A stretch of DNA of 64,000 nucleotides from an uncultured Prevotellaceae bacterium (GTDB lineage Bacteria > Bacteroidota > Bacteroidia > Bacteroidales > Bacteroidaceae): contig ONCQ01000031.1 in the NCBI GenBank assembly GCA_900316355.1, forward strand, positions 43,007 to 107,006, written 5' to 3'. Each line of letters starts with the position of its first letter. Within the stretch, counting starts at the first letter, position 1. The position numbers and the translations under genes are program-made. The notes beneath the pieces were generated by a model that was not told where the DNA came from, did not search any database, and worked only from the letters and a program-made list of their open reading frames with translations. Of this stretch, positions 1 to 64,000 are shown piece after piece.

Positions 1-150
1 TTGCAAAGATATGGCATAAACTCGGAATAATCCTTTACAAATTACAAGAACGACATTTCATATTCACACAAGAAGCTTTCATATTCTCACAAAACATGTG
101 CAAAATCACAAAATCCCGATAGAATAGGGCGAAATGTGATTCAAAACTGC

Positions 151-158
151 TACCTTTG
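151..158 (+). promoter_or_regulatory. TAnnTTTG -7 box of the AraC-type regulator
   Basis: TACCTTTG matches the Bacteroidetes -7 consensus. Only five bases separate it from the GTG start at 164, so the transcript would have almost no 5' leader. Confidence 0.75.
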
Positions 159-163
159 CACAT

Positions 164-1330
164 GTGGAAGCTCTCTTCTTTACAGCTATGCCCATGTTCG
201 TTTGCTTGTTCTGGTCTATACTGCTGGCATTCGAACTGCGTACAGACGGACGTAACCGGCCCCGGCTGCACTTGTTTGTATTCATGCTCACGGCCACGGT
301 ACTCTACTTCGGTCATTTTGTGTTCTTTAACCGCGATACCGCTCTCATGCCTGTAACCGACACTTTGTATTGTGTGGCCAATCTGGCCGTTTACCCCTTG
401 TACTACCTTTATATATGCTCGCTAAGCGTTCGTCAGTACAGCTTCCGCAGACAGTGGTTCATCTTGTTGCCTGCGCTGTGTGGAGGTGTTGCGATAGGGA
501 CGCTTTATGTGCTGATGTCTCCCGATGAAATCGGGCATTTTGTCAATCAGTATTTGTATTGTGGCAACCGTGAGAAGCTCGTTGGATTGGTCGCATTGCA
601 AGCCTATGTCCACGATATTTGCAAGGTGGTGTTTGCCCTCCTCATCATTCCCGTGCTCGTTTATGGACGTATTCATATCAAGGAGTACGACCAACAGGTG
701 AAGAATGCCTATGCCGACGATGACAACAAGACGTTGGCCATCATCCACCAGATGCTCAGTGCCTTCATCATCATTTCTGCGCTGTCGTTCGCGGCCAATA
801 TCATAGGTCGCCATCAGTTCGCTTCATCGAGTTGGCTTCTGGCGATACCCTCTACACTCTTTTCCATTGTGCTCTTCATGATTGGCTACATAGGTTACAA
901 GCAGGAGTTCAGCATCGGCGATATTGAGCAGGATGAGCAACTGGCCGATCAGAGCCTGCCGGATTCGCCTAATATCTCCAAGCTGCACAGCCGCATAGAA
1001 CAACTCATGGAAGAGGAGGAATTGTTCCGCCGACCCAACATCAAGATTGCTGACTTGGTCAGTCTTCTGAACACCAACCGCAACTACATCTACCAGGCCA
1101 TCAATCGCGAGATGGGCATCTCCTTCTGCGAATATATCAACCAAAAGCGCATCAACTATGCCGCTTTGCTCATCGCTCAGCACCCCGAGATGTATTTGAG
1201 TGAGGTCGCAGAGCAATCGGGCTTTTCCAATAACACCTCGTTCTATCGCAACTTTAAGCTATACAAGGGTGTAGGACCGAAGGAATTCCAATGTGGCCTA
1301 AGAAACGGAACGGTGAATAAATCAGAGTGA
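164..1330 (+). CDS. Membrane-anchored AraC-family transcriptional regulator
   Basis: The protein has 388 residues. The first ~250 are strongly hydrophobic, with about seven membrane segments (for example the blocks around LFWSILLAF, LYYLYICSL and LFSIVLFMIGYIGY). Residues ~285-380 form a C-terminal AraC helix-turn-helix pair (INREMGISFCEYIN and EVAEQSGFSNNTSFYRNFK). This 7TM-plus-AraC architecture is common in Bacteroidetes and presumably couples a membrane signal to transcription; signal and targets are unknown. GTG at 164 is chosen because it completes the first membrane helix; ATG at 188 would shorten that helix to about 15 residues. The last ~60 codons and the following ~86 bases recur at 5214-5479. 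Confidence 0.85.
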   Translation: MEALFFTAMPMFVCLFWSILLAFELRTDGRNRPRLHLFVFMLTATVLYFGHFVFFNRDTALMPVTDTLYCVANLAVYPLYYLYICSLSVRQYSFRRQWFILLPALCGGVAIGTLYVLMSPDEIGHFVNQYLYCGNREKLVGLVALQAYVHDICKVVFALLIIPVLVYGRIHIKEYDQQVKNAYADDDNKTLAIIHQMLSAFIIISALSFAANIIGRHQFASSSWLLAIPSTLFSIVLFMIGYIGYKQEFSIGDIEQDEQLADQSLPDSPNISKLHSRIEQLMEEEELFRRPNIKIADLVSLLNTNRNYIYQAINREMGISFCEYINQKRINYAALLIAQHPEMYLSEVAEQSGFSNNTSFYRNFKLYKGVGPKEFQCGLRNGTVNKSE

Positions 1331-1416
1331 TTAGGTCATGATTAACAACCAATACAAGCTTTTTACGCATCAAAACTGCAAAAAACTATCAAAAAAGTTG
1401 TCGCGTATGTCAATAA
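1151..1416 (+). repeat. Long direct repeat, copy 1 (3' end of AraC gene plus downstream)
   Basis: About 266 bp that recurs at 5214-5479 with the same length and scattered substitutions. It covers the C-terminal HTH codons, the stop codon and ~86 bp of downstream sequence. The downstream part is almost identical in both copies. Confidence 0.85.
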
Positions 1417-1456
1417 TTTAATCTCTGTTCCCCGAGCTGATGGCATCATGTATGGG

Positions 1457-2917
1457 TTAGCTTTCCTTTGACTTCTTGGGCGCTTTGGTCAGCGGGAAGT
1501 TGATACCGATGGTCAGGTCTGCATTGCTGCGGAGTGGTACGAAGGGCTTGGCAACTTTGAAGAAAGTGTGGTCCATGCCGATAAAGAAGTTGAACCCGAT
1601 GGGATGGAGGTTCAGCATCCAGCCGAAGCAAGGGCCGAGCGTGCCGATACCACCATTGACGTTCATGTCAAACCAGTTGCAAGGAGCGTAGTTGACGCTT
1701 AAGCGTTCTTCGTTCCATGTGTAGTCACCTTGGAAGCGTGTCGTGGAGAGCAATCCGAACCGCACCTTGTCATATACGGGGAGGGCATACTCTACGCCGA
1801 CGTTCAAGGTGATACCGATGCCGTAGGTCTTACCGCCCTCATTGCCCTTATTCTCCAAACGGTATAAATCCTCGATGCGATCGCCGAGGTCTTCGATTTG
1901 GTCGTTGAGCGTCTTGTTGTTATTGTCGCCTTCTTTGACTCGGATGTTTTGGAAACCTTCAAATTCGAATTTGTCGCCATTGTTTTCTATGACGTGTGAT
2001 TCATTCCAATGAATGAAGCCGAGGTCGAGGACGCCAATGCTGGCTTTCAGACCTGGAACAAGTTCCTTGAAATCATATACGGCACCGAGGTCCAAGGCTG
2101 CACCAAAGCCGCCGAGGCCGGGGCTGTTAAACTTGATTTCATCGACAGTGTTGTAGCCGTAGCGCTCGCCTGTCGCAGGGTCAATGCGTGTGTTTCTGCT
2201 ATCGTCCTTGTAGTTGGCATGTTTTTCAGTAAATTCAATACCTTTGATATTCACCTCTGCAGAAGCATGAGCGGTGGCTGTCCATCGGTGCGGGTCTTCC
2301 ATATTCAGCTGTAGGTCTTCCAACTCAGTATTTACACGTGCTCCACCAAAGAGGAGTTTCAGCTTACCGCCTACAGTCCAGTGCTCGTCAATCTTGTGGC
2401 TATGGCCGAGAGCCACCTCAAGGAAAGCTTGCTCGTTGATGCCAGCATCGCCAATGTTATAGTTCTGGTTCTGTAGGTTCTTGGTCAGGTCGAACAGGTC
2501 TTTGCCAAAGTGAATGCCTCCCATAGTGCGTAGGTTGATTCCGATAGTATTAAAACCATTCCATGCGGAAAAACCAATGGCAATAACAGGCAAACGGAAT
2601 TCATCGATGAGTTTGTTGTTGTCGTTGATATTATTCAGAGCCTCGGATGGTGAAACGTCGGGGTGCAGGAAGGTGACTGTCTTGCCATTCCTGTTGAAGA
2701 GAACATCGCTAACGCCGAGATTCCCCTTCACGCTCATGTTAACATTGCCTAAAAGCGGGAATGAGAAGTAGTTCTGGGGTGCTTCGAAAGCAGGGTTCAG
2801 TTCATGACGGTAGAGAGAACCCTCCATGAAATAGCTGCTACTGAATTGTTGTGCAAAGGCCGGAGCAGTCAGCATGAAAGAGAAAGCGGCCAATGTCAGT
2901 TTTATAGTTGTTTTCAT
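1457..2917 (-). CDS. DUF5723 family outer-membrane protein
   Basis: A 486-residue protein with a signal peptide (MKTTIKLTL...APAFA, cut before QQF). The body has alternating aromatic/glycine patterns expected of an outer-membrane beta-barrel. The start of the mature protein (SSSYFMEGSLYRHELNPAF) is what I recall as the DUF5723 signature in Bacteroidales. The upstream in-frame ATG at 2947 would add ten non-signal residues, so ATG at 2917 is preferred. It is the second gene of a two-gene unit behind the lipoprotein at 2971-5043. The barrel fold is inferred; function unknown. Confidence 0.8.
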   Translation of the reverse strand: MKTTIKLTLAAFSFMLTAPAFAQQFSSSYFMEGSLYRHELNPAFEAPQNYFSFPLLGNVNMSVKGNLGVSDVLFNRNGKTVTFLHPDVSPSEALNNINDNNKLIDEFRLPVIAIGFSAWNGFNTIGINLRTMGGIHFGKDLFDLTKNLQNQNYNIGDAGINEQAFLEVALGHSHKIDEHWTVGGKLKLLFGGARVNTELEDLQLNMEDPHRWTATAHASAEVNIKGIEFTEKHANYKDDSRNTRIDPATGERYGYNTVDEIKFNSPGLGGFGAALDLGAVYDFKELVPGLKASIGVLDLGFIHWNESHVIENNGDKFEFEGFQNIRVKEGDNNNKTLNDQIEDLGDRIEDLYRLENKGNEGGKTYGIGITLNVGVEYALPVYDKVRFGLLSTTRFQGDYTWNEERLSVNYAPCNWFDMNVNGGIGTLGPCFGWMLNLHPIGFNFFIGMDHTFFKVAKPFVPLRSNADLTIGINFPLTKAPKKSKES

Positions 2918-2970
2918 ATTCGTAGATATTTCAATTTCGTTCAACATTTAACTGGAGCTATCCATTACTA

Positions 2971-5043
2971 TTACTTATCTATAATGGTGACACCGCCGTC
3001 CACGCCAATGCGGACATTGGTCAGTTTGATATAAGAAGTTGCTCGGAGAGATGCATCAATGTTATGGGTGTTCTGGAGTGTAGCCTTCAATTTGATGCCA
3101 TCAAACTGATGCGCAGACTCCTTCAGATAATCATTAATGCTGCCCTGCTTGGCCTTTAAGACCAGACGGATGTTATCAGCCTCCTGACTGCCGTCGGCAT
3201 TGGCACGAATCGTCAACGGATTGACAACCTTGTAAGAGCCGCCCGAACGAACCTGCTTGGAAATCTCCATGCCATTGATGACATTACCATCCTTATCGAT
3301 GGGGGTAGCCTCCAAGAGAGTCTCGAGAGGTATTGTGGTCTTCATCTGAGCCTCGATGATAAGAGCATCAAAGGAAATCTTGTCGAGACCTGAACCGAGG
3401 TCGATGCCAGTCTCATCAGAACGATACACCAACTTGAAGTTGGGGCCGAATGTCAGCTTACAGTGGGCCATATAGTCAAACTGAACTTTGTAGTCTGAGT
3501 TGACGGGAAGATCGACACAGTTGTTCAGCTCAACCACCAGGCGGCCATTGTTGCCACCGCCCATGATGGAAAGATGATCAGGCACCTTAACCAGCAGCTG
3601 TTCCAGATTGCTCACCTGAACGGGAGCACCAAAAGTGCTGTTTGCATATTCGCTGGGATATTCGATGTTTTCAAGTTGCTTCACCAAAGGTACGACGTAT
3701 CCATTCTCTTTGCTCAGGAATGAGATGCTCGGCGTTACGCCTTGCTTGGCAATGACAACATCACACGGAGCTGCGCCGTTCTTGGGATAAGAGGTCATCA
3801 CCAAATCGCGAACCGTAGCTGCTGCGGGCAGGTTGGTGTTCACCTTCAGGAAAAGCTGGGGAGCAGAGAGGTCTAAGCAGACATCGTCCTCGGTGAGGAA
3901 GTCGGGGAGGTTATTCAACTGAATGTCATCGATCTTGTCAATGGCGTGGTGAATAGAGCCGGTGAACTTACTGACATATAAGTTATTATCTGAGAGAGAG
4001 ACGCTATTCTTGAACTCGCCTTTGCCATCAAATTTTATGGATGTGGGAAGTACCGCACCATAGTTGCCCATAGCAATCTGTACTAAATCAGCCGCGGACA
4101 GCGCATCATAGTTGATGTCCACGTCTGCAACATGCAGGTCACCAAGAATCTTGACCTCGCTCTCCAGCATGTTCACCTTACCCATGTCCTTCATAGGAGT
4201 AGCACCGGGCTCGAAAGAGAAACAACCGTTGTTGCCCATATATGCACCTTTGAGTTTCAACACGATGTTTGCCTTATTGGTCTTGGCCAGTTCCAAAGGT
4301 GCTGTGGGGAAGAGTAATACCTGCTTGTTAGTTTCCAGTTGGGGAGTGGTTTCTACGACGTGGTTCTCCGAGTCTTTCGGATCTTTATCTTTATAGTCTG
4401 GATGATTGTCGTTATAGATAGCTTTTTCGATGTCAAAGCCAAGGGGGAGCTCAATCCTTAGTGTTCCAAAGCGCAGACTCTTGAGCTTTGTGCCATAATC
4501 TTTTACGGTAAGTTTGAAAGTTACCGTCTGGTCGTTCCCCAAAGCGATTTCCTTGATATCCAGCACGTCAGCATTAATCTGAGTTGAGCTTTTTTCATTA
4601 AACTTAATCTCTGTCTTTTCTTCAAAAGGATATTCCCACAGAATAACAGCAGGAGCTGGATCTGATACGGGGCTAGGAGCGTATGCCTTCGTCGAAGCAG
4701 GGACATCCTGACCATAAAGGGTTACATTTTCAAAGCCCTTAATGTTTGGCGATTCAAACTTGATTTCACCGATGTGAATCGTCTGCTCCGTGGAGGAGCC
4801 ACCTTTGTGCAAGTAATAGAAACCATCGGCGGACTCCATCACAGCGCCATCGTCTGTCAAAGAGAACAAATTGTTAAGCTGGATGTCTTCAGTGCTACTC
4901 GTGGGTAGCATGAAAGTTCCGTTACCTACTTTCATTGTCGTGTCGAGATTGGTCAAGTCATAGTCCTTGTCAACACAAGCCGTGAGTGCTACAGCACCTC
5001 CGCAGAGAGCCATGAGCATAGTTCTGAGAAGTCGTTTTTTCAT
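2971..5043 (-). CDS. Large Bacteroidales surface lipoprotein, function unknown
   Basis: A 690-residue protein starting MKKRLLRTML with lipobox LTAC (Cys23) followed by VDKDYDLTN. The long beta-rich body has repeated phrases such as DIQLNNL, but no catalytic motif I recognise. The open frame extends to 5121, but the -7 box at 5088-5095 and the signal peptide favour ATG at 5043. It is the promoter-proximal gene of an operon with the DUF5723 protein (53 bp gap), which suggests that the two act together at the outer membrane. The whole operon lies between the two copies of the AraC-gene direct repeat. Confidence 0.8.
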   Translation of the reverse strand: MKKRLLRTMLMALCGGAVALTACVDKDYDLTNLDTTMKVGNGTFMLPTSSTEDIQLNNLFSLTDDGAVMESADGFYYLHKGGSSTEQTIHIGEIKFESPNIKGFENVTLYGQDVPASTKAYAPSPVSDPAPAVILWEYPFEEKTEIKFNEKSSTQINADVLDIKEIALGNDQTVTFKLTVKDYGTKLKSLRFGTLRIELPLGFDIEKAIYNDNHPDYKDKDPKDSENHVVETTPQLETNKQVLLFPTAPLELAKTNKANIVLKLKGAYMGNNGCFSFEPGATPMKDMGKVNMLESEVKILGDLHVADVDINYDALSAADLVQIAMGNYGAVLPTSIKFDGKGEFKNSVSLSDNNLYVSKFTGSIHHAIDKIDDIQLNNLPDFLTEDDVCLDLSAPQLFLKVNTNLPAAATVRDLVMTSYPKNGAAPCDVVIAKQGVTPSISFLSKENGYVVPLVKQLENIEYPSEYANSTFGAPVQVSNLEQLLVKVPDHLSIMGGGNNGRLVVELNNCVDLPVNSDYKVQFDYMAHCKLTFGPNFKLVYRSDETGIDLGSGLDKISFDALIIEAQMKTTIPLETLLEATPIDKDGNVINGMEISKQVRSGGSYKVVNPLTIRANADGSQEADNIRLVLKAKQGSINDYLKESAHQFDGIKLKATLQNTHNIDASLRATSYIKLTNVRIGVDGGVTIIDK

Positions 5044-5087
5044 AAGGAACAAGAAGATATGATTAGGGAATGTGATTATGTATGGCA

Positions 5088-5095
5088 CAAAGGTA
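5088..5095 (-). promoter_or_regulatory. -7 box of the lipoprotein/DUF5723 operon
   Basis: TACCTTTG on the minus strand, about 45 bases upstream of ATG at 5043. Confidence 0.75.
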
Positions 5096-5186
5096 TGTAT
5101 TATTTTTAGCATACGGAACATTTATTACAAAAAATAATCAAAAAAGACAAAATTCCTTTTCGCAGAGGTCGATATATACACTTATT

Positions 5187-5393
5187 ATGCAAAGAAATAC
5201 ATTAACCGAAAGCATCGACTATGCCGCTTCGCTCATCGCTCAACACCCTGGCATGCATCTGACCGAGGTCTCAGAACAGTCGGGCTTCACCAACAACACC
5301 TCGTTTTATCGCAACTTTAAGCTATACAAGGGTGTAGGACTGAAGGAATTCCAATGTGGCCTAAGAAACGGAACTGTGAGTAAATCAGAGTGA
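5187..5393 (+). pseudogene. Truncated AraC C-terminal HTH fragment
   Basis: An open frame of 68 codons beginning MQRNTLTESIDYAA. From codon 9 it matches the last ~60 residues of the regulator at 164-1330 (NNTSFYRNFKLYKGVG is identical). The membrane part and the first HTH helix pair are missing, so this is a duplicated gene end and not a working regulator, unless the lone HTH is expressed. No TAnnTTTG box lies just upstream on this strand. Confidence 0.75.
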
Positions 5394-5479
5394 TTAGGTC
5401 ATGATTAACAACCAATACAAGCTTTTTACGCATCAAAACTGCAAAAAACTATCAAAAAAGTTGTCGCGTATGTCAATAA
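5214..5479 (+). repeat. Long direct repeat, copy 2
   Basis: Second copy of the ~266-bp segment at 1151-1416, with no length difference. It ends at the same base (GTCAATAA), after which a short direct repeat (GTATGTCAATAA twice) begins. Confidence 0.85.
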
Positions 5480-5541
5480 GTATGTCAATAAAGCTTACAT
5501 TTGCCCCAACAATTCATTTATTCCCCCAACAATTCATTTAT
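5468..5541 (+). repeat. Two short tandem duplications in the outer-membrane protein leader
   Basis: GTATGTCAATA occurs twice in a row (5468-5490) and CCCCAACAATTCATTTATTC occurs twice in a row (~5504-5543). They flank the -7 box at 5496-5503, so they probably arose by slippage in the promoter and leader. Confidence 0.7.
5496..5503 (+). promoter_or_regulatory. -7 box of the outer-membrane protein/lipoprotein operon
   Basis: TACATTTG fits TAnnTTTG and sits 60 bases before ATG 5564. Confidence 0.6.
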
Positions 5542-5563
5542 TCATTAAATCTCTTTATTCCTT

Positions 5564-6358
5564 ATGAACAAAAAGATTCTCTTTTTTGTGGCCGCATTCA
5601 TGCTGGTTGCAAACGTTGCTAAAGCACAGGACGAAGATGACAACTACATCTTCACGCATCTCGGTGCCGGCCTCTCTCTCGGTCTGGACGGTATCGGCGT
5701 CGAAGTCGCCGCTCCCTGTACCCCTTATTTAGGTATCCGCGCGGGTATCAGCTTTATCCCCAAGATTAACATCAAGAACATCAATTTCGATTATACAAGA
5801 AAAGGAATTGATGGTAAGGGTAAGGTAGATGCTGCTTTCAAGAAAATAGACGGCAAGCTCTTGTTTGATGCCTATCCTTTTGGCAATAAGTACTCTTTCC
5901 ACGTCACAGCTGGTCTCTTCATTGGTAACAATGATCTTGCTACAGCTCAGGTTTGGGAAGACTCTGAAGCACCTTTCGATGGTTATGTTATTCCTGAATC
6001 GAACAACCCTAATAATTATGTTGTTGAAGCTGGCCCCTCTAGTGCAAGCAATAAGAGCATCAAGGCGCGGGTGAAATACAATGTGGTGAAGCCATATGTG
6101 GGCATCGGTTTTGGCCGTATGGTTCCGAAACCCAATAAGCGTGTGGGCGTCAGCTGCGACATAGGTGTACAATTCCATGGAAAACCCAGCCTTCAGGCCT
6201 ATTCATGGGAAGGTAAAAAGTACTTAGATGTCACGGCTGGCGATATCAAGAGCCTTCTGGATGAGAAAGGCTCCACCATTGATGACGTCTATAAGTACAA
6301 GGATAAGTTTATAGTATGGCCTGTCATTAACATTCGTATTACTGGCCGTATCTTCTAA
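5564..6358 (+). CDS. Putative outer-membrane beta-barrel protein
   Basis: A 264-residue protein with a clear signal peptide (MNKKILFFVAAFMLVANVAKA, cut before QDED). The rest has glycine/aromatic-rich strands (LGAGLSLGLDGIGVEVA; KPYVGIGFGRMVPKPNKRVG; final WPVINIRITGRIF), typical of a small barrel ending in an aromatic residue. A short tail follows the strand that carries YKYKDKFIV. The gene is followed 35 bp later by a lipoprotein gene in the same direction, so the two are probably co-transcribed. No enzymatic motif is visible. Confidence 0.75.
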   Translation: MNKKILFFVAAFMLVANVAKAQDEDDNYIFTHLGAGLSLGLDGIGVEVAAPCTPYLGIRAGISFIPKINIKNINFDYTRKGIDGKGKVDAAFKKIDGKLLFDAYPFGNKYSFHVTAGLFIGNNDLATAQVWEDSEAPFDGYVIPESNNPNNYVVEAGPSSASNKSIKARVKYNVVKPYVGIGFGRMVPKPNKRVGVSCDIGVQFHGKPSLQAYSWEGKKYLDVTAGDIKSLLDEKGSTIDDVYKYKDKFIVWPVINIRITGRIF

Positions 6359-6393
6359 TATGACTTTTGTTAAACAGTTAAACATTATTAATC

Positions 6394-7326
6394 ATGAAAA
6401 TTCAGAAAATCTTTTGGGCCTTGATGGTGGCTGTGCTGCCTTTTGGCTTTACTGCATGTAGCAGCGATGATGAAGAAGGTGGTGCAGATAGCGGAACCGT
6501 ACAGCTTAGCACACCTGTGAACAAGAGTGTTGAAGGACAATATGTTGTCCAAAATGGTCCCAGGGTGAACGTCAATGCCAGTAACACCATCACGCTGGCC
6601 ATTCCCAAAAAGCAGGGACTGGTCAAGGCTTTCACTCGTGCAGATGGTGATGTAGAGTATGAGTATGTCGTTGGTTCCTACACAAAGAGCGGCGACACCT
6701 ACACCATCACAGTTGGCGGTTCGGTATGGGGTAGTGTGACCATCACTCCTGCTGGTGAAGGCAAGTATCAAATAGAAATCGCTCCTAAGGATGCTGAGCC
6801 CATCGTTGCTGAGGCCACCAAGACAGCTCCAGTAGCTTCCGGCGAGACAACTGACAATCTCTGCCGCACATGGAAGGCCTATGAAATCCGCATCGAAGTG
6901 CTTCGTCCCGGTGCAACCTCATGGATTGGCAAGAAGGCAACCCCCGACTTCGAAGATGTCAAGAAGAAAGTAGAGGAAGAAGGCTGCGAAGTTGACGATG
7001 ACTTTGGCAATGGCTATGAGCTTGAGCGCATCAGCTTCGACAATGCAGGTGGCTTTACCATCGGCTTCAATCAGGCCAAGAACCCCGATGCTAAGCCCTA
7101 CGTCGGTGCTTGGTCATGGCGTGATCAAGCAGCTGGCACCCTTCACTACACATGGGCCGACAAAGATATGGGTAACTCCTATGAGACCGGTGATGCGCAG
7201 GTGGAGTTCAAGACGGTTGATAACACTCCTGAGTGCTGGCTCAACCTGAACTCAACCATTAAGAGCACAAAAGACGATAAAGAATATGCAGTGAAACTCA
7301 AGATTTGCATGCGCGAGCTTAAGTAA
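6394..7326 (+). CDS. Putative lipoprotein, function unknown
   Basis: A 310-residue protein with signal peptide and lipobox GFTAC (Cys22) followed by SSDDEEGG, a +2/acidic pattern typical of surface-exposed Bacteroidetes lipoproteins. Residues ~40-130 look beta-rich. The C-terminal half has a W-rich region (GAWSWRDQAAGTLHYTW) that could be a small beta-barrel or lipocalin-like domain. It is the second gene of the unit starting at 5564 and is followed by a strong hairpin terminator. I do not recognise a specific family. Confidence 0.7.
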   Translation: MKIQKIFWALMVAVLPFGFTACSSDDEEGGADSGTVQLSTPVNKSVEGQYVVQNGPRVNVNASNTITLAIPKKQGLVKAFTRADGDVEYEYVVGSYTKSGDTYTITVGGSVWGSVTITPAGEGKYQIEIAPKDAEPIVAEATKTAPVASGETTDNLCRTWKAYEIRIEVLRPGATSWIGKKATPDFEDVKKKVEEEGCEVDDDFGNGYELERISFDNAGGFTIGFNQAKNPDAKPYVGAWSWRDQAAGTLHYTWADKDMGNSYETGDAQVEFKTVDNTPECWLNLNSTIKSTKDDKEYAVKLKICMRELK

Positions 7327-7350
7327 GCAAACTCTTTTCGCCTATTTAAT

Positions 7351-7390
7351 ACAAGCGCCCCGCTCTCGCCTGAGAGTGGGGCGCTTGTTT
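7351..7390 (+). terminator. Intrinsic terminator after lipoprotein gene
   Basis: A 17-base arm starting ACAAGCGCCCC pairs with ...GGGGCGCTTGT around a four-base loop, and TTT follows. It lies 25 bp after the stop codon at 7326. Confidence 0.85.
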
Positions 7391-7413
7391 GAGATGCGGT
7401 AGGGTGTGATGGA

Positions 7414-7477
7414 ATTTGCCATAAATGGCAAAACCATTTGCCACTGATGGCAAAAGCATTTGCCATGTGTGGCAAAA
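7414..7477. repeat. Three tandem 18-bp palindromes TTTGCCAnnnnTGGCAAA
   Basis: Three copies of the same palindrome (loops TAAA, CTGA and TGTG) are spaced 22-23 bp apart between the convergent lipoprotein and DUF3276 genes. The loops differ but the arms are kept. This suggests a bound site or a structured RNA and not simple duplication. Confidence 0.75.
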
Positions 7478-7480
7478 GCA

Positions 7481-7520
7481 ATAAGACTGCACTCTTATCG
7501 GCGTAAGAGTGCAGTCTTAT
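7481..7520. terminator. Hairpin between convergent genes
   Basis: A perfect 17-bp stem (ATAAGACTGCACTCTTA and its complement) with a six-base loop. It lies between the convergent genes ending at 7326 and 7546. T-tracts are weak on both sides. Confidence 0.65.
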
Positions 7521-7545
7521 CTTTGTAGGGGTTGGCCGTATCGGC

Positions 7546-7884
7546 TTAGAACTCCAGTCCGTCGAGCTGTATGTCGTTGCGGGGCTCGTCGGGGCGCTGC
7601 TCTACGGGGCCGTTCTGGTCGTAGATGAACTTGATGGCGTCTGCCAGTCCGTTGGTGAACTTCTCGAAGTCTTCGGGATAGATGAAAATCTTGTGCTTCT
7701 CGTAGTTGAACTGCGGCATGTCGGGATCGCCGCTGACGATTTTCTTGCTCTCTGTGAGTGACAGGTACATGTCGCCACGGCTGTTCTGCTTCACGTCAAC
7801 ATAGTAGATTCTCTTTCCTGCTTTGATGGAGCGCGAGAAAAGAATCTCCTTCTCGCCGTGGCCAAATGAGTTGTTTTCTTTCAT
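7546..7884 (-). CDS. DUF3276 / PUR-family nucleic-acid-binding protein
   Basis: A 112-residue protein with the PUR-alpha-like (DUF3276) pattern: EILFSRSIKAGKRIYYVDVKQ, then YLSLTESKK and a final HKIFIYPEDFEKF element. Family members bind single-stranded DNA or RNA through a PUR-repeat fold and are small single-domain proteins in Bacteroidetes, so the length is normal. It is monocistronic, divergent from nusB and convergent with the lipoprotein operon. The family call is firm; the cellular role is not known. Confidence 0.85.
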   Translation of the reverse strand: MKENNSFGHGEKEILFSRSIKAGKRIYYVDVKQNSRGDMYLSLTESKKIVSGDPDMPQFNYEKHKIFIYPEDFEKFTNGLADAIKFIYDQNGPVEQRPDEPRNDIQLDGLEF

Positions 7885-7925
7885 GTTTGATGGTGTTTTT
7901 TGCTTTTTCTTGCGTTTTTGTGTGC

Positions 7926-7933
7926 CAAAATTA
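7926..7933 (-). promoter_or_regulatory. -7 box of DUF3276 gene
   Basis: TAATTTTG on the minus strand fits TAnnTTTG, about 42 bases before ATG 7884. Confidence 0.55.
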
Positions 7934-8007
7934 GAGATAAATTGCCAAACAACACAAAAAATGATGAAAAAAGTGCTACAGTCGGCTGTATTTTGCCCGA
8001 GAATGTG

Positions 8008-8015
8008 TATTTTTG
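8008..8015 (+). promoter_or_regulatory. -7 box of the nusB operon
   Basis: TATTTTTG fits TAnnTTTG and is followed by CA, 32 bases before ATG 8047. Confidence 0.65.
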
Positions 8016-8046
8016 CACGTCAAAACAAAGAAAGTAAGAACATATT

Positions 8047-9078
8047 ATGATTAATAGAGAACTGATTCGACTGAAAGTGGTCCAACTTTCATACGCCTAT
8101 TACCAGAATGGCAGCCACAAGTTGGATGCGGCCGAAAATGATTTGTTCACCAGCCTGTCCAAGGCGTACGACCTATACCTTTATATGTTGTCGCTGATGG
8201 TGGAGGTGACGCGCATCGCCGAGCGTATGTATCTGGCGGGTGTGCAGCGTGCCGAACGCCTAGGGGAGAAGGAGATGCCGAATCCGCGTTTCGTCAATAA
8301 TCAGTTCATCGCCCAACTGCGCGTGAACCACCAATTGCTGGATTTCACCGAGAACCAGAAGAAAACATGGGCCAACGATGAGGACTTCGTGCGTCGCACC
8401 TACAAGCTAATCACCGAGAGTGAGGACTATAAGGAGTGGATGGAGCGCACGGATGCGCCCACCTATGACGAGGACCGCGAGCTGTGGCGTCGTCTCTACA
8501 AGTCGGTGCTGATAGATGATGAGGACTTGGATCAGACGCTGGAGGAGAAAAGCATCTTCTGGAACGATGACCGCCATATCGTGGACACCTTCGTGCTGAA
8601 GACCATCAAGCGCTTTGAGAAGAAGAACGGCGCGCATCAGGAGCTGCTGCCGGAATACCGCGACGAGGAGGACCGTGAGTTCGCGCGCCGCCTGTTCCGC
8701 GCCTCCATGCTGGGTGCTGACAACTACAGGATGCTGATTCAGCAGTCGCTGCACAACTGGGAGTTGGATCGTCTGGCGCTGATGGACTTGCTGGTGATGC
8801 AGACGGCGCTGGCCGAGATGCTCACCTTCCCGAACATCCCGCTCACCGTGACCATCAACGAGTATGTCGATATCTCCAAATACTACTCCACGCCTCGCAG
8901 CGGCGGCTACATCAACGGCATGCTGGATGCGATGGCGCGCCGCCTCATCGAGGAGGGCAAGCTGAAGAAGGAGCTCCCCGAGGGACGCCGGAAGGGGAAA
9001 GCTGAGGTAGAGGGGAAGAATGAGGTTGAGTCGGGAACCGGAGCCGAGGGCGAGACGACGGCCGACAATGAAGCGTAA
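8047..9078 (+). CDS. nusB: Transcription antitermination protein NusB
   Basis: A 343-residue protein. The C-terminal ~150 residues carry the NusB helical fold: EFARRLFRASM, NWELDRLALMDLLVMQTALAEM, then PLTVTINEYVDISKYYSTPRSGGYINGMLD. NusB binds boxA RNA with NusE/S10 in rRNA antitermination. The long N-terminal half, with its own helical bundle, is normal for Bacteroidetes NusB; E. coli NusB is ~140 residues. The last ~35 residues are a low-complexity Lys/Glu/Gly tail. It is the first gene of the conserved nusB-yajC-ybbR-coaE-DUF5606 unit. Confidence 0.9.
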   Translation: MINRELIRLKVVQLSYAYYQNGSHKLDAAENDLFTSLSKAYDLYLYMLSLMVEVTRIAERMYLAGVQRAERLGEKEMPNPRFVNNQFIAQLRVNHQLLDFTENQKKTWANDEDFVRRTYKLITESEDYKEWMERTDAPTYDEDRELWRRLYKSVLIDDEDLDQTLEEKSIFWNDDRHIVDTFVLKTIKRFEKKNGAHQELLPEYRDEEDREFARRLFRASMLGADNYRMLIQQSLHNWELDRLALMDLLVMQTALAEMLTFPNIPLTVTINEYVDISKYYSTPRSGGYINGMLDAMARRLIEEGKLKKELPEGRRKGKAEVEGKNEVESGTGAEGETTADNEA

Positions 9079-9107
9079 TTATTCACTAAAAACATAACAA
9101 CACAACC

Positions 9108-9428
9108 ATGCGAACGCTTACAGTATTATTACAGGCACAGGGCGACGGCGGTATGGGCATGATTCTGATGCTCGTGGCGATGTTTGCCATCATGTATTTC
9201 TTCATGATCCGCCCGCAGCAGAAGAAGCAGAAAGAACTCCAGAACTTCCGCAAGAGCATCGAGAAGGGACAGGAGATTGTCACCGCTGGCGGCATCTACG
9301 GCGTCGTCCGCGAGATTGACGATGTCAACAATGTCCTCATCGTGGAAGTGGCCAGTGGCGTGCGGCTGCGCGTTGACCGCAATTCGGTCTTTGCCACAGC
9401 TCAGGCTACGGAGAACTATTCCAAGTAA
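9108..9428 (+). CDS. yajC: Sec translocase accessory subunit YajC
   Basis: A 106-residue protein with one N-terminal membrane helix (MILMLVAMFAIMYFFMI) directly followed by RPQQKKQKE, the YajC signature. The cytoplasmic part contains GQEIVTAGGIYGVVREI. YajC associates with SecDF-SecYEG in the inner membrane. It lies 29 bp after nusB and 15 bp before ybbR. Length and order are as in other Bacteroidales. Confidence 0.95.
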   Translation: MRTLTVLLQAQGDGGMGMILMLVAMFAIMYFFMIRPQQKKQKELQNFRKSIEKGQEIVTAGGIYGVVREIDDVNNVLIVEVASGVRLRVDRNSVFATAQATENYSK

Positions 9429-9443
9429 AACGTCCTCCGGCGT

Positions 9444-10439
9444 ATGGATCGCGAGCGGCTGCAGAACCTGTGGGAGAATGTCCAATCGTCTCTGACTCGT
9501 AAGTTGGGTAGGGAGGCGTTGGTGTTCACCTTCTTTCTGGCCATATCGACCGTCTTCTGGTTGCTGCAGACCCTGCGCGATGACTATGAGATGGAGGTGG
9601 CGGTGCCTGTGGCGCTGGTGAATGTGCCGGAAGGAACAGTCATCACACAGGAGCTGCCGGACAAGATTATCGTGAAGCTGAAAGACCGCGGCTCCACGCT
9701 GATGCAGTACTATTTCGACACCTTCGAGACCGTGGAGTTCGACTTCGAGCGCCACGATGTAGGCAACGACTTCGGGCATGTCGTGATATCGCATGCCGAG
9801 GTGCAGAAGCATCTGCAGCCGCTCATGGAGATGACTACGCGTATCCTCGGTGTCCACCCAGACACGTTGGATTACTACTACACGCGCGGCGTGCAGCGCC
9901 GGCTGCCCGTCACCTTCCGCGGCCATCTGGAAACTACATCCAACTACTACCTCGAGAAGGTGACACTCACGCCGGACTCCGTGACGGTGTGGGGGAGTGA
10001 AGCGTTGCTGGATTCTCTGACATCGGTATCCACGGCGACCACGAACCTCACTAATCTCTCTTCCAACCTGGATCAGGTGGTGCCTGTCGCTGTGGAGCGC
10101 GGCATGAAGGTGATGCCGGAGGAGGTAACCCTGCACGCTGATGTGGACATTGCGGTGGAGAAGCGTGTGCGCGTGCCCATCGTGGGCACCAACTTCCCCG
10201 CCGGCTACCTGCTGCGAACCTTCCCCTCGTCGGCGGTCGTCTCCTTCCGCGTTGGCAGCAAAGCCTACCGGAGCATCACCGAGGCGAACTTCGTGCTGAC
10301 GGCCACCTATGAGGAACTCCTCTCACAGCCCGACTCCATGTTACACCTGCAGTTGCGCTCCATCCCTGAGGGCGTCTCGCATGTGACCATCACTCCCAAT
10401 CAGGTGCAGTACCTGATAGAACAGACTGAGAACGAATGA
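9444..10439 (+). CDS. YbbR-like (CdaR-type) domain protein
   Basis: A 331-residue protein with one N-terminal membrane helix (VFTFFLAISTVFWLLQTL) followed by extracytoplasmic YbbR repeats (for example PVALVNVPEGTVITQELPDKIIVKLKDRG and, later, EVTLHADVDIAVEKRVRVPIVG). In Firmicutes, YbbR/CdaR proteins regulate a diadenylate cyclase; that role is not shown here and no cyclase gene is adjacent. Its stop overlaps the coaE start by four bases (ATGA), indicating translational coupling. Confidence 0.85.
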   Translation: MDRERLQNLWENVQSSLTRKLGREALVFTFFLAISTVFWLLQTLRDDYEMEVAVPVALVNVPEGTVITQELPDKIIVKLKDRGSTLMQYYFDTFETVEFDFERHDVGNDFGHVVISHAEVQKHLQPLMEMTTRILGVHPDTLDYYYTRGVQRRLPVTFRGHLETTSNYYLEKVTLTPDSVTVWGSEALLDSLTSVSTATTNLTNLSSNLDQVVPVAVERGMKVMPEEVTLHADVDIAVEKRVRVPIVGTNFPAGYLLRTFPSSAVVSFRVGSKAYRSITEANFVLTATYEELLSQPDSMLHLQLRSIPEGVSHVTITPNQVQYLIEQTENE

Positions 10440-11020
10440 GAATCGGGGTCACAGGTGGAATCGGCTGTGGCAAGTCGTATGTCTGCCACCTCTTACAGAC
10501 GCTGTCGGGGATGCCTCTCTATGACTGCGACAGCGAGGCAAAACGGCTGATGCAAGCCTCCGCATCGCTGCGCCGGCAGTTGCAGGCGCTGGTGGGAGAG
10601 GAGGTCTATGATGCCGGCGGGCATCTGGACAAGGCTGTCATGAGTCGCTATCTCTTTGCTGATGCAGAGCACGCGGCCAAGGTCAATGCCATCGTGCATC
10701 CTGCGGTGAAGGCGGACTTCCTGGCGTGGGCAGAGCGGCAGGCTGCTGATGTGCTCATGGAGAGCGCCATCCTTGTGGAGGCCGGATTCCGCGATGTCGT
10801 GGACTACCTCGTGGTGGTGGACGCGCCGCTGGAACTGCGCATCGAGAGAGCGATGCAGCGCGATGGTGCCAGCCGCCAGCAGGTGGAGGCCCGTATCCGC
10901 CAGCAGGCCGACCCCGCAATCCTGCTCCAACAGGCCGACTTCATCGTTGTCAATGATGGTCGAGATCTCGCCCCTCAACTGGTGGACATCCCGTTTATGA
11001 ACTTCAACAACTTACAATAA
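10436..11020 (+). CDS. coaE: Dephospho-CoA kinase
   Basis: A 194-residue P-loop kinase. The Walker A motif GGIGCGKS starts at residue 6, and YDCDSEAKRLM and VHPAVKADFLAW are family blocks. It phosphorylates the 3' hydroxyl of dephospho-CoA in the last step of coenzyme A synthesis, in the cytoplasm. The start overlaps the ybbR stop. Length is normal. Confidence 0.95.
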   Translation: MRIGVTGGIGCGKSYVCHLLQTLSGMPLYDCDSEAKRLMQASASLRRQLQALVGEEVYDAGGHLDKAVMSRYLFADAEHAAKVNAIVHPAVKADFLAWAERQAADVLMESAILVEAGFRDVVDYLVVVDAPLELRIERAMQRDGASRQQVEARIRQQADPAILLQQADFIVVNDGRDLAPQLVDIPFMNFNNLQ

Positions 11021-11029
11021 TATCAGATT

Positions 11030-11464
11030 ATGTTAGAAACCATTTTAGCTATTGCAGGCAAGCCCGGACTTTACAAGCTCGTGTCCCGTGGCAACCGCAG
11101 CCTGATTGTCGAGAGCATCGACGACAAACACCAACGTTTCCCGGCGTTCCAGACCGACCGTGTGATTTCTCTCGCTGACATCGCCATGTACACTGACGAG
11201 GAGGAGATTCCCTTGGCTGATGTCCTGACCAACCTGAAGAAGAAGGAAAAGGGCGCTGTGTGCAGCCTCGACTACAAGAAAGCCTCCAAGGACCAACTCT
11301 TCGACTACTTTGCCGAGGTGCTGCCCAGCTTCGACCGCGACCGCGTGCACCCTTCCGATGTGAAGAAGCTCTTGCAATGGTACAACATCCTCATTGCTGC
11401 CGGTCTCGACGATTTCTCGAAGATGGCACCTACGGAGGGTGACAATATCGACAACCGCAAGTAA
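11030..11464 (+). CDS. DUF5606 domain protein
   Basis: A 144-residue cytoplasmic protein. The N-terminal half (LETILAIAGKPGLYKLVSRG, then SLIVESID and RVISLADIAMYT) matches DUF5606 as I recall it from Bacteroidetes. The C-terminal half has LLQWYNILIAAGL. It lies ten bp after coaE and ends the operon; its stop codon is part of the terminator stem. Function unknown. Confidence 0.85.
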   Translation: MLETILAIAGKPGLYKLVSRGNRSLIVESIDDKHQRFPAFQTDRVISLADIAMYTDEEEIPLADVLTNLKKKEKGAVCSLDYKKASKDQLFDYFAEVLPSFDRDRVHPSDVKKLLQWYNILIAAGLDDFSKMAPTEGDNIDNRK

Positions 11465-11515
11465 GTAAAATAGCAGAGGAGCCCGGCACCGCCGGGCTCC
11501 TCTGCTATTTTACTT
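11463..11515. terminator. Bidirectional terminator between DUF5606 and sialidase genes
   Basis: A near-perfect ~24-bp stem (AAGTAAAATAGCAGAGGAGC... paired with ...CTCTGCTATTTTACTT) around a short loop. It is U-rich on both strands and includes both stop codons. Confidence 0.9.
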
Positions 11516-12758
11516 ACTTGTATTGTCCAAGGGTAATCTCCGCAATCGTCAGTGGCACATACACCATATCGTAGCCGTTGCCGTTCTCGCTTTCTTCATA
11601 GAAGAAACCGATGCGGCCGTCCTTCTGCAAGGTCATGGTGGAGTAGGCGGAAGTGGTTGTTGACACCTGCAGGCCTTTGGTCCAGTTGTGGGCGAAGGCG
11701 CGCGGCGAGTAGATGCCGTTGGGGACAATCTCTTTGAACCAGATGCCCACGTCGCAGCGTTTCTCACCGCAGGGCAGGGATTGCAGCATCAGTTTCACGG
11801 GGCGTTTGCTGGATGCCTCGACAGCATCTACCAGCATGATTTCGCCGTTGCAGGAGTTGGCTCCAACCTTGATGCCACCCGGGACATCGTGGGAGGCTAC
11901 GCAGGTGCCCCAGGTGCCTTCTTCTTGGTTGTTGCGGATGTCCTTGAAATGGAAGACGTTGAAGAAACGGCCGTACCACTTGCGCGAGGAGAGGATGACA
12001 TCGCCGTTGGGCAACTCCTCGGCCTTCGGCTCGTCGCCGTCGATGCAGGGGCTGTCGTGGCCGTCCAGCGTCGTGCCGCCCAGCACTGTCCAATGCTGCC
12101 CGAAGTCGTCGCTATAGATGATGTAATTGCAGGCTACATCCTTGTCGTCCATCTGTGTGCGCGTCAGCACAGAGCAGTATAGGCGGTAGTACTTGTCCTT
12201 CTTCACGACGCGGCTCTGCATGATACGCCCGGATCCGATGAACATGGTGCGCGTGTGGGGGAGCATCGTGTAGAAAGCGTCCGTGACATCTTCCGCCTTT
12301 GTCCATGACTTGCCGCCATCTGGGCTGTACCATCGGGCGATGCGGTTGGGGTTCGCGCGCGTACCTTTAAAATATGGGGTGCAGCCAGTCACGGACATGC
12401 ACAGGATGCGATTGCTGCAGCGGTCGGCCACCACAGCCGCATCGCCGTATCCGCAGTCGGCGGCACCGTCAATGCCCGAACCACGCTGGATGACGGTGTC
12501 GGCAGACCAGGTGCGGCCGTTATTCTTGCTCGTGCGGGCTACCATGTCTATCTTGCCAAAGCCGATGTCAAAGCCGCAGTATCTGCGGTCAGCGATGGCA
12601 AGCAGGTGCCCTTTCTTCGTGGTCACGATAGCGGGGATGCGGTAGGGTACTTGATAAGCATCGTAGGTTTTGAACAACACCTGCGGTGCCGTCTTGGTTT
12701 GTGCCGTGCAGGCGAATGCGGCCAGCAAGCACACGATGGCGGAAATGAAGCGTTTCAT
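11514..12758 (-). CDS. Secreted exo-alpha-sialidase (GH33)
   Basis: A 414-residue protein with a signal peptide (MKRFISAIVCLLAAFACTA, cut before QTK). GH33 hallmarks are the Arg-triad motif YRIPAIV near residue 39, ADRRYCG, and Asp-box repeats SKNNGRTW, SPDGGKSW and SDDFGQHW that mark propeller blades. A late GRIGFFYEE segment supplies the family's acidic/tyrosine region. It releases terminal sialic acid from glycans, probably host mucin, in the periplasm or at the surface. It is monocistronic with its own promoter; no sialic-acid catabolic or transport genes lie beside it. Confidence 0.9.
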   Translation of the reverse strand: MKRFISAIVCLLAAFACTAQTKTAPQVLFKTYDAYQVPYRIPAIVTTKKGHLLAIADRRYCGFDIGFGKIDMVARTSKNNGRTWSADTVIQRGSGIDGAADCGYGDAAVVADRCSNRILCMSVTGCTPYFKGTRANPNRIARWYSPDGGKSWTKAEDVTDAFYTMLPHTRTMFIGSGRIMQSRVVKKDKYYRLYCSVLTRTQMDDKDVACNYIIYSDDFGQHWTVLGGTTLDGHDSPCIDGDEPKAEELPNGDVILSSRKWYGRFFNVFHFKDIRNNQEEGTWGTCVASHDVPGGIKVGANSCNGEIMLVDAVEASSKRPVKLMLQSLPCGEKRCDVGIWFKEIVPNGIYSPRAFAHNWTKGLQVSTTTSAYSTMTLQKDGRIGFFYEESENGNGYDMVYVPLTIAEITLGQYK

Positions 12759-12811
12759 GATGAGGTTGTCGTTATGTGTAAGTTAGTGAGGTGTTCTTTT
12801 GCAATGCTCGG

Positions 12812-12819
12812 CAAAGTTA
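12812..12819 (-). promoter_or_regulatory. -7 box of the sialidase gene
   Basis: TAACTTTG on the minus strand, 53 bases before ATG 12758. Confidence 0.65.
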
Positions 12820-13009
12820 CAACTAATATTTGAACTGCCAAAACATTTTGCCCTTCCATACGTGAAAAGCGCGTGTTTTCTCCTTGAATAAGTGTGTTGG
12901 TTGTACACAATGTGCAAATATGAAGCATAAATACCCTTGATTATGTTAAGGATGTTAAAAATACAAATGATATAGGCACCCTTGATTTGGCCATCTCGGC
13001 AATAGCCTC

Positions 13010-13017
13010 TACCTTTG
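13010..13017 (+). promoter_or_regulatory. -7 box of rprX, five bases before its ATG
   Basis: TACCTTTG is followed by CAGGC and then the ATG. The geometry is the same as at 151-164 and predicts a leaderless or nearly leaderless mRNA. Confidence 0.8.
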
Positions 13018-13022
13018 CAGGC

Positions 13023-14543
13023 ATGAAACGCACCACTATCACCATCATCAGCCTGATTATCGGCGTCTCTTTCTTCGGTCTGCTGTTTCTGCAGGCGCGG
13101 ATTGTGGATGCCATGGCTAAGATGCGTAAGGCGGAGTTCGACGAGACGGTGTTCCGTGCGCTGGATCAGACCAGCCGTGACATGGAACGCAACGAGACCT
13201 TCCGTTATCTGGAGACGGTGGCCGTGAGCTCCGACTATGAGGCAGAGAACCTGTTGGCACAGGCGCAGCAGCGCGTGGCCGCCTCGCTGGCATTAGGCGA
13301 CACGACAGAGACGCCCTTCAAATTGCAGACACTCCAGCGCAGCCCTTCGCAGACACCGAAGGCGCTGACCCTGCGCCCTAACTCCTCGTTGGATGCTGCC
13401 AGCCTGCGCTTTCAGGAATTCGTTAAGAACGCCTACCTCTATCAGAAAGGCGTGTTGGACGAGGTCATCTACACCATCCTGTATAATGCCAGCGAGAAGG
13501 ATTTCAGGGAGCGTATCGACTTCCGCCTCTTGGATTCCAATCTGCGTACAGAGCTGGAGGCTGCCGGCATCCAACTGCCCTACCACTTCAGCGTCTATGA
13601 CTCCAATGGCGAGGAGGTGTTCCGTTGTGCAGACTACTCTGACAAGGGCTCCGACTACTCCTACACGCAGACCCTGTTCCGCAACGATCCCTCACAGAAG
13701 ATGGGCGTCCTGCGTGTGCACTTCCCGGACATGGATAAGTACATCTTGGGGGTAGCGCGCATGATGATGCCCTCCGTGGTCTTCACCGTAGTCCTGTTCC
13801 TCACCTTCTGTTTCACCGTCTGGCTCATCGTGCGCCAGAAACGTGATACAGAGATGAAGAACGACTTCATCAACAACATGACGCACGAGTTCAAGACGCC
13901 TATCTCCAGCATCTCCCTCGCCGCCCAGATGCTGGGCGACACCAGCATCAAGAAGACGGAGCCGATGATAGAGAACCTCTCCCGTGTCATCGTCAACGAG
14001 ACGAAGCGCCTGCGCTATCAGGTGGAGAAGGTGCTGCAGATGTCGCTCTATGAGCGCAATAATATTCGATTTAATGAGAAGGAGATAGATGCCAACGTTG
14101 TCATCGACGATGTGGTGAAGACCTTCCAGCTGAAGGTGCAGCAGAGCGGAGGCACGCTGACGGCGAAACTTGATGCAGAGGATGCAGCCATCTATGTCGA
14201 TGAGATGCATTTCACCAATGTCATCTTCAACCTGATGGACAATGCTGTCAAGTATCGTCGCGAAGATGCACCCCTGCAACTCTCGGTAAGCACGGCAACC
14301 GCCAACAACCATCTCGTCATCATCGTGGAGGACAATGGCATCGGCATCAAACACGATGACCTGCGCCGCATCTTCGACCGCTTCTACCGCGTCCATACGG
14401 GTAACAAACATGATGTGAAGGGCTTCGGCCTCGGCTTGGCCTACGTCAAGGGCATGGTGGATCTAATGCAAGGCACTATCAAAGCCGAGAGTGAGGTAGG
14501 ACGCGGTACCAAGTTCATCATCACGCTACCATTAATAGATTAA
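13023..14543 (+). CDS. rprX: Sensor histidine kinase RprX
   Basis: A 506-residue kinase: membrane helix 1 (TIISLIIGVSFFGLLFL), a periplasmic sensor of ~200 residues, membrane helix 2 (VVFTVVLFLTFCFTVWLIV), then the H-box MTHEFKTPISS with His ~288. The ATPase has N-box NLMDNAVKY, G1 EDNGIGI, F-box IFDRFYRV and G2 GFGLGLAYVKG. ATG at 13023 is preferred over 12987 because the -7 box lies between them. The partner regulator at 14680 is an RprY orthologue by sequence, so this is called RprX. In B. fragilis, RprXY was found through tetracycline phenotypes and linked to stress responses; the stimulus is unknown here. Confidence 0.88.
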   Translation: MKRTTITIISLIIGVSFFGLLFLQARIVDAMAKMRKAEFDETVFRALDQTSRDMERNETFRYLETVAVSSDYEAENLLAQAQQRVAASLALGDTTETPFKLQTLQRSPSQTPKALTLRPNSSLDAASLRFQEFVKNAYLYQKGVLDEVIYTILYNASEKDFRERIDFRLLDSNLRTELEAAGIQLPYHFSVYDSNGEEVFRCADYSDKGSDYSYTQTLFRNDPSQKMGVLRVHFPDMDKYILGVARMMMPSVVFTVVLFLTFCFTVWLIVRQKRDTEMKNDFINNMTHEFKTPISSISLAAQMLGDTSIKKTEPMIENLSRVIVNETKRLRYQVEKVLQMSLYERNNIRFNEKEIDANVVIDDVVKTFQLKVQQSGGTLTAKLDAEDAAIYVDEMHFTNVIFNLMDNAVKYRREDAPLQLSVSTATANNHLVIIVEDNGIGIKHDDLRRIFDRFYRVHTGNKHDVKGFGLGLAYVKGMVDLMQGTIKAESEVGRGTKFIITLPLID

Positions 14544-14633
14544 CGCCTCTCCGCCCTCAGGGAAAGAGTAGGATAGGCCTGTATATAAAAAGATAAAAAA
14601 TAAATAATCATTCAGACTCCGATGCCCCAATAG

Positions 14634-14673
14634 TTATGAGTCCTCCCCCTTGGGGAGTTAGAGGGGGCTCCTT
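14634..14673. repeat. GC-rich palindromic element (family member) before rprY
   Basis: GAGTCCTCCCCCTTGGGGAG followed by TTAGAGGGGGCTC is an inverted C-run/G-run element of the family found at 18960, 19074, 24158 and elsewhere. It sits between rprX and rprY. Confidence 0.65.
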
Positions 14674-14679
14674 ACAACT

Positions 14680-15390
14680 ATGACACAAGAAGAATCCAAA
14701 CTGAAAATCCTGCTGTGCGAGGACGACGAGAGCCTCGGCATGTTGCTGCGCGAGTATCTCCAGGCGAAAGGCTATGAGGCAGACCTCTGCCCTGATGGCG
14801 AAGCCGGGTACAAGGCCTTCCTGAAGACGGCCTATGACATGTGTGTGCTGGATGTGATGATGCCGAAGATGGACGGCTTCGCGCTGGCACAGGAAATCCG
14901 CCAGGTGAATCAGGATGTGCCCATCATCTTCCTGACCGCCAAGAACCTCAAGGAAGACATCTTCGAAGGCTTCAAGATTGGTGCTGATGACTATATCACA
15001 AAGCCCTTCTCCATGGAAGAACTCGTACTGCGTATGGAAGCCATCCTGCGCCGCGTCCATGGCAAGCAGCAGAAGAACGTGTCCATCTACCACATTGGCA
15101 AGTTTGACTTCGACACCAAGCGGCAAATCCTCAGCCTCGATGGCCGTCAGACCAAGCTGACCACCAAGGAGAGCGAGCTGCTCATCCTGCTCTGCGCCCA
15201 TGCCAACGAGGTGCTGCAGCGCGAGCTGGCGCTGAAGACCATCTGGATAGATGACAACTATTTCAACGCCCGTTCAATGGATGTTTACATCACTAAGCTG
15301 CGTAAGCATCTCAAGGACGACCCCGACATTGAAATCAACAACGTTCACGGTAAAGGTTATCGCCTGATAGCCCACCTCGAAGAGGATTGA
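14680..15390 (+). CDS. rprY: OmpR-type response regulator RprY
   Basis: A 236-residue protein. The receiver domain has acidic pair E14/D15/D16, phospho-acceptor Asp58 (VLDVMMP) and Lys in ITKPFSMEEL. The C-terminal winged-helix domain has LTTKESELLILLCAHANEVL and VYITKLRKHLKDD. It is very close to the Bacteroides RprY sequence I remember (LLCEDDE, MLLREYLQAKGY, IWIDDNYFNARSMD), hence the symbol. It lies 136 bp after rprX with a palindromic element between. It should bind DNA after phosphorylation by RprX; targets cannot be read from this window. Confidence 0.93.
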   Translation: MTQEESKLKILLCEDDESLGMLLREYLQAKGYEADLCPDGEAGYKAFLKTAYDMCVLDVMMPKMDGFALAQEIRQVNQDVPIIFLTAKNLKEDIFEGFKIGADDYITKPFSMEELVLRMEAILRRVHGKQQKNVSIYHIGKFDFDTKRQILSLDGRQTKLTTKESELLILLCAHANEVLQRELALKTIWIDDNYFNARSMDVYITKLRKHLKDDPDIEINNVHGKGYRLIAHLEED

Positions 15391-15394
15391 AAAA

Positions 15395-15426
15395 GAAGAG
15401 AGCCGCGCTCCAGCGCGGCTCTCTTC
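15395..15426. terminator. Terminator after rprY
   Basis: Stem GAAGAGAGCCGCGCT with its complement around a two-base loop, between convergent rprY and the small membrane protein gene. Confidence 0.8.
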
Positions 15427-15434
15427 GTATTTGT

Positions 15435-15611
15435 TTATTCCTCGTATTTAGGTTTCTTGTAATTAAAGTAGATATGCATTCCGATGCCGGCGATGATCAG
15501 CAGGATGCCTAAACCTTGTACGAAATTAAAGTCAACCCATCCTGCGAAGTAGCTGAGGATGAGCAGAAGTGCACCGATGATAGCGGTGAGGATGCCGTAA
15601 TAGAGTTTCAT
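15435..15611 (-). CDS. Small two-helix membrane protein
   Basis: A 58-residue protein (MKLYYGILTAIIGALLLILS...) with two membrane helices (ILTAIIGALLLILSYFAGW and GLGILLIIAGIGMHIYFNY) and a basic/acidic tail ending KYEE. The frame is open upstream to 15728, but those codons give no plausible N-terminus, so ATG at 15611 is used. Small proteins of this kind are common in Bacteroidales; I do not know a function. Confidence 0.7.
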   Translation of the reverse strand: MKLYYGILTAIIGALLLILSYFAGWVDFNFVQGLGILLIIAGIGMHIYFNYKKPKYEE

Positions 15612-15798
15612 TGTTTTGAGTATTTTATTTGTCGATTTACCAGCCGTGTAGGGGCATACGCCCGCTTTTCGTGCACAAATTAAGCCAAAAATTATGAAGG
15701 GGCGAAACTTTTTGCAGAAAAAGTGCATTAAAAGGCCTTTTTTGTCCTTCTGCGACGAAAAATAGGGGGTAAAGCCTTGCCATGTGAGAAAAATGTAC

Positions 15799-15806
15799 TA
15801 CCTTTG
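15799..15806 (+). promoter_or_regulatory. -7 box of the rpsF-rpsR-rplI operon
   Basis: TACCTTTG, 46 bases before ATG 15853. Confidence 0.8.
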
Positions 15807-15852
15807 CCGAGCATTTTTGCAAAAACAACCATTATTAATCATTTAACGTATT

Positions 15853-16200
15853 ATGAATCAGTACGAAACCGTTTTCATTTTAACTCCCGTTTTGTCTGAC
15901 GAACAGATGAAGGAAGCGGTCGAAAAGTTCAAGAAGCTGCTCACCGATGGTGGTGCAGAAATCCTGAACGAGGAACTGTGGGGCTTGAAGAAGCTTGCAT
16001 ATCCCATCGAGAAGAAATCGACGGGCTTCTATGCGATGCTTGAGTTCAAGGCTGAGCCCACGCTTATCGCTAAGCTGGAAGTCAACTATCGTCGCGACGA
16101 GAGAGTGCTGCGCTACATCACCGTTAAGAACGAGAAGTATGCCGCAGAGTATGCAGAGAAGAGAAGAAACAAAAAAGCTAACGCTAACAAGGAGGACTAA
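15853..16200 (+). CDS. rpsF: Ribosomal protein bS6
   Basis: A 115-residue protein opening [17 protein letters not shown], with [18 protein letters not shown] and [13 protein letters not shown], all standard bS6 elements. It forms a heterodimer with bS18 on the platform of the 30S subunit. First gene of rpsF-rpsR-rplI; 3 bp separate it from rpsR. The C-terminal Lys/Asn-rich tail is ordinary. Confidence 0.97.
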
Positions 16201-16203
16201 GCC

Positions 16204-16467
16204 ATGGCACAGACAGAAATCCGTTATTTGACTCCGCCTACCGTTGATGTCAAAAAGAAAAAGTATTGCCGTTTCAAGAAGAGTGGCATTAAGTATATTG
16301 ATTACAAGGATCCCGAGTTCCTCAAGAAGTTCCTCAATGAGCAGGGTAAGATTCTTCCCCGTCGCATCACAGGCACTTCTCTGAAGTTCCAGCGTCGTGT
16401 GGCTCAGGCCGTGAAGCGTGCCCGTCACCTCGCACTCCTGCCCTTCGTAACCGATATGATGAAATAA
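16204..16467 (+). CDS. rpsR: Ribosomal protein bS18
   Basis: An 87-residue basic protein with the bS18 core [20 protein letters not shown], then [21 protein letters not shown] and [14 protein letters not shown]. It partners bS6 in the 30S subunit. Second gene of the operon. Confidence 0.97.
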
Positions 16468-16488
16468 TAATAAGGAGGAATAAGCACT

Positions 16489-17028
16489 ATGGAAATCATT
16501 CTGAAAGAAGATGTTATCGGCTTGGGTTACAAGCACGACATCGTAAATGTGAAGTCCGGCTATGGCCGTAACTACCTTATTCCCCAGGGCAAAGGTGTCA
16601 TCGCTTCTGATTCTGCCAAGAAGGCTCTCGCTGAGGAACTCAAGCAGAAGGCTAAGAAGCTCGAGAAGATTAAGAACGATGCACAGGCTATCGCCGACAA
16701 GCTCGAAGGCGTAGCGCTCACCATCGAGGCCAAGGTCAGTGCTCAGGGCACTATCTATGGCAGCGTCAACAATGTCCAGATTGCAGAGGAGCTCAGCAAG
16801 CTCGGTTTTGATATCGACCGCAAGCTCATCACCATCAAGGATGTGAAGACCATTGGCGAGCACAAGGCTACCGTCCGTCTCCACAAGGAGGTGAGCGTTG
16901 TCATCCCCGTCACTGTGGTGCCTGATGCTCCTATTGCTCAGCCCGCTCCTGTCGTTGAGGCTGCTCCCGTTGTGGAGGAGGCTCCCGCAGCAGAAGAGAT
17001 TGAGGACGAGGAAGTAGAGGAGGCATAA
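16489..17028 (+). CDS. rplI: Ribosomal protein bL9 with an acidic tail
   Basis: A 179-residue protein. Residues 1-50 are the L9 N-terminal rRNA-binding domain (MEIILKEDVIGLGYKHDIVN, GYGRNYLIPQG). A long connecting helix follows, then the C-terminal domain (SAQGTIYGSV, GEHKATVRLHKEV). L9 is usually 147-150 residues. Here ~30 extra residues, rich in Pro/Ala/Val then Glu/Asp (ending EEIEDEEVEEA), follow the normal end. Last gene of the operon, with a terminator behind it. Confidence 0.96.
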   Translation: MEIILKEDVIGLGYKHDIVNVKSGYGRNYLIPQGKGVIASDSAKKALAEELKQKAKKLEKIKNDAQAIADKLEGVALTIEAKVSAQGTIYGSVNNVQIAEELSKLGFDIDRKLITIKDVKTIGEHKATVRLHKEVSVVIPVTVVPDAPIAQPAPVVEAAPVVEEAPAAEEIEDEEVEEA

Positions 17029-17052
17029 GCATCCTTCTTATCCATTACATGC

Positions 17053-17086
17053 GAAGCCGCAGCACTCTTTCGGGTGCTGCGGCTTC
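17053..17086 (+). terminator. Terminator of the ribosomal operon
   Basis: Stem GAAGCCGCAGCAC / GTGCTGCGGCTTC with an 8-base loop, followed by a T-rich stretch, 24 bp after rplI. Confidence 0.85.
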
Positions 17087-17122
17087 TTCTTAACTTCTTA
17101 ACTTCTTAACTTCTTAACTTCC
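17087..17122 (+). repeat. 8-bp tandem repeat TAACTTCT
   Basis: Four consecutive units of TAACTTCT directly after the rplI terminator. The last unit ends in C. Confidence 0.8.
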
Positions 17123-17162
17123 AATGAAGCTGAACTAGTGCAACTTCATGTAACCACAAAAA

Positions 17163-17191
17163 TAAAGGCCTCACTCCCGTGAGACCTTTAG
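17163..17191 (-). terminator. Terminator of small lipoprotein gene
   Basis: TAAAGGCCTCAC pairs with GTGAGACCTTTA (one mismatch) around TCCC, downstream of the minus-strand gene ending at 17227. Confidence 0.65.
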
Positions 17192-17226
17192 CTTGTACTG
17201 TTCGTTGTGCGAACTGCAGTGTCTGA

Positions 17227-17424
17227 TTACTCAGCAACAACAGCCTCAACCTCAGCAGCAGCGCTGTCAACAACCTCAGCGAGAGTGTCAACAACCTCTT
17301 CTACTACTGCGCTGTCGCAGCAAGCAGCGCTGTCGCAAGCCTCCTCAGAAGCCTTAGTCTGACCGCCGCAAGCAGCGAAAGAGAGAGCCATAGCGGCTAC
17401 GAACATAAATGCAACCTTTTTCAT
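17227..17424 (-). CDS. Small acidic lipoprotein
   Basis: A 65-residue protein: signal peptide with lipobox SFAAC (Cys19), then a low-complexity mature part of Ala, Val, Glu, Asp and Ser with three more Cys in ACDSAACCDSAV. No known domain. It has its own promoter and terminator, so it is a genuine gene. It may be an abundant structural or envelope lipoprotein, but that is only a guess from composition and isolation. Confidence 0.75.
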   Translation of the reverse strand: MKKVAFMFVAAMALSFAACGGQTKASEEACDSAACCDSAVVEEVVDTLAEVVDSAAAEVEAVVAE

Positions 17425-17478
17425 TTTCTTTTTTGCTTTTTAAATCTGTAAAACAATCAATTGCTTCTTAAAACGGTG

Positions 17479-17486
17479 CAAAGGTA
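17479..17486 (-). promoter_or_regulatory. -7 box of small lipoprotein gene
   Basis: TACCTTTG on the minus strand, 54 bases before ATG 17424. Confidence 0.75.
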
Positions 17487-17637
17487 CGGACTTTTTGAAT
17501 ACGTTGTTCTTTTTTTATCAACTTTTTTTCAACTTTTTTTGAACTTTTTTTTGCAAAAGCATGCAAGAGGCTCATAATCAAATATGTATTGAAATGTTAA
17601 ATTTTCGCTTGTTCAAGGCCGTAAGGCAGAAAATCCG

Positions 17638-17645
17638 TACCTTTG
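17638..17645 (+). promoter_or_regulatory. -7 box of mtaB
   Basis: TACCTTTG, 22 bases before ATG 17668. Confidence 0.8.
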
Positions 17646-17667
17646 CACTCGAAAACAAAAAATAAGC

Positions 17668-18999
17668 ATGAATCACGAAAGCTTGCTTCAAGGAAAAAAA
17701 GCGGTCTATTTCACCTTGGGCTGCAAACTCAATTTCGCCGAGACTTCCACCATCGCCCGTCAGCTGGAGGAGGTCGGCGTGAGGAAGGTGCGAAAAGGTG
17801 AGGTGGCTGACATCTGCATTGTCAACACCTGTAGCGTCACGGAGGTTGCTGACCACAAGTGCCGTCAGGCCATCCATAAACTTGTCCGTCAGCATCCTGG
17901 TGCTGTCGTTGTTGTCACCGGCTGCTATGCCCAACTCAAGCCTGTGGAGGTGGCCGCTATCGAGGGTGTCACCCTTGTCCTTAGCCAAAGTGAAAAAGGA
18001 AAGATTGTGGAATATTTGACGAAGTGCTCATCTGCGCCAGCCCCCTCAACCCTCACCCCTCAACCCTCACCCCCCTTTGTCCCCTCCTGTTCCTGCGGTG
18101 ATCGCACGCGCTACTTTCTGAAGGTGCAGGATGGCTGCAATTACTTCTGCACCTACTGCACCATTCCCTTTGCTCGCGGACGCAGTCGCAATGGCAGCAT
18201 CGACTCTCTGGTGGCTCAGGCGCGGCAGGCAGCAACCGACGGTGGCAAGGAGATTGTCATTACAGGAGTCAATATCGGCGACTTCGGGCGTACGACAGGC
18301 GAGTCCTTCCTCGATCTCCTGCGCGCCCTGGATCAGGTGGAAGGCATCGAGCGCTATCGCATCTCCAGCATCGAACCCAACCTGCTGACCGACGAAGTCC
18401 TGCAGTTCTGTGCTGACAGCCGCGCTTTCATGCCGCATTTCCATATCCCCCTGCAGTCCGGCAGCGATGCCGTGTTGAAGCTGATGCACCGTCGCTACGA
18501 CACCGCCTTCTTTTATAATAAGGTGTCGCGCGTGCGCGCGATAATGCCCGATGCCTTCATTGGTGTTGATGTCATCGTGGGCACGCGCGGTGAGACCGCA
18601 GAGCTGTTTGATGAGGCCGAGCGCTTCATACAGTCGTTGCCAGTGTCGCAGCTGCATGTCTTCAGCTACAGCGAGCGTCCTGGAACTGCCGCCCTGCGCA
18701 TCCCCCATGTCGTGCGTCCCGAGGAGAAGCATGAGCGCAGCCAGCGTCTTCTGGCTATCAGCGGTGAGAAGCTCACTGCATTCTACAACCAGTATGCCGG
18801 CACCACGCGCCCTGTCCTGCTCGAGCACTCACGCACCGCTGGCCTCTACAGCGGCTTCACCGACAACTACATCAAGGTGGAATATCGGGGAGAGGGAATC
18901 GATAACCAAATCCTATCGCTGAAGCTATGCGGGTGGAATGAAGAACACACAGCATTGCGGACCCTCCCCCCTGCCTCTCCCTTGTATGGAGGGGAGTAA
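17668..18999 (+). CDS. mtaB: tRNA t6A37 methylthiotransferase MtaB
   Basis: A 443-residue radical-SAM methylthiotransferase. The N-terminal UPF0004 domain has cysteines in LGCKLN, NTCSV and GCYAQ. The radical-SAM CxxxCxxC motif is C157-C161-C164 (CNYFCTYC). Later blocks are FHIPLQSGSD and FSYSERPGTAA. It converts t6A37 to ms2t6A37 in tRNAs. Two repeat-derived segments are visible: a Pro-rich linker at residues ~125-141 (PAPSTLTPQPSPP) between the two domains, and the last ~13 residues (LPPASPLYGGE), where the palindromic element also supplies the end of the gene. The TRAM-like end is therefore altered. Confidence 0.92.
   Translation: MNHESLLQGKKAVYFTLGCKLNFAETSTIARQLEEVGVRKVRKGEVADICIVNTCSVTEVADHKCRQAIHKLVRQHPGAVVVVTGCYAQLKPVEVAAIEGVTLVLSQSEKGKIVEYLTKCSSAPAPSTLTPQPSPPFVPSCSCGDRTRYFLKVQDGCNYFCTYCTIPFARGRSRNGSIDSLVAQARQAATDGGKEIVITGVNIGDFGRTTGESFLDLLRALDQVEGIERYRISSIEPNLLTDEVLQFCADSRAFMPHFHIPLQSGSDAVLKLMHRRYDTAFFYNKVSRVRAIMPDAFIGVDVIVGTRGETAELFDEAERFIQSLPVSQLHVFSYSERPGTAALRIPHVVRPEEKHERSQRLLAISGEKLTAFYNQYAGTTRPVLLEHSRTAGLYSGFTDNYIKVEYRGEGIDNQILSLKLCGWNEEHTALRTLPPASPLYGGE
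18041..18090. repeat. C-rich repeat element inside mtaB
   Basis: CAACCCTCACCCCT is repeated, followed by CCCCCCTTTGTCCCCTCC. It resembles the CTCACCCCTAACCCC element at 24301 and is translated in frame as a Pro-rich linker. Confidence 0.6.
18960..18996. repeat. GC-rich palindromic element at the 3' end of mtaB
   Basis: GACCCTCCCCCCTGCCTCTC followed by CCTTGTATGGAGGGGAG. Its reverse complement matches the element at 19074-19110, so the two are an inverted pair 77 bp apart. Confidence 0.8.
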
Positions 19000-19021
19000 T
19001 TACCTTTCAAGAATAGACAAT

Positions 19022-20125
19022 ATGGAAGAAAGTCAAAATACAGTAAATAATCAGTCAACTCAAAGACATTCTACTCCCCTCCCTTATAGGGAGGGGCAGG
19101 GGGGAGAGTCTGCTATTGTCATCTTAAACTGGAACGGCGCTCACATGCTACGCCGCTTCTTACCCTCTGTCCTCGCCAATACCCCCTCGTCGCTGGCATC
19201 CGTCATCGTTGCCGACAACGGCTCCACCGACGACTCCCTGGCTGTTCTCGCTGCGGAGTTCCCGCAGGTGGCAACGATAGTCCTCGACCGCAACTACGGC
19301 TTTGCCGAGGGCTACAACCAGGCGCTGCGCAGGGTGGGGGAGGGCTATGACTATTATCTCCTTCTCAACTCCGATGTGGAGACACCCGAAGGCTGGCTGC
19401 AACCCTTGCACGAATATATGGAGGCCCATCCAGAGGTCGCCGCCTGCCAGCCCAAGCTGCGCGCCGAACACACCCGCACTCATTTCGAGTATGCCGGAGC
19501 GGCAGGCGGTTACCTCGACGGCCTGGGTTATCCCTACTGCCGTGGCCGTGTTTTTGAGACCGTGGAGGAAGACTGCGGGCAGTATGACACTGTGGCTGAT
19601 GTCTTTTGGGCTACGGGTGCCGCGCTGATGATTCGTGCTACGACCTTTTGGCGCGTTGGCGGGCTCGATGGGCGTTTTTTTGCACATCAGGAGGAGATAG
19701 ACCTCTGCTGGCGCCTGCGTGCCCGTGGACATCGCATCGTCTGTGTGCCGCAGTCCGTCGTCTATCATGTTGGCGGCGGCACGCTGCCCAAGGAGAATCC
19801 CCGCAAGACTTTCCTGAACTTCCGCAACAACCTGCTCCTTCTCTACAAGAACCTCCCTGAGTATCGCCTGCGTCGCGTGCTCTTCATTCGCTTCTGGCTG
19901 GATGCCCTCGCCTCCGTCGTTTTCCTCATGAAAGGTGAGGGCCGCAGCTTCAAGGCCGTCTGGCAGGCGCGCCGCGAGTTCCGTCGCATCAAGTCAGACT
20001 TCGCTGCCGACCGACGTGCCAACCTCGCCGCCACCGTCCTTGATCCGATTCCGGAGCAGCACATCTCCAGCATCCTTGTTGCCTATCACTTGAAAGGCAG
20101 GAAGACCTTCGCACAACTTGGATGA
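19022..20125 (+). CDS. Family 2 glycosyltransferase
   Basis: A 367-residue GT-A enzyme: SAIVILNWNG opens the nucleotide-binding fold, VIVADNGSTDDS follows, and LLNSDVE supplies the DxD-like metal site. HQEEIDLCWRLRARGHRI is the acceptor-side block typical of rhamnosyl/galactosyl-type GT2 enzymes. A C-terminal amphipathic region suggests membrane association. The frame is open from 18938, but that would overlap mtaB, so ATG 19022 is used. Residues ~18-30 (TPLPYREGQGGES) are encoded by a palindromic element and precede the enzyme fold, so they are an added N-terminus. Likely role: cell-surface polysaccharide or glycoprotein assembly. Confidence 0.85.
   Translation: MEESQNTVNNQSTQRHSTPLPYREGQGGESAIVILNWNGAHMLRRFLPSVLANTPSSLASVIVADNGSTDDSLAVLAAEFPQVATIVLDRNYGFAEGYNQALRRVGEGYDYYLLLNSDVETPEGWLQPLHEYMEAHPEVAACQPKLRAEHTRTHFEYAGAAGGYLDGLGYPYCRGRVFETVEEDCGQYDTVADVFWATGAALMIRATTFWRVGGLDGRFFAHQEEIDLCWRLRARGHRIVCVPQSVVYHVGGGTLPKENPRKTFLNFRNNLLLLYKNLPEYRLRRVLFIRFWLDALASVVFLMKGEGRSFKAVWQARREFRRIKSDFAADRRANLAATVLDPIPEQHISSILVAYHLKGRKTFAQLG
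19074..19110. repeat. GC-rich palindromic element in the glycosyltransferase 5' coding region
   Basis: CTCCCCTCCCTTATAGGGAG followed by GGGCAGGGGGGAGAGTC. It contains an inner palindrome (CCTCCC/GGGAGG around TTATA) and is nearly the reverse complement of 24158-24192. Confidence 0.85.
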
Positions 20126-20142
20126 TGTCTAAGAATCGAGAA

Positions 20143-20174
20143 GAGCATGGTCTTCAGCGCTGAAGACCATGCTC
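20143..20174. terminator. Perfect 32-bp palindrome after the glycosyltransferase
   Basis: GAGCATGGTCTTCAGC is followed directly by its exact complement, 17 bp after the stop codon. It is probably the terminator, though no strong T-run follows. Half of it is the 3' end of the coding remnant on the minus strand. Confidence 0.6.
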
Positions 20175-20280
20175 ATCGAGCCAGTCGTAGGCCATGACTC
20201 CCATGGCGCTGAGCGTGTATTCTCCCTCGGCCACGGGGCCCTTCAGCGTGGGCTGTATGCTCAGGCCTGCGCGCAAAAAA
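20154..20280 (-). pseudogene. Coding remnant: C-terminal ~40 codons of an unknown protein
   Basis: The minus strand reads LSIQPTLKGPVAEG, then EYTLSAMGVMAYDWLDEHGL and QR before a TGA at 20154. Composition and codon usage are protein-like, and the frame has no start codon before it runs into A/T-rich sequence at ~20280. It is probably the leftover end of a deleted gene. I do not recognise the parent family. Confidence 0.45.
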
Positions 20281-20330
20281 ATGTTAAATGATGAGGAAAG
20301 AGGGAAAAAATGGCAATAAAGCACATAAAA

Positions 20331-20353
20331 CCTTCCCGAAAGTCTCGGGAAGG
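20331..20353 (-). terminator. Terminator of hppA
   Basis: CCTTCCCGA pairs with TCGGGAAGG around AAGTC, just downstream of the hppA stop. T-rich sequence follows on the minus strand. Confidence 0.75.
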
Positions 20354-20383
20354 CTTTAGAACGGAAACGAATGCTTGTTTTTT

Positions 20384-22576
20384 TTATGAGAAAGCAACGG
20401 TCAGACCGGCCATGACGATGGAGACCATCGACATGAGCTTGATGAGGATGTTGAGCGAGGGGCCGCTGGTGTCCTTGAACGGATCGCCTACGGTGTCACC
20501 CACGATGGTAGCCTTATGAGCAAAGCTTCCCTTGCCGCCGAAGTTGCCTTCCTCCACCATCTTCTTGGCGTTGTCCCATGCGCCGCCGGCATTCGCCATG
20601 AACACCGCCAGCGTGAAGCCGCCGGCCAGACCGCCTACTAAGAGCCCGAGGACGCCTGCCACGCCGAGTACCAAGCCCACCACGATGGGGATGGCGATAG
20701 CCAGGAGCGACGGGAATATCATCTCATGCTGGGCTGCACGCGTGGAAATCTCTACGCAGGAACCGTAGTCGGGCGTAGCCTTACCCTCGAGGATACCCTT
20801 GATTTCACGGAACTGACGGCGTACCTCTTCCACCATCTTCTGGGCAGCGCGGCCTACCGCCTCCATGGTGAGGCCGCAGAACAGGAAGGCTGCCATGGCA
20901 CCGATGAAAGCGCCCACGAGGACGCGCGGGTTCATCAGGTTCACCTGGAAGTAGTTCATGAAGTCGGGGATGGTGGCTTGGGCGGCGGTGATGACCTCGC
21001 CCTTGAGGTTCGTAAGTGTAATTTCTGCCCGTTCCATCGCGATTTTTACCTCTTCGATGTACGAAGCCAACAGGGCCAGCGCGGTCAGGGCGGCAGAGCC
21101 GATGGCGAAGCCCTTGCCTGTGGCGGCGGTGGTGTTGCCGAGGGCGTCGAGGGCGTCGGTGCGATGGCGCACCTCCTCGCCCAGCTCGCTCATCTCAGCG
21201 TTGCCGCCGGCATTATCGGCGATGGGGCCGTAGGCGTCGGTGGCCAGGGTGATGCCCAGTGTGGAGAGCATACCTACGGCGGCGATGCCGATGCCGTAGA
21301 GGCCTTTGGACAGGGCTTCGGCATTCATGGCCATATCGAAGCCGTTGGCGCAGAGGTAGCTGAGCATGATGGCGATGCCGATGGTGACGACGGGGATGCA
21401 GGTGGAGATCATGCCCGTGCCGATACCTTTAATAATCACGGTGGCAGAGCCGGTCAGTCCGGCCTCAGAGATCTTCTGCGTGGGTTTGTAGGAGTGGCTG
21501 GTGTAGTATTCCGTGGCCTGACCGATGATGACACCGGCTGCGAGACCCGTGATGACGGAGAACGAGAGACCCAACCAGTTCTCGATGCCGAGAAGGTAGA
21601 GGATGGCGAAGGTGGCACCCGCGATGAGCAGGGCTGAGATGTTCGTGCCTACGGCCAGCGAGCGCAACAGGTCACGCATCGTGGCTCCCTCCTTCGTGCG
21701 GACGAGATAAATGCCGAAGATGCTGAGGAAGACGCCCACAGCGGCAATCAGCATCGGCGCGATGACAGCCTTCATCTGCATCTCGCCGCTCATGGCAAAG
21801 GCCGTAGCGCCGAGGGCTGCGGTGGAGAGGATACTACCGCAGTAGCTCTCGTAGAGGTCGGCACCCATGCCGGCCACATCGCCCACGTTATCGCCCACAT
21901 TATCGGCGATGGTGGCGGGGTTGCGGGGATCATCCTCGGGGATATCGGCTTCCACCTTACCCACAATATCAGCACCTACGTCGGCAGCTTTCGTGTAGAT
22001 ACCGCCGCCCACACGGGCAAACAGCGCCTGCGTGGAGGCACCCATGCCGAAGGTCAGCATCGTGGTGGTGATGGTGATGAGGGCGAAGCTGTCACCCTCG
22101 TAGAATGAGTTGAGAATGAGGAACCAGATGGCGATGTCCAGGAGGCCGAGTCCCACGACGGTGAGACCCATGACGGCACCGCTGCGGAAGGCGATCTTCA
22201 GACCGCCGTCCAGGCTCTTGCGGGCGGCGTTGGCGGTGCGGGCACTGGCGTAGGTGGCGGTCTTCATGCCGAAGAAGCCAGCGAGACCCGAGAAGAAACC
22301 ACCCGTGATGAAGGCGAAGGGGACCCACGGGTTCTGCCATTTCAGCACGTAGGCCATGAAAGCGAAGAGGATGGCGAGCACCACAAAGACGATGGTGACC
22401 ACCTTGTACTGCTGTTTCAAATAGGACATAGCGCCGCTACGCACGTAGCTGGCAATCTCACGCATGCGAGGCGTGCCCTCGTCCGCCGTCATCATCGAGC
22501 GGAAGAAATAGAAGGCCATGCCGAGTGCCACGACAGAGGCCACGGGTACGAGCCAGAAAGCTAATGGTAAGTTCAT
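20384..22576 (-). CDS. hppA: K+-dependent membrane-bound pyrophosphatase
   Basis: A 730-residue polytopic protein with ~16 membrane helices. The PPi-binding signature [11 protein letters not shown] is at residues 199-209, followed by [21 protein letters not shown] second acidic site is in [16 protein letters not shown] near the C-terminus. The segment [14 protein letters not shown] has Ala and Gly where K+-independent enzymes have Lys and Thr, which marks the K+-dependent class. It couples PPi hydrolysis to Na+ and/or H+ export; which ion cannot be read here. It has its own promoter and terminator. Confidence 0.95.
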
Positions 22577-22594
22577 AGGTAAGTTGATTATGGC

Positions 22595-22636
22595 TTAGAG
22601 TTTAGAGTTTAAAGTTTAGAGTTTAGGGTTTAGAGT
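22595..22636. repeat. Heptamer array (TTTAGAG/TTTAGGG) in the hppA leader
   Basis: About six 7-bp units, TTTAGAG with variants TTTAAAG and TTTAGGG, between the hppA -7 box and its start codon. It is transcribed as part of the 5' leader. Confidence 0.8.
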
Positions 22637-22683
22637 TAATGGTTTATAGGTTAAAGATGGGTTTGTTCAAGGTTTTGCGAGGA

Positions 22684-22691
22684 CAAAAGTA
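22684..22691 (-). promoter_or_regulatory. -7 box of hppA
   Basis: TACTTTTG on the minus strand fits TAnnTTTG. It predicts a ~100-base leader that includes the heptamer array. Confidence 0.65.
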
Positions 22692-22803
22692 GCAAAAGAG
22701 TGTATTCCGCGCAAATTTTTCTTAAAAAATGTCTTCTTTTCCCGCATATTCTGTCCGTTCTTCCCTTTTTCGTTGTCTTTGCAGAGTCCACTCATGCCGG
22801 CGT

Positions 22804-24267
22804 TTACAACCCTGTGGCATGTCGATAGGCCGTCTGTGCGTTCTGCAGGTCGATGAAGGCATCGGTGCGCTTGTCCTGTGCCTGCTGTAGCAGCAGTTGT
22901 GCCTGCAGCAGGTCGGACATGGTGGAGGTGCCGGCGCGGTACGTGTTGCGCTGTATGCGCAGGTTCTCGGTGGCTTGCTCCACGCTCTGCTGCGCCAAGG
23001 CGAGCTGGCTCTGAGCCTCGCTGATATCGTTGGCGGCTTTCTGGATGCGTATCTGCAGCTGCTGGGCGTTGTCGGTGAGCTGTTCGCGCGCTTCCTGTTC
23101 CTCGAATTTCTTCTTGCGGATGGCATGTGCGCCTCCCCACCAGCCGCTGATGGGCACGTTGACGCTGGCGAAGATCATGCCGAAGTGGCGGTCGTTGTCG
23201 AGCAGGTTGTGGTAGTTATAGCCAGCGCCGACGGCGATATTAGGCATGTTCTTGGCAATCTCCATCTTGCGTTGCAGCTTGGCGGCCTCCACGTTCTTCT
23301 CCAGGAGCTGGTATTCGGGAAGATTGGAGAGGGAAGAAGCCGTACTCTCCCCCGAAATATCCCCTGTGAGGGAGGTGGGGAGCATGTCTTGCTGCATGTC
23401 GGGCATCTGAATATCCAACAGATGGTGGTTTCCCTCGCCCGCGGGAGAGGCGTTAGGGGTGAGGCTGAGTCCGCAGAATTGCGCGAGCAGCATCTCCACG
23501 AGTGCCTGTCCGTTGTTGAGTTTCAGGCGCTGGCTCTTGATGTCGTTCTGTCGCAGCTGCACCTGTAGCAGGTCGTTGTTCAGCGCCACTCCGGCGCGCA
23601 CGGCGGTCTGCACGTCGTGCTCGATGTTGCCGAGCATCGCTTCCACGGCATCCAGCGTGCGCATCTTCTCGTGCATCGAGAGGAGCTGCCAGTAGTACTG
23701 TTCCACCTGCGCCTCGACATCTTTTTCAGAGAGTTGCAGCTGCAGATGACTGACCTCTTCGCCTATGCGTGCCAGCTTGTTGCCGAGGATAATCTGACCA
23801 CCGGTGAAGACAGGCTGGATAGCATTCACACCGGCAATAGTACCCTTCTTCATCATGGACATCGTCACCGGGTTACCAAGCCCTGCTAACACTTCAGGAG
23901 GCAGGATCTGTGCCATCATGGGTGCCAACTCCGCCAGCGCGGCCTTTGTCTCGGGTGAGAGCATCTCCTGCGGGTCGATGGTCATCTCGGCCATCTCCCT
24001 GTTGGCACGGAAGGTCATTCCCACGGCGCTGATGTTGGGGAAGTATTTGGTGAAGGCTTCCTTGCGCTGTTCCTTGGCGGCAGCAATCTTCAGGCGTCCC
24101 TTGCGCATGGCGATGTTGTGCTGCAGGGCAGAATCCTTCAATTGTTCCAATGAAAAGGACTCTCCCCCCGCCCTCCCTATAAGGGAGGGAGCGGTTACCT
24201 GCGCCATTGAGAAGCAGGTAGAGATGATTACGATGGATATGCTGACTAATAAACGCTTAAGTTTCAT
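22804..24267 (-). CDS. TolC-family outer-membrane efflux protein
   Basis: A 487-residue protein with a signal peptide (ending CFSMAQ) and the two helical OEP repeats of TolC (LQLSEKDVEAQVEQYYWQLL and QLRIQKAANDISEAQSQLAL). The C-terminal ADxLxAQ-like motif reads TMSDLLQAQLLLQQAQD. It forms the outer-membrane exit duct for the RND pump encoded upstream. Three repeat-derived segments are translated in frame: residues ~26-37 (APSLIGRAGGES) just after the signal peptide, ~268-280 (TPNASPAGEG) and ~296-309 (PTSLTGDISGES). The last two fall in the linker between the OEP repeats. Third gene of the efflux operon. Confidence 0.9.
   Translation of the reverse strand: MKLKRLLVSISIVIISTCFSMAQVTAPSLIGRAGGESFSLEQLKDSALQHNIAMRKGRLKIAAAKEQRKEAFTKYFPNISAVGMTFRANREMAEMTIDPQEMLSPETKAALAELAPMMAQILPPEVLAGLGNPVTMSMMKKGTIAGVNAIQPVFTGGQIILGNKLARIGEEVSHLQLQLSEKDVEAQVEQYYWQLLSMHEKMRTLDAVEAMLGNIEHDVQTAVRAGVALNNDLLQVQLRQNDIKSQRLKLNNGQALVEMLLAQFCGLSLTPNASPAGEGNHHLLDIQMPDMQQDMLPTSLTGDISGESTASSLSNLPEYQLLEKNVEAAKLQRKMEIAKNMPNIAVGAGYNYHNLLDNDRHFGMIFASVNVPISGWWGGAHAIRKKKFEEQEAREQLTDNAQQLQIRIQKAANDISEAQSQLALAQQSVEQATENLRIQRNTYRAGTSTMSDLLQAQLLLQQAQDKRTDAFIDLQNAQTAYRHATGL
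23343..23381. repeat. GC-rich palindromic element in tolC, copy A
   Basis: TACTCTCCCCCGAAATATCC followed by CCTGTGAGGGAGGTGGGGAG. It is a diverged member of the CTCTCCCCC...GGGAGG family. Confidence 0.65.
23430..23466. repeat. GC-rich element in tolC, copy B
   Basis: TTCCCTCGCCCGCGGGAGAG followed by GCGTTAGGGGTGAGGCT. It shares GTTAGGGGTGAGG with the intergenic element at 24301-24375. Confidence 0.7.
24158..24192. repeat. GC-rich palindromic element in tolC, copy C
   Basis: GACTCTCCCCCCGCCCTCCC followed by TATAAGGGAGGGAG. It is almost the reverse complement of the element at 19074-19110 and lies just after the signal-peptide codons. Confidence 0.85.
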
Positions 24268-24300
24268 AGTATAATGTATTCAAATTCTCAAAACTATTTG

Positions 24301-24375
24301 CTCCCTCCCATAAGTTCCCCTCGCCCTTTGGAGAGGGGTTAGGGGTGAGGCCCGGGAGGGTGGGGGAGAGTCCTC
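24301..24375. repeat. Composite GC-rich palindromic repeat between RND pump and tolC genes
   Basis: CTCCCTCCCATAAG, then CCCCTCGCCCTTTGGAGAGG, then GGTTAGGGGTGAGG and GGGAGGGTGGGGGAGAGTCC. It appears to be one element type nested inside the other and fills most of the 107-bp gap within the operon. Confidence 0.8.
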
Positions 24376-27300
24376 TATTTCTTTACACTTAGTTTCCAAT
24401 ACAATACGGGCAGCACGGTGACCACGAGGATGAGGGTGCCGATACCGCCTGCGAAGATGGTGACGCCCACGGGCATCCAGAACGAGGAGCCCGCGATGAT
24501 CATGGGAATCACGCCCACGGCCGTGGTGGCTGTTGTGAGGAAGATGGGCACCATGCGTCGGCGGCCGGCATCGTAGGCTGCTTCCTCGATGGCGTAGTTA
24601 TAGCGCTGACGATAGGCGGTGTGCTCCTCGGGTGTGGGATGCTCCGGTGCCGGATGTTCGGCGTGGAAGCGCTTCATCAGATTGTCGGCATGTTCGAAGA
24701 TGAGAATCTCGTTGCGCATGATGATGCCCATGAGTGTGATGACGCCCATCACGGAGGTCAGGCCCAGCGTGCGGTTCATGATGCCCAGTCCCACGAGAGC
24801 GCCAGGAATCATCAGCGCCAGGGCTCCCATGCAGAGGAAGGTGATGCCGAAGCGCTTGAAGTTGAACAGCAGGAAGAAGAAAATGATGACGAGGGCGATG
24901 AGCACGCCGTTAAATATCTGCGGCATGGCCTCGGCATTGACTTCCAGTTCGCCGCCCACCTCTGTGCGCACGCCCTGGGGCAACTCTATCTCGTTGTTCA
25001 TGATGTCAGCGAGGCGGCGTTCGATGGGTTCGGCATAGACGCCTTTGACCATCTCTGCCGTGACGGTGATGCAGCGCTCTCCGCCTCGGTGTACGATGCG
25101 GCTCTCGCTCCACAGGGGTTTCACGGCAGCCACCTGTCGCAGGGCTATGGTGCTGTTGGCGCCTCCGAGTCCTCCGGCGAGCATGGTCAGCGGTGTGGCC
25201 ACCGACCAGTTCTCGACATCGGCGAAGGTGCCGTTGGTCTCATCCATGACCACGATGGGCACCTCGTAGTCGCCTTCCCACAGCTGTCCCACGCGCAGCG
25301 AACCGGAGGCGGCGCTGAGTGAGAGTGCAGCCGAGGCGCGTGTGATGCCCATCTGTGCGGCCTTCACGGGGTCGAGTTCTACGTTCACGATGGGCGAGGG
25401 CTGCAGGTAGTCGGTGTGCACCCATTCCAGCTCGGGCATCTCGCGCATGCGTTCCATCATGCGTTCGGCCACGGCGTGCAGCGAGTCGATGTCCTCGCCG
25501 TAGAAGCGGTACTCCAGTTCGGGGGTGTAAAGCATATCGAGACGCTTGAAGCGCACGTAAGCGTTGGGGAAGGCCTCTGCCAGCAGGGGCTGGTAGTGGG
25601 CCAGCAGTTCGAGGGTGGCCTCGTTGGAGGTGGTGCCCACGATGAACTGTGCATAGTTCTTGCCCGCCATCTGCGGGGCGTAGGTGTCCATGAAGCGTGG
25701 CGATGAGCAGCCGAGGAAGGTGGTGATGGCTGTGATGTGCTCGTCCTTCTCAAGGATGTGTCTCACGGAATCCGCCACCATGTTCGTCTCAGCAAGTCCC
25801 TTGCCCTCGGGCAGGAAGATTTCCACGGCAAACTGGTCGCGGTCGGCGAAGGGGAACTGGCGCATCTTCAGCGTGGGCACGATGAGCAGCGAGGCGCCTA
25901 TCGCGGCCGCGCCGAGGGCGATGGTGGCCCAGGGATGGCGGAAGTTCCAGTTGAGGACGTGGGTGTAGAGCTCCTGCACGCGGTCTGTGAAGCGTTTTCC
26001 CTGCTTCTCGGTATCGGGGACACCGATAATCTTCACACACAGGAAGGGTATCACGCCCACGGCCAGCAGCAGCGACACCAGCAGGTTGATGCCCACGGTC
26101 CAGGGGAAGTCCAGCAGGGCATCCAGGAAGGCGCCCTTGAGGGTGTAGAGCAGGGGGAAGAAGATGACGGTGATGCACACCGTGGCCAGCAGCATCGGCA
26201 TGAAGTACTGCTTGGCGGAGGTGATGGCGGCATCCTTGGGCTTCATGCCCTTGCCCACATATTCCAGATAGCCGTCGATGATGACGATGGAGTTATCCAC
26301 GATCATGCCCAGCACGATGATGAGTGCCGCCAGCGTCACGATGTTCAGCTCGATGCCGGCGAAGTACATGAAGGCCACCGACACGAAGGTGCTCAGCGGG
26401 ATGGTGATGGCCGCCACGATGGCGGAGCGCAGGGGGAAGAGCAGCATCATCACGACGATGATGATGACCATCGACAGCAGCAGGTCGCGCAGGAAGTCAT
26501 GGATGCTCAGTTCCACCACCTTGGGCTTGTCGGCGATGCGCGTGAGGGTGACGTCGTCGGGCAGCACGTCGGTGCGGAAGTCGTCGAGGACGCGGTTCAC
26601 GAGTCGCCCGTAGTTCACGACATTGTTGCCGGGCACCATCTCCATGGAGAGGAGCACGCAGGGGTGTCCGTTGTGCTCGATGCGGCTGGCATGCGGGTCA
26701 TATTCGCGCACCACGCGGGCCACGTCGCCCACGCGTACCGTCTTGCCGCTGGCGGCATCGCTGTAGATGATGAGCGAGGCTATCTCCTGCTCATCGTGGC
26801 CTGTAGGCGCGATGTGCAGCGGTATCTGCTGGTCGGCATCGTCGAGGCTGCCGCTGAGAGTCGTCAGGCCCTCGCCCTGCAGGGTGCTGAGGAGCATCTG
26901 CTGTCCGATGCCGTAGGCCTGCAGGCGTTGGCGGTCGATGTAGAGGCTAATCTGCTGGCGCTGTTCGCCGAAGAGCTTCACGTTGGTCACCGAGGGTATG
27001 CGCCGCAGGCGGTCGCCGAGCTGGTCGCTGTACTGCCTCAGCTCGCGGTAGCTGCGCTCGCCGCTTTCGATGGCGATGAGCAGGGCCGAGGTGTTGCCGA
27101 AGTCATCGTTGGTCACGAGTGCCACGACGCCCTGCGGCAGCGACTGCTTGAACTGCTGCAGTCCCAGTTTCAGCTTGCTCCATACCTCGTCTTTGTTGCG
27201 TACGGAGCCGTTGAGTTCCACCATCGTGATGCAGAGTCCGTTCTGCGAGGTGGTGGTAGTTTTCTTGCGGTTCACCTCGTTGTAGGTGAAGAGATAGCGC

Positions 27301-27521
27301 TCCAGGGGGCGTGCCACCTGCAGCTCCACCTCCTCTGTGGAGGCTCCGGGATAGACGGCTATGACGACGCCTTGCCGCACGGTGACTTGTGGGAACTCAT
27401 CCTTCGGCATGACATACATGCCATAGATGCCAATGAAAAACAGTATCCCTATGATGAGCAGCGAGATGCGGTAGTGCTCCAGCGGCCAGACGTACCAAGA
27501 TGTTTTTGGATTCATGGTCAT
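24375..27521 (-). CDS. RND efflux pump inner-membrane permease (AcrB-like)
   Basis: A 1048-residue protein with the RND layout: helix 1 (YRISLLIIGILFFIGIYGM), a large periplasmic porter domain, helices 2-6 with charged relay AALIIVLGMIVDNSIVIIDG, a second porter domain, then helices 7-12 including GVITLMGIIMRNEILIFEHA. Twelve helices and ~1,050 residues are normal for the AcrB/MdtBC class (HAE1/HAE3-like). It exports substrates from periplasm and membrane using proton influx, with the adaptor and TolC genes on either side. ATG at 27521 (MTMNPKT); ATG 27515 is an alternative. Confidence 0.95.
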   Translation of the reverse strand: MTMNPKTSWYVWPLEHYRISLLIIGILFFIGIYGMYVMPKDEFPQVTVRQGVVIAVYPGASTEEVELQVARPLERYLFTYNEVNRKKTTTTSQNGLCITMVELNGSVRNKDEVWSKLKLGLQQFKQSLPQGVVALVTNDDFGNTSALLIAIESGERSYRELRQYSDQLGDRLRRIPSVTNVKLFGEQRQQISLYIDRQRLQAYGIGQQMLLSTLQGEGLTTLSGSLDDADQQIPLHIAPTGHDEQEIASLIIYSDAASGKTVRVGDVARVVREYDPHASRIEHNGHPCVLLSMEMVPGNNVVNYGRLVNRVLDDFRTDVLPDDVTLTRIADKPKVVELSIHDFLRDLLLSMVIIIVVMMLLFPLRSAIVAAITIPLSTFVSVAFMYFAGIELNIVTLAALIIVLGMIVDNSIVIIDGYLEYVGKGMKPKDAAITSAKQYFMPMLLATVCITVIFFPLLYTLKGAFLDALLDFPWTVGINLLVSLLLAVGVIPFLCVKIIGVPDTEKQGKRFTDRVQELYTHVLNWNFRHPWATIALGAAAIGASLLIVPTLKMRQFPFADRDQFAVEIFLPEGKGLAETNMVADSVRHILEKDEHITAITTFLGCSSPRFMDTYAPQMAGKNYAQFIVGTTSNEATLELLAHYQPLLAEAFPNAYVRFKRLDMLYTPELEYRFYGEDIDSLHAVAERMMERMREMPELEWVHTDYLQPSPIVNVELDPVKAAQMGITRASAALSLSAASGSLRVGQLWEGDYEVPIVVMDETNGTFADVENWSVATPLTMLAGGLGGANSTIALRQVAAVKPLWSESRIVHRGGERCITVTAEMVKGVYAEPIERRLADIMNNEIELPQGVRTEVGGELEVNAEAMPQIFNGVLIALVIIFFFLLFNFKRFGITFLCMGALALMIPGALVGLGIMNRTLGLTSVMGVITLMGIIMRNEILIFEHADNLMKRFHAEHPAPEHPTPEEHTAYRQRYNYAIEEAAYDAGRRRMVPIFLTTATTAVGVIPMIIAGSSFWMPVGVTIFAGGIGTLILVVTVLPVLYWKLSVKK

Positions 27522-27579
27522 AATCGAATTTCTTAGTCGTTATATCGGAATAACGTTATATCGTCGTCACGAAGGACTC

Positions 27580-28614
27580 TTATAGAGCGACCTTCGTCCC
27601 TTCGCTCAGCTTCTGGTAGCCTTCTGTGACCACGCGCTGTCCATCGCTCAGCCCGGAGAGGATCTCGATGCGGTTGCCGGCGGTGTTGCCTGTGCTGACG
27701 GTGGCGCGGTGGGCGGTGTTGTCCTTGCTCACCGTCCACACGAAGAGGGTGCCGTCGGCGCGGCGCTGCACGGCTGTCAGGGGCACGAGCACGTGGCTGC
27801 TGACGGCCTCGGTGCTCTCTCCGGCATCCTTCACTTCCACTTTGGCCACCATACCTGGCAGCAGTTCGCGATGGGGGTTGCTGACGCGGATGCGGACGTC
27901 ATAGGTGTGCGTCATGGCATCGGCCTGCACGCCTTTCTCAACGGTGCCGCCTTGGAAGGTGCGGCCGATGGCTTCGACGTGTACGGCTGTGGGTGTGTGG
28001 CTGCTGAAGGCTGCCATCTCGCGCTCGGGCACGGCAATCTTCACCTTGACGCTGCTGATGTCGAGGATGCTGACGACGGGCTGCGAGGGCAGCGCTGTCT
28101 CGCCGGCCTGCATGAAGCGCTTGCCTACGATGCCGCTCACGGGAGCTTCCAGGCGGCTGTCGGCCACGTTGCGGCGGGCGATGGCGAGCTCGGAGCGGGC
28201 CTGATCGACCTTGCTCTGCACCTCCACCCATTGCGCCTCGGTCATCGAGCCCTCGTCGTGGAGGAGCTTGTAGCGCGTCAGGGCGTCCTCGGCCTGCCGG
28301 TTCTGTGCCTCGGCGGCAGCGAGCATGTTGCGGGCCTGTGTGTCATCGAGTTCGGCGATGAGCTGTCCGCGGCCTACGGCCTGTCCTTCGCTCACGGCCA
28401 CGCGCTTCAGCGTGCCCATGGTGGTGTAGCTGACGACGGTCGCCTGGTTCTCCTCGACGACGCCGACATACGTGCGGCCCTCAGCCGTCTGGGCATTGCT
28501 CTGCACGACCTCCGTCTGCACGCGTATGGGTTGTTTCTCCCGTTGCTCTGCCTTCTGGCCGCAGGCCGTCATCAGCAGGGGCAACAGCCAATAGATGTGT
28601 CTTGTTGCTTTCAT
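27580..28614 (-). CDS. RND efflux periplasmic adaptor lipoprotein
   Basis: A 344-residue membrane-fusion protein with lipobox LMTAC (Cys18). Biotinyl-lipoyl halves are RVAVSEGQAVGRGQLIAELDD and RLEAPVSGIVGKRFMQAGET, joined by a helical hairpin (residues ~85-140). A beta-barrel domain (GMVAKVEVKDAGES) and a membrane-proximal domain ending GLSDGQRVVTEGYQKLSEGT follow. It bridges the pump and TolC. First gene of the operon; the order adaptor-pump-TolC is standard in Bacteroidales. Confidence 0.93.
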   Translation of the reverse strand: MKATRHIYWLLPLLMTACGQKAEQREKQPIRVQTEVVQSNAQTAEGRTYVGVVEENQATVVSYTTMGTLKRVAVSEGQAVGRGQLIAELDDTQARNMLAAAEAQNRQAEDALTRYKLLHDEGSMTEAQWVEVQSKVDQARSELAIARRNVADSRLEAPVSGIVGKRFMQAGETALPSQPVVSILDISSVKVKIAVPEREMAAFSSHTPTAVHVEAIGRTFQGGTVEKGVQADAMTHTYDVRIRVSNPHRELLPGMVAKVEVKDAGESTEAVSSHVLVPLTAVQRRADGTLFVWTVSKDNTAHRATVSTGNTAGNRIEILSGLSDGQRVVTEGYQKLSEGTKVAL

Positions 28615-28657
28615 TTTTGCTATGTTTGATTTCTGTAATTCAGTCGGTTTCGGGACG

Positions 28658-28665
28658 CAAAGGTA
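28658..28665 (-). promoter_or_regulatory. -7 box of the RND efflux operon
   Basis: TACCTTTG on the minus strand, 43 bases before ATG 28614. No operator-like palindrome is obvious beside it. Confidence 0.75.
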
Positions 28666-28801
28666 CGGAGTTTCTGCGAAATAATCACTCTCGTAAAGAT
28701 AAAATGATACGCGCGCGAGTGATTTTTGGCCTTTTGCATAAAACGAAAAAGGGCTGCCCCCAGAGGGAGCAACCCTTTATCATGATGTGCGAAGATGCAA
28801 T

Positions 28802-29818
28802 TTACTTGCGGTTCAGAGCGAGGTCGATGGCCACGGCGATAGCCACGGTAGCGCCCACCATGGGGTTGTTACCGATGCCGAGGAAGCCCATCATCTCCAC
28901 GTGTGCGGGCACGGAGCTGGAGCCTGCGAACTGAGCGTCGCTGTGCATGCGGCCCATGGTGTCGGTCATACCGTAGGAGGCGGGACCTGCTGCCATGTTG
29001 TCGGGGTGCAGGGTGCGGCCTGTGCCACCGCCGGAAGCTACGCTGAAGTAGGGCTTGCCGGCGAGCACGCGCTCCTTCTTATAGGTACCGGCCACGGGGT
29101 GCTGGAAGCGGGTGGGGTTGGTGGAGTTACCGGTGATGGAGACATCGACGTTCTCCTTCCACAGGATAGCCACGCCCTCGCGCACGTCGTCAGCGCCATA
29201 GCAGCGCACTTTCAGGCGGCTGGGGTTGTTGCCGTAGGGCACTTCCTTCACAATCTTCAGCTCGGAGGTGTAGTAGTCGAACTGCGTCTGCACGTAGGTG
29301 AAGCCGTTGATGCGGCTGATGATCTGTGCGGCATCCTTGCCCAGACCGTTGAGGATGACGCGGAGGGGCTTCTGGCGCACCTTGTTGGCCATCTCGGCAA
29401 TCTTGATGGCGCCTTCGGCAGCGGCGAAGCTCTCGTGGCCGGCGAGGAAGGCGAAGCACTCGGTCTCCTCGCGCAGCAGACGGGCGGCGAGGTTGCCGTG
29501 GCCCAGACCTACCTTGCGGTCGTCAGCCACAGAACCGGGGATGCAGAAGCTCTGCAGGCCGATGCCGATAGCCTCGGCAGCGTCGGCAGCGTTCTTCACG
29601 CCCTTCTTGATGGCGATGGCGGCGCCGCAGACGTATGCCCACTTGGCGTTCTCGAAGCAGATGCGCTGTGTGTCCTCACACATCTGGTAGGGATCTACGC
29701 CTGCCTTCTCACAAATCTCGTTGGCCTCTTCAATGCTGTTGATGCCATTCTCTTTCAGAGCTGCCAGCACCTGTGCGATGCGGCGCTCCTGGCTCTCGAA
29801 ATATACTTTGCGTATCAT
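28802..29818 (-). CDS. GGGtGRT protein
   Basis: A 338-residue soluble protein. The name-giving motif GGGTGRT is at residues 263-269, inside SVASGGGTGRTLHPDNMA. Other conserved-looking blocks are GLGHGNLAARLLREETECFA (104-123) and VDVSITGNSTNPTRFQHPVAGTY. Cysteines at 36, 47, 54, 64, 92 and 121 could serve redox or metal binding. The family is annotated in many anaerobes next to an IscU-like scaffold, as here (103 bp downstream of it), and to my knowledge its biochemical function is not established. An Fe-S or sulfur/selenium-related role is an inference from context only. Confidence 0.85.
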   Translation of the reverse strand: MIRKVYFESQERRIAQVLAALKENGINSIEEANEICEKAGVDPYQMCEDTQRICFENAKWAYVCGAAIAIKKGVKNAADAAEAIGIGLQSFCIPGSVADDRKVGLGHGNLAARLLREETECFAFLAGHESFAAAEGAIKIAEMANKVRQKPLRVILNGLGKDAAQIISRINGFTYVQTQFDYYTSELKIVKEVPYGNNPSRLKVRCYGADDVREGVAILWKENVDVSITGNSTNPTRFQHPVAGTYKKERVLAGKPYFSVASGGGTGRTLHPDNMAAGPASYGMTDTMGRMHSDAQFAGSSSVPAHVEMMGFLGIGNNPMVGATVAIAVAIDLALNRK

Positions 29819-29825
29819 AGTTTAA

Positions 29826-29918
29826 TTTTCGATTTTTCGATTTTACAATTTCGCGATTCTGATGTTTCAGTCTTCTTTTTCAATTGTCAAATTGTTCAAT
29901 TGTCCAATTGTCAAATTA
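29826..29918. repeat. Low-complexity repeats between scaffold and GGGtGRT genes
   Basis: TTTTCGA is repeated (29826-29842), then CAATTGTC/CAATTGTTC units (29878-29916) form overlapping self-complementary words. They fill the 102-bp gap of this two-gene operon. Confidence 0.7.
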
Positions 29919-29920
29919 AA

Positions 29921-30622
29921 CTATTCCTTGCGCGGGTCAATAGCTTTCACAGCACCCTGCTCCTCGGTCGTGCGGCCGTAGGAACCGGTGAACTTCTTCA
30001 TAGCCTCGTTGGCGTCCATGCCGCCCTTGATGGCTTCCATCATCTTGCCGAGGTGTACGTACTCGTAGCCGCAAACCTCGTTGTTCTCGTCGAGATACTG
30101 CTTGGTGATGTAGCCCTCGGTGAGCTCCAGATAGCGTGTGCCCTTAGCCACGGTGCCGTAGAGCGTACCGGTCTGTGAGCGAAGGCCCTTGCCGAGGTCT
30201 TCGAGACCTGCGCCGATGGCGAGACCGCCCTCGGAGAAGGCGCTCTGTGTGCGGCCATAGACAATCTGCAGGAAGAGCTCACGCATGGCGGTGTTGATAG
30301 CGTCGCACACGAGGTCGGTGTTCAGGGCTTCGAGGATGGTCTTGCCGGGGAGAATCTCGCTGGCCATAGCGGCGGAGTGGGTCATGCCCGTGCAACCGAT
30401 GGTCTCCACGAGGGCCTCCTGGATGACACCGTCCTTCACGTTGAGGCTGAGCTTGCAGGCGCCCTGCTGGGGAGCGCACCAGCCGATGCCGTGGGTATAG
30501 CCGGAGATGTCCTTGATTTCCTTGGCCTGAATCCATTTACCCTCCTCGGGGATGGGAGCAGGCCCATGGTATGCACCTTTGCATACGCTGCACATGTTTT
30601 TAACTTCAGTTGAGTAAATCAT
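29921..30622 (-). CDS. IscU/NifU-like iron-sulfur cluster assembly scaffold
   Basis: A 233-residue protein. The IscU-like core lies at residues ~40-120: Cys49 and Cys56 (GWCAPQQGACKLSLNVKDG), Cys77 in IGCTGMTHSAAMASEI (compare GCGSAIASSS of IscU) and Cys106 (LVCDAINTAM). An N-terminal CxxC (Cys11, Cys14) and ~100 extra C-terminal residues are not in ordinary IscU (~130 residues). No cysteine desulfurase, HscA/B or ferredoxin genes are adjacent; the partner here is the GGGtGRT protein. It is likely to build or carry an Fe-S cluster in the cytoplasm for a dedicated target. Confidence 0.85.
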   Translation of the reverse strand: MIYSTEVKNMCSVCKGAYHGPAPIPEEGKWIQAKEIKDISGYTHGIGWCAPQQGACKLSLNVKDGVIQEALVETIGCTGMTHSAAMASEILPGKTILEALNTDLVCDAINTAMRELFLQIVYGRTQSAFSEGGLAIGAGLEDLGKGLRSQTGTLYGTVAKGTRYLELTEGYITKQYLDENNEVCGYEYVHLGKMMEAIKGGMDANEAMKKFTGSYGRTTEEQGAVKAIDPRKE

Positions 30623-30679
30623 GCTTTTAAAAAATTAAAAATGGTAGTAAATGTGGAATCTTTTACGTTTTTTCGGCTA

Positions 30680-30687
30680 CAAAGGTA
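30680..30687 (-). promoter_or_regulatory. -7 box of the scaffold/GGGtGRT operon
   Basis: TACCTTTG on the minus strand, 57 bases before ATG 30622. It is divergent from 30761-30768, with ~70 bp between the boxes. Confidence 0.75.
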
Positions 30688-30760
30688 ACTTAATAAATGC
30701 GAGATAAGAAAAAAAATGAGAATAATCTGCATTTCTTTCACACTTTTTCGGAATTGTTTA

Positions 30761-30768
30761 TACCTTTG
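30761..30768 (+). promoter_or_regulatory. -7 box of the C_GCAxxG_C_C gene
   Basis: TACCTTTG, 26 bases before ATG 30795. Confidence 0.8.
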
Positions 30769-30794
30769 CAGGCGGAAACTGATAAAAAGACGTT

Positions 30795-31298
30795 ATGTCA
30801 ACGCAAGAATTGGACCGAAGAGTGGCTTTGGCTGTCGAGAATTTCATGTCGGGCTACGGTTGCTGCCAAAGTGTCGTGGCCGCCTTTGCCGACCTTTACG
30901 GTCTCGACGAGGTGATGGCCAAGCGCCTCGCTGCCGGCTTCGGCGGTGGGGTAGGGCGCATGCGCATGATGTGCGGCGCCGTCTCAGCCATCGTCATGCT
31001 CGTGGGTCTGGACTGCGGGCAGACCGAGGGCGACGACCGCGAGGGCAAGTCGGCCTGCTACAAGGTGGTGCAGGAGCTCCTCGCCAAGTCCAAGGAGCAG
31101 AACGGTAGCCTCATCTGCGCCGAGATCCTCGGCATCCAGGGCCACGACAAAGCCCCCTGCTCCTATGTCGCCTCGCCCCGCACCGCCGAGTACTACCGCA
31201 CCCGTCCCTGTGCCGCCAAGGTCGAAAGCGCCGCCCGCATCTTTGCGGAGTATCTGAATGAAAAAGAGCCGAGGACTCCCGTCCTCAGCTCCTGCTAG
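30795..31298 (+). CDS. C_GCAxxG_C_C family (redox-active Cys) protein
   Basis: A 167-residue protein with family cysteines Cys23-Cys24 (GYGCCQSV), GFGGGVGRMRMMCGAVSA with Cys60, then Cys74, Cys88 and later Cys108 and Cys122. These proteins often lie beside redox or transport genes and are predicted disulfide/metal-binding; activity is unproven. It is divergent from the scaffold/GGGtGRT operon with facing promoters, which suggests shared regulation. The last codons (EPRTPVLSSC) lie inside a hairpin that serves as terminator for a transcript on the other strand, so the C-terminus and an RNA element overlap. Confidence 0.85.
   Translation: MSTQELDRRVALAVENFMSGYGCCQSVVAAFADLYGLDEVMAKRLAAGFGGGVGRMRMMCGAVSAIVMLVGLDCGQTEGDDREGKSACYKVVQELLAKSKEQNGSLICAEILGIQGHDKAPCSYVASPRTAEYYRTRPCAAKVESAARIFAEYLNEKEPRTPVLSSC
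31258..31291 (-). terminator. Intrinsic terminator on the minus strand
   Basis: On the minus strand GAGCTGAGGAC pairs with GTCCTCGGCTC (one G-U) and is followed by TTTTTC. The T-run is on the minus side only. It ends the candidate RNA at 31261-31405 and overlaps the 3' end of the C_GCAxxG_C_C gene. Confidence 0.75.
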
Positions 31299-31405
31299 CT
31301 TCAAGCCTTACGTTCCCCTTTAGGGGGCTCGGTGGCTACACCTTGCTGCGTTGGCGTTTGCACCTTACTGCATCGCGCTTCGATGCATGGTGCGTTGTTT
31401 TTTTG
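31261..31405 (-). ncRNA. Candidate structured small RNA (~145 nt)
   Basis: There is a TACCTTTG box at 31412-31419 and a terminator at 31258-31291. Between them lies no open frame longer than seven codons. The RNA would start AGCATCAAAAAA and fold a nested hairpin (GCACC..GCATCG..CGATGC..GGTGC) near 31340-31380, then a CCCCCTAAAGGGG hairpin at ~31315-31327, then the terminator. Its 3' end is antisense to the last ~35 bases of the C_GCAxxG_C_C gene. I do not recognise an Rfam family. Confidence 0.55.
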
Positions 31406-31411
31406 ATGCTG

Positions 31412-31419
31412 CAAAGGTA
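31412..31419 (-). promoter_or_regulatory. -7 box with no protein gene behind it
   Basis: TACCTTTG on the minus strand, reading towards the terminator at 31258-31291. Confidence 0.7.
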
Positions 31420-31477
31420 CGACATTTCCATTGCGGTTTTCGAATGTTTGGGGAACTTTTTTAAAAATTTTATGTGG

Positions 31478-31661
31478 TTGTCATGATTGTCATGATTGTC
31501 ATCATTGTCAATTGTCATTAAGAGATTCAGAACCCAAAAGAATGGTCACAATTAGTATATAATAAAATATATATTTTATTATATACTAATTGTGGGTTGT
31601 TTTCCCCTTTAGAAACCCTTAATGACAATCATGACAATGACAATGATGACAACGACAATGG
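31478..31661. repeat. Large inverted repeat with a perfect 48-bp A/T palindrome at its centre
   Basis: The centre, 31547-31594, is an exact palindrome starting CACAATTAGTATATAATAAA. It is flanked by arrays of TTGTCATGAT-type units on the left (31478-31520) and by their reverse complement, ATGACAATCATGACAATGAC and so on, on the right (31620-31661). The whole can form a ~180-bp imperfect cruciform. It lies in a 650-bp stretch (31299-31948) that otherwise holds only the candidate RNA and one promoter. Confidence 0.85.
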
Positions 31662-31912
31662 CCGAGATGTCTGCCTTTTCCTAAATATATTTGACTCCTT
31701 TAGGCCTTGTTTTTTAACATTTTCCTATCCATACGGAAAAGGTTGACACTTTATCTTAGCGGGCAATGATTGCTGATGCAGCTGTCATGAACTCTTATGC
31801 CTCTATTTGCATAAGTTCACGCCCCCCTGTTTGTCAATGATAATGGTATGGGGTTGTATTAAATAATGTGTAAAATTGAGGTTGAATAGCGGGCGTTTCG
31901 AAAAAAGAATTG

Positions 31913-31920
31913 TATCTTTG
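31913..31920 (+). promoter_or_regulatory. -7 box of the LRR lipoprotein gene
   Basis: TATCTTTG followed by CA, 28 bases before ATG 31949. Confidence 0.75.
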
Positions 31921-31948
31921 CACTCAGAAATCTATTATACACTTAACT

Positions 31949-33274
31949 ATGAAACATTATTCATGGATGGCAGTCTCGGCTTTGTTGCTGGGCTTCATGA
32001 TGTTAAACCTTACCTCATGCAGTAAGGATGAGGAGAATGGGACTGCTGCCCCGACAGAGACAGAGCAAGGCGGGAAAGAAGATTTTAAGCCCGTGGTAGT
32101 CCCCGATGTCGTGGTCACTGTGGATGACAGCGGCCAAGCCAATGGCGGTCACCACTTTCAGAAAATCGACGAGACCAGTTTCTACATTGATGATATCAAA
32201 TACACCGCTTCACAAGGGGATTTAATGGTTACTGGCTACAATGAAGCCTATTTCAAGGGCGCAGCCGTCATCATCTCGACCTTGAAGTATCAGGGGCGCA
32301 CGATGAATGTGACACGCGTTAAGGACGTTGCATTCAAGAATTGCACAATGATAACCTCATGCGTCATAGGAAATAAAGTTTCGCGCATTGGCAATGAGGC
32401 ATTTGACGGTTGTACCAGCCTGTCCTCTGTGACCATTCCCAGCAGCGTGACGAGTATTGGAGAGAAAGCATTTGAGCATTGCCGTGGCCTGAAATCAGTG
32501 GTTATTCCCATCGGTTTGATGAGCATTGGGGAGGGGGCATTTCATGATTGCAATGGTCTGACATCTGTGACTATTCCCAGTAGTGTGACGAGCATTGGTA
32601 GTTCCGCGTTCTCTGGTTGCAGCGGCCTGAAAACTGTAATCATTCCAAACGGTGTGACGAGCATTGAAACTTCTGCATTCTCTGGTTGCAGCGGTCTGAC
32701 CTCTGTGACTATTCCGAACAGCGTGACGTGCATTGATAATGAGGCATTCTATTTTTGCAGCGGTCTGACCTCTGTGACCATTCCGGGCAGTGTAACGAGC
32801 ATTGGTAGTTCCGCGTTCTCTGGTTGCAGCGGCCTAATCTCTTTGACCATTGGCAACAGCGTGACAAGCGTTGGGGACGATGCTTTCTTTGGTTGCGGCG
32901 GCCTGATTTCTGTGACCATTCCCAGCAGCGTGACAAGCATAGGAAATAGGGCGTTCGCTGTCTGTAGCAGCCTGATCTCAGTGACCATTCCTAACAGCGT
33001 GACGAGCATTGGACAGTATGCGTTCTATCAATGCCGCAGCTTGACCTCTGTGATTATTGGTAGCGGTGTAACGGGCATTGGAAGTTATGCGTTCGCTAAT
33101 TGCAGCGGCCTGCAGCATTTTTATTGCCACGCTGTGAATCCGCCCTCGACAGTGAGCACCGTGTTTTACGACGCCCCCATATCCTCTGCCACGTTCCATG
33201 TGCCAGCCGAGTCACTTGACGCATACAAGGCGAGAAGTCCTTGGAGTGAGTTTGGCACCATTGTGGCGCTGTAA
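31949..33274 (+). CDS. BspA-type leucine-rich-repeat surface lipoprotein
   Basis: A 441-residue lipoprotein (lipobox NLTSC, then SKDEENG). From residue ~85 to ~385 it is an array of about 12-13 LRR_5 repeats of 23 residues with core GLTSVTIPSSVTSIGSSAF. The end, VPAESLDAYKARSPWSEFGT, is the usual BspA-like cap. ATG 31949 is used because the in-frame ATG at 31910 lies upstream of or inside the -7 box. BspA-type proteins bind host matrix or other bacteria at the surface. The 69-bp repeat units are so alike in DNA that copy number could change by slippage or recombination. Confidence 0.85.
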   Translation: MKHYSWMAVSALLLGFMMLNLTSCSKDEENGTAAPTETEQGGKEDFKPVVVPDVVVTVDDSGQANGGHHFQKIDETSFYIDDIKYTASQGDLMVTGYNEAYFKGAAVIISTLKYQGRTMNVTRVKDVAFKNCTMITSCVIGNKVSRIGNEAFDGCTSLSSVTIPSSVTSIGEKAFEHCRGLKSVVIPIGLMSIGEGAFHDCNGLTSVTIPSSVTSIGSSAFSGCSGLKTVIIPNGVTSIETSAFSGCSGLTSVTIPNSVTCIDNEAFYFCSGLTSVTIPGSVTSIGSSAFSGCSGLISLTIGNSVTSVGDDAFFGCGGLISVTIPSSVTSIGNRAFAVCSSLISVTIPNSVTSIGQYAFYQCRSLTSVIIGSGVTGIGSYAFANCSGLQHFYCHAVNPPSTVSTVFYDAPISSATFHVPAESLDAYKARSPWSEFGTIVAL

Positions 33275-33321
33275 GGACAGATGGCGGGGCGGCCCATTCG
33301 GAAAACGGAATAACGAAAAAA

Positions 33322-33346
33322 GCCGCCGCAATCGAAACAAGGCGGC
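33322..33346 (+). terminator. Hairpin after the LRR gene
   Basis: GCCGCC(G) pairs with (AA)GGCGGC around ~12 bases and is followed by A-rich, not T-rich, sequence. It is a weak terminator candidate 47 bp after the stop codon. Confidence 0.4.
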
Positions 33347-33430
33347 AAAAATCTCGGATGTGCTTCATTATGAGGCACATCTTTTTTTGCGCGAATAATC
33401 ATCCTGAACTTTCGGAAGTGTTTTTTATTG

Positions 33431-33550
33431 ATCAAGAATTAGAGAATTTTCTAGCTTTTGCAAAGCAAAAGACATTCTATTCATTCTCATCAATTCATAA
33501 GACAGCGTATTGTATATTGAGAAAAATTCTCCAATTCTCTAATTCTTGAT
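33431..33550. repeat. MITE-like element, complete copy (120 bp)
   Basis: Both ends carry the inverted sequence ATCAAGAATTAGAGAATT. The interior recurs in opposite orientation at 44284-44374. No coding capacity of its own; a short frame runs through it on the plus strand. It occupies most of the gene-free stretch 33275-33615; nothing else is seen there apart from the hairpin at 33322. Confidence 0.8.
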
Positions 33551-33615
33551 AGAAATAAAATACTTGACAGACAACAAGTTGTTTACATCCGAAACTTGAA
33601 TTATTTATTATTATC

Positions 33616-34131
33616 TTACTTCTTTCTTTTATACTTCCTATTCTTATACTCACCCTCTATTTCAAGGATGCCTTCGTCCACGAGTTGTTTCAGATAGTCG
33701 CGGGTTCTTGAGGGCTTAAGTCCGATGGCCCGTTGCATGTCGCCGCTCTCCGTCAGATACTCATAGAGATTGTTCTTCCTAAAGTAGCGTGCCGTCTTTT
33801 CGTAGCCTGGCATATAGCGTTGCAAGTCGGGCAGCAAATCCTCGTAGGTCTCATAGTGCTTGGTGGAAAGCTGAGGCAGGAAGTGAAGCAGGAACCAGAA
33901 CTCGGTACAAGGGTTGGTTTCAATCCAAATGACGTTGCGCGGGCTCCTCTTCTTCATCTTCTGAAAAGCCGCCATCTCTTTCGGCCGGCTGAGCAGGCGG
34001 TCCATATCCACGACACACACCACGTAGTCCATCTCGCGCTTCACATAGTCCTCAGCCATCTTCGCCATGTGCCGGATGTCGGAATGCTGGGGAAAGTCAG
34101 GTACCACCTTGAACTTGTAGCGGCGAGCCAC
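33616..34131 (-). CDS. RloB-like protein, 5' end apparently lost
   Basis: The frame gives 171 residues from a GTG at 34131. RloB-like blocks are VVPDFPQHSDIRHMAKMAED, MDYVVCVVDMDRLLSRPKEM and WIETNPCTEFWFLLHF. RloB proteins (~200 residues) are linked to restriction/anti-phage loci. The open frame continues upstream without any start codon to a stop at 34225-34227 and still reads family-like (NDETDEYIFNYDSLRVARRY), so the true N-terminus with its Gly-rich EGxTE-type loop is missing or altered. The promoter of the next gene lies just beyond. The C-terminal ~35 residues look like a winged helix. Confidence 0.6.
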   Translation of the reverse strand: MARRYKFKVVPDFPQHSDIRHMAKMAEDYVKREMDYVVCVVDMDRLLSRPKEMAAFQKMKKRSPRNVIWIETNPCTEFWFLLHFLPQLSTKHYETYEDLLPDLQRYMPGYEKTARYFRKNNLYEYLTESGDMQRAIGLKPSRTRDYLKQLVDEGILEIEGEYKNRKYKRKK

Positions 34132-34238
34132 GCGGAGGCTGTCATAATTAAAAATGTATTCATCAGTTTCATCATTCCATTTTCTCCCAAACTCCCAACT
34201 TTTTCCCCTCTTTCTGATTGCACGTCAGAAATAATGTG

Positions 34239-34246
34239 TACCTTTG
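34239..34246 (+). promoter_or_regulatory. -7 box of the PCMD lipoprotein gene
   Basis: TACCTTTG, 33 bases before ATG 34280. It sits where the 5' end of the divergent RloB gene should be. Confidence 0.75.
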
Positions 34247-34279
34247 TGCAAATAATTACAATTTTTTCTATAGTTCATT

Positions 34280-35530
34280 ATGAAAGCAAATGCCCATAAT
34301 TTGTATGGTTACACCTTGATAGGTGTGATGACATTGATGATTTTTGCAGCGTGTAGCAAAGACTCAGATAACAGGCCGGTGAAAGAGGTGCCGTCTGAAG
34401 AAGAGCAAGGTGGCATCCCCGAGAACCCCGATGAGAACACAGGTGCAGATAATCTGAAGGATTTGGTAGTGACCGGCGGATGCAAGGTGATTGAAGAAGG
34501 CAAGATGGGAATGTTATTATACGGGTACGTGAATGATGTCAGACCATCGGAAATGGGCTTTGTGTACAGCACCTATGAGGACTTCCGAGATGCTAACCGG
34601 GTCACAGTAAGTGCATTTGACAGAGGAACTGACAATCGTAGGTTTAGCGCTTCCATATCCAACATTAAGGAAGGAACGAAGTACTATTACTATGCTTATG
34701 TTAAAATCGAGGGCGTAGAATATTCCGCAAATGATGTATATATCTTTACGGTCAAATATGGCGACTTAGCAAATCCTTACTTTGACTTTGAAGAGTTTCA
34801 TTTGGAAACTATAAAGGATGGTGATCCATACCCATTTTATGTTTGGACAGAAAGTGGCCAGGAATGGTGGGCCAGCGGTAATGCAGGATACCGATATACT
34901 GGTTTAAAGGCTCAACCCTTGGAATATCCTTCATGCCCGGACAACGGTGGAGTGGATGGAGGCTACTGCCTCAAACTGACGACGCGTGACACAGGGCCTT
35001 TGGGAGCAATGGTTGGAATGCGCGTTGCTGCGGGGAACCTTTTCACAGGTCATTTCGATGCTCGAGAAGCCCTTGGCAACACTCTTGCTGCTACCCAAAT
35101 GGGTATGCCATTTGCACATAAGCCTATCAGAATATCGGGCTTTTATAAGTATCAGGCAGGAGAAAAAATGCAAGACAAGAATGGACGCGAAATCGTAGGT
35201 GAAAGAGACGCTCCTGATATCTATTGCGTTGTCTATAAAAACATTGATGCCAATGGGAACCGCATACAATTAGATGGCTCTAACATTTTTACCAGTCCCG
35301 CTATAGTAGGAATAGGCCGCATAAAGAGAGACGAAATCGACTTTAGCAACCAATGGGTTGGCTTCAACATTCCCATAGTGTACGTGGTTCCTGTTGACAA
35401 AAGTGACGTTAAGAACAACCTGTACAGCACCGCTATCGTTTTTACCTCGAGTATCCGCGGAGCAGAGTTTGTCGGTGCCCCCGGCAGTACCCTATGGATT
35501 GATAACGTGAAACTCGAATCGGAATACTAA
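34280..35530 (+). CDS. PCMD-domain surface lipoprotein
   Basis: A 416-residue lipoprotein (lipobox FAAC, Cys25, then SKDSDNRP). Residues ~60-155 look like a beta-sandwich/Fn3-like domain (LVVTGGCKVIEEGKMGMLLY, KYYYYAYVKIEGVEY). Residues ~165-416 match the putative carbohydrate metabolism domain (PCMD): WWASGNAGYRYTG, GYCLKLTTRDTG, AAGNLFTGHF, KPIRISGFYKYQAGEKM and the end GSTLWIDNVKLES. Role inferred: surface glycan binding. It is monocistronic with a good terminator. Confidence 0.8.
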   Translation: MKANAHNLYGYTLIGVMTLMIFAACSKDSDNRPVKEVPSEEEQGGIPENPDENTGADNLKDLVVTGGCKVIEEGKMGMLLYGYVNDVRPSEMGFVYSTYEDFRDANRVTVSAFDRGTDNRRFSASISNIKEGTKYYYYAYVKIEGVEYSANDVYIFTVKYGDLANPYFDFEEFHLETIKDGDPYPFYVWTESGQEWWASGNAGYRYTGLKAQPLEYPSCPDNGGVDGGYCLKLTTRDTGPLGAMVGMRVAAGNLFTGHFDAREALGNTLAATQMGMPFAHKPIRISGFYKYQAGEKMQDKNGREIVGERDAPDIYCVVYKNIDANGNRIQLDGSNIFTSPAIVGIGRIKRDEIDFSNQWVGFNIPIVYVVPVDKSDVKNNLYSTAIVFTSSIRGAEFVGAPGSTLWIDNVKLESEY

Positions 35531-35546
35531 ACCATCCATACCCCCT

Positions 35547-35587
35547 CAGCACACGAGCCTTCCACTTGGCCCGTGTGCTGCTTTTTC
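35547..35587 (+). terminator. Terminator of the PCMD lipoprotein gene
   Basis: CAGCACACG pairs with CGTGTGCTG, followed by CTTTTTC, 17 bp after the stop. Confidence 0.8.
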
Positions 35588-35640
35588 ACCTCTCTCATTT
35601 CTTTTTTTCGCTCTTTTGCTTGCAGGTCAGGAATAATCGC

Positions 35641-35648
35641 TACCTTTG
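35641..35648 (+). promoter_or_regulatory. -7 box of the REP-associated transposase gene
   Basis: TACCTTTG, 41 bases before ATG 35690. The 25 bases before it resemble those before the box at 34239. Confidence 0.75.
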
Positions 35649-35689
35649 CAGCGCTTTGGGTGCTCCCTGTGAGCAGATAGGCTAAGAAA

Positions 35690-36894
35690 ATGGTTGGACA
35701 AGATAAATGGCAATGGCAGGAGCCGGGGACGGCATGGCGGGGCGTCGGGGTGTACCATGTCACGCTGACGGTGCCGTCGCGCGAGCCGTTGCTTGGGACA
35801 TTGGTGATTCCGGATCGCGATCCCTCAAAGGCGCGGATAGAGCGGACTGCCTTGGGAGAGGCTGTGGTCGGAGAGTTGTACGTGATGTGCAGGCATTATC
35901 CGGCCATCCGCATCCTGCAGTTCAGCCTGATGCCTGACCATCTGCATGCTGTTATCCAGGTGACACGGGTGATGGAAACGAGCATCCGCAGCGTGATACG
36001 CGGATATTGGCAGGGGGTGAAGAAACATGGCAGGGCTTATTCTTTGGCTCTTGCTGCCGAATTAAATTCGGACACAACGGACGAAGGGGGCCGCGATTCG
36101 GAGACAACGAACGAAGGGAACGGGAATTCGGACACAACGGACGAAGGGGGCCGCGATTCGGAGCGGAGACAACGAACGAAGGGGGCCGCGATTCGGAGAC
36201 AACAAACGAAGGGAAGGGGAACGCAATCGAGGGAAATGCGGGGACAACGAACGCAATCGAGGGAAATGCGGGGGGAATGAACGAAGGGGGCTATGCTTTT
36301 CCGGTGTTTACGGAGCGCCCGTTTATTCGGCCGTTGTCCCGCCGTGGGCAGCTGCATACAATGATTCAGTATGTCAGGATGAACCCGCAACGGTTGGCTA
36401 CCAAGCGCTTGAGGCCGGGCTATTTCCGTGTGCAGAAGGAGATTGGGATTGGCGGAAGGGTGTATGACGGCGTGGGGAATATGACGATACTGACGGCTGA
36501 CTGTTTTGACACCGTGCATGTGCGTCGCATGATGGTGGAAGAGGCGCAACATGGCGCAACGGAAAGGCTGAGGAATTACATGAATTCCTGTGTGCTGAAG
36601 GCCCGAAAGGGTGTTGTCATGGTTTCTCCTTTCATCTCGCCTCATGAGAAGCAGGTGATGGATGTCCTGCTTCGTGAGCAACGCCCTTTCATCTTTCTGG
36701 CGGACAATGGCTTCAGGGAGTATTATAAGCCGTCGGATGTGCTCTTTGATGCTTGTGCGGCGGGGCGTGTGCTGATACTGAGTCCGTGGCCATACGATGC
36801 CCAAAAGCGGCACATCAGCCGCGCGGAGTGCGTGCAGTTGAATGCGATGGCAGCGGAGATTTGCGAATCTTTGAATGCTCACCCAAACGTATAG
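35690..36894 (+). pseudogene. REP-associated tyrosine transposase (RAYT), frameshifted
   Basis: Frame one (from 35690) carries the Y1-transposase HUH motif (SLMPDHLHAVI, His84/His86). Frame two (to 36894) carries the expected tyrosine block (IQYVRMNPQRL) and a C-terminal region with VMVSPFISPHEKQVMDVLL and RVLILSPWPYD. Both frames read the same Thr/Glu/Gly repeat (DTTDEGGRDSETTNEG), so they are halves of one ~399-residue gene. The break is a duplicated CGGAG at 36159-36168; removing five bases restores one frame. Frame one alone runs to 36280, without the tyrosine. RAYTs move REP-type palindromes and are usually single-copy. Confidence 0.8.
36065..36275 (+). repeat. 30-bp minisatellite inside the RAYT gene
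   Basis: About five units of ATTCGGAGACAACGAACGAA followed by GGGGGCCGCG (with variants), then two units of CGCAATCGAGGGAAATGCGG. One unit carries the extra CGGAG that breaks the frame. Confidence 0.85.
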
Positions 36895-36992
36895 GGCGGC
36901 CCGTGTGCTGTTTTTTGATGGGGGTGGAGGGAATATAGGATGGGGCAGGGTTAAAATTTCCGTTCTTTTGCTTGCGTTTCGCGAAATGTTTG

Positions 36993-37000
36993 TATCTTTG
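36993..37000 (+). promoter_or_regulatory. -7 box of the arabinogalactan gene set
   Basis: TATCTTTG followed by CG, 27 bases before ATG 37028. Confidence 0.75.
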
Positions 37001-37027
37001 CGCGGAAAAACAATCAAAACGGATGTT

Positions 37028-39220
37028 ATGCATGCATCCATAAAACAGATACTACACATGAAACATGAAGGCGGAATGAAACGCGCGACGCTGGCGCTGA
37101 TGCTGGCGGCGGCTGCGGCGGCAACTCCTATGCAGGAGATGATGGGAGCAGCTGGGATGGCTGAGGCGCAGACGGCTGAGGCTAAGGCACAGACGGCTGT
37201 GAAGGGTAAGGCATCAAAGGCGGCGAAGGCTGTGAAGGCGATGGCGGCGCCGGCAGGCGGCAAGGCCATCAGCGATGAGCTGATAGGTATCTTCTTCGAG
37301 GATATCAGCTCGTCGGCCGACGGCGGCCTGTATGCGGAGCTGGTGCAGAACGGCTCCTTCGAGTATAACATGACGGAGCACGACGGGTGGGGGCCCGGCA
37401 CGGCGTGGCATCTGCTGCGCCCAGGCCATTCGCTGGGTTATGTGGAGGCGCGCATGGATGCGCCGCTGCACCCGAACAACCCGACATATATGCGCATCTG
37501 CACGGAGCGCGTGGGGCGCTACTACGACTTCGACGGCTGGACGGGCGTGGGCCTGGAGAACCGCGGCTTCGAGGGCATCTGCGTGAAGGCTGGCGAGCGC
37601 TATGACTTCTCGGCTTTCATGAGGAACCCCCTGGCGACATCGGCGGAGGAGATAGCCACCGAGGTGCGCGTGGCGCTTGTGGAGCCGCAGGGCTGGGGCA
37701 AGTCGCCCAAGCTGCTGGCGGAGGCTACGCTGACGGTGGGCGCGCTGATGGGCGCCGACGGCAAGGCGTGCTGGCAGAGGTATGCTGCCGCGCTGACACC
37801 CTCGGAGGACTGCACACGGGCGACGCTGCAGGTGCTCGTGATGACGCCCGGGGCGCTGGACATCGACTTCGTGTCGCTGATGCCGGCGGACACGTATATG
37901 GGCCACGGGCTGCGCAAGGACCTGACGCAGGCGCTGGCCGACCTGCATCCTCAGTTCCTGCGCTTCCCCGGCGGATGCATCGTGCATGGCGGCGGTGACG
38001 GCTTCTGGAACACCTACCGCTGGAAGCAGACCATAGGGCCGCGCGAGCAGCGCCGCGCGCAGAAGAACACCTGGGGCTACCATCAGTCGATGGGCCTTGG
38101 CTACTACGAGTATTTCCAACTCTGCGAGGACCTGCAGATGGCGCCCCTGCCCATCCTGCCGTGCGGCGTTAGCTGCCAGGGTGCCGGTGGTGGCTGGAGC
38201 ATGCGTGACCAGGCACAGGACGTGGTGCCGATGGAGGCGATGGACGAGTGGGTGCAGGATGCCCTGGACCTCATCGAATGGGCCAACGGCGACGCGGCGA
38301 CGAGCGTGTGGGCGCGGATGCGTGCCGAGGCGGGACATCCCGAGCCGTTTGGCCTGAAATACCTGGGCATCGGCAACGAGGAGCGCATCTCGCCGGAGTT
38401 CGCGGAGCGCTTCAAATATATGTATAACAAGGTGCACCAGGCACATCCCGAGATTATCATCGTGGGCACGGCAGGCCCCGGCTCGCACCCGGGAAACGGC
38501 GACTTCGAGAACGGCTGGAAGCTGGCCGAGGAGCTGGGGATGCCCATCATCGACGAGCACTACTACGAGCGCCATGACTACTTCCTGAACTCGCGGCAGT
38601 ATGACAAATACCCCCGCAACCGCCAGACGAAGGTCTATCTGGGCGAGTATGCCGCCAAGGACAAGAAGCTCATCGACGCGCTGGCGGAGGGCCTCTATCT
38701 GCTGCATGTCGAGCGCAACGGCGATGTGGTGTGCATGACGAGCTATGCGCCGCTCTTCGCCCGCAAGGGGGCCACGAACTGGAACCCCGACCTAATCTAC
38801 TTTGACAACGAACGGCCGTACCTGACGTGCAGCTACTACGTGCAGCAGCTCTTCGGACAGTCGGCAGGGCAGTACTACTACGGCGACTGCGTGCGCTTCG
38901 AAGGCGACGCGGAGGGCGTCGTGCAGCCCGTGGAGAAGAGCCGCTACGGGCAGTCGGTCATCCTGAACACACAGTCGCGCCGCCTCTTTGTGAAGCTCTG
39001 CAACGCGGGCAGCGAGGCGAAGACGGCACACGTGGACCTCAGCCGCTTCAAGGGCCTGAAGAAGACGGCCACGAAGACCGTGCTGACGGGAGAGCCCGAG
39101 GCCGAGAATAACTACGAGGCACAGCCCATAGCGCCGCAGCGCAGCAGCGTGCAGGCACAGAAGAAGTTCAGCGTGGAGCTGCAGCCCTACAGCTTCGTGA
39201 TGATGGAATATGAGCTGTAA
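37028..39220 (+). CDS. Alpha-L-arabinofuranosidase (GH51)
   Basis: About 730 residues. An Ala-rich signal region (MKRATLALMLAAAAAATP from ATG 37076) is followed by a low-complexity Ala/Lys linker. A carbohydrate-binding-like region follows (NGSFEYN), and then the GH51 barrel with acid/base Glu ~451 in YLGIGNEER and nucleophile Glu ~540 in KVYLGEYAAKD. It removes arabinofuranose side chains from arabinan or arabinogalactan. The frame is open from 36875, but the -7 box excludes that start; ATG 37028, 37058 and 37076 are candidates. The next two genes follow within 60 bp and by overlap. Confidence 0.9.
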   Translation: MHASIKQILHMKHEGGMKRATLALMLAAAAAATPMQEMMGAAGMAEAQTAEAKAQTAVKGKASKAAKAVKAMAAPAGGKAISDELIGIFFEDISSSADGGLYAELVQNGSFEYNMTEHDGWGPGTAWHLLRPGHSLGYVEARMDAPLHPNNPTYMRICTERVGRYYDFDGWTGVGLENRGFEGICVKAGERYDFSAFMRNPLATSAEEIATEVRVALVEPQGWGKSPKLLAEATLTVGALMGADGKACWQRYAAALTPSEDCTRATLQVLVMTPGALDIDFVSLMPADTYMGHGLRKDLTQALADLHPQFLRFPGGCIVHGGGDGFWNTYRWKQTIGPREQRRAQKNTWGYHQSMGLGYYEYFQLCEDLQMAPLPILPCGVSCQGAGGGWSMRDQAQDVVPMEAMDEWVQDALDLIEWANGDAATSVWARMRAEAGHPEPFGLKYLGIGNEERISPEFAERFKYMYNKVHQAHPEIIIVGTAGPGSHPGNGDFENGWKLAEELGMPIIDEHYYERHDYFLNSRQYDKYPRNRQTKVYLGEYAAKDKKLIDALAEGLYLLHVERNGDVVCMTSYAPLFARKGATNWNPDLIYFDNERPYLTCSYYVQQLFGQSAGQYYYGDCVRFEGDAEGVVQPVEKSRYGQSVILNTQSRRLFVKLCNAGSEAKTAHVDLSRFKGLKKTATKTVLTGEPEAENNYEAQPIAPQRSSVQAQKKFSVELQPYSFVMMEYEL

Positions 39221-39280
39221 GATCACCTATATACAGCATAAGAAATAACTACCATTCAAAGAAATAAAAAACCATTTGAG

Positions 39281-41887
39281 ATGAAGAAAAACATCCTGTT
39301 TTTGGCGGTCGCAACACTCATGAGCATGTCCGCCATGGGCGAGCGTGTTCGCCCAACCTTCAGCGGCAAGACCGGCACCTTTTTGACGGGCGAGGCCATG
39401 TACTTGCTGCATGTTGCCACGAATCAGTTCTACTGCGCCGGCAACGATTACGACACCCATGCCTCGCTGTCTGCCGAGCAGGGCATCCCCGTGGTCTTCG
39501 AGGCCACGGACATGGACAACGGCGACGGCCTCGTCGTCTATCAGCTCAAGAACTACGTGCCCAAGCACGCCGACTGGAAGTACGCCTTCCTGCAGCTGGA
39601 AGAGGTCGAGGAGACACAGACCTACCACATGTACACCGATAACCGCGCACAGCCCGACATCTACTTCTGCATCGAGGAAGACGATGAGGACGGCCGCACC
39701 TTCCGCCTCTTCGGCTCCAACGCCAACGAGGTGTGCCACCACTCCGGCGAGCTGGCCAACTACTTCGTGACCCTCGACCCCGACTACACCGACAAGGACG
39801 GCAACCAGACGGGCACCGGCATCGTGTATGCCGACGCCACGGCGCTGCCGCAGAACTGGTGGGCAGTCGTCTATGCCGATGAGTACGAGAAATACATGGA
39901 TCAGTGGAAAGATTATTACGCATGTGTTGAATTGGGCGATCGGTTGGCACAACTAATAGCAGAGGCTGAAGACTTTGGTCTTAATACAGATGAGGCTAAG
40001 ACGGCATACGAAAATTTAAGCCTTACATTAGAGCAACTTCAAGCTGCATTTGATAAACTGAAGGAGAGTCTCAGTAAGTACTACGAGGAGAACGTCAGCC
40101 CCAACGAGCCCGTGGATATGGGCAAGTATATTGAGAATGCCGACTTCGAGACGAGCAGCGAGGGATGGAGCAACGACAGCGGCGCCAACACCTTCGGACT
40201 CTACAACACCTCGAAGTGGGAGGGCTTCTTCGACGGCACCTACCTCAGCGGCGAGAACGCCCTGGAGGTGTGGAGCGCCAGCGCCGTCAGCGGCTCCGTG
40301 GCCAGCCAGACCATCAACAATATCCCCAACGGCGTCTATGCCTTCACGCTCGCGATGTATGCGAAGCAGGACGGCGCCTATGTCTATGCCGGCAACTTCA
40401 AGACACCCGTGAAGACGGGGATCGCCATCGAGAGCCCGCAGTCCTATGCCCAGGACTACACCGTGCTGACGCTCGTCACCGACAACAGCCTGCAGTTCGG
40501 CTACTGGGCCGAGCAGGCAGCCGGCTTCTGGAGCGTCATGGACAACGCACGCCTAATGTACTACGGCACCGGCGAGGAAGCCTATGCAGAGTGGGTCGAG
40601 AAGAGCATCGAGCAGGCTGAGGACTTCAGCGACGCCGTGTGCCAGCCCGCACTCGTGACGGCCTACAACGGCGCCCTGCAGGACCTCAAGGATGCCGACC
40701 TCGACGACGGCGAGAAGCTGATGCCCATCGTGCAGCAGTACCTCAGCAGCATGGCTGCCGTGAAGGCCAACATCGCCAAATATGCCCAGCTGGAGCAGAC
40801 CATCTACTGGGCACAGGATGAGCTGGACACGCGCGACGAGAAGGAAGACGGCATCTTCGAGACCTATGCCCCGAAGGTGGAGGACTATATGAGCAAAACA
40901 GCACAACCCGCTCTCGACCAGCACTCGATGGGTGACGCCGAGGTGCAAGCGGTGATTGACGCCCTCTCGAACCTCGTCAACGAGGGTAAGCAGACCTACA
41001 GCATCTACATCCAGATGAGCGAGATGCGCTCCTTCCTGGAGGCCGGCATCGAGAAGTACGGCTCCTCCTGCTCCGCCGAGGCGCTCGCCAACGCTCAGCA
41101 GCTCAACGCCGACGTCCTCGCCTACATCACCGAGGGCAACGTGCAGGACAACGAGGAGCTGCGCGAATGGATGCGCAAGATGGAGGAGGCCATCAAGGCC
41201 CTGCGCATTCCCGTCAAGGAGGGTACGGATGAAGACCCTGTGGACTACACCTACGCCCTCGTGAACCCCGCCTTCGAGGAGGGTGTCGCAGGATGGAGCA
41301 ACGAGAACAGCATCGCCACCTTCGAAGCCGGCACATGGGGCCTCGACGGCGATAAGTTCTCCGGCAGCGCCTACCTGAACCTGTGGGCAGGCGATGCGCA
41401 GGAATCCAAGATGTATGTCATCTCGCAGACCGTGGAGAACCTGCCCAACGGCACCTATGACATCTGCGCCGCAGGCTTCACGAAGGTGCCCGCCTGCTTC
41501 TTCCTCTTCGCCAACGACGACAACGTGGAGTTCCTGTCGTCAACCACCGACATGGACGGACAGTACCAGCACGTCATCACGAAGGTCACCGACGGCCGCC
41601 TGAAGCTCGGCGTCATCGTCTATTGCGCCGACCAGGAGAAGCCCGAGGGCTCCAGCGGCTTCTGGTGCACGGCAGATAACTTCACCCTCTTCAGCTACGG
41701 CGCCAACAGCACGCGCGAGGCATCAGGCAACGCCCTCGCCAACTACGCCGTGGGCATCCGCGAGGTGCAGGGCAACGCTGCCGAAGCCGCCCGCCAGGCT
41801 CCCATCTACAACCTCGCAGGACAGCGCCTGAGCCGCCTGCAGAAGGGATTGAACATCGTCAACGGAAAGAAAGTATGGGTACGCTGA
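39281..41887 (+). CDS. Secreted multi-domain protein, probable glycan binding
   Basis: An 868-residue protein with a signal peptide (MKKNILFLAVATLMSMSAMG). Residues ~20-210 form an N-terminal beta-rich domain. Two jelly-roll-like modules follow, at ~285-425 (ENADFETSSEGWSNDSG) and ~660-815 (VNPAFEEGVAGWSNENS). They are separated by a helical region (~430-650) and end in NLAGQRLSRLQKGLNIVNGK, a C-terminal motif common in Prevotella secreted proteins. The modules resemble galactose-binding/CBM folds; the binding role is inferred from these and from the GH51 and GH53 neighbours. Codons ~207-267 are much richer in A/T than the rest. The 3' end overlaps the GH53 start by 13 bp. Confidence 0.7.
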   Translation: MKKNILFLAVATLMSMSAMGERVRPTFSGKTGTFLTGEAMYLLHVATNQFYCAGNDYDTHASLSAEQGIPVVFEATDMDNGDGLVVYQLKNYVPKHADWKYAFLQLEEVEETQTYHMYTDNRAQPDIYFCIEEDDEDGRTFRLFGSNANEVCHHSGELANYFVTLDPDYTDKDGNQTGTGIVYADATALPQNWWAVVYADEYEKYMDQWKDYYACVELGDRLAQLIAEAEDFGLNTDEAKTAYENLSLTLEQLQAAFDKLKESLSKYYEENVSPNEPVDMGKYIENADFETSSEGWSNDSGANTFGLYNTSKWEGFFDGTYLSGENALEVWSASAVSGSVASQTINNIPNGVYAFTLAMYAKQDGAYVYAGNFKTPVKTGIAIESPQSYAQDYTVLTLVTDNSLQFGYWAEQAAGFWSVMDNARLMYYGTGEEAYAEWVEKSIEQAEDFSDAVCQPALVTAYNGALQDLKDADLDDGEKLMPIVQQYLSSMAAVKANIAKYAQLEQTIYWAQDELDTRDEKEDGIFETYAPKVEDYMSKTAQPALDQHSMGDAEVQAVIDALSNLVNEGKQTYSIYIQMSEMRSFLEAGIEKYGSSCSAEALANAQQLNADVLAYITEGNVQDNEELREWMRKMEEAIKALRIPVKEGTDEDPVDYTYALVNPAFEEGVAGWSNENSIATFEAGTWGLDGDKFSGSAYLNLWAGDAQESKMYVISQTVENLPNGTYDICAAGFTKVPACFFLFANDDNVEFLSSTTDMDGQYQHVITKVTDGRLKLGVIVYCADQEKPEGSSGFWCTADNFTLFSYGANSTREASGNALANYAVGIREVQGNAAEAARQAPIYNLAGQRLSRLQKGLNIVNGKKVWVR

Positions 41888-43143
41888 AACCTATCCGACG
41901 TCTCGCGCTGACCTGCACGCTGCTCATGGCAGCGGCGCAGGTCACGGCGCAGACGCTCGTCGTCGGCGGCGACATGTCGTTGCTGCCCAAGTATGAGGAG
42001 CGCGGCGTCAGGTTCCTGCGCCAAAACGGACTCAGCATCGCCGACGTGCTGAAGTATGTCAAGACCGATGCCGTGGGCTGGAATGCCGTGCGATGCCGCC
42101 TCTTCGTGAATCCCGCGGCAGACGGCGACCCCTCGGTGTGCCAGAACCTCGACTATGTCACGGCCTTCGGCAAGCGCATCAAGGACGAGGGCATGGCCTT
42201 CATGCTCGACTTCCACTACAGCGACACCTGGGCAGACCCTGCACACCAGACCGTGCCGAAGGCATGGGAGGGACTCAACGCCACACAGCTGACCACGCAA
42301 GTCTATGACTACACCAAAGCCGCCCTCGAAGCCCTCGTGGCAGCAGGCGCCACACCCGACTACATACAGGTGGGCAACGAGGTGACCTGCGGCATGCTGT
42401 GGGACTACGGGCGCATCAACTCGGGCGGCAAGAACAATATCGCCTCCTTCGTGAACTTCCTGAAGGCCGGCGTCAGAGCCTGCCGCGAGGTGTGCCCCGA
42501 TGCCAAGGTGGTCATACACATGGAGCACCTGCAGAACGCTTCCTACATCACACAGAACTTCAGCACCCTCGTCAGCCGAGGTGTGGACTACGACATCATA
42601 GGCCTCAGCTACTATCCCTTCTGGCACGGCGACATCGCCGCGCTGCGCGCAGCCCTCAACGCCCTTGAGGCCAACGCCAACACGAAGACCAAGGAGATAC
42701 AGATTGTGGAGACAGCCTACAACTATGTCCCCCCCACAGGCGACATCACCTACGACTTCTCCGAGACATGGCCCTACAGCGCAGAGGGGCAGGTGAGCTT
42801 CCTCGCCGACCTCATCGCCGAGCTGAAGCAGCACAAGAGCGTCACAGGACTCTACTGGTGGTGCCCCGAGGAGAACGGCACAGGTCCCAACGAGGACAAG
42901 AGCGTGATGTGGATGTGGCTCAACCGAGGACTCTGGAACAACAACAACCATCGCGCACTACCCGCGCTCCTCGGCCTGAAAGCGTTTCTGAACAGGGACG
43001 ACGATGCCGTGGCGGCACCACGCGCGGCAACGCCTGCCGGCTCCGAATGGCACTCGCTGCAGGGCTTCCGCACCGAGGGCGTACCTACGACGCCCGGCAT
43101 CTATGTGCATAAGGGCCACAAGGTGGCGGTGGGAAACCGATAA
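41875..43143 (+). CDS. Endo-beta-1,4-galactanase (GH53)
   Basis: A 422-residue protein with a signal peptide (cut after QVTA). GH53 barrel motifs: GWNAVRCRLFVNP, FHYSDTWADPAHQ, acid/base Glu ~169 in QVGNEVTCGMLW, LSYYPFWHG, nucleophile Glu ~279 in IVETAYNY, and a late GLYWWCPEENG. It cleaves beta-1,4-galactan or type I arabinogalactan. It overlaps the upstream binding-protein gene by 13 bp, so translation is coupled. The end (GFRTEGVPTTPGIYVHKGHK) is a C-terminal add-on outside the barrel, like those of other Prevotella secreted proteins. Confidence 0.93.
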   Translation: MGTLKPIRRLALTCTLLMAAAQVTAQTLVVGGDMSLLPKYEERGVRFLRQNGLSIADVLKYVKTDAVGWNAVRCRLFVNPAADGDPSVCQNLDYVTAFGKRIKDEGMAFMLDFHYSDTWADPAHQTVPKAWEGLNATQLTTQVYDYTKAALEALVAAGATPDYIQVGNEVTCGMLWDYGRINSGGKNNIASFVNFLKAGVRACREVCPDAKVVIHMEHLQNASYITQNFSTLVSRGVDYDIIGLSYYPFWHGDIAALRAALNALEANANTKTKEIQIVETAYNYVPPTGDITYDFSETWPYSAEGQVSFLADLIAELKQHKSVTGLYWWCPEENGTGPNEDKSVMWMWLNRGLWNNNNHRALPALLGLKAFLNRDDDAVAAPRAATPAGSEWHSLQGFRTEGVPTTPGIYVHKGHKVAVGNR

Positions 43144-43175
43144 GAACGAACACAAAGAAAAAAGAGACAAGATCT

Positions 43176-44270
43176 ATGACCTATCAACTGGACCCTCATG
43201 GCGAGGAACTCTTGCAAGAGTACCGGCAGAACCTGCCCGTCCTGCAGCGCATCGAACAAATCGTCTATCAGAAGGTGAGCGAGACGCTGAAGGAGCAGGG
43301 CATCTATGTCACCACCCTCGAGCACCGCATCAAGACGGAGCAGTCGCTGGCAGGAAAGTTGGAACGCAAGGGCGGCAAGTACAGCTCCATAGCGGACATC
43401 ACGGATCTCTTCGGCATGCGCATCATCACCTTCTACAACGACGACGTGGACAAGGTGGCAGCCATCGTGAAGGGCATCTTCGAGGTGGACTGGAAAAACT
43501 CCGTGGACAAGCGTAAGCTGCACCAGCTCACCAGCTTCGGATATAACTCGCTCCACTACATCTGCCGCATCCCCAAGAGCCTCGTGGACGACCCCACGAT
43601 GCCGCAGCTCAACACCTTCCGCTTTGAGATACAGATGCGCACGGCCCTGCAGCATGTGTGGTCCACGATAGAGCATGATATCGGCTACAAGGGTGCCGTG
43701 CAGATCCCGCCCGAGCACCGCAGGCAGTTCAGCCGCCTGTCAGGGATGCTGGAGCTCATCGACGACGAGTTCAGCCGCATGCGCAACACCATGACGGAGT
43801 ACCGCCGGCAGATGCAGTCGCTGGTGGCGTCGGGCAAGCTCGACGAGGTGCCCCTGACCACCGACACCTTCCGCCAGTATCTGGAGACGAAGCCCTTCGA
43901 AGCCCTCAACAGCAGGATTGCCGCCGCCAACCAGGCCGAGGTGTTCCCCGCGCCCCTGATGCCCTTCCTGCCCATACTCCTGGACCTGAAGCTGGAGACA
44001 CTCGGCGATGTGAAGAACTTCATCGACGAGAACTCAGAGGCCGCCTACCAGCTGGCACTCTCCAACCTCGCCTTCACCGATCTCGATATCATCGCCGAGA
44101 GCGTGGGGCTGCAGAACCTCTGTGTCGTCTGTGCCCTCAAGCAGGGCCGTGGCCGCTTCGGCGTCAAAGCCATCTTCGACACCCTGAACGGGGAGCGCGA
44201 CAGCAACAACGCCATCGCTGACATGGTGATGGCCCAGGCGGCGAGTCTGCCCTTCATGAATGAAAGCTAA
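43176..44270 (+). CDS. RelA/SpoT-domain (p)ppGpp synthetase-like protein
   Basis: A 364-residue protein with the RelA/SpoT synthetase domain: YSSIADITDLFGMRIITFYN, LHQLTSFGYNSLHYI, and RFEIQMRTALQHVWSTIEHD followed by IGYKG. No HD hydrolase, TGS or ACT domains. The C-terminal half is helical (GMLELIDDEFSRMRNTMTEY) and longer than small alarmone synthetases (~210-250 residues). It probably makes (p)ppGpp or a related nucleotide in the cytoplasm. It starts 32 bp after the GH53 gene with no promoter between, so read-through from the galactan genes is likely. Confidence 0.85.
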   Translation: MTYQLDPHGEELLQEYRQNLPVLQRIEQIVYQKVSETLKEQGIYVTTLEHRIKTEQSLAGKLERKGGKYSSIADITDLFGMRIITFYNDDVDKVAAIVKGIFEVDWKNSVDKRKLHQLTSFGYNSLHYICRIPKSLVDDPTMPQLNTFRFEIQMRTALQHVWSTIEHDIGYKGAVQIPPEHRRQFSRLSGMLELIDDEFSRMRNTMTEYRRQMQSLVASGKLDEVPLTTDTFRQYLETKPFEALNSRIAAANQAEVFPAPLMPFLPILLDLKLETLGDVKNFIDENSEAAYQLALSNLAFTDLDIIAESVGLQNLCVVCALKQGRGRFGVKAIFDTLNGERDSNNAIADMVMAQAASLPFMNES

Positions 44271-44283
44271 AATGATTATTTCT

Positions 44284-44374
44284 ATCAAGAATTAGAGAAT
44301 TGGAGAATTTTTCTCAATATGCAATACGCTGTCTTATGAATTGATGAGAATGAATAGAATGTCTTTTGCTTTGC
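44284..44374. repeat. MITE-like element, truncated inverted copy (91 bp)
   Basis: Reverse-complement match to most of 33431-33550 with about one mismatch. It keeps one terminal inverted repeat (ATCAAGAATTAGAGAATT) and lacks the other end. Confidence 0.85.
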
Positions 44375-44429
44375 GTTGGCAGGGCGTTGGTATTCCGTTG
44401 CAGGGCAATGGGATACTTTTTCTTTTCTG

Positions 44430-44437
44430 TACCTTTG
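44430..44437 (+). promoter_or_regulatory. -7 box in gene-free region
   Basis: TACCTTTG followed by CG. Downstream are a long purine-rich GAAAGAAAG stretch and a GTTGTTGTTG/CAACAACAAC hairpin (44504-44542), but no open frame. Confidence 0.6.
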
Positions 44438-44569
44438 CGGCGTCGTAACAAAAAAGAAAGACAGAAATGAAAGAAAGAAGCAAAGAAAGAAAAGAGAGAA
44501 AGAAGGTTGTTGTTGTTGAGGCTTTAACAGCAACAACAACCTGCGCGGGCGCAGGCGCGCGCGAGAGAG

Positions 44570-44577
44570 TACCTTTG
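44570..44577 (+). promoter_or_regulatory. -7 box of candidate RNA
   Basis: TACCTTTG followed by CG. The terminator at 44684-44720 lies 107 bases downstream on the same strand. Confidence 0.7.
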
Positions 44578-44583
44578 CGCTTG

Positions 44584-44720
44584 TAAAACGACGGAGGCCT
44601 GTCCGACCCACTGCAGTGTCTGCGCGCAGACACTATAGAGGGTAAGGCGAGGGACTAGTAGTGTCATTGATTAGGAATGAAGTACGCCCCGAAAGTAAGA
44701 AAGCTCTCGGGGCGTCTTTT
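44584..44720 (+). ncRNA. Candidate structured small RNA (~135 nt)
   Basis: There is a promoter box at 44570-44577 and an intrinsic terminator at the end. It contains a perfect 20-bp palindrome (AGTGTCTGCGCGCAGACACT, 44615-44634). Around it, GTCC..ACCC and GGGT..GGAC could form an outer stem. No open frame of more than a few codons. The stretch 44271-44719 has no protein gene. I do not recognise 6S, SRP, RNase P or tmRNA signatures. Confidence 0.5.
44684..44720. terminator. Terminator between candidate RNA and rmuC
   Basis: ACGCCCCGA pairs with TCGGGGCGT. CTTTTTATT follows on the plus strand. On the minus strand the same stem follows the rmuC stop, but with a weak T-run. Confidence 0.75.
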
Positions 44721-46030
44721 TATTCTTGGTTCTCAGGAGCATCGCCGATGGCGGGGATGTCGTCGAGGTCGGTGAGTTGGGGGAGGGGGTTCTTGTCGCT
44801 TTGCTTGGCGCCGAGTTTCTGGAGCTTGCCGCAGGTCTGAAGGATGCTCTGGCCGGTGGGCTGGAGCTTGCGCTCGCCATCCTCGTAGGCTTGCTGGGCT
44901 TTCTGCAGGGAGGCGCCGATGGCCTGGTATTTCTTCATGAACTGCCCCACGCGGTCCATCATCTCGCTGGCGAGGGCATAGACTTTCTCGTGGTTCTGTG
45001 CCTGCGCGATCTGTGTCCAGGTGAGGCTGATGATGCGGAGGGCGGCGAAGAGCGTCTGCTCGTCGGCGATATATACGCCGCGTTCCATGGAGCGGCGCCA
45101 CAGGTCGGGCTGGGCGTTGAGGGCTGTCCATAGGGCGCCGGTGTTGGGCACGAACATGATGACATAGCCCATCTTCACCTTCGGCGGCTGTATGTAGGCG
45201 CTGTAGTCCTTGTGCGCCAGGCGGTTTACCTGCTCCTTGAGGCTGGCCACGTGGGCTGCGAGATAGCGCTGGCGGTCGGTTTCTGTGTCGGCGTTGACAT
45301 AGTCCATGTAGGCTGCCAGCGACACCTTGGCGTCGATGATGACCTCGCGGCGCTGGTCGAGATGCAGGATGACATCGGGGCGCAGGCGCGCACCGTCGTC
45401 GCTCACGACGGCCGTGCCGGAGGCATCGCGGATAGTGGCTTGTGTGTCGTAGTGCACGCCGCGTGTCAGGCCTTGTGCCTCGAGCAGCTCGTCGAGGACA
45501 GCCTCGCCCCAGTTGCCCTGCACGGTGTTGCTGTGACGGAAGACGCGCGTCAGCTCGTCGGTGCTCTTGCGGGTGGCTTCGCTCTGTTGCATCATCTGTT
45601 CGATGATGGTCTTCAGGGCTCCGCTGTCGGCGCTCTGCTTGACTTGGGTCTCGGACATCGCCTTCTGCATCTTGTCGATGGTCTCGCGCAGGGGCGTGAC
45701 AATCTGGCCGATGCTGCCTGCCGATGCCTCCTGAAACTCCTTCTGGCGCTCACGCAGCATGACATTCGTGGCGTCGCGCAGCTGTGCGGTCACCTTGGCG
45801 ATGGTCTCGTCGAAGCGGGCCTGCTGTGCGTTGAGGGCTTCTGCGTGGCGCTGTTCTTGTGCTGCCTGCGTCTCCTGGTGGTGCTTCTCGGCTTCGGTCA
45901 GCTGCTGGCGCACGGCCTCTTCTTTCAGCTGGGACATCGCCTCAGCCATCTGCAGACGGTTACGCATGAGATACCACGCAACGAGGGCGCCCACGACGGC
46001 GCCAATGGCAATTCCAATGATTATTTCCAT
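44720..46030 (-). CDS. rmuC: DNA recombination protein RmuC
   Basis: A 436-residue protein: N-terminal membrane anchor (IIIGIAIGAVVGALVAWYLM), a long coiled coil (residues ~28-140), then the RmuC domain with NTVQGNWGEAVLDELLEAQG, RPDVILHLDQRREVIIDAKV and VKMGYVIMFVPNTGALWTAL. It has the PD-(D/E)XK-like nuclease fold and limits inversions at short inverted repeats in E. coli. That is of interest in a window so rich in inverted repeats. It is monocistronic with its own promoter. Confidence 0.92.
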   Translation of the reverse strand: MEIIIGIAIGAVVGALVAWYLMRNRLQMAEAMSQLKEEAVRQQLTEAEKHHQETQAAQEQRHAEALNAQQARFDETIAKVTAQLRDATNVMLRERQKEFQEASAGSIGQIVTPLRETIDKMQKAMSETQVKQSADSGALKTIIEQMMQQSEATRKSTDELTRVFRHSNTVQGNWGEAVLDELLEAQGLTRGVHYDTQATIRDASGTAVVSDDGARLRPDVILHLDQRREVIIDAKVSLAAYMDYVNADTETDRQRYLAAHVASLKEQVNRLAHKDYSAYIQPPKVKMGYVIMFVPNTGALWTALNAQPDLWRRSMERGVYIADEQTLFAALRIISLTWTQIAQAQNHEKVYALASEMMDRVGQFMKKYQAIGASLQKAQQAYEDGERKLQPTGQSILQTCGKLQKLGAKQSDKNPLPQLTDLDDIPAIGDAPENQE

Positions 46031-46052
46031 GGCGAAATTGATTATTTGCTGA

Positions 46053-46060
46053 CAAAGGTA
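46053..46060 (-). promoter_or_regulatory. -7 box of rmuC
   Basis: TACCTTTG on the minus strand, 22 bases before ATG 46030. Confidence 0.75.
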
Positions 46061-46117
46061 CGAAAAAGAAATGAAATGCAGCTCTTTTTCGCGGAAAAAA
46101 TTATTTCGCGGCCGCTA

Positions 46118-46939
46118 TCATCGCACGCGCAGCTCCCAGAACGCGACGGCGGAGGCGGCAGCCACGTTGAGGCTGTCCACGCCGTGAGCCATGGGGATGC
46201 GGACGACATAGTCGGCGGCCGTGATCGTGGCGTGGGGGAGGCCGTCGCCCTCGGTGCCCATGATGAGTGCCAGACGCTCTTCGGCGGCCAGGCGCGGGTC
46301 ATCGAGGCTCACGGAGTTGTCCGTCAGCGCCATGGCGGCGGACTTGAAGCCCAGGGCATGCAGCTGCTCCTGAAGGGTGGCAGCGTCGGCATCGTTCTCC
46401 TCTATCCATCCCCAAGGCACCAGGAAGACACTTCCCATAGACACCCTCACGGCGCGACGGTTCAGGGGGTCGCAGGAATTGGTAGTCAGCAGCACGGCAT
46501 CGATGCCGAGGGCTGCTGCCGAGCGGAAGATGGCACCGATGTTGGTGGTATCTACCACGCCGTCGATGACCACGATGCGGCGGGCACCGCGGCAGACCTC
46601 TTTCAGGGGACGTGGCTGGGGACGTCGCATGGCGCAGAGCACGCCGCGCGTCAGCGTGTAGCCTGTCAGCTCAGCCAACAACTCGCGCGCTCCTGTATAA
46701 ATAGGAATGTCGCCCATGCGTGCGACGATGTCTTTGGCATCCCCCTCGATATGGCGTTGCTCGCAGAGGAGTGCCAGCGGCTCGTAGCCCGCGTCCAATG
46801 CCACACGTATCACCTTGGGACTTTCGACGATGAACACGCCCTTCTCGGGCTCCAGCCGATTGCGCAGCTGAGCCTCGGTGAGCGAGGCGAAGACGGCCAC
46901 GCCGGGGTGGGAGAGGGAGGTGAGAGGGAGGATGGGCAT
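46118..46939 (-). CDS. TrmH/SpoU-family RNA 2'-O-methyltransferase
   Basis: A 273-residue SPOUT enzyme. Motif 1 DTTNIGAIFRSAAALG, motif 2 LALIMGTEGDGLP and motif 3 VRIPMAHGVDSLNVAAASAV are all intact, with an N-terminal substrate-binding region (FIVESPKVIRVALDAGYEPL). It methylates a ribose 2'-OH in tRNA or rRNA using SAM; which site cannot be told. No -7 box is obvious in the repeat-rich 175 bp upstream, so it may be read from the rsmI-type gene before it. Confidence 0.9.
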   Translation of the reverse strand: MPILPLTSLSHPGVAVFASLTEAQLRNRLEPEKGVFIVESPKVIRVALDAGYEPLALLCEQRHIEGDAKDIVARMGDIPIYTGARELLAELTGYTLTRGVLCAMRRPQPRPLKEVCRGARRIVVIDGVVDTTNIGAIFRSAAALGIDAVLLTTNSCDPLNRRAVRVSMGSVFLVPWGWIEENDADAATLQEQLHALGFKSAAMALTDNSVSLDDPRLAAEERLALIMGTEGDGLPHATITAADYVVRIPMAHGVDSLNVAAASAVAFWELRVR

Positions 46940-46949
46940 GGTTTTTGAA

Positions 46950-47095
46950 AAAAGCCCCCGAGTCCCCTAAAGGGGAGCGTGGGGAGGGAAGAGGGATGAG
47001 TGAAAATTATGAATTATGAATGACGAATGACGAATAAAATAATGAAAAGTGAAAGAGTGAAGAGTGAAAAATGAGAGGTGAAAGAGTGAAAAGGG
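46950..47095. repeat. Palindromic element plus simple repeats
   Basis: AGCCCCCGAGTCCCCTAAAG followed by GGGAGCGTGGGGAGGG (46954-46988) is close to the CCCCCTAAAGGGG element at 31315. After it come tandem words GAATTATGAAT, GACGAAT twice, and several copies of GTGAAAGAGTGAA (46997-47095). Confidence 0.7.
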
Positions 47096-47114
47096 CTGAG
47101 GGTAATTTCCATAT

Positions 47115-47819
47115 TCAGCCGAAGAGGAAGATGGCGGGCGTCTTGGAGAGGTCGGGGAGGGTGGTGCGGCGCCAGTCGGCAATGGTGCGTGTGTGAATCC
47201 ACTCGCTGTCGGTGGTGATGCCGGCTGCGATGCAGAGGCGGGTCTGCGGACGCAGGGTCTGGCAGAGGGTATCGAAGAGTTTCTGGTTGCGATAGGGCGT
47301 CTCGATGAAGAGCTGTGTCTGATGCTCGCGCACGGCGCGTTCCTCCAGCTGCTTCAGGCGTCTCATGCGGTCGGCGGGGTCGATGGGCAGGTAGCCGTGG
47401 AAGGCGAAGCTCTGTCCGTTGAGACCGGATGCCATCACCGCCATGATCATGGAGGAAGGGCCTACGAGGGGTACCACGCGGAAGCCTTTGCGCTGGGCGA
47501 TGGCCACCACATCGGCCCCAGGGTCGGCCACGGCAGGGCAGCCCGCCTCGGAGATGACACCCACGCTCTCGCCCGCCTCCAGAGGCTTGAGGTACTTGGT
47601 AAACAACGCCGCATCGGCATGCTTGCCCATGGGGTAGAAGGTGAGGGCGTCGATATCGATATCGCGATCCACGCGCTTGAGAAAGCGACGTGCGGAACGC
47701 ACTTCCTCGACGATAAAATGGCGGATGCCGAGAATCACCTCGCGGTTATAAGGCGGCAACACACGCTCCTGTGGCGTGTCGCCCAACTCCACGGGGATGA
47801 GAAAGAGAGAGGGACTCAT
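47115..47819 (-). CDS. RsmI-type SAM-dependent (tetrapyrrole-methylase fold) methyltransferase
   Basis: A 234-residue protein with RsmI/tetrapyrrole-methylase blocks: VGVISEAGCPAVADPGADVV, VVPLVGPSSMIMAVMASGLN, FAFHGYLP and LFIETPYRN. RsmI methylates the ribose of C1402 in 16S rRNA. This shorter, diverged type is usual in Bacteroidetes beside the true RsmI, so the exact target is open. ATG overlaps the GldB-like gene stop by four bases. Confidence 0.85.
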   Translation of the reverse strand: MSPSLFLIPVELGDTPQERVLPPYNREVILGIRHFIVEEVRSARRFLKRVDRDIDIDALTFYPMGKHADAALFTKYLKPLEAGESVGVISEAGCPAVADPGADVVAIAQRKGFRVVPLVGPSSMIMAVMASGLNGQSFAFHGYLPIDPADRMRRLKQLEERAVREHQTQLFIETPYRNQKLFDTLCQTLRPQTRLCIAAGITTDSEWIHTRTIADWRRTTLPDLSKTPAIFLFG

Positions 47820-48436
47820 CGGGAATATTGCTGATAGGCGTTGATGGCATCTTGGACAATGGCCTCGCGTGTCATCTGCGCCCGTTGTTCGGCGGTGTAG
47901 TATTCGGCATACAGCGGGAAATCGGCACCGAGGTACTTGTCCAAGCTGATGCCGATGAGGGTGTCGCTGACGATGATGCTCTGGTTGAGACAGGACACCT
48001 GCGTGTAGATATGCGGCATCTTGAAGTTCGGGTCTTGCTTCTTCAACTCCTCGAAGGCGCGGTTGAGGTCGGCTTCGATATCGCTGATGTCATTGTACTG
48101 GCGGTGTACCTCGTCGAGGAGCACCTGTACGGTGGAATCCAGATAGTAGTAGCGCAGGCGCTGCTCCACATTGGGTTCGTTCACGACTCCCAACTTCAGC
48201 ACATCCTCTATCAGCAGCTTCGTCTGCATCGGGTACTGCGTGTTCATGCGATGGAGCGCCGTGTAGCTGCCGAGCGACACATATTCATCCAGCACGCGGT
48301 CATAGCGGTCCACGACCACCGTGTTCTCGTCGCCAGCCCTTTTCTTCCAGTCTTTCCACGGCTGCGCTGTCCAACTCCACACGCCGATGGCACAGAGCAG
48401 GATAAACAGGACGAAAAGAGGTAAATGACGCTGCAT
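47816..48436 (-). CDS. GldB-like protein
   Basis: A 206-residue protein with an N-terminal membrane helix (LPLFVLFILLCAIGVWSW; no lipobox Cys at the usual place). The body resembles GldB of Bacteroidetes: RVLDEYVSLGSYTALHRMNT, then IIVSDTLIGISLDKYLGADF and ending TREAIVQDAINAYQQYS. GldB is a gliding-motility lipoprotein, but homologues are kept in non-gliding gut species where the role is unknown. It is the first gene of a unit with the RsmI-type gene. Confidence 0.7.
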   Translation of the reverse strand: MQRHLPLFVLFILLCAIGVWSWTAQPWKDWKKRAGDENTVVVDRYDRVLDEYVSLGSYTALHRMNTQYPMQTKLLIEDVLKLGVVNEPNVEQRLRYYYLDSTVQVLLDEVHRQYNDISDIEADLNRAFEELKKQDPNFKMPHIYTQVSCLNQSIIVSDTLIGISLDKYLGADFPLYAEYYTAEQRAQMTREAIVQDAINAYQQYSR

Positions 48437-48464
48437 GAATCTTTATCTTTGTTAAAATTCGGGG

Positions 48465-48472
48465 CAAAGATA
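48465..48472 (-). promoter_or_regulatory. -7 box of the GldB-like/rsmI-type unit
   Basis: TATCTTTG on the minus strand, 28 bases before ATG 48436. Confidence 0.7.
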
Positions 48473-48536
48473 GTGAAAACATGTTTACGAACCAAACAAA
48501 ATGCTAAAAAACTTAAAGAATTTACTGAATTTGTGC

Positions 48537-48544
48537 TACCTTTG
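48537..48544 (+). promoter_or_regulatory. -7 box of the flavoprotein gene
   Basis: TACCTTTG, 38 bases before ATG 48583. Confidence 0.8.
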
Positions 48545-48582
48545 TCCTGGAACTCCTTAATAAACTTAAAAAACATACGTCT

Positions 48583-49188
48583 ATGAAAGTACTACTCATC
48601 AATGGAAGCCCCCGCGAGAACGGGAACACCTTTACGGCACTTAGCGAGGTGGCCAAGACCCTGAACGACGAGGGCGTCGATACCGAGATTATCCACATCG
48701 GCAAGAAAGCCGTGCAGGGATGCATCGCCTGCGGAATGTGTGGGCGAACGGGGCGCTGCACGTTCCACGATGACCTCTACTTCCAGGTGATGCGTGCCGT
48801 GCGCGATGGCATCGACGGGCTCATCATCGGCTCACCCGTCTATTATGGCGGCCCCAACGGTTCGCTCTGCGCCTTGCTCGACCGCGTCTTCTACTCGCTG
48901 GGACCGGAACTTCAGTATAAGCCCGCAGCCTGCGTCGTGGTGTGTCGTCGTGGCGGAGCCTCTGCCGCCTTCGACCGCCTGAACAAGTACTTCACCATCC
49001 TGAACATGCCTGTCGTCAGTTCCCAGTATTGGAATATGGTGTATGGCCAGACACCCGGACAGGCGGCTCAGGACGAAGAGGGCATGCAGACGATGCGCAC
49101 CCTGGCGCGCAATATGTCATGGATGATGAAGCAGTTGAAGGGCCGTCCGGAGCAGGAGCCTCGCGTGGCCACGAACTTCATCCGCTGA
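48583..49188 (+). CDS. Flavodoxin-family / iron-sulfur flavoprotein-type reductase
   Basis: A 201-residue flavodoxin-fold protein. The FMN phosphate loop is NGSPRENGNT at residues 8-17 and a second FMN loop is GSPVYYGGPNGSL. Between them CIACGMCGRTGRC gives C-x2-C-x2-C-x5-C, the compact cluster motif of iron-sulfur flavoproteins. It likely transfers electrons from NAD(P)H or ferredoxin to a small substrate; partner unknown. It is monocistronic. Length is normal. Confidence 0.85.
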   Translation: MKVLLINGSPRENGNTFTALSEVAKTLNDEGVDTEIIHIGKKAVQGCIACGMCGRTGRCTFHDDLYFQVMRAVRDGIDGLIIGSPVYYGGPNGSLCALLDRVFYSLGPELQYKPAACVVVCRRGGASAAFDRLNKYFTILNMPVVSSQYWNMVYGQTPGQAAQDEEGMQTMRTLARNMSWMMKQLKGRPEQEPRVATNFIR

Positions 49189-49284
49189 CGCCTTCCGGCA
49201 CGCTGAGCCCCTTCTCGGCTTCCCTGTTTTCACGCAGATGCTCATTTTTTCAATCTTTCGTTCTTGCATTCCTCATTTTATTAC

Positions 49285-49292
49285 TACCTTTG
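49285..49292 (+). promoter_or_regulatory. -7 box of tamB-tamL
   Basis: TACCTTTG followed by CA, 27 bases before ATG 49320. Confidence 0.8.
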
Positions 49293-49319
49293 CACTCGGA
49301 AATCGTATAAGCTCATAGG

Positions 49320-52300
49320 ATGAAGCGATTCTTCAAGTGGCTGGGCGTGGCGGTGGCATTGCCGTTTGTGGTGGTGGCGCTGCTGGTTGTGCTCGTGTAC
49401 CTTCCGCCTGTGCAGGATTATGCCGTGCGGAAGGTGGCGGCGTATGCGTCAGAGCAGACGGGGATACGGATTTCTGTGGAGCGGCTGCGGCTAACACCCC
49501 TCCTGGATTTAGATGTGCGTGGGGTGAGCGTGGCAGACAGCATCGGGGATACGCTGGTGGCTGCACAGCGTGTCGTCGTAGATCTGAATCTTTCTGATAT
49601 CCTGGACCGTCGCATCGGCGTCAACGGCTTGAGTCTGGATGAGGTACAGCTGGACACGAAGGATATGATTACTTCCACCTTGGTGCGTGGCCGGCTGCAG
49701 CGCCTCACGCTGACAGATGATATCTCGCTGCTATCGCACCATGTGGCTGTGGAGGATTTGTCGGCGTGTGGCGTGGATGTGGAGGTGGCGCTGCGTGATA
49801 CCACGGTGATAGACACCACCGAGAGCAAGCCCCTGGAATGGACTTTCGCCGTGGCGCGAGCCACCATCAGCGATGCCCGTGTGCGGCTGTTGCAGGAGCA
49901 TCGCGACAGCGTAGCGGCGATGGCTGTGCTCTTGGACATGGATTCTCTCGGCCTGCAGGCAGACAGCCTGCATCTCGACTTGGGAAAGGAACATCTCCGC
50001 GTGCCGCGTGCCCGCCTGCAGACCGCTCATTCCAAGCTCGATGCGTGGGCGGATATGGACTTCAACGCGTTCACCCCTGGTCGCAATGGGCATTTCGAGG
50101 GCGGCATCGCCACCATTCTTACGAAGGCTGATATTCTGCGTCTGGCGGGTGACATGCTGCCTGCGGGTTTCGACAGGGCTTATCCCAATAGCCCGCTACA
50201 TGTGAGGCTGCACGCATCAGGAAACATCGACCATCTGGCATTGACACGCGTGGAGGCCATTCTCCCAGGTAGCCTCTATGCCGATGCACGGGGCGATATG
50301 GCACACCTCTTAGACAGCGGAGCGCTGGCGGGAGTGGTGGATTTCAATATAAAGACGGAAGACCTCAACTGGGTGCGCGGCATGGCTGGCGGAGCGCTGG
50401 ATGGCATCCTGCTGCCACCCATGCAGCTCAACGGAAAAGCGCAGGCTGAGGGTTCCCGCTATTGGTTGGATGCCCAGCTGTTGGAAGGCGCGGGTCGGGC
50501 GCTACTGAAAGGCGATGTGGATGTGCGTGGCGACATGAGCTACCAGGCGGAGATACAGACGCTGGGGCTACAGCTGCGTCATTTCATGCCACGACTGCCC
50601 GCAGGGCCCCTCACCGCCAAGGTGATGGCGAAGGGACATGGTACAGACTTCATGAAGACGGGCGCGCAGCTGACAGCAACGTCAGATGTGACGCGCTTCT
50701 CCTATGACAAATATGATTTGAGCGGGGTGACGCTGAAGGCACAGGTGGCTCGCGGACGCGGGCAGGCACGCCTCTCGGCAGACAACAGTATGCTGACGAT
50801 GCAGGCCGACGTGGATGCGTTGCTGGCAAAGCGTACGGACATGACCTTCTCCCTGGACCTCAGCCGCGCAGACTTGCAGGCGATGGGCATCGTGGATCAT
50901 CCGTTCAAACTGGCGATGTGTGCGCATATCGACGGCACCACAGACCTGGCGCGTCACCATCGCTTGAGCGGGAGCATCAACGACATCATCCTCATGCCGA
51001 AGGACACGCTGTTCCGCCCCGAGGATGTGACGCTGGAGGCGCTGCTGGAGCCGGACACCACCTACGCCTTCGTGAGCAGCGGCGACTTGAGTCTGCGTAT
51101 GCGTGGACATACGGGCTACGACCGCTTGCTGGGACAACTCGACCATTTCGTGCAGGAACTGCAGCGCCAGCTGGAGGCACGAAGCATCGACGAGGAGGCG
51201 CTGGCACACCGCTTGCCGCAGGTGGACCTGCGCCTGTCGTCGGGGCAGCACAACCCCTTCCATGACATCATGGCGGCCACGGGCTACGACTTCTCGGACC
51301 TGCGCTTCGGTATCAACCTGGACCCGCTCATCGGCATCAACGGCGGCGGACATATCTACAGCCTCAACACAGGCGCCGTGGTGCTGGACACCATCCGTGC
51401 TCACATCTATCAGGACAGCACCAGCGTGCGCATGGATGCCCGCATCCGCAACAACCGTCAGAACCCGCAGGTCACCTTCGATGCCCGTCTGAATGCGCAG
51501 CTCGCGCGCGACGGCGTGGCAGGAGTGCAGCTCCAGTATTTCGACGCTCGCGGAAATAAGGGCGTTGACATGGGCCTGAAAGCACTCATCAAAGAGGACA
51601 CACTCAAGGTGCATCTCGACCCGCTCAATCCCATCATAGCCTACCGCAGTTTCCATCTCAATCCCAACAACTATATCATGCTCACCAAGAGAAACCACGT
51701 CGATGCCGATGTGGATCTCATTGCCGATGATGGCACAGGACTGAAGATATACTCCACACCGAATGCCAGCGCTCTGCAGGATTTGTCTGTGAGCATCAAC
51801 CACCTGAATCTCGGCGAACTGTCGAGCGTGATGCCCTATCTGCCCAGACTGGGGGGCTTCCTGCATGGCGATGCGCACCTGATTGTGGATGAGCATCTGA
51901 ATGTCTCTACGGACATGGAGGTCGATGACTTGCATTATGAAGGTGTGTCGCTGGGCGCTGTGGGACTGCAGGCTGTCTATCTGCCGAACGACGACGGCAG
52001 CCATTTTGTGGATGGCAGCTTGCTGCACATGGGGATGCCGGTGGCGGCATTCACGGGTACCTACTCTCCCACGGTGAAAGCTGGAGGCGCGGATGCAGGG
52101 GGCGTGGCGACGACAGACCGATTGGATATTGACGTGTCTCTGGACCGCCTGCCTTTCTCGCTGGCTAACGGCTTCATCCCCGATGGCGTGGCACGACTCG
52201 ATGGTGTGGCCCTGGGCGATATCCACGTGGGAGGAAGCACCTTAAAGCCCCTTGTGGACGGTAGTCTCGTGACCTCCGGACTCCAGATTCTCTCTGATCC

Positions 52301-53690
52301 CTATAACCTGAAGCTGCGTGTGGCAGATGACACGCTCGTCGTGAATGGCAGTCAGCTGAACTTGGACCGCATCAACATCTATTCCACGGGTAAGAATCCC
52401 TTCTCCATGGACGGTACCATCAATTTTGCCGACTTGGATAAGATCACGTTGGATGCCAGTATGAACGCTACCGACTTCGAGCTCATCAATGCCAAGAGAA
52501 CTCCGCTGTCGAGAGCTTATGGCAAGGTGTATGTCAATTTCAACTCCTTTGTCAGGGGCACGCTGGATAACCTGCGTATCTTCGGGCAACTGAAGGTGCT
52601 GGGAAAGACGGATGTGACATATATGCTTACCGACTCCCCCCTGACAGCCAATGACCAGCTGGCCGACCTCGTGGAGTTCGTGGACTTCACGGACACGACG
52701 CACGTGGAAAAGGTGGAAGAACGTAAGCCCCAGCATATCAATGTGACCTTGAGCATCGATATTGACGAGATTACACAGGTGCACTGCCTGCTCAGCCCCG
52801 ATGCCTCCAGCTATGTGGACCTCGAGGGTGGCGGCACGCTCATGATGACGTACTCGCCCGAGAAGGATCTGCAGATGAACGGGCGCTATACCATCAACAG
52901 CGGCACGCTAAAATACACGATGATGGTCATCCCGCTGAAGGAGTTCAACATCAAGAGCGGCAGCTATGCCGAGTTCCGAGGGCCGCTGACGAATCCGACG
53001 CTGAACCTTGCTGCCACAGAGCGCGTGCGCACGACTGTGACGGAGAACAACCAGCCTCGCAGCGTGAATTTCGAGGTCGGACTGAATATCACCCAGACGC
53101 TGCAAAATCTGGGCTTGGAGTTCACCCTTGAAGCCCCTGAAGACATGACGATTCAGCATGACCTGGCCACGATGAGCCCTGAACAACGCGGACGTCTGGC
53201 GGTGACGATGCTGGCAACAGGAATGTATGTGAACGATGCCGGGGCGACAACCAATAGTGGTGTGACAGGTCAGAACGCCCTCAATGCCTTCCTGCAGAGC
53301 CAGATCTCCAACATCACGAGCAAGGCCCTGAAGAGTATCGACCTGAGCATGGGCGTGGAGCAGGGCACGAGTGCCACGGGAGGTACCACGACGGATTACA
53401 GCTTCCGATTCGCCAAACGCTTCTGGGGAAATCGCATCAGCGTCATCGTGGGCGGCAAGGTGAGCACGGGTGAGAATGCGGTGAACACCGGCGAGAGTAT
53501 CATCGATAATGTCAGTATCGAGTATCGCCTGGACGAGGGCGCTACACGCTATGTGAATGTGTTCTACAACAAAAACTACGAATCGATGCTCGATGGCGTG
53601 GTCACGGAGATGGGTGCCGGTCTGGTGCTGCGCCGTAAGACCCAACGACTCGGGGAGTTGTTCCTGTTTAAGAGAAAGAGTGAAAAATGA
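49320..53690 (+). CDS. tamB: Translocation and assembly module protein TamB
   Basis: A 1456-residue protein: N-terminal inner-membrane anchor (WLGVAVALPFVVVALLVVLV), an AsmA/TamB-like repeating beta-groove of ~1000 residues, and the conserved C-terminal TamB domain (TYSPEKDLQMNGRYTINSGT; AEFRGPLTNPTLNLAATERV; VGLNITQTLQNLGLEFTLEA). It spans the periplasm and is thought to carry lipid or support outer-membrane protein assembly with its barrel partner. That partner, tamL, starts 12 bp downstream. Confidence 0.93.
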   Translation: MKRFFKWLGVAVALPFVVVALLVVLVYLPPVQDYAVRKVAAYASEQTGIRISVERLRLTPLLDLDVRGVSVADSIGDTLVAAQRVVVDLNLSDILDRRIGVNGLSLDEVQLDTKDMITSTLVRGRLQRLTLTDDISLLSHHVAVEDLSACGVDVEVALRDTTVIDTTESKPLEWTFAVARATISDARVRLLQEHRDSVAAMAVLLDMDSLGLQADSLHLDLGKEHLRVPRARLQTAHSKLDAWADMDFNAFTPGRNGHFEGGIATILTKADILRLAGDMLPAGFDRAYPNSPLHVRLHASGNIDHLALTRVEAILPGSLYADARGDMAHLLDSGALAGVVDFNIKTEDLNWVRGMAGGALDGILLPPMQLNGKAQAEGSRYWLDAQLLEGAGRALLKGDVDVRGDMSYQAEIQTLGLQLRHFMPRLPAGPLTAKVMAKGHGTDFMKTGAQLTATSDVTRFSYDKYDLSGVTLKAQVARGRGQARLSADNSMLTMQADVDALLAKRTDMTFSLDLSRADLQAMGIVDHPFKLAMCAHIDGTTDLARHHRLSGSINDIILMPKDTLFRPEDVTLEALLEPDTTYAFVSSGDLSLRMRGHTGYDRLLGQLDHFVQELQRQLEARSIDEEALAHRLPQVDLRLSSGQHNPFHDIMAATGYDFSDLRFGINLDPLIGINGGGHIYSLNTGAVVLDTIRAHIYQDSTSVRMDARIRNNRQNPQVTFDARLNAQLARDGVAGVQLQYFDARGNKGVDMGLKALIKEDTLKVHLDPLNPIIAYRSFHLNPNNYIMLTKRNHVDADVDLIADDGTGLKIYSTPNASALQDLSVSINHLNLGELSSVMPYLPRLGGFLHGDAHLIVDEHLNVSTDMEVDDLHYEGVSLGAVGLQAVYLPNDDGSHFVDGSLLHMGMPVAAFTGTYSPTVKAGGADAGGVATTDRLDIDVSLDRLPFSLANGFIPDGVARLDGVALGDIHVGGSTLKPLVDGSLVTSGLQILSDPYNLKLRVADDTLVVNGSQLNLDRINIYSTGKNPFSMDGTINFADLDKITLDASMNATDFELINAKRTPLSRAYGKVYVNFNSFVRGTLDNLRIFGQLKVLGKTDVTYMLTDSPLTANDQLADLVEFVDFTDTTHVEKVEERKPQHINVTLSIDIDEITQVHCLLSPDASSYVDLEGGGTLMMTYSPEKDLQMNGRYTINSGTLKYTMMVIPLKEFNIKSGSYAEFRGPLTNPTLNLAATERVRTTVTENNQPRSVNFEVGLNITQTLQNLGLEFTLEAPEDMTIQHDLATMSPEQRGRLAVTMLATGMYVNDAGATTNSGVTGQNALNAFLQSQISNITSKALKSIDLSMGVEQGTSATGGTTTDYSFRFAKRFWGNRISVIVGGKVSTGENAVNTGESIIDNVSIEYRLDEGATRYVNVFYNKNYESMLDGVVTEMGAGLVLRRKTQRLGELFLFKRKSEK

Positions 53691-53702
53691 TAGAATGATA
53701 GA

Positions 53703-56288
53703 ATGAAAAATAAGAGTTACCATCAGATCTTATCGCTCATGGCAAAGGTGAGCACTCTCCCCCTCCAAAGGGGCGTGAGGAGGTGTGCCTTGTATTTTTC
53801 ACTTTTCATTCTTGCATTATTCATTCATTCTTGCTCCACCACTTCCCAACTCCCTGAAGGAGAGCAGTTATACACTGGCATTTCAGAGATTGCCTACGGA
53901 CATAAAGCCGGAACAAAAATGGGAGCGAGGACTGACAGCACGGGCGTGATTACGGCTGTGGGCAAGGCATACGAGACGGTGTCAGATCTACTGCGTGGCA
54001 ATGTGCACACTCAAGACTTGCAGTCCGCGCTCAAGGAGACCAAAGGTCTGAGTCCAGAGCAGCGCGACTCACTACAGCAGGCCTCACAAGTGTTTGAAGC
54101 AGCCACAGCCACCATCAAGGAGGAGTTGAATGCGGCACTGGCTTATGCCCCTAACAATGCCATCTTCGGCAGTTCCAAGGTGCGATGGCCGCTGCCCATA
54201 GGTCTGTGGGTGTATAATCGCTATGCCAAATCCGAGAGTCGCTTCGGGCGTTGGATGCAGAATACCATAGGTTCGCAGCCTCGCACCATCAGCATGGCTA
54301 ATCCGCAAGTGCGTGTGCAGGTGGCGCGCCAGACGTTGCGCAACTATGGTTTCTTCCACGGCTCGGCAGATTATGAGGTGCAAACTTCGTTGCGTGACTC
54401 GCTGAAGGCCAAGATAGCTTATTCGGTGTATCCCGGTCCATTGTTCACGTTGGGAAACATCGAATACCAGCGCTTTACAGGTCTCACAGACAGCATCGTG
54501 CAACGCACCATGAAGAGTTCAAATCTCCATACGGGTGATGCCTTTAGTGCGGCAGCCCTGGATGCTGAGCGTACGCGCCTTAGCGAGCTGTTTCGCAATA
54601 ATGGATTTTACTACTACCGTCCGGAGTATATCACCTTCCGGGCCGACACGCTGATGACACCTTATACAGTGCATCTTCAGGTGCGTCCGCGTGCCGACAT
54701 GCCGGCACAGGCCAAGAACCGTTTCTTCATGGGACGTACGAATGTCATCGTGTTGCCCTATGGCGTTCGTGAGCTCACGGACAGCATCCGTCGGCGCCAC
54801 TTCTCCTACCGTTGGGGCAGCGAACCAGGTACGAAGAAACCACCCATCCGACTCGGAGCCATCGTGCACAACTTATATTATGAAACAGGCTCCATCTACC
54901 GTCAGCGTCTGCACGAGATGATTCAGGGGAAGCTTGCGGGAATGGGCGTGTTCTCCAATATACAGATGAGCTATACGCCGCGCGACACCAGCGCCACGTG
55001 TGACACGCTTGATGTGAATATCTTTGCTATTCTGGACAAACCTTGGGACAGCGAATTCGAGGCAAAAGTAACCAATAAGAGCAATGGTCTGTTGGGACCG
55101 GGCGTGGCATGGGGTATGACCAAACGCAATGCCTTCCGCGGTGCCGAGACCGTCAACTTCAAAATTTATGGAAGCTATGAATGGCAGACGGGTGCCACGG
55201 TGGTGGATGCTGCCGAGGACCGCAGCCTTTTGAACTCCTATGAGTTAGGTGCCTCGCTGACGCTGACCTATCCGCGCCTGAAGTTCTTCGGCCTCACCCG
55301 TAAGCTCAATCGTCGTGCCGAGGCCTCCACCAATTACAAAGTCGATGTGACCTGGATGAACCGTGCCAGCTACTTCCGCATGATTAACCTTGGCGCACGC
55401 ATGACCTACACCTATCAACGTGTGCGACGCTGGAAGCATGAGCTGACACCGTTGCGACTGGACTACACGATGCTCTCTCACAAGTCTGCGCGCTTCGACT
55501 CCATCATGAATGCCAATCAGGCATTATATGTGAGTATGCGCAATCAGCTGGTGCCTTCGATAGGCTACAACGTCACGTATAATCGTCGTTGGCGTAGCGG
55601 ACATCAGCGTACGATTCTCCTCGGAGCCAAAGAGGCCGGGCATCTCGTCAATGGTATTTACGCGCTGGCAGGTCGTGCCATCAAGGAGCGTGACAAACAC
55701 TTACTTGGTGTGCCCTTCGCGCAGTTCCTGAAGCTGACGGGTGAGTGGCGCGAGACCTTCCCCCTGACATCGAGGAGCTGTATTGCTGCGCGCGCTTTTG
55801 TCGGAGCTGTGTGGAGCTATCATAACAGCACGATGGCTCCCTATGCAGACCTCTTCAGCGTAGGCGGTGCCAATAGCATTCGCGCCTTTGCTGTTCGCAG
55901 TATCGGTCCTGGCAGCTACCATCCAGCCAACTCGAAATGGAGCTATGTGGATCAGGTGGGTAACTTGAAGATTGAGGCTAATGTGGAATACCGCTTCCCA
56001 CTGCTGGGCGGTTTGGGCGGTGCCATATTCGTGGATGCCGGCAATGTGTGGCTGATGAAGGCTGATGAAGCCCGGCCTGGTGGAGACATTGATGCCAAAC
56101 GTTTTGGCAAAGATATCGCCTTAGGCACAGGGGTGGGCCTCCGATATGACCTTGATTTTCTGGTTCTGCGCTTCGATATAGGCGTAGGCATCCATGCGCC
56201 TTATGACACAGGTCGTAGCGGCTACTACAATATGCGCCGCTTCTGGGATAGCCTCGGGTTCCACATTGCTGTTGGCTATCCGTTCTAA
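53703..56288 (+). CDS. tamL: BamA-family outer-membrane lipoprotein TamL
   Basis: An 861-residue protein: lipobox FIHSC (Cys ~44, then STTSQLPEGEQLYTG), POTRA-type domains (~residues 190-430) and a C-terminal 16-strand barrel with VGGANSIRAFAVRSIGPGSY, the loop/strand motif of Omp85 proteins, ending in GFHIAVGYPF. In Bacteroidetes the TamA role is filled by this lipoprotein form. The n-region is unusually long: residues ~17-29 (TLPLQRGVRR) are encoded by a palindromic repeat inserted before the hydrophobic core. An internal start at the second Met (codon 13) is possible but would still keep the repeat. Confidence 0.9.
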   Translation: MKNKSYHQILSLMAKVSTLPLQRGVRRCALYFSLFILALFIHSCSTTSQLPEGEQLYTGISEIAYGHKAGTKMGARTDSTGVITAVGKAYETVSDLLRGNVHTQDLQSALKETKGLSPEQRDSLQQASQVFEAATATIKEELNAALAYAPNNAIFGSSKVRWPLPIGLWVYNRYAKSESRFGRWMQNTIGSQPRTISMANPQVRVQVARQTLRNYGFFHGSADYEVQTSLRDSLKAKIAYSVYPGPLFTLGNIEYQRFTGLTDSIVQRTMKSSNLHTGDAFSAAALDAERTRLSELFRNNGFYYYRPEYITFRADTLMTPYTVHLQVRPRADMPAQAKNRFFMGRTNVIVLPYGVRELTDSIRRRHFSYRWGSEPGTKKPPIRLGAIVHNLYYETGSIYRQRLHEMIQGKLAGMGVFSNIQMSYTPRDTSATCDTLDVNIFAILDKPWDSEFEAKVTNKSNGLLGPGVAWGMTKRNAFRGAETVNFKIYGSYEWQTGATVVDAAEDRSLLNSYELGASLTLTYPRLKFFGLTRKLNRRAEASTNYKVDVTWMNRASYFRMINLGARMTYTYQRVRRWKHELTPLRLDYTMLSHKSARFDSIMNANQALYVSMRNQLVPSIGYNVTYNRRWRSGHQRTILLGAKEAGHLVNGIYALAGRAIKERDKHLLGVPFAQFLKLTGEWRETFPLTSRSCIAARAFVGAVWSYHNSTMAPYADLFSVGGANSIRAFAVRSIGPGSYHPANSKWSYVDQVGNLKIEANVEYRFPLLGGLGGAIFVDAGNVWLMKADEARPGGDIDAKRFGKDIALGTGVGLRYDLDFLVLRFDIGVGIHAPYDTGRSGYYNMRRFWDSLGFHIAVGYPF
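53752..53790. repeat. GC-rich palindromic element in the tamL signal-peptide region
   Basis: CACTCTCCCCCTCCAAAGGG followed by GCGTGAGGAGGTG. It shares CACTCTCCCCC and the CC..AAAGG centre with other family members. Confidence 0.75.
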
Positions 56289-56323
56289 ATAAGAGTGATG
56301 GGGGAGACCTCTCAGATGGGAAC

Positions 56324-57103
56324 CTATTCCGACAGGTATTTTTTGATGGCCTGCTGGGTCTTCTGACGACCGATGGCTATCAGCTTCTCCGACTTGTCGT
56401 AGTCAAAGCCGCCATAGCGGCTCATCTGGATATCAACGAGAATGTCCGGCTTCATCAGTTGGGCCATTAGAATGGAGTTCTGTCGGATCATCAGAGAGCT
56501 GACGCGTGAGAGCATCGTATAATGATTGAAGTGGGAGATAGATTGAGCCTCGTAGTCGTGCCCGCTCACGTCGATACCGACTAAGAGGTCCCCGTCATGG
56601 CGCACCACGCGGTTCAGCGGGATAGGGTTGGTCACGCCGCCGTCAATCAGTATCATACCGTCGCGTTTTACGGGCTCATAGAACGCGGGAAGCGAGATGG
56701 AAGCGCGGATAGCCTGAAAGAGACTGCCCTCGCGGAAGACTACCTCGTGGCCTTTCTTCCAGTCGGTGGCTACAGCACAATAGGGTATGCGCAACTCTTC
56801 GATGGGTACATCGGGCACGAACTCCATAATAGCTTCGATGATACGCGTACCTTTCACCAGATGGTTCAGTGACAGGGAGAAATCTGTCAACTCCAGCATC
56901 TTCTTCCTGTCGATGGTCTTCATCCATTCGCGGAAATCCTCCAGCTTACCAGCTGCATAGACACCTCCGATAAGTGCTCCCATGGAACACCCCGCTATTG
57001 AGGTGATACGGAATCCTTGCGCCTCAAGCTCCTCAATGGCGCCAATGTGGGCTAATCCCCTTGCACCACCGCTCGACAATACCAATGCAATCTCTTTCGT
57101 CAT
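56324..57103 (-). CDS. Patatin-like phospholipase (RssA-type)
   Basis: A 259-residue patatin. The oxyanion loop is SSGGARGLAHIGAIEEL, the nucleophile elbow GCSMG has Ser40, and the dyad Asp154 sits in LIDGGVTNPIPL. No signal peptide, so it acts in the cytoplasm or at the inner face of the membrane, hydrolysing acyl lipids. It starts 21 bp after cca and is probably co-transcribed with it; convergent with tamL. Both active-site residues are present. Confidence 0.9.
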   Translation of the reverse strand: MTKEIALVLSSGGARGLAHIGAIEELEAQGFRITSIAGCSMGALIGGVYAAGKLEDFREWMKTIDRKKMLELTDFSLSLNHLVKGTRIIEAIMEFVPDVPIEELRIPYCAVATDWKKGHEVVFREGSLFQAIRASISLPAFYEPVKRDGMILIDGGVTNPIPLNRVVRHDGDLLVGIDVSGHDYEAQSISHFNHYTMLSRVSSLMIRQNSILMAQLMKPDILVDIQMSRYGGFDYDKSEKLIAIGRQKTQQAIKKYLSE

Positions 57104-57124
57104 CGTGAGAATATGATTATGGAG

Positions 57125-58612
57125 CTAAAATATATTATCTGTTGAATCACCCGGTGAGGATGGCGTCAGCCCCATTTTTTTGGCCTTCTCGATAACGAAA
57201 GTAAGGGCGGCGGCATGTTCGTTGGGGATGATACCATCGAGGATGGCATCTTTTACAGCGGTCTTAAGAATACCGACTTCGCGGCAAGGAGGCAGATGGA
57301 AATATTCCATAATTTCTTCACCGCTAACGGGCGGTTGGAAATTGCGGATGCGGTCACGCTCCTCCAGATCCACAAGTTTCTGACGCACGAGCTTGAAGTT
57401 ATCGAGAAAGCGTTGCTTACGCTGCTCGTTCTTGCTGGTGATGTCAGCCTCACACAGCAGCATCAGGTCGTCAATATCATCGCCTGCCTCAAAGAGTAAG
57501 CGGCGCACGGCACTGTCTGTCACTTCGTTGTCAGCGATGACGATGGGGCGCATGTGCAGTGATACCAGTTTCTGTACATACTTCATGCGGTCGTCCAATG
57601 GCAACTTCAGGCGCCGGAAAATTTGAGGCACCATCTTCTCACCTATATAATTATGGTTGTGGAACGTCCACCCCAGCTGTGCATCCCAACGCTTGGATTT
57701 GGGTTTGCCGATATCATGGAGCAGGGCCGCCCAGCGTAGCCAAAGGCCATCGTCCACTCTCTCGGTACTGTCTGAACGGAGAGTACGGACAACATTCGTC
57801 AGCACCTCCAATGTGTGCCAAAGGTTATCTTTATGCGCACGGCCGTTGATTGTTTCCACTCCGTGAAGTGCATAGAGTTCGGGAAAGATAAGCTCCATCA
57901 AACCACATTGAAACAGAAGCTCGAACCCACGAGCGGGACTCTCGGAGGCCATGATTTTCTGCAGTTCGTCGATGATGCGCTCACCTGAGATAATCTTGAT
58001 GCGTTCACGGTTGCGTTCCAATGCCTCAAAGGTCTCGGGCTCAATCTCAAAATTAAGTTGTGTGGCAAAACGGATGCAACGCATCATGCGTAGCGGGTCA
58101 TCGGAGAATGTGATATCTGGGTCCAGGGGTGTCGCGATGATGCGGTCCTCCAAATCCCACACGCCGTCAAAGGGATCTACCAACTCGCCGAATCGTGGCG
58201 CATTCAGACAGATGGCCATGGCATTGATGGTGAAGTCGCGTCTTTGCTGGTCGTCTTCCAATGAGCCATCCTCCACGATGGGCTTGCGGGAATCGTGGCT
58301 ATAACTCTCGCGGCGGGCACCTACAAACTCCACCTCCAGCTCACGGGCCTTAACCTGTGCTGTGCCGAAGTTCTTGAAGACACTCACATGAGCCCCCTTT
58401 CCTAAGCGCTTTGCAACAACCTTTGCCAACTCAATGCCGCTTCCCACACATACGACATCAATATCCTTTGACGGACGCTCTAAAAACAGGTCGCGTACGA
58501 AGCCGCCGACGACATAGCATTCCACACCCATCTCATCGGCGCTTTGACCGATGATGTGGAAGATGGGACGGTCGAGGATCGTGGCGAGTTGTTGGCGGTC
58601 GAGATGTCTCAT
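57125..58612 (-). CDS. cca: CCA tRNA nucleotidyltransferase with HD domain
   Basis: A 495-residue class II enzyme. The nucleotidyltransferase head has YVVGGFVRDLFLERPSKDID (GG, R, DxD), DFTINAMAI and DDPLRMMRCIRFATQL. The C-terminal HD phosphohydrolase domain has LLHDIGKPKSKRW. It adds or repairs the 3' CCA of tRNAs. The frame is open to 58897, but the upstream codons overlap the divergent gene and the -7 box, so ATG 58612 is used. The length with HD domain is normal for Bacteroidetes. Confidence 0.93.
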   Translation of the reverse strand: MRHLDRQQLATILDRPIFHIIGQSADEMGVECYVVGGFVRDLFLERPSKDIDVVCVGSGIELAKVVAKRLGKGAHVSVFKNFGTAQVKARELEVEFVGARRESYSHDSRKPIVEDGSLEDDQQRRDFTINAMAICLNAPRFGELVDPFDGVWDLEDRIIATPLDPDITFSDDPLRMMRCIRFATQLNFEIEPETFEALERNRERIKIISGERIIDELQKIMASESPARGFELLFQCGLMELIFPELYALHGVETINGRAHKDNLWHTLEVLTNVVRTLRSDSTERVDDGLWLRWAALLHDIGKPKSKRWDAQLGWTFHNHNYIGEKMVPQIFRRLKLPLDDRMKYVQKLVSLHMRPIVIADNEVTDSAVRRLLFEAGDDIDDLMLLCEADITSKNEQRKQRFLDNFKLVRQKLVDLEERDRIRNFQPPVSGEEIMEYFHLPPCREVGILKTAVKDAILDGIIPNEHAAALTFVIEKAKKMGLTPSSPGDSTDNIF

Positions 58613-58661
58613 GAGCGCTGAAAAATGAAGTTTCGAGAGTTGAAGGTTGTTAAAACTGCGG

Positions 58662-58669
58662 CAAAAGTA
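58662..58669 (-). promoter_or_regulatory. -7 box of cca-patatin
   Basis: TACTTTTG on the minus strand, 49 bases before ATG 58612. Confidence 0.65.
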
Positions 58670-58723
58670 ATAAAAAAGGTTGAGCCGGAGGGCTTGAATG
58701 AGTGTTTTTTTGAAGAAAAAGCC

Positions 58724-58731
58724 TACTTTTG
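58724..58731 (+). promoter_or_regulatory. -7 box of the small lipoprotein gene, eight bases from the ATG
   Basis: TACTTTTG followed by CAACTGCT and then the ATG. The leader would be very short. Confidence 0.65.
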
Positions 58732-58739
58732 CAACTGCT

Positions 58740-59192
58740 ATGAAAAAGATAAGACTTTTATATCTTCTTTTAACTGTTGCTGCCATGTTTTCATGCACAG
58801 CAAAGAATGAAGTTTCCGATGCCCCCGCTGCTGAGATGCTTGAGGAGGCCCGCACGTTGATGGAGAAAAAAGAGTTCTCGGCTGCTCGTGATACCATCCT
58901 GAGTATGCGTCAGCGATATCCACAGGCTTTGGATGTGCGCCGAGCCGCTATCCTCACGTTGGATAGCGTAGAACTTCTTGCGGCACGTGATAGCGTAGTG
59001 GCTTATGAGCAGACGTTGCAGGCTGAACGCGAGCGTTTCCAGCAGATGCAACCTCGTGTGGACGGTCATACTAACGATGCTTACTATGAGCAGCAGCGCC
59101 TCGTGATGGCCATGGACCAGCGCTATGATGAGCTCTGCGCCAAGGTGAAGTTCTTCCTGCGAAAGATGGATATTGACAAGCAGGCAAAGTAA
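58740..59192 (+). CDS. Small lipoprotein with helical/TPR-like body
   Basis: A 150-residue protein with lipobox MFSC (Cys19). The mature part is helical (EMLEEARTLMEKKEFSAARD, YPQALDVRRAAILTLDSVEL), resembling a single TPR followed by a coiled coil (YEQTLQAERERFQQMQ). No catalytic motif. ATG 58740 is used because 58698 lies upstream of the -7 box. Role unknown; an envelope scaffold is plausible from fold and lipidation. Confidence 0.75.
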   Translation: MKKIRLLYLLLTVAAMFSCTAKNEVSDAPAAEMLEEARTLMEKKEFSAARDTILSMRQRYPQALDVRRAAILTLDSVELLAARDSVVAYEQTLQAERERFQQMQPRVDGHTNDAYYEQQRLVMAMDQRYDELCAKVKFFLRKMDIDKQAK

Positions 59193-59194
59193 AA

Positions 59195-59223
59195 GCCCGT
59201 CAGGAATCACTTCCTAACGGGCC
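59195..59223 (+). terminator. Terminator after the small lipoprotein gene
   Basis: GCCCGTCAGGAA pairs with TTCCTAACGGGC (one mismatch) around a short loop, directly after the stop codon. Confidence 0.7.
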
Positions 59224-59270
59224 CGGCTATTAATGAATAAATTGTTTGTTACTTTTTTAGTGTCAGTTGT

Positions 59271-59363
59271 TTAGTCAAGATGACTGTTAAAAACTGAAGC
59301 ATTACTAACGATTGCTGCAATTGCTACAATTGCGAAAGCAATAGAAGTTGTTACTGAAGTCAT
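59271..59363 (-). CDS. Predicted 30-residue membrane peptide
   Basis: MTSVTTSIAFAIVAIAAIVS then NASVFNSHLD: one hydrophobic helix with a short polar tail. It is supported by a TACCTTTG box at 59457-59464, ~85 bases of leader with a GGACCT/AGGTCC hairpin, and an AAAAGGATT stretch before the ATG. The frame continues upstream of this ATG, but those codons lie before the promoter or in the leader. There is no homologue I can name. Confidence 0.5.
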   Translation of the reverse strand: MTSVTTSIAFAIVAIAAIVSNASVFNSHLD

Positions 59364-59456
59364 AATCCTTTTACCTTTAAATTCTACTTTTGTTATCCTA
59401 TTTGTGCTTTTCTTTATGTGGACCTCGCTAGGTCCTGTGTTTTTCTTTTGACAATG

Positions 59457-59464
59457 CAAAGGTA
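59457..59464 (-). promoter_or_regulatory. -7 box of the 30-residue peptide gene
   Basis: TACCTTTG followed by CATTG on the minus strand. The only open frame in reach is 59363-59271. Confidence 0.7.
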
Positions 59465-59710
59465 CTGCCTTTTTGCGTTTAAAAGACCGAAAAAACATGC
59501 TAAAAAGCATAGAAATAGCCGTTTCGTTGACCTCTATCAAGAAAAACGGCTTGTTCTGAACTTCTTGATGTATATCGGGTCTTCGGACAAAAGTGCATGT
59601 AAATCTGCCAATTTGGCGGTGGTGTAATGTGAACACCTATAAACGCTTAAATCACGTTAAAATGTTGCAATTTCATCTCTCAAAGTGTAGGAAGGGTGAA
59701 AATAAAACTA

Positions 59711-59718
59711 TATATTTG
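59711..59718 (+). promoter_or_regulatory. -7 box of the 37-residue protein gene
   Basis: TATATTTG followed by CA, ~76 bases before ATG 59795. Confidence 0.65.
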
Positions 59719-59794
59719 CAGGCAAATAACGAGGAGCATATCCTGAGAATGAGTAATCTCTGATTCACTAACCCTAAACTAAGGAGGACTTGCT

Positions 59795-59908
59795 ATGAAA
59801 CCAAAAAAGAAAATGCATGATCAGGAAGAGTACGAATTGGATAACTACCTGAACGATGAGGACCTGTACTATCAGACCTGTAGTAACGGAGTCATGTGGT
59901 ATAGTTGA
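59795..59908 (+). CDS. Predicted 37-residue charged protein
   Basis: MKPKKKMHDQEEYELDNYLN then DEDLYYQTCSNGVMWYS. A basic start is followed by an acidic, Tyr-rich body with one Cys. Support: -7 box at 59711, an unusually good ribosome-binding site (AAGGAGGA, 6 bases before the ATG) in a phylum that rarely uses one, and an intrinsic terminator 9 bases after the stop. A five-codon frame (ATGAGTAATCTCTGA) lies in the leader at ~59749. No family recognised. Confidence 0.7.
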   Translation: MKPKKKMHDQEEYELDNYLNDEDLYYQTCSNGVMWYS

Positions 59909-59916
59909 GAACAAAT

Positions 59917-59950
59917 AAACAACCCCACCGACTCTCGGCGGGGTTGTTTA
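59917..59950 (+). terminator. Terminator of the 37-residue protein gene
   Basis: AAACAACCCCACCGA pairs with TCGGCGGGGTTGTTT (one mismatch), followed by ATT. It separates the small gene from pfkA. Confidence 0.8.
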
Positions 59951-60027
59951 TTAAATGTGGTAATCAGAGAACAATTCATTAAAGCATAATCTAAAATTTA
60001 AACATCATAAAAGCATAAAGACTGATA

Positions 60028-61005
60028 ATGGGGAAGATAAAGACTATTGGCATTCTGACATCAGGCGGTGATGCTCCTGGTATGAATGCGGCTATCCGTG
60101 CGGTAACCCGTGCCGGAATCTATAACGGATACACCATCAAAGGTGTTTATCGTGGTTACGAAGGGTTGATGAGAGATGAGGTAAAGACGTTTACTACGGA
60201 AGATGTTAGTGGCATCATTATGCGTGGTGGAACCATATTGAAGACTGCCAGAAGTCAGGATTTTATGAAGCCAGAGGGGCGGAAAAGAGCTTATGAAACC
60301 TGTATGCGCGAAGGCATCGATGCTCTTGTTGTTATCGGAGGAAATGGTTCCTTAACAGGCGCTCAGGCGTTTGCTGAAGAACACGACTTTCAAGTTATCG
60401 GATTGCCAGGTACTATCGACAATGACTTATATGGTACGGATGCTACCATCGGTTACGACACATCAATGAATACAATCATGGAGTGTGTAGATCGTATCCG
60501 TGATACGGCCAACTCCCATGAGCGCATCTTCTTTGTCGAGGTGATGGGCCGTGAGGCAGGTTATTTGGCGCAGAATTGTGCCATCGCATGTGGCGCTGAG
60601 GCTGCCATCATCCCAGAGGATATGACGGATGCCGACCAACTGGCAGAATTTATGCATCGTGGGATTCGTAAGTCAAAGAAGTCTTGTATCGTTATCGTTT
60701 CTGAAAGTCCAAAATGTGGCGCTATGTACTATGCTGAGCGTGTGAAGAAGGAGTTCCCTGGATTCGATGTGCGCGTTTCCATCCTCGGCCACCTGCAGAG
60801 AGGTGGAAGTCCGTCGGCACGTGATAGAATCCTTGCCAGCTGCATGGGCGTTGGTGCCATTGATGCCATCAAGCAGGGTATGCGCAATGTAATGATTGGC
60901 TACCGCTATAATGATGTGGCTTACGTGCCCTTCTCGGAGTGTATTCGCACGGATAAACCCTTTGACAAGCGCCTTATCACTGTGCTGAACGAGTTGAGTA
61001 TATAA
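60028..61005 (+). CDS. pfkA: ATP-dependent 6-phosphofructokinase
   Basis: A 325-residue enzyme. The nucleotide loop is [14 protein letters not shown], the substrate/catalytic block is [20 protein letters not shown] with Asp131 and Asp133 (base in TIDND), then MGREAGYLA and [12 protein letters not shown]. The phosphate-donor motif reads GGNGS (104-108) where E. coli PfkA has GGDGS. Gly107 is kept, which indicates ATP and not PPi as donor, and Asn for Asp is, as I recall, normal in Bacteroidales. Upper glycolysis. No TAnnTTTG box is evident in the 78 bp before it. Confidence 0.93.
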
Positions 61006-61056
61006 TAGATTGCTTTACATGGAGTTAAATCAATCTCTACATGATTTTATAGGACA

Positions 61057-61272
61057 ATGGACAAAATACAAATCGGAGAGAACGCCGGCATCGTCTGGCG
61101 CACATTGGAGAGCAGAGGCGCCCTCTCTATTGAGAGTCTGCAGTCAGAAACAGGCTTGGAAATAAACGCTTTATACATGGCCATCGGCTGGCTTGCTCGC
61201 GAAGATAAAATCAACTTCAATATAGAGAATGGTGTCACTTCTGTCTATCTCTATCAAGAATATTATTATTGA
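61057..61272 (+). CDS. Winged helix-turn-helix protein (DUF2582-like)
   Basis: A 71-residue protein: GIVWRTLESRGALSIESLQS, then TGLEINALYMAIGWLARED and a beta wing (KINFNIENGVTSVYL). This matches the small DUF2582-type winged-helix family of Bacteroidetes. It lies 51 bp after pfkA and 23 bp before the phosphorylase gene, all in one direction. Operon context with glycogen and glycolysis genes suggests a link to carbon storage, but no target is known. Confidence 0.85.
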   Translation: MDKIQIGENAGIVWRTLESRGALSIESLQSETGLEINALYMAIGWLAREDKINFNIENGVTSVYLYQEYYY

Positions 61273-61295
61273 ATTAAATAAGAAGCTAAGGATTT

Positions 61296-63872
61296 ATGAA
61301 GATTAAAGCAGATTACGCTAATGCTCCGCAGTGGAGACTCTTAACCGTAAAGGCCACACTCCCTGAGGAATTGAAGTGTTTAGATGAGATTGCCCACAAC
61401 ATGTGGTGGGTGTGGAACTACGATGCGCGCGATTTGTTCCGTGATCTATCTCCCGAACTTTATCATGACGTGCGTCACAATCCTGTGATGCTTTTGGAAC
61501 GCCTGACCTATGACCGCAAGAAAGAGATTCTGCAGGACAAGGCGCTGATGAAACGAGTGAAGGATGTTTATGCCTCTTTCCGCAAGTACATGGATGTGAA
61601 GCCTGATAGTTCCCGCCCGTCGGTGGCATACTTCTGCATGGAATACGGCATACATTCGGCTCTGAAAATCTATAGCGGTGGCCTTGGTATGCTGGCTGGT
61701 GACTATGTGAAGGAGGCCAGTGATTCGAATGTTGACATGTGTGCCGTAGGCTTCCTCTATCGCTTCGGGTATTTTACTCAGAGCTTGGCCATGGACGGAC
61801 AGCAGATTGCCAATTATGAGGCTCAGAATTTTGGGTCGCTGCCTATAGTGCGCCAACTCGATGCAGACGGTAACCCGCTTGTCATCGATGTGCCGTACAA
61901 CAACTATATGGTTCACGCCTATGTTTGGCGTGTCAATGTCGGCCGCGTGAAGCTCTACCTGTTAGATACCGATAATGAGATGAATTCAGAGTATGATAAA
62001 CCCATCACTCATGCTCTTTACGGCGGAGACTGGGAGAATCGTCTGAAGCAGGAAATCCTCTTGGGCATTGGTGGTATGTTACTGTTGAAGAAGCTCGGCA
62101 TCAAGAAAGATATCTATCATTGCAACGAGGGTCATGCAGCCCTTTGCAACCTGCAACGCTTGTGTGACTATATTGATGACGGCTTAACGTTTAACCAGGC
62201 GATGGAGCTGGTTCGTGCCAGCGGCCTGTACACCGTACATACTCCTGTTCCTGCCGGCCATGACTATTTCGAAGAGGGACTCTTTGGCAAGTACATGGGT
62301 GCTTATCCTACAAAGCTTGGTATTACATGGGATGAGTTCATAGGTATGGGACGCACGAACCCTGACGACCATAATGAGAAGTTCTGTATGAGTACTTTCG
62401 CCTGCAACACCTGTCAGGAAGTGAATGGCGTTAGTTGGCTTCATGGGGAAGTCAGTAAGAAGATGTTCAATAACATCTGGTCTGGCTACTACCCCGAGGA
62501 GAGTCATGTGGGCTATGTCACCAATGGCGTTCACTTCCCCACATGGGCAGCTCCTGAATGGCGTAAGATTTATGACAAGTACTTCGACCCGAAGTTCATG
62601 AGCGACCAGTCCAACGAGGAGATTTGGCACGGCATCTACAACTGTCCCGATGAGGAAATTTGGGCCACACGCCAGGTGCTGAAGAAAAAGCTCTTTGATT
62701 ATGTCCAGATACAGTTCCGTGATACGTGGCTGAAGAACCAAGGTGATCCCTCGCGCGTAACAAAGATGCTTGAGCGTTTCAACCCTAATGCGTTGGTCAT
62801 TGGCTTCTGCCGTCGATTCGCGACTTACAAACGCGCACATTTGCTGTTTAGCGATCTGGAGCGTCTCTCAAAGATTGTGAACAATCCGGAATGCCCTGTT
62901 GTCTTCCTCTTTGCCGGTAAAGCACATCCTGCTGACGGCGCTGGTCAGGGGTTGATAAAGATGATTTACGAGATCTCACAGCGTTCAGAGTTCCAGGGAA
63001 AGGTGATTTTTGTCGAGGACTACGATTTCATGCTTGCTCGCAACCTCGTAGCAGGCGTAGATATCTGGATGAATACACCGACACGCCCGATGGAAGCCAG
63101 CGGAACCAGTGGCGAGAAGGCCGAGATGAATGGTGTTGTGAACCTCAGCGTGAAGGATGGCTGGTGGCTGGAGGGCTATCGCGAGGGCGCCGGATGGGCA
63201 CTGACCGAAAAGCGTACCTATCAGAACCAAGAATATCAGGACCGCCTCGATGCCGCAAATATCTATAACTTGCTCGAGAACGAGATTGTGCCCCTCTATT
63301 ATAAGAAGGACAAGAAAGGCATCTCAAAGGAATGGATTACTGTTATCAAGAACTCCATTGCGCAGATAGCACCTCACTACACCATGAAGCGTCAGTTGGA
63401 CGATTACTACTCGAAGTTCTATGAGAAAGAAGCCAAGCGTTTCAAGAACATCTCCAAGGATAACTATCGTCTGGCTAAGGAGATTGCCCATTGGAAGGAA
63501 GCTGTTGCTGAGCGTTGGGATGATATCTGTGTCGTTAGCAGCGAGTACTCATTCCCATCTACCGGTGGTGAGACTGGGCAAAGCTATCAGCTGAAGTTCG
63601 TCATCAATGAGCAAGGTCTTGATGATGCCGTCGGCTTGGAGAAAGTGAACATCTTGGTTGACAAGGATGGCACAGAGCATGTCTTCAGCGTAGAGCCGTT
63701 GAATGTTACCGGTCGTGAGGGTAATTTCTATACCTTTGAAGCTACGCAGTCTCCCAAGCAGTCTGGAGAGTACAAGAGTGCAGTGCGTATGTACCCGAAG
63801 AACAAGCTGTTGCCTCACCGCCAGGATTTCTGCTATGTGAAGTGGCTGGAGCTTCCGGTGCTTACTAACTAA
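61296..63872 (+). CDS. glgP: Alpha-glucan (glycogen/maltodextrin) phosphorylase
   Basis: An 858-residue phosphorylase of the bacterial alpha-glucan family: N-terminal helical region ([20 protein letters not shown]), [20 protein letters not shown] with [30 protein letters not shown], and the PLP lysine ~608 in [14 protein letters not shown]. The last ~110 residues form an extra beta domain ([20 protein letters not shown]). It releases glucose-1-phosphate from glycogen in the cytoplasm and so feeds the glycolytic step encoded just upstream. Length is normal for this class. Confidence 0.93.
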
Positions 63873-64000
63873 AGTGGAAATACGATAAAAATAGCCCCGC
63901 CATCGGGATGGCACTGAAAAAGTCTTCCATTTAAAGAGGCTACCTTGATTATTCATTAAAAGCAGATTGCATATATCCGTTAGCTGCGGTTTTGCAATCT
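63873..64000. other. Window end, no gene seen
   Basis: The 128 bp after glgP contain a short hairpin (GCCATCGGGATGGC, 63899-63912) followed by A-rich sequence. It may be a weak terminator. No start of another gene is visible. Confidence 0.5.

Follow-up and report, generated by a model that had tools for sequence, protein, structure and literature searches.

The C- and G-rich palindromes described here are best read as a REPIN-like, non-autonomous family of mobile palindromes of Prevotella-type bacteria, an assignment that sequence comparison leads us to hold at a probability of roughly three in four. The spreading unit would be an inverted pair of hairpin arms with their heads pointing outward, moved in trans by a transposase, most likely an HUH enzyme of RAYT-like type, that acts on the hairpins. 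The inserted arms would then persist where a protein tolerates about 14 to 40 added residues, that is, behind a start codon or signal peptide, ahead of a stop codon, or in linkers and loops, and the outcome would be chance linkers and terminal extensions rather than a selected linker function. The host is a Prevotella-type bacterium that probably lives in the rumen.

Each arm of the main family consists of a conserved head, GAC[TC]C[TA]CCCCC, a GC-rich hairpin, and a short tail, summarized as GACYCWCCCCC-n-CCCTCCC-loop-GGGAGGG-AG. There are 87 forward and 88 reverse occurrences of the pattern CTCCCnnnnnGGGAGG in the 3.16-Mb genome, against 0 and 2 of the same pattern read backward, which places the family above chance. 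A covariance model (R1) gave at least 133 genome matches at an E value of ≤1e-3, with 150 of 1,849 candidates scored; one match, which reads another arm in reverse, was excluded, leaving at least 132 arms (all arm counts here are lower bounds), in keeping with the more than 100 hairpin copies expected of REP or REPIN families. The family was found in 79 of 101 genomes of the genus, and arm numbers range upward from genomes with no arm found, the upper counts again being minimum values. The base preceding the head is a purine (A 0.69, G 0.29; n = 123 arms), and this is the only flanking signal: no evident direct repeat was seen in the arm flanks, so that the target duplication an initial annotation had hoped to define could not be delimited. 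That annotation had also proposed a copy-prone family lying in frame within genes and a search of the genome and genus for further copies, and it had named shared peptides in orthologues of distant genera and a lack of more copies as outcomes that would count against it. Both were looked at, and this part of its reading survives, given the copy numbers above and the lack of the segments in most orthologues examined.

Within the 64-kb stretch of DNA from which the observation came (the window), eleven sites had been described as one related family. C/G-rich sequence is present at all eleven as described and the elements are real, but several palindrome families had been lumped together. Among the matches listed, model R1 recognizes two main-family arms in the window, each with a weaker partner, and two further members were assigned by eye; gene names at these sites were likewise assigned by eye. 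In the first pair, a degenerate left arm (18960 to 18999, plus strand; 82% inverted match to 19072-19116) encodes the C-terminal LRTLPPASPLYGGE of an MtaB-like protein and, through its tail GAGTAA, the stop codon. Within the interior (19000 to 19074) lies the start codon, an ATG at 19022, of a glycosyltransferase-like gene downstream, and the right arm (19075 to 19110, minus strand; R1 match C60:62081-62116) encodes TPLPYREGQGGES in the N terminus of that protein. In the second pair, the arm at 24158 to 24191 (plus strand; R1 match C60:67164-67197) places TAPSLIGRAGGES in a TolC-like protein (gene at 22804-24267, minus strand), after the signal peptide (..FSMAQ) and before the mature domain. 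The interior, 24192 to 24300, carries the start codon and signal peptide of this gene and is read as host sequence, and the partner arm (24301 to 24372, minus strand) lies directly past the stop codon of an AcrB-like gene (24375-27521, minus strand).

The members assigned by eye are a degenerate palindromic segment at 23343 to 23383, which encodes MLPTSLTGDISGEST in a part of the same TolC-like protein where seven relatives are short or variable, and a degenerate arm at 53752 to 53790 (plus strand), which encodes STLPLQRGVRRCA near the N terminus of the open reading frame (ORF) 53703-56288. Together with a C-rich in-frame segment of uncertain assignment and without a clear hairpin in the MtaB-like protein (18041 to 18090, plus strand) and an element of a second family at 23430, also in the TolC-like gene, the sites at 18960, 19074, 23343, 24158, and 53752 bear out the claim that at least seven lie in coding sequence; those at 14634, 24301, 31312, and 46954 lie outside it. 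Single-stranded folding at four window sites was only mildly better than that of shuffled sequences (z of -1.9, -1.6, -1.2, and -0.1) and alone would not have proved the palindromes, and an Rfam search of 14000-54500 returned five weak matches, none reaching the gathering score.

The strongest regularity is the geometry of the pairs. Neighboring arms within 500 bp are arranged with heads outward ('+-') in 37 cases, against none in '-+', none in '++', and one in '--', so that inverted doublets are the main arrangement, as for REPs and REPINs. At 80 loci from named metagenome-assembled genomes (80 of 108 stretches were taken in), the corresponding counts are 84, 2, 6, and 4. Even among arms scored as unpaired (58 in all, 2 of them skipped in the partner check), another hairpin lies no more than 160 nt away on the tail side in 31 of 56 cases and on the head side in 1 of 56.

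Placement was classified for 126 of the 132 arms, six lying outside the fetched stretches, with ORFs called by our own codon-usage heuristic: 41 are intergenic, 37 internal, 33 N terminal, 6 C terminal, and 9 partial. Thus, 76 of the 126 lie in predicted ORFs, at odds with the extragenic location that is usual for REPs and REPINs. All 33 N-terminal arms, which sit directly behind a start codon or signal peptide, point their heads toward the gene, and 18 of them have neither an ATG within 15 codons nor a GTG or TTG within 12 codons downstream of the arm; of the C-terminal arms, five of six supply the stop codon of the gene. At least four of the six frames are stop free in 118 of 126 arms, which makes survival within genes likely. 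The peptides TPLPTREGQGGGS and APSLIGRAGGES would be among the predicted arm products, at N termini and in HisS or PyrG. In-frame insertion into unrelated protein genes, as known from Rickettsia palindromic elements, is seen here as well. Where two arms share one ORF, the length of the unit is 2 mod 3 in 23 of 42 pairs (P = 0.003), and in 16 of the 20 pairs of up to 125 nt (P = 2.5e-5, with a cutoff set after the lengths had been seen), the pairs having been deduplicated by sequence only and not by orthology. These counts show that frame selection acts on short pairs within ORFs. The initial annotation mentions neither the inverted pairing of the arms, nor their constant orientation with respect to gene ends, nor the enclosure of host DNA between them.

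In a comparison covering one genome per species, no movement or excision was seen. The inserts are absent from most relatives examined for GcvPB, an APH-domain protein, HisS, PyrG, and the TolC-like protein. The APH-domain gene was matched in 38 of 41 genomes, its own included, and residues 196-218 of the query were not covered by any orthologous match from another genome; 19 junctions were displayed, and the entire block, interior included, has been gained. An arm pair has remade the junction between GcvPA and GcvPB. The HisS arm is found at the same position in a second genome (G042), which marks some insertions as shared or recurrent. Solved structures gave matches for PyrG, UvrA, Mfd, and a citramalate-synthase-like protein; the other gene names were assigned by eye. 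The arms provide many naturally occurring in-frame insertions in broadly conserved proteins (HisS, PyrG, UvrA, GcvPB, and Mfd among them), and with these a map of where proteins tolerate insertion. A repeat family is also seen to remodel gene boundaries by providing a new stop, a new start, or a new N terminus, and annotators should bear in mind that, in these genomes, many N termini and stretches inside proteins derive from the element.

Several pairs enclose host DNA, be it a start codon, a signal peptide, or conserved coding sequence. The PyrG pair encloses the conserved block VIDLM..YEAY, which is present in 21 aligned relatives, a comparison that rests on aligned blocks outside the middle part of the alignment; here conserved coding sequence of the host lies between the two arms, as it probably does in UvrA, Mfd, and the citramalate-synthase-like gene. 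A pair is therefore not always a single inserted block, and the arms either inserted at two positions close to each other or came to be set around host DNA. We tentatively suggest, at somewhat less than even odds, that the two arms of one element can enter 50 to 170 nt apart and bracket existing host DNA in frame, so that a single event remakes both ends of a host segment. To our knowledge, no REPIN or IS200/IS605 insertion model predicts such paired bracketing. If true, it would be a new insertion mode for a mobile palindrome, the picture of a REP doublet as a block moving with its own spacer would be incomplete, and the mechanism would be directly testable in strain-level genomes.

A rather unlikely competitor is that the pair always inserts as a unit together with its spacer, as an ordinary REPIN does, long interiors being diverged spacers and host DNA between arms the result of chance double insertion into adjacent tolerant loops. 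The commonest interiors in other species, 51 and 54 nt, would fit this view, as would the similar interiors of 48 to 50 nt recognized by eye in three pairs (C56:52915, C23:11828, and C24:10654) and the wholesale gain in the APH-domain gene. The conservation of the PyrG interior and the signal peptide within the TolC-like interior argue against it, and a 37:0 orientation is not expected from coincidence. More doubtful is snap-back template switching, by which a single arm would be recopied in inverted form 50 to 170 nt along the nascent strand with host DNA left between the copies. This would yield inverted copies around host DNA and would be consistent with agreement within pairs in loop class (32 of 34, against a shuffled mean of 17.1) and head type (23 of 35), and with identical loops in 4 of 13 pairs of the TAN class, where 1.6 are expected (P = 0.05). 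However, left and right arms are often unlike in spacer and tail type, as a local copy should not be, and heads-inward pairs would also be expected unless arms enter one way relative to replication. The same TAN-class figure is a weak sign of gene conversion equalizing the two loops of a pair, an idea that was set aside.

It is improbable that the arms are kept for a selected function, as protein linkers, N-terminal padding, or RNA hairpins at gene ends that tune translation or mRNA stability. The 33 arms of fixed orientation behind start codons or signal peptides and the six at C termini might suggest such a role, but pair geometry alone accounts for the orientation, most orthologues examined manage without the arm, the peptide is translated in several frames, and some members of the genus have no arm found. 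Of the initial interpretation, the copy-prone in-frame family stands; a linker or padding role is putative and reads as an effect of insertion, the data speaking of tolerance at termini, linkers, and loops without a benefit seen. That the segments are ordinary low-complexity coding sequence, as their P/G/S-rich peptides might suggest, can practically be dismissed, because identical arm DNA occurs in several frames, on both strands, and between genes, control patterns are nearly absent, and most orthologues lack the segment.

The tag polarity of E. coli REPs served as the reference for comparing head and tail tags. The arms lack the GTAG/CGTC tag as defined in the sections of PMC3733652 used here, the head carrying GAC[TC]C and the tail side a variable AGTAG. 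Pseudomonas fluorescens REPINs, REP doublets that form hairpins, were analyzed in extragenic space according to the parts of PMC3116915 drawn upon; they share with our family the inverted pair as unit, conserved arms, a less conserved spacer, and many copies, whereas in our family the majority of classified arms fall within ORFs or at their edges, host DNA may form the interior, the tag reads GAC[TC]C, and a flanking RAYT was not found. Among other bacteria, Opitutus terrae and Rickettsia conorii have intragenic REPs with GTAG/CGTC tags (PMC3733652), which likewise occur as singles or dimers inside ORFs, adding 20 to 30 residues, lie at N termini, and provide stop codons at 3' ends, with matches in uvrA and other DNA repair genes; their tags differ, and bracketing of host coding sequence is not described in the section used. 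In-frame acceptance, which had been thought unusual, is therefore of a known kind and not new by itself. Rickettsia palindromic elements also lie in frame in unrelated genes but, going by their description in the relevant part of PMC10969869, are set apart by a length of about 150 bp and a conserved peptide. Enterobacterial RU elements, too, are small and mobile and carry reading frames within genes; their sequence and architecture, judged from the description in the part of PMC2759123 used, are different.

RAYT-like genes follow arm copy number across the 101 genomes, being present in 28 of 30 with at least 30 arms and 36 of 71 with fewer, in a comparison that ignores kinship, genome size, and completeness, uses a profile built from five of the same genomes, and sets one genome absent from both listings to zero for both. 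Six genomes have RAYT-like genes and no arm found. An apparent lack of such genes in arm-rich G015, G016, G018, and G019, seen with Pfam Y1_Tnp alone, was dropped when the wider profile A3 matched there. No R1 arm lies within 0.5 kb of a RAYT-like ORF in 34 loci from fragmented assemblies (at least two genes are counted twice through overlapping loci, and L416 and L417 extend for less than 0.5 kb on one side), so the cognate RAYT flanked by the same REP that marks REP/REPIN systems was not seen in these loci. The mobilizing enzyme is hence only a candidate, and an arm-flanked cognate gene may be located elsewhere or lost. MPDHxH and YxxDNP are invariant in six aligned RAYT-like proteins, providing the HUH-type and Y..NP motifs, and the proteins match NF047646 (REP_Tyr_transpos) with E values of 1.6e-8 to 6e-13, under the cutoff of that model. 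Many of their ORFs contain GC-rich hairpins (scored without a shuffled control) that do not belong to the main arm family. Palindromes within the own ORF also characterize TnpA-REP subclass 2.4 of Cyanobacteria and Bacteroidetes in the part of PMC6006769 considered, unlike whose tabulated motifs (NH[IFV]H and YIxNNP) ours read MPDHxH and YxxDNP; our proteins further have an insert of low complexity and an additional domain at the C terminus, the likeness being drawn from features.

The remaining window sites belong to other palindromes. The intergenic palindrome at 14634 to 14670 (CTCCCCCTTGGGGAG-TTAGAGGGGGCTC) is of another family, and a short intergenic palindrome of yet another type at 31299 to 31337 shows a 79% inverted match to its partner, also short and intergenic, at 46953 to 46991. 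The second family, represented by 23430 to 23466 (minus strand; encoding SLTPNASPAGEGN), has 10 matches to CCTCACCCCTNNCNCCTCT genome-wide, and one of its hairpins, at 24314-24351, lies within the hairpin loop of the arm at 24301. Its position within the arm, judged by eye, is the same in about 6 of 10 copies, which disfavors independent nested insertion into hairpin loops and makes a composite arm more likely.

In the source genome, the palindrome core is present in 87 forward and 88 reverse copies, compared with 0 and 2 for a control pattern. R1, a covariance model of the main family derived from 16 sequences that share the hairpin CCCTCCC-loop-GGGAGGG, gives at least 133 matches there (from the best 150 of 1849 candidates scored), and at least 132 were kept as arms, that is, single palindrome copies, one match being a reverse reading that was left out. 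The copy-prone family proposed in the initial annotation is borne out, with further copies in the genome. The eleven GC-rich palindromic sites that it described in the window do exist, but they belong to several families and not to a single set of related elements. R1 matches arms at 19075-19110 (minus strand) and 24158-24191 (plus strand), and their partners, at 18960-18999 and 24301-24372, respectively, are degenerate or composite. About 6 of the 10 genomic copies of a second, separate palindrome family lie, as judged by eye, where an R1 arm has its loop; the window copy at 24314-24351 is one of them.

Each arm runs from the head GAC[TC]C[TA]CCCCC, with a purine immediately before it in 98% of cases (123 arms), through a spacer of a few nucleotides, a 7- to 8-bp stem with a short loop, and AG to a tail, for which two rough types, GTGGTCACCTTTCAAGA and GTAGAATGTATTTGAG, were distinguished by eye. 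Neighboring arms of the source genome lying at most 500 bp apart form 37 inverted pairs with heads outward, one pair with both arms on the minus strand, and none with heads inward; the inner gap of the heads-outward pairs is 45 to 175 nt in 36 and 436 nt in one. Around 56 unpaired arms, a hairpin-like match within 160 nt was found on the tail side in 31 cases and on the head side in 1, which argues that many have a degenerate partner in unchanged geometry. Within pairs, the two arms agree in loop class in 32 of 34 cases (17.1 on average after shuffling) and in head type in 23 of 35 (10.5 after shuffling). In 80 loci of named Prevotellaceae, Bacteroidaceae, and Bacteroidales MAGs, 84 pairs have heads outward, 6 have both arms on the plus strand, 4 both on the minus strand, and 2 heads inward, with 51 and 54 nt as the commonest gaps. 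These MAGs come from ruminant forestomachs wherever the title states a source, and from their sharing of the element we infer a rumen relative of Prevotella as host.

Elements do lie within coding sequence and in frame, and short intragenic pairs are biased in unit length. With ORFs called by our own codon-usage caller, 126 arms divide into 41 intergenic, 37 internal, 33 near N-termini (at most 90 nt from the called start), 6 C-terminal, and 9 partial. Unit length is 2 mod 3 in 23 of 42 pairs wholly within one ORF (P 0.003), compared with 26 of 87 outside (Fisher p 0.011). Within ORFs, this holds for 16 of 20 pairs of up to 125 nt (P 2.5e-5; cutoff set after the lengths were seen) and 7 of 22 longer ones. 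Short pairs thus behave as a single in-frame block made up of their own length and one further base (or four). Long pairs do not, in line with an interior that consists of host DNA. Tolerance in frame is helped by the arm cores themselves, 118 of 126 having four or more of their six frames free of stops.

All 33 N-terminal arms direct the head into the gene, as expected if heads-outward pairs occupy gene boundaries. For 18 of the 33, no start codon lies closely downstream, so these genes can function only with the N-terminal extension translated. In some genes a signal peptide precedes the arm, as in the TolC-like protein of the window, where FSMAQ is followed by VTAPSLIGRAGGES and then FSLEQL; the Q after the cleavage site is retained at the junction, in keeping with the Bacteroidetes Q-rule (PMC5837995). 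Of the six C-terminal arms, five each specify a variant of TLPPAPPLQGGE and supply the stop codon from their tail, and the MtaB-like protein of the window ends in LRTLPPASPLYGGE directly before its stop.

Alignment of orthologues with and without the element, suggested in the initial annotation, showed most listed relatives of four genes to be armless. GcvPB has matches in 23 of 31 genomes (source included), and 13 relative loci among the matches listed (11 genomes) open with MNR or MNN ahead of the conserved LYG/YYG region. In one of these genomes (G003), GcvPA and GcvPB run together, with about 20 nt from the point of arm entry in the source genome to the GcvPB start; in the source genome, a 158-nt pair provides both the C-terminus and stop of GcvPA and the start and N-terminus of GcvPB, all of them new. 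The APH-domain protein has matches in 38 of 41 genomes (source included), and query residues 196-218 are not covered by any orthologous match outside the source genome; short matches across them are element copies located elsewhere, and 19 junctions carry a variable loop in place of the element. By this comparison, the gene acquired arms and interior together, in contrast to the bracketing cases below. HisS has matches in 38 of 41 genomes; among 20 loci listed, the arm is at the same place in the source genome and G042, and 18 are armless, one of them (G020) with a different insert. No arm was seen by eye in the 19 listed relatives of the TolC-like protein, in which a variable segment, no longer than about 25 residues, separates signal peptide and domain; at least one (G017) has another palindromic insert near the arm site.

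Arms also bracket host sequence in PyrG and probably in UvrA, Mfd, and a citramalate-synthase-like gene. In PyrG (matches in 29 of 41 genomes, source included, with G056 matching only a piece of the element), arms at C24:129555 and C24:129752 flank a 37-letter block that, in 21 aligned relatives, joins its neighbors without R1 arms, although several relatives have different inserts, specific to their species, in these loops. At the first arm site, the PyrG of G015 keeps GGGAGCAGTTACC, apparently the remaining tail of an arm since lost. For the UvrA pair (C34:33108/33289), HMMER aligns the query up to 264 with 3pih up to residue 181, resumes at 322 with residue 199, and matches the right-arm peptide to VKLVVDRL; by eye, the enclosed YLLIDRL is probably the true counterpart of that segment, in which case host sequence lies between the arms. 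In Mfd, arms flank KELLLIDAQ.FEKGF..FRRIE in the source genome (L144) and in another MAG (L328, whose protein matches solved Mfd), the right arms being in different frames. In a citramalate-synthase-like gene, YVF.LLDS..DL has inserts on both sides, with differing arm types, in four loci (L132, L322, L351, and L400); between the two flanks (166 and 182), the homologue 3ble has 15 residues, roughly as many as the enclosed host piece, where L322 has 62. Shared sites with differing arm types in these two genes suggest either old pairs whose arms were swapped for the resident subfamily or repeated entry into the same loops. Similar bracketing is seen by eye in PolA-like (L313), MutL-like (L337), and GH2-like (L358) proteins; only for PyrG and the TolC-like gene is it based on aligned armless relatives. 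Source-genome PyrG (L243) also holds two compact inserts of another palindromic-looking family (C24:128565-128654 and 129048-129143; APLSSPEGD..SPRGGLEGA), and other species have yet other inserts in those loops.

In-frame insertion is already published for REPs (PMC3733652) and Rickettsia palindromic elements (PMC10969869), and REPINs share the doublet architecture of our pairs (PMC3116915). No report of such a family in Prevotella was found among titles and abstract openings of the best-ranked open-access matches. Because tests for three REPIN traits, namely extragenic location, a GTAG/CGTC tag, and a flanking RAYT, were negative, we call the family REPIN-like and do not file it as a REPIN member.

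A Pfam Y1_Tnp search of the source genome gave two weak matches, to proteins of 385 and 444 aa. Both bear the motifs MPDHxH and YxxDNP, contain a low-complexity insert, and are extended at the C-terminus; NCBIfam REP_Tyr_transpos matches such RAYT-like proteins below its cutoff. A profile from six such proteins of five genomes (E<=1e-8) matches 64 of 101 genus genomes, with 11 matches in the source genome. RAYT-like genes are present in 28 of the 30 genomes that have 30 or more arms, compared with 36 of the 71 others (Fisher p 2.9e-5), and presence correlates with arm number (Spearman 0.54), both statistics ignoring kinship. Since no R1 match lay within 0.5 kb of the ORF at 34 RAYT-like loci (two with a shorter flank on one side), the mobilizing enzyme is a guess. 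Many RAYT-like ORFs contain palindromes other than the studied family, much as TnpA-REP subclass 2.4 has palindromes inside its own transposase ORF (PMC6006769). In these proteins (L057:1798-3132, L058:1608-2765, and relatives), the low-complexity insert lies between the HUH-type and tyrosine motifs, and the conserved C-terminal part (ISxGEK..FxACxxGxLLxLxP), which has only weak, below-cutoff Pfam matches, is possibly a fused second domain.

Other inserts and repeats were observed. An arm pair (G000:C21:76756-76906) lies in the linker of an ORF resembling, by eye, a FeoA-FeoB fusion, which may be a product of the insertion, and a DegT-like aminotransferase (by eye) of G022 (L059, 4122 region) carries, in frame, an insert containing one or more palindromes (SFPSEENKAPSQQERAGGEASAPFPSGEGRGEA). 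In the window, a 268-nt direct repeat (1149-1416 and 5212-5479) has 93% identity between its copies, which lie 4 kb apart, and a perfect 30-nt inverted repeat with a 3-nt loop (11458-11520), at the end of ORF 11514-12758, is terminator-like. Tandem repeats comprise eight 69-nt units of 23 residues each (32399-33111, inside ORF 31910-33274) and units of 30-35 nt (36068-36291, inside ORF 35690-36280; GACAACGAACGAAGGG..). Finally, a 99-nt inverted repeat (33460-33558 and 44276-44374), 99% complementary and separated by 10.7 kb, could be a pair of insertion-sequence ends or delimit an invertible segment.
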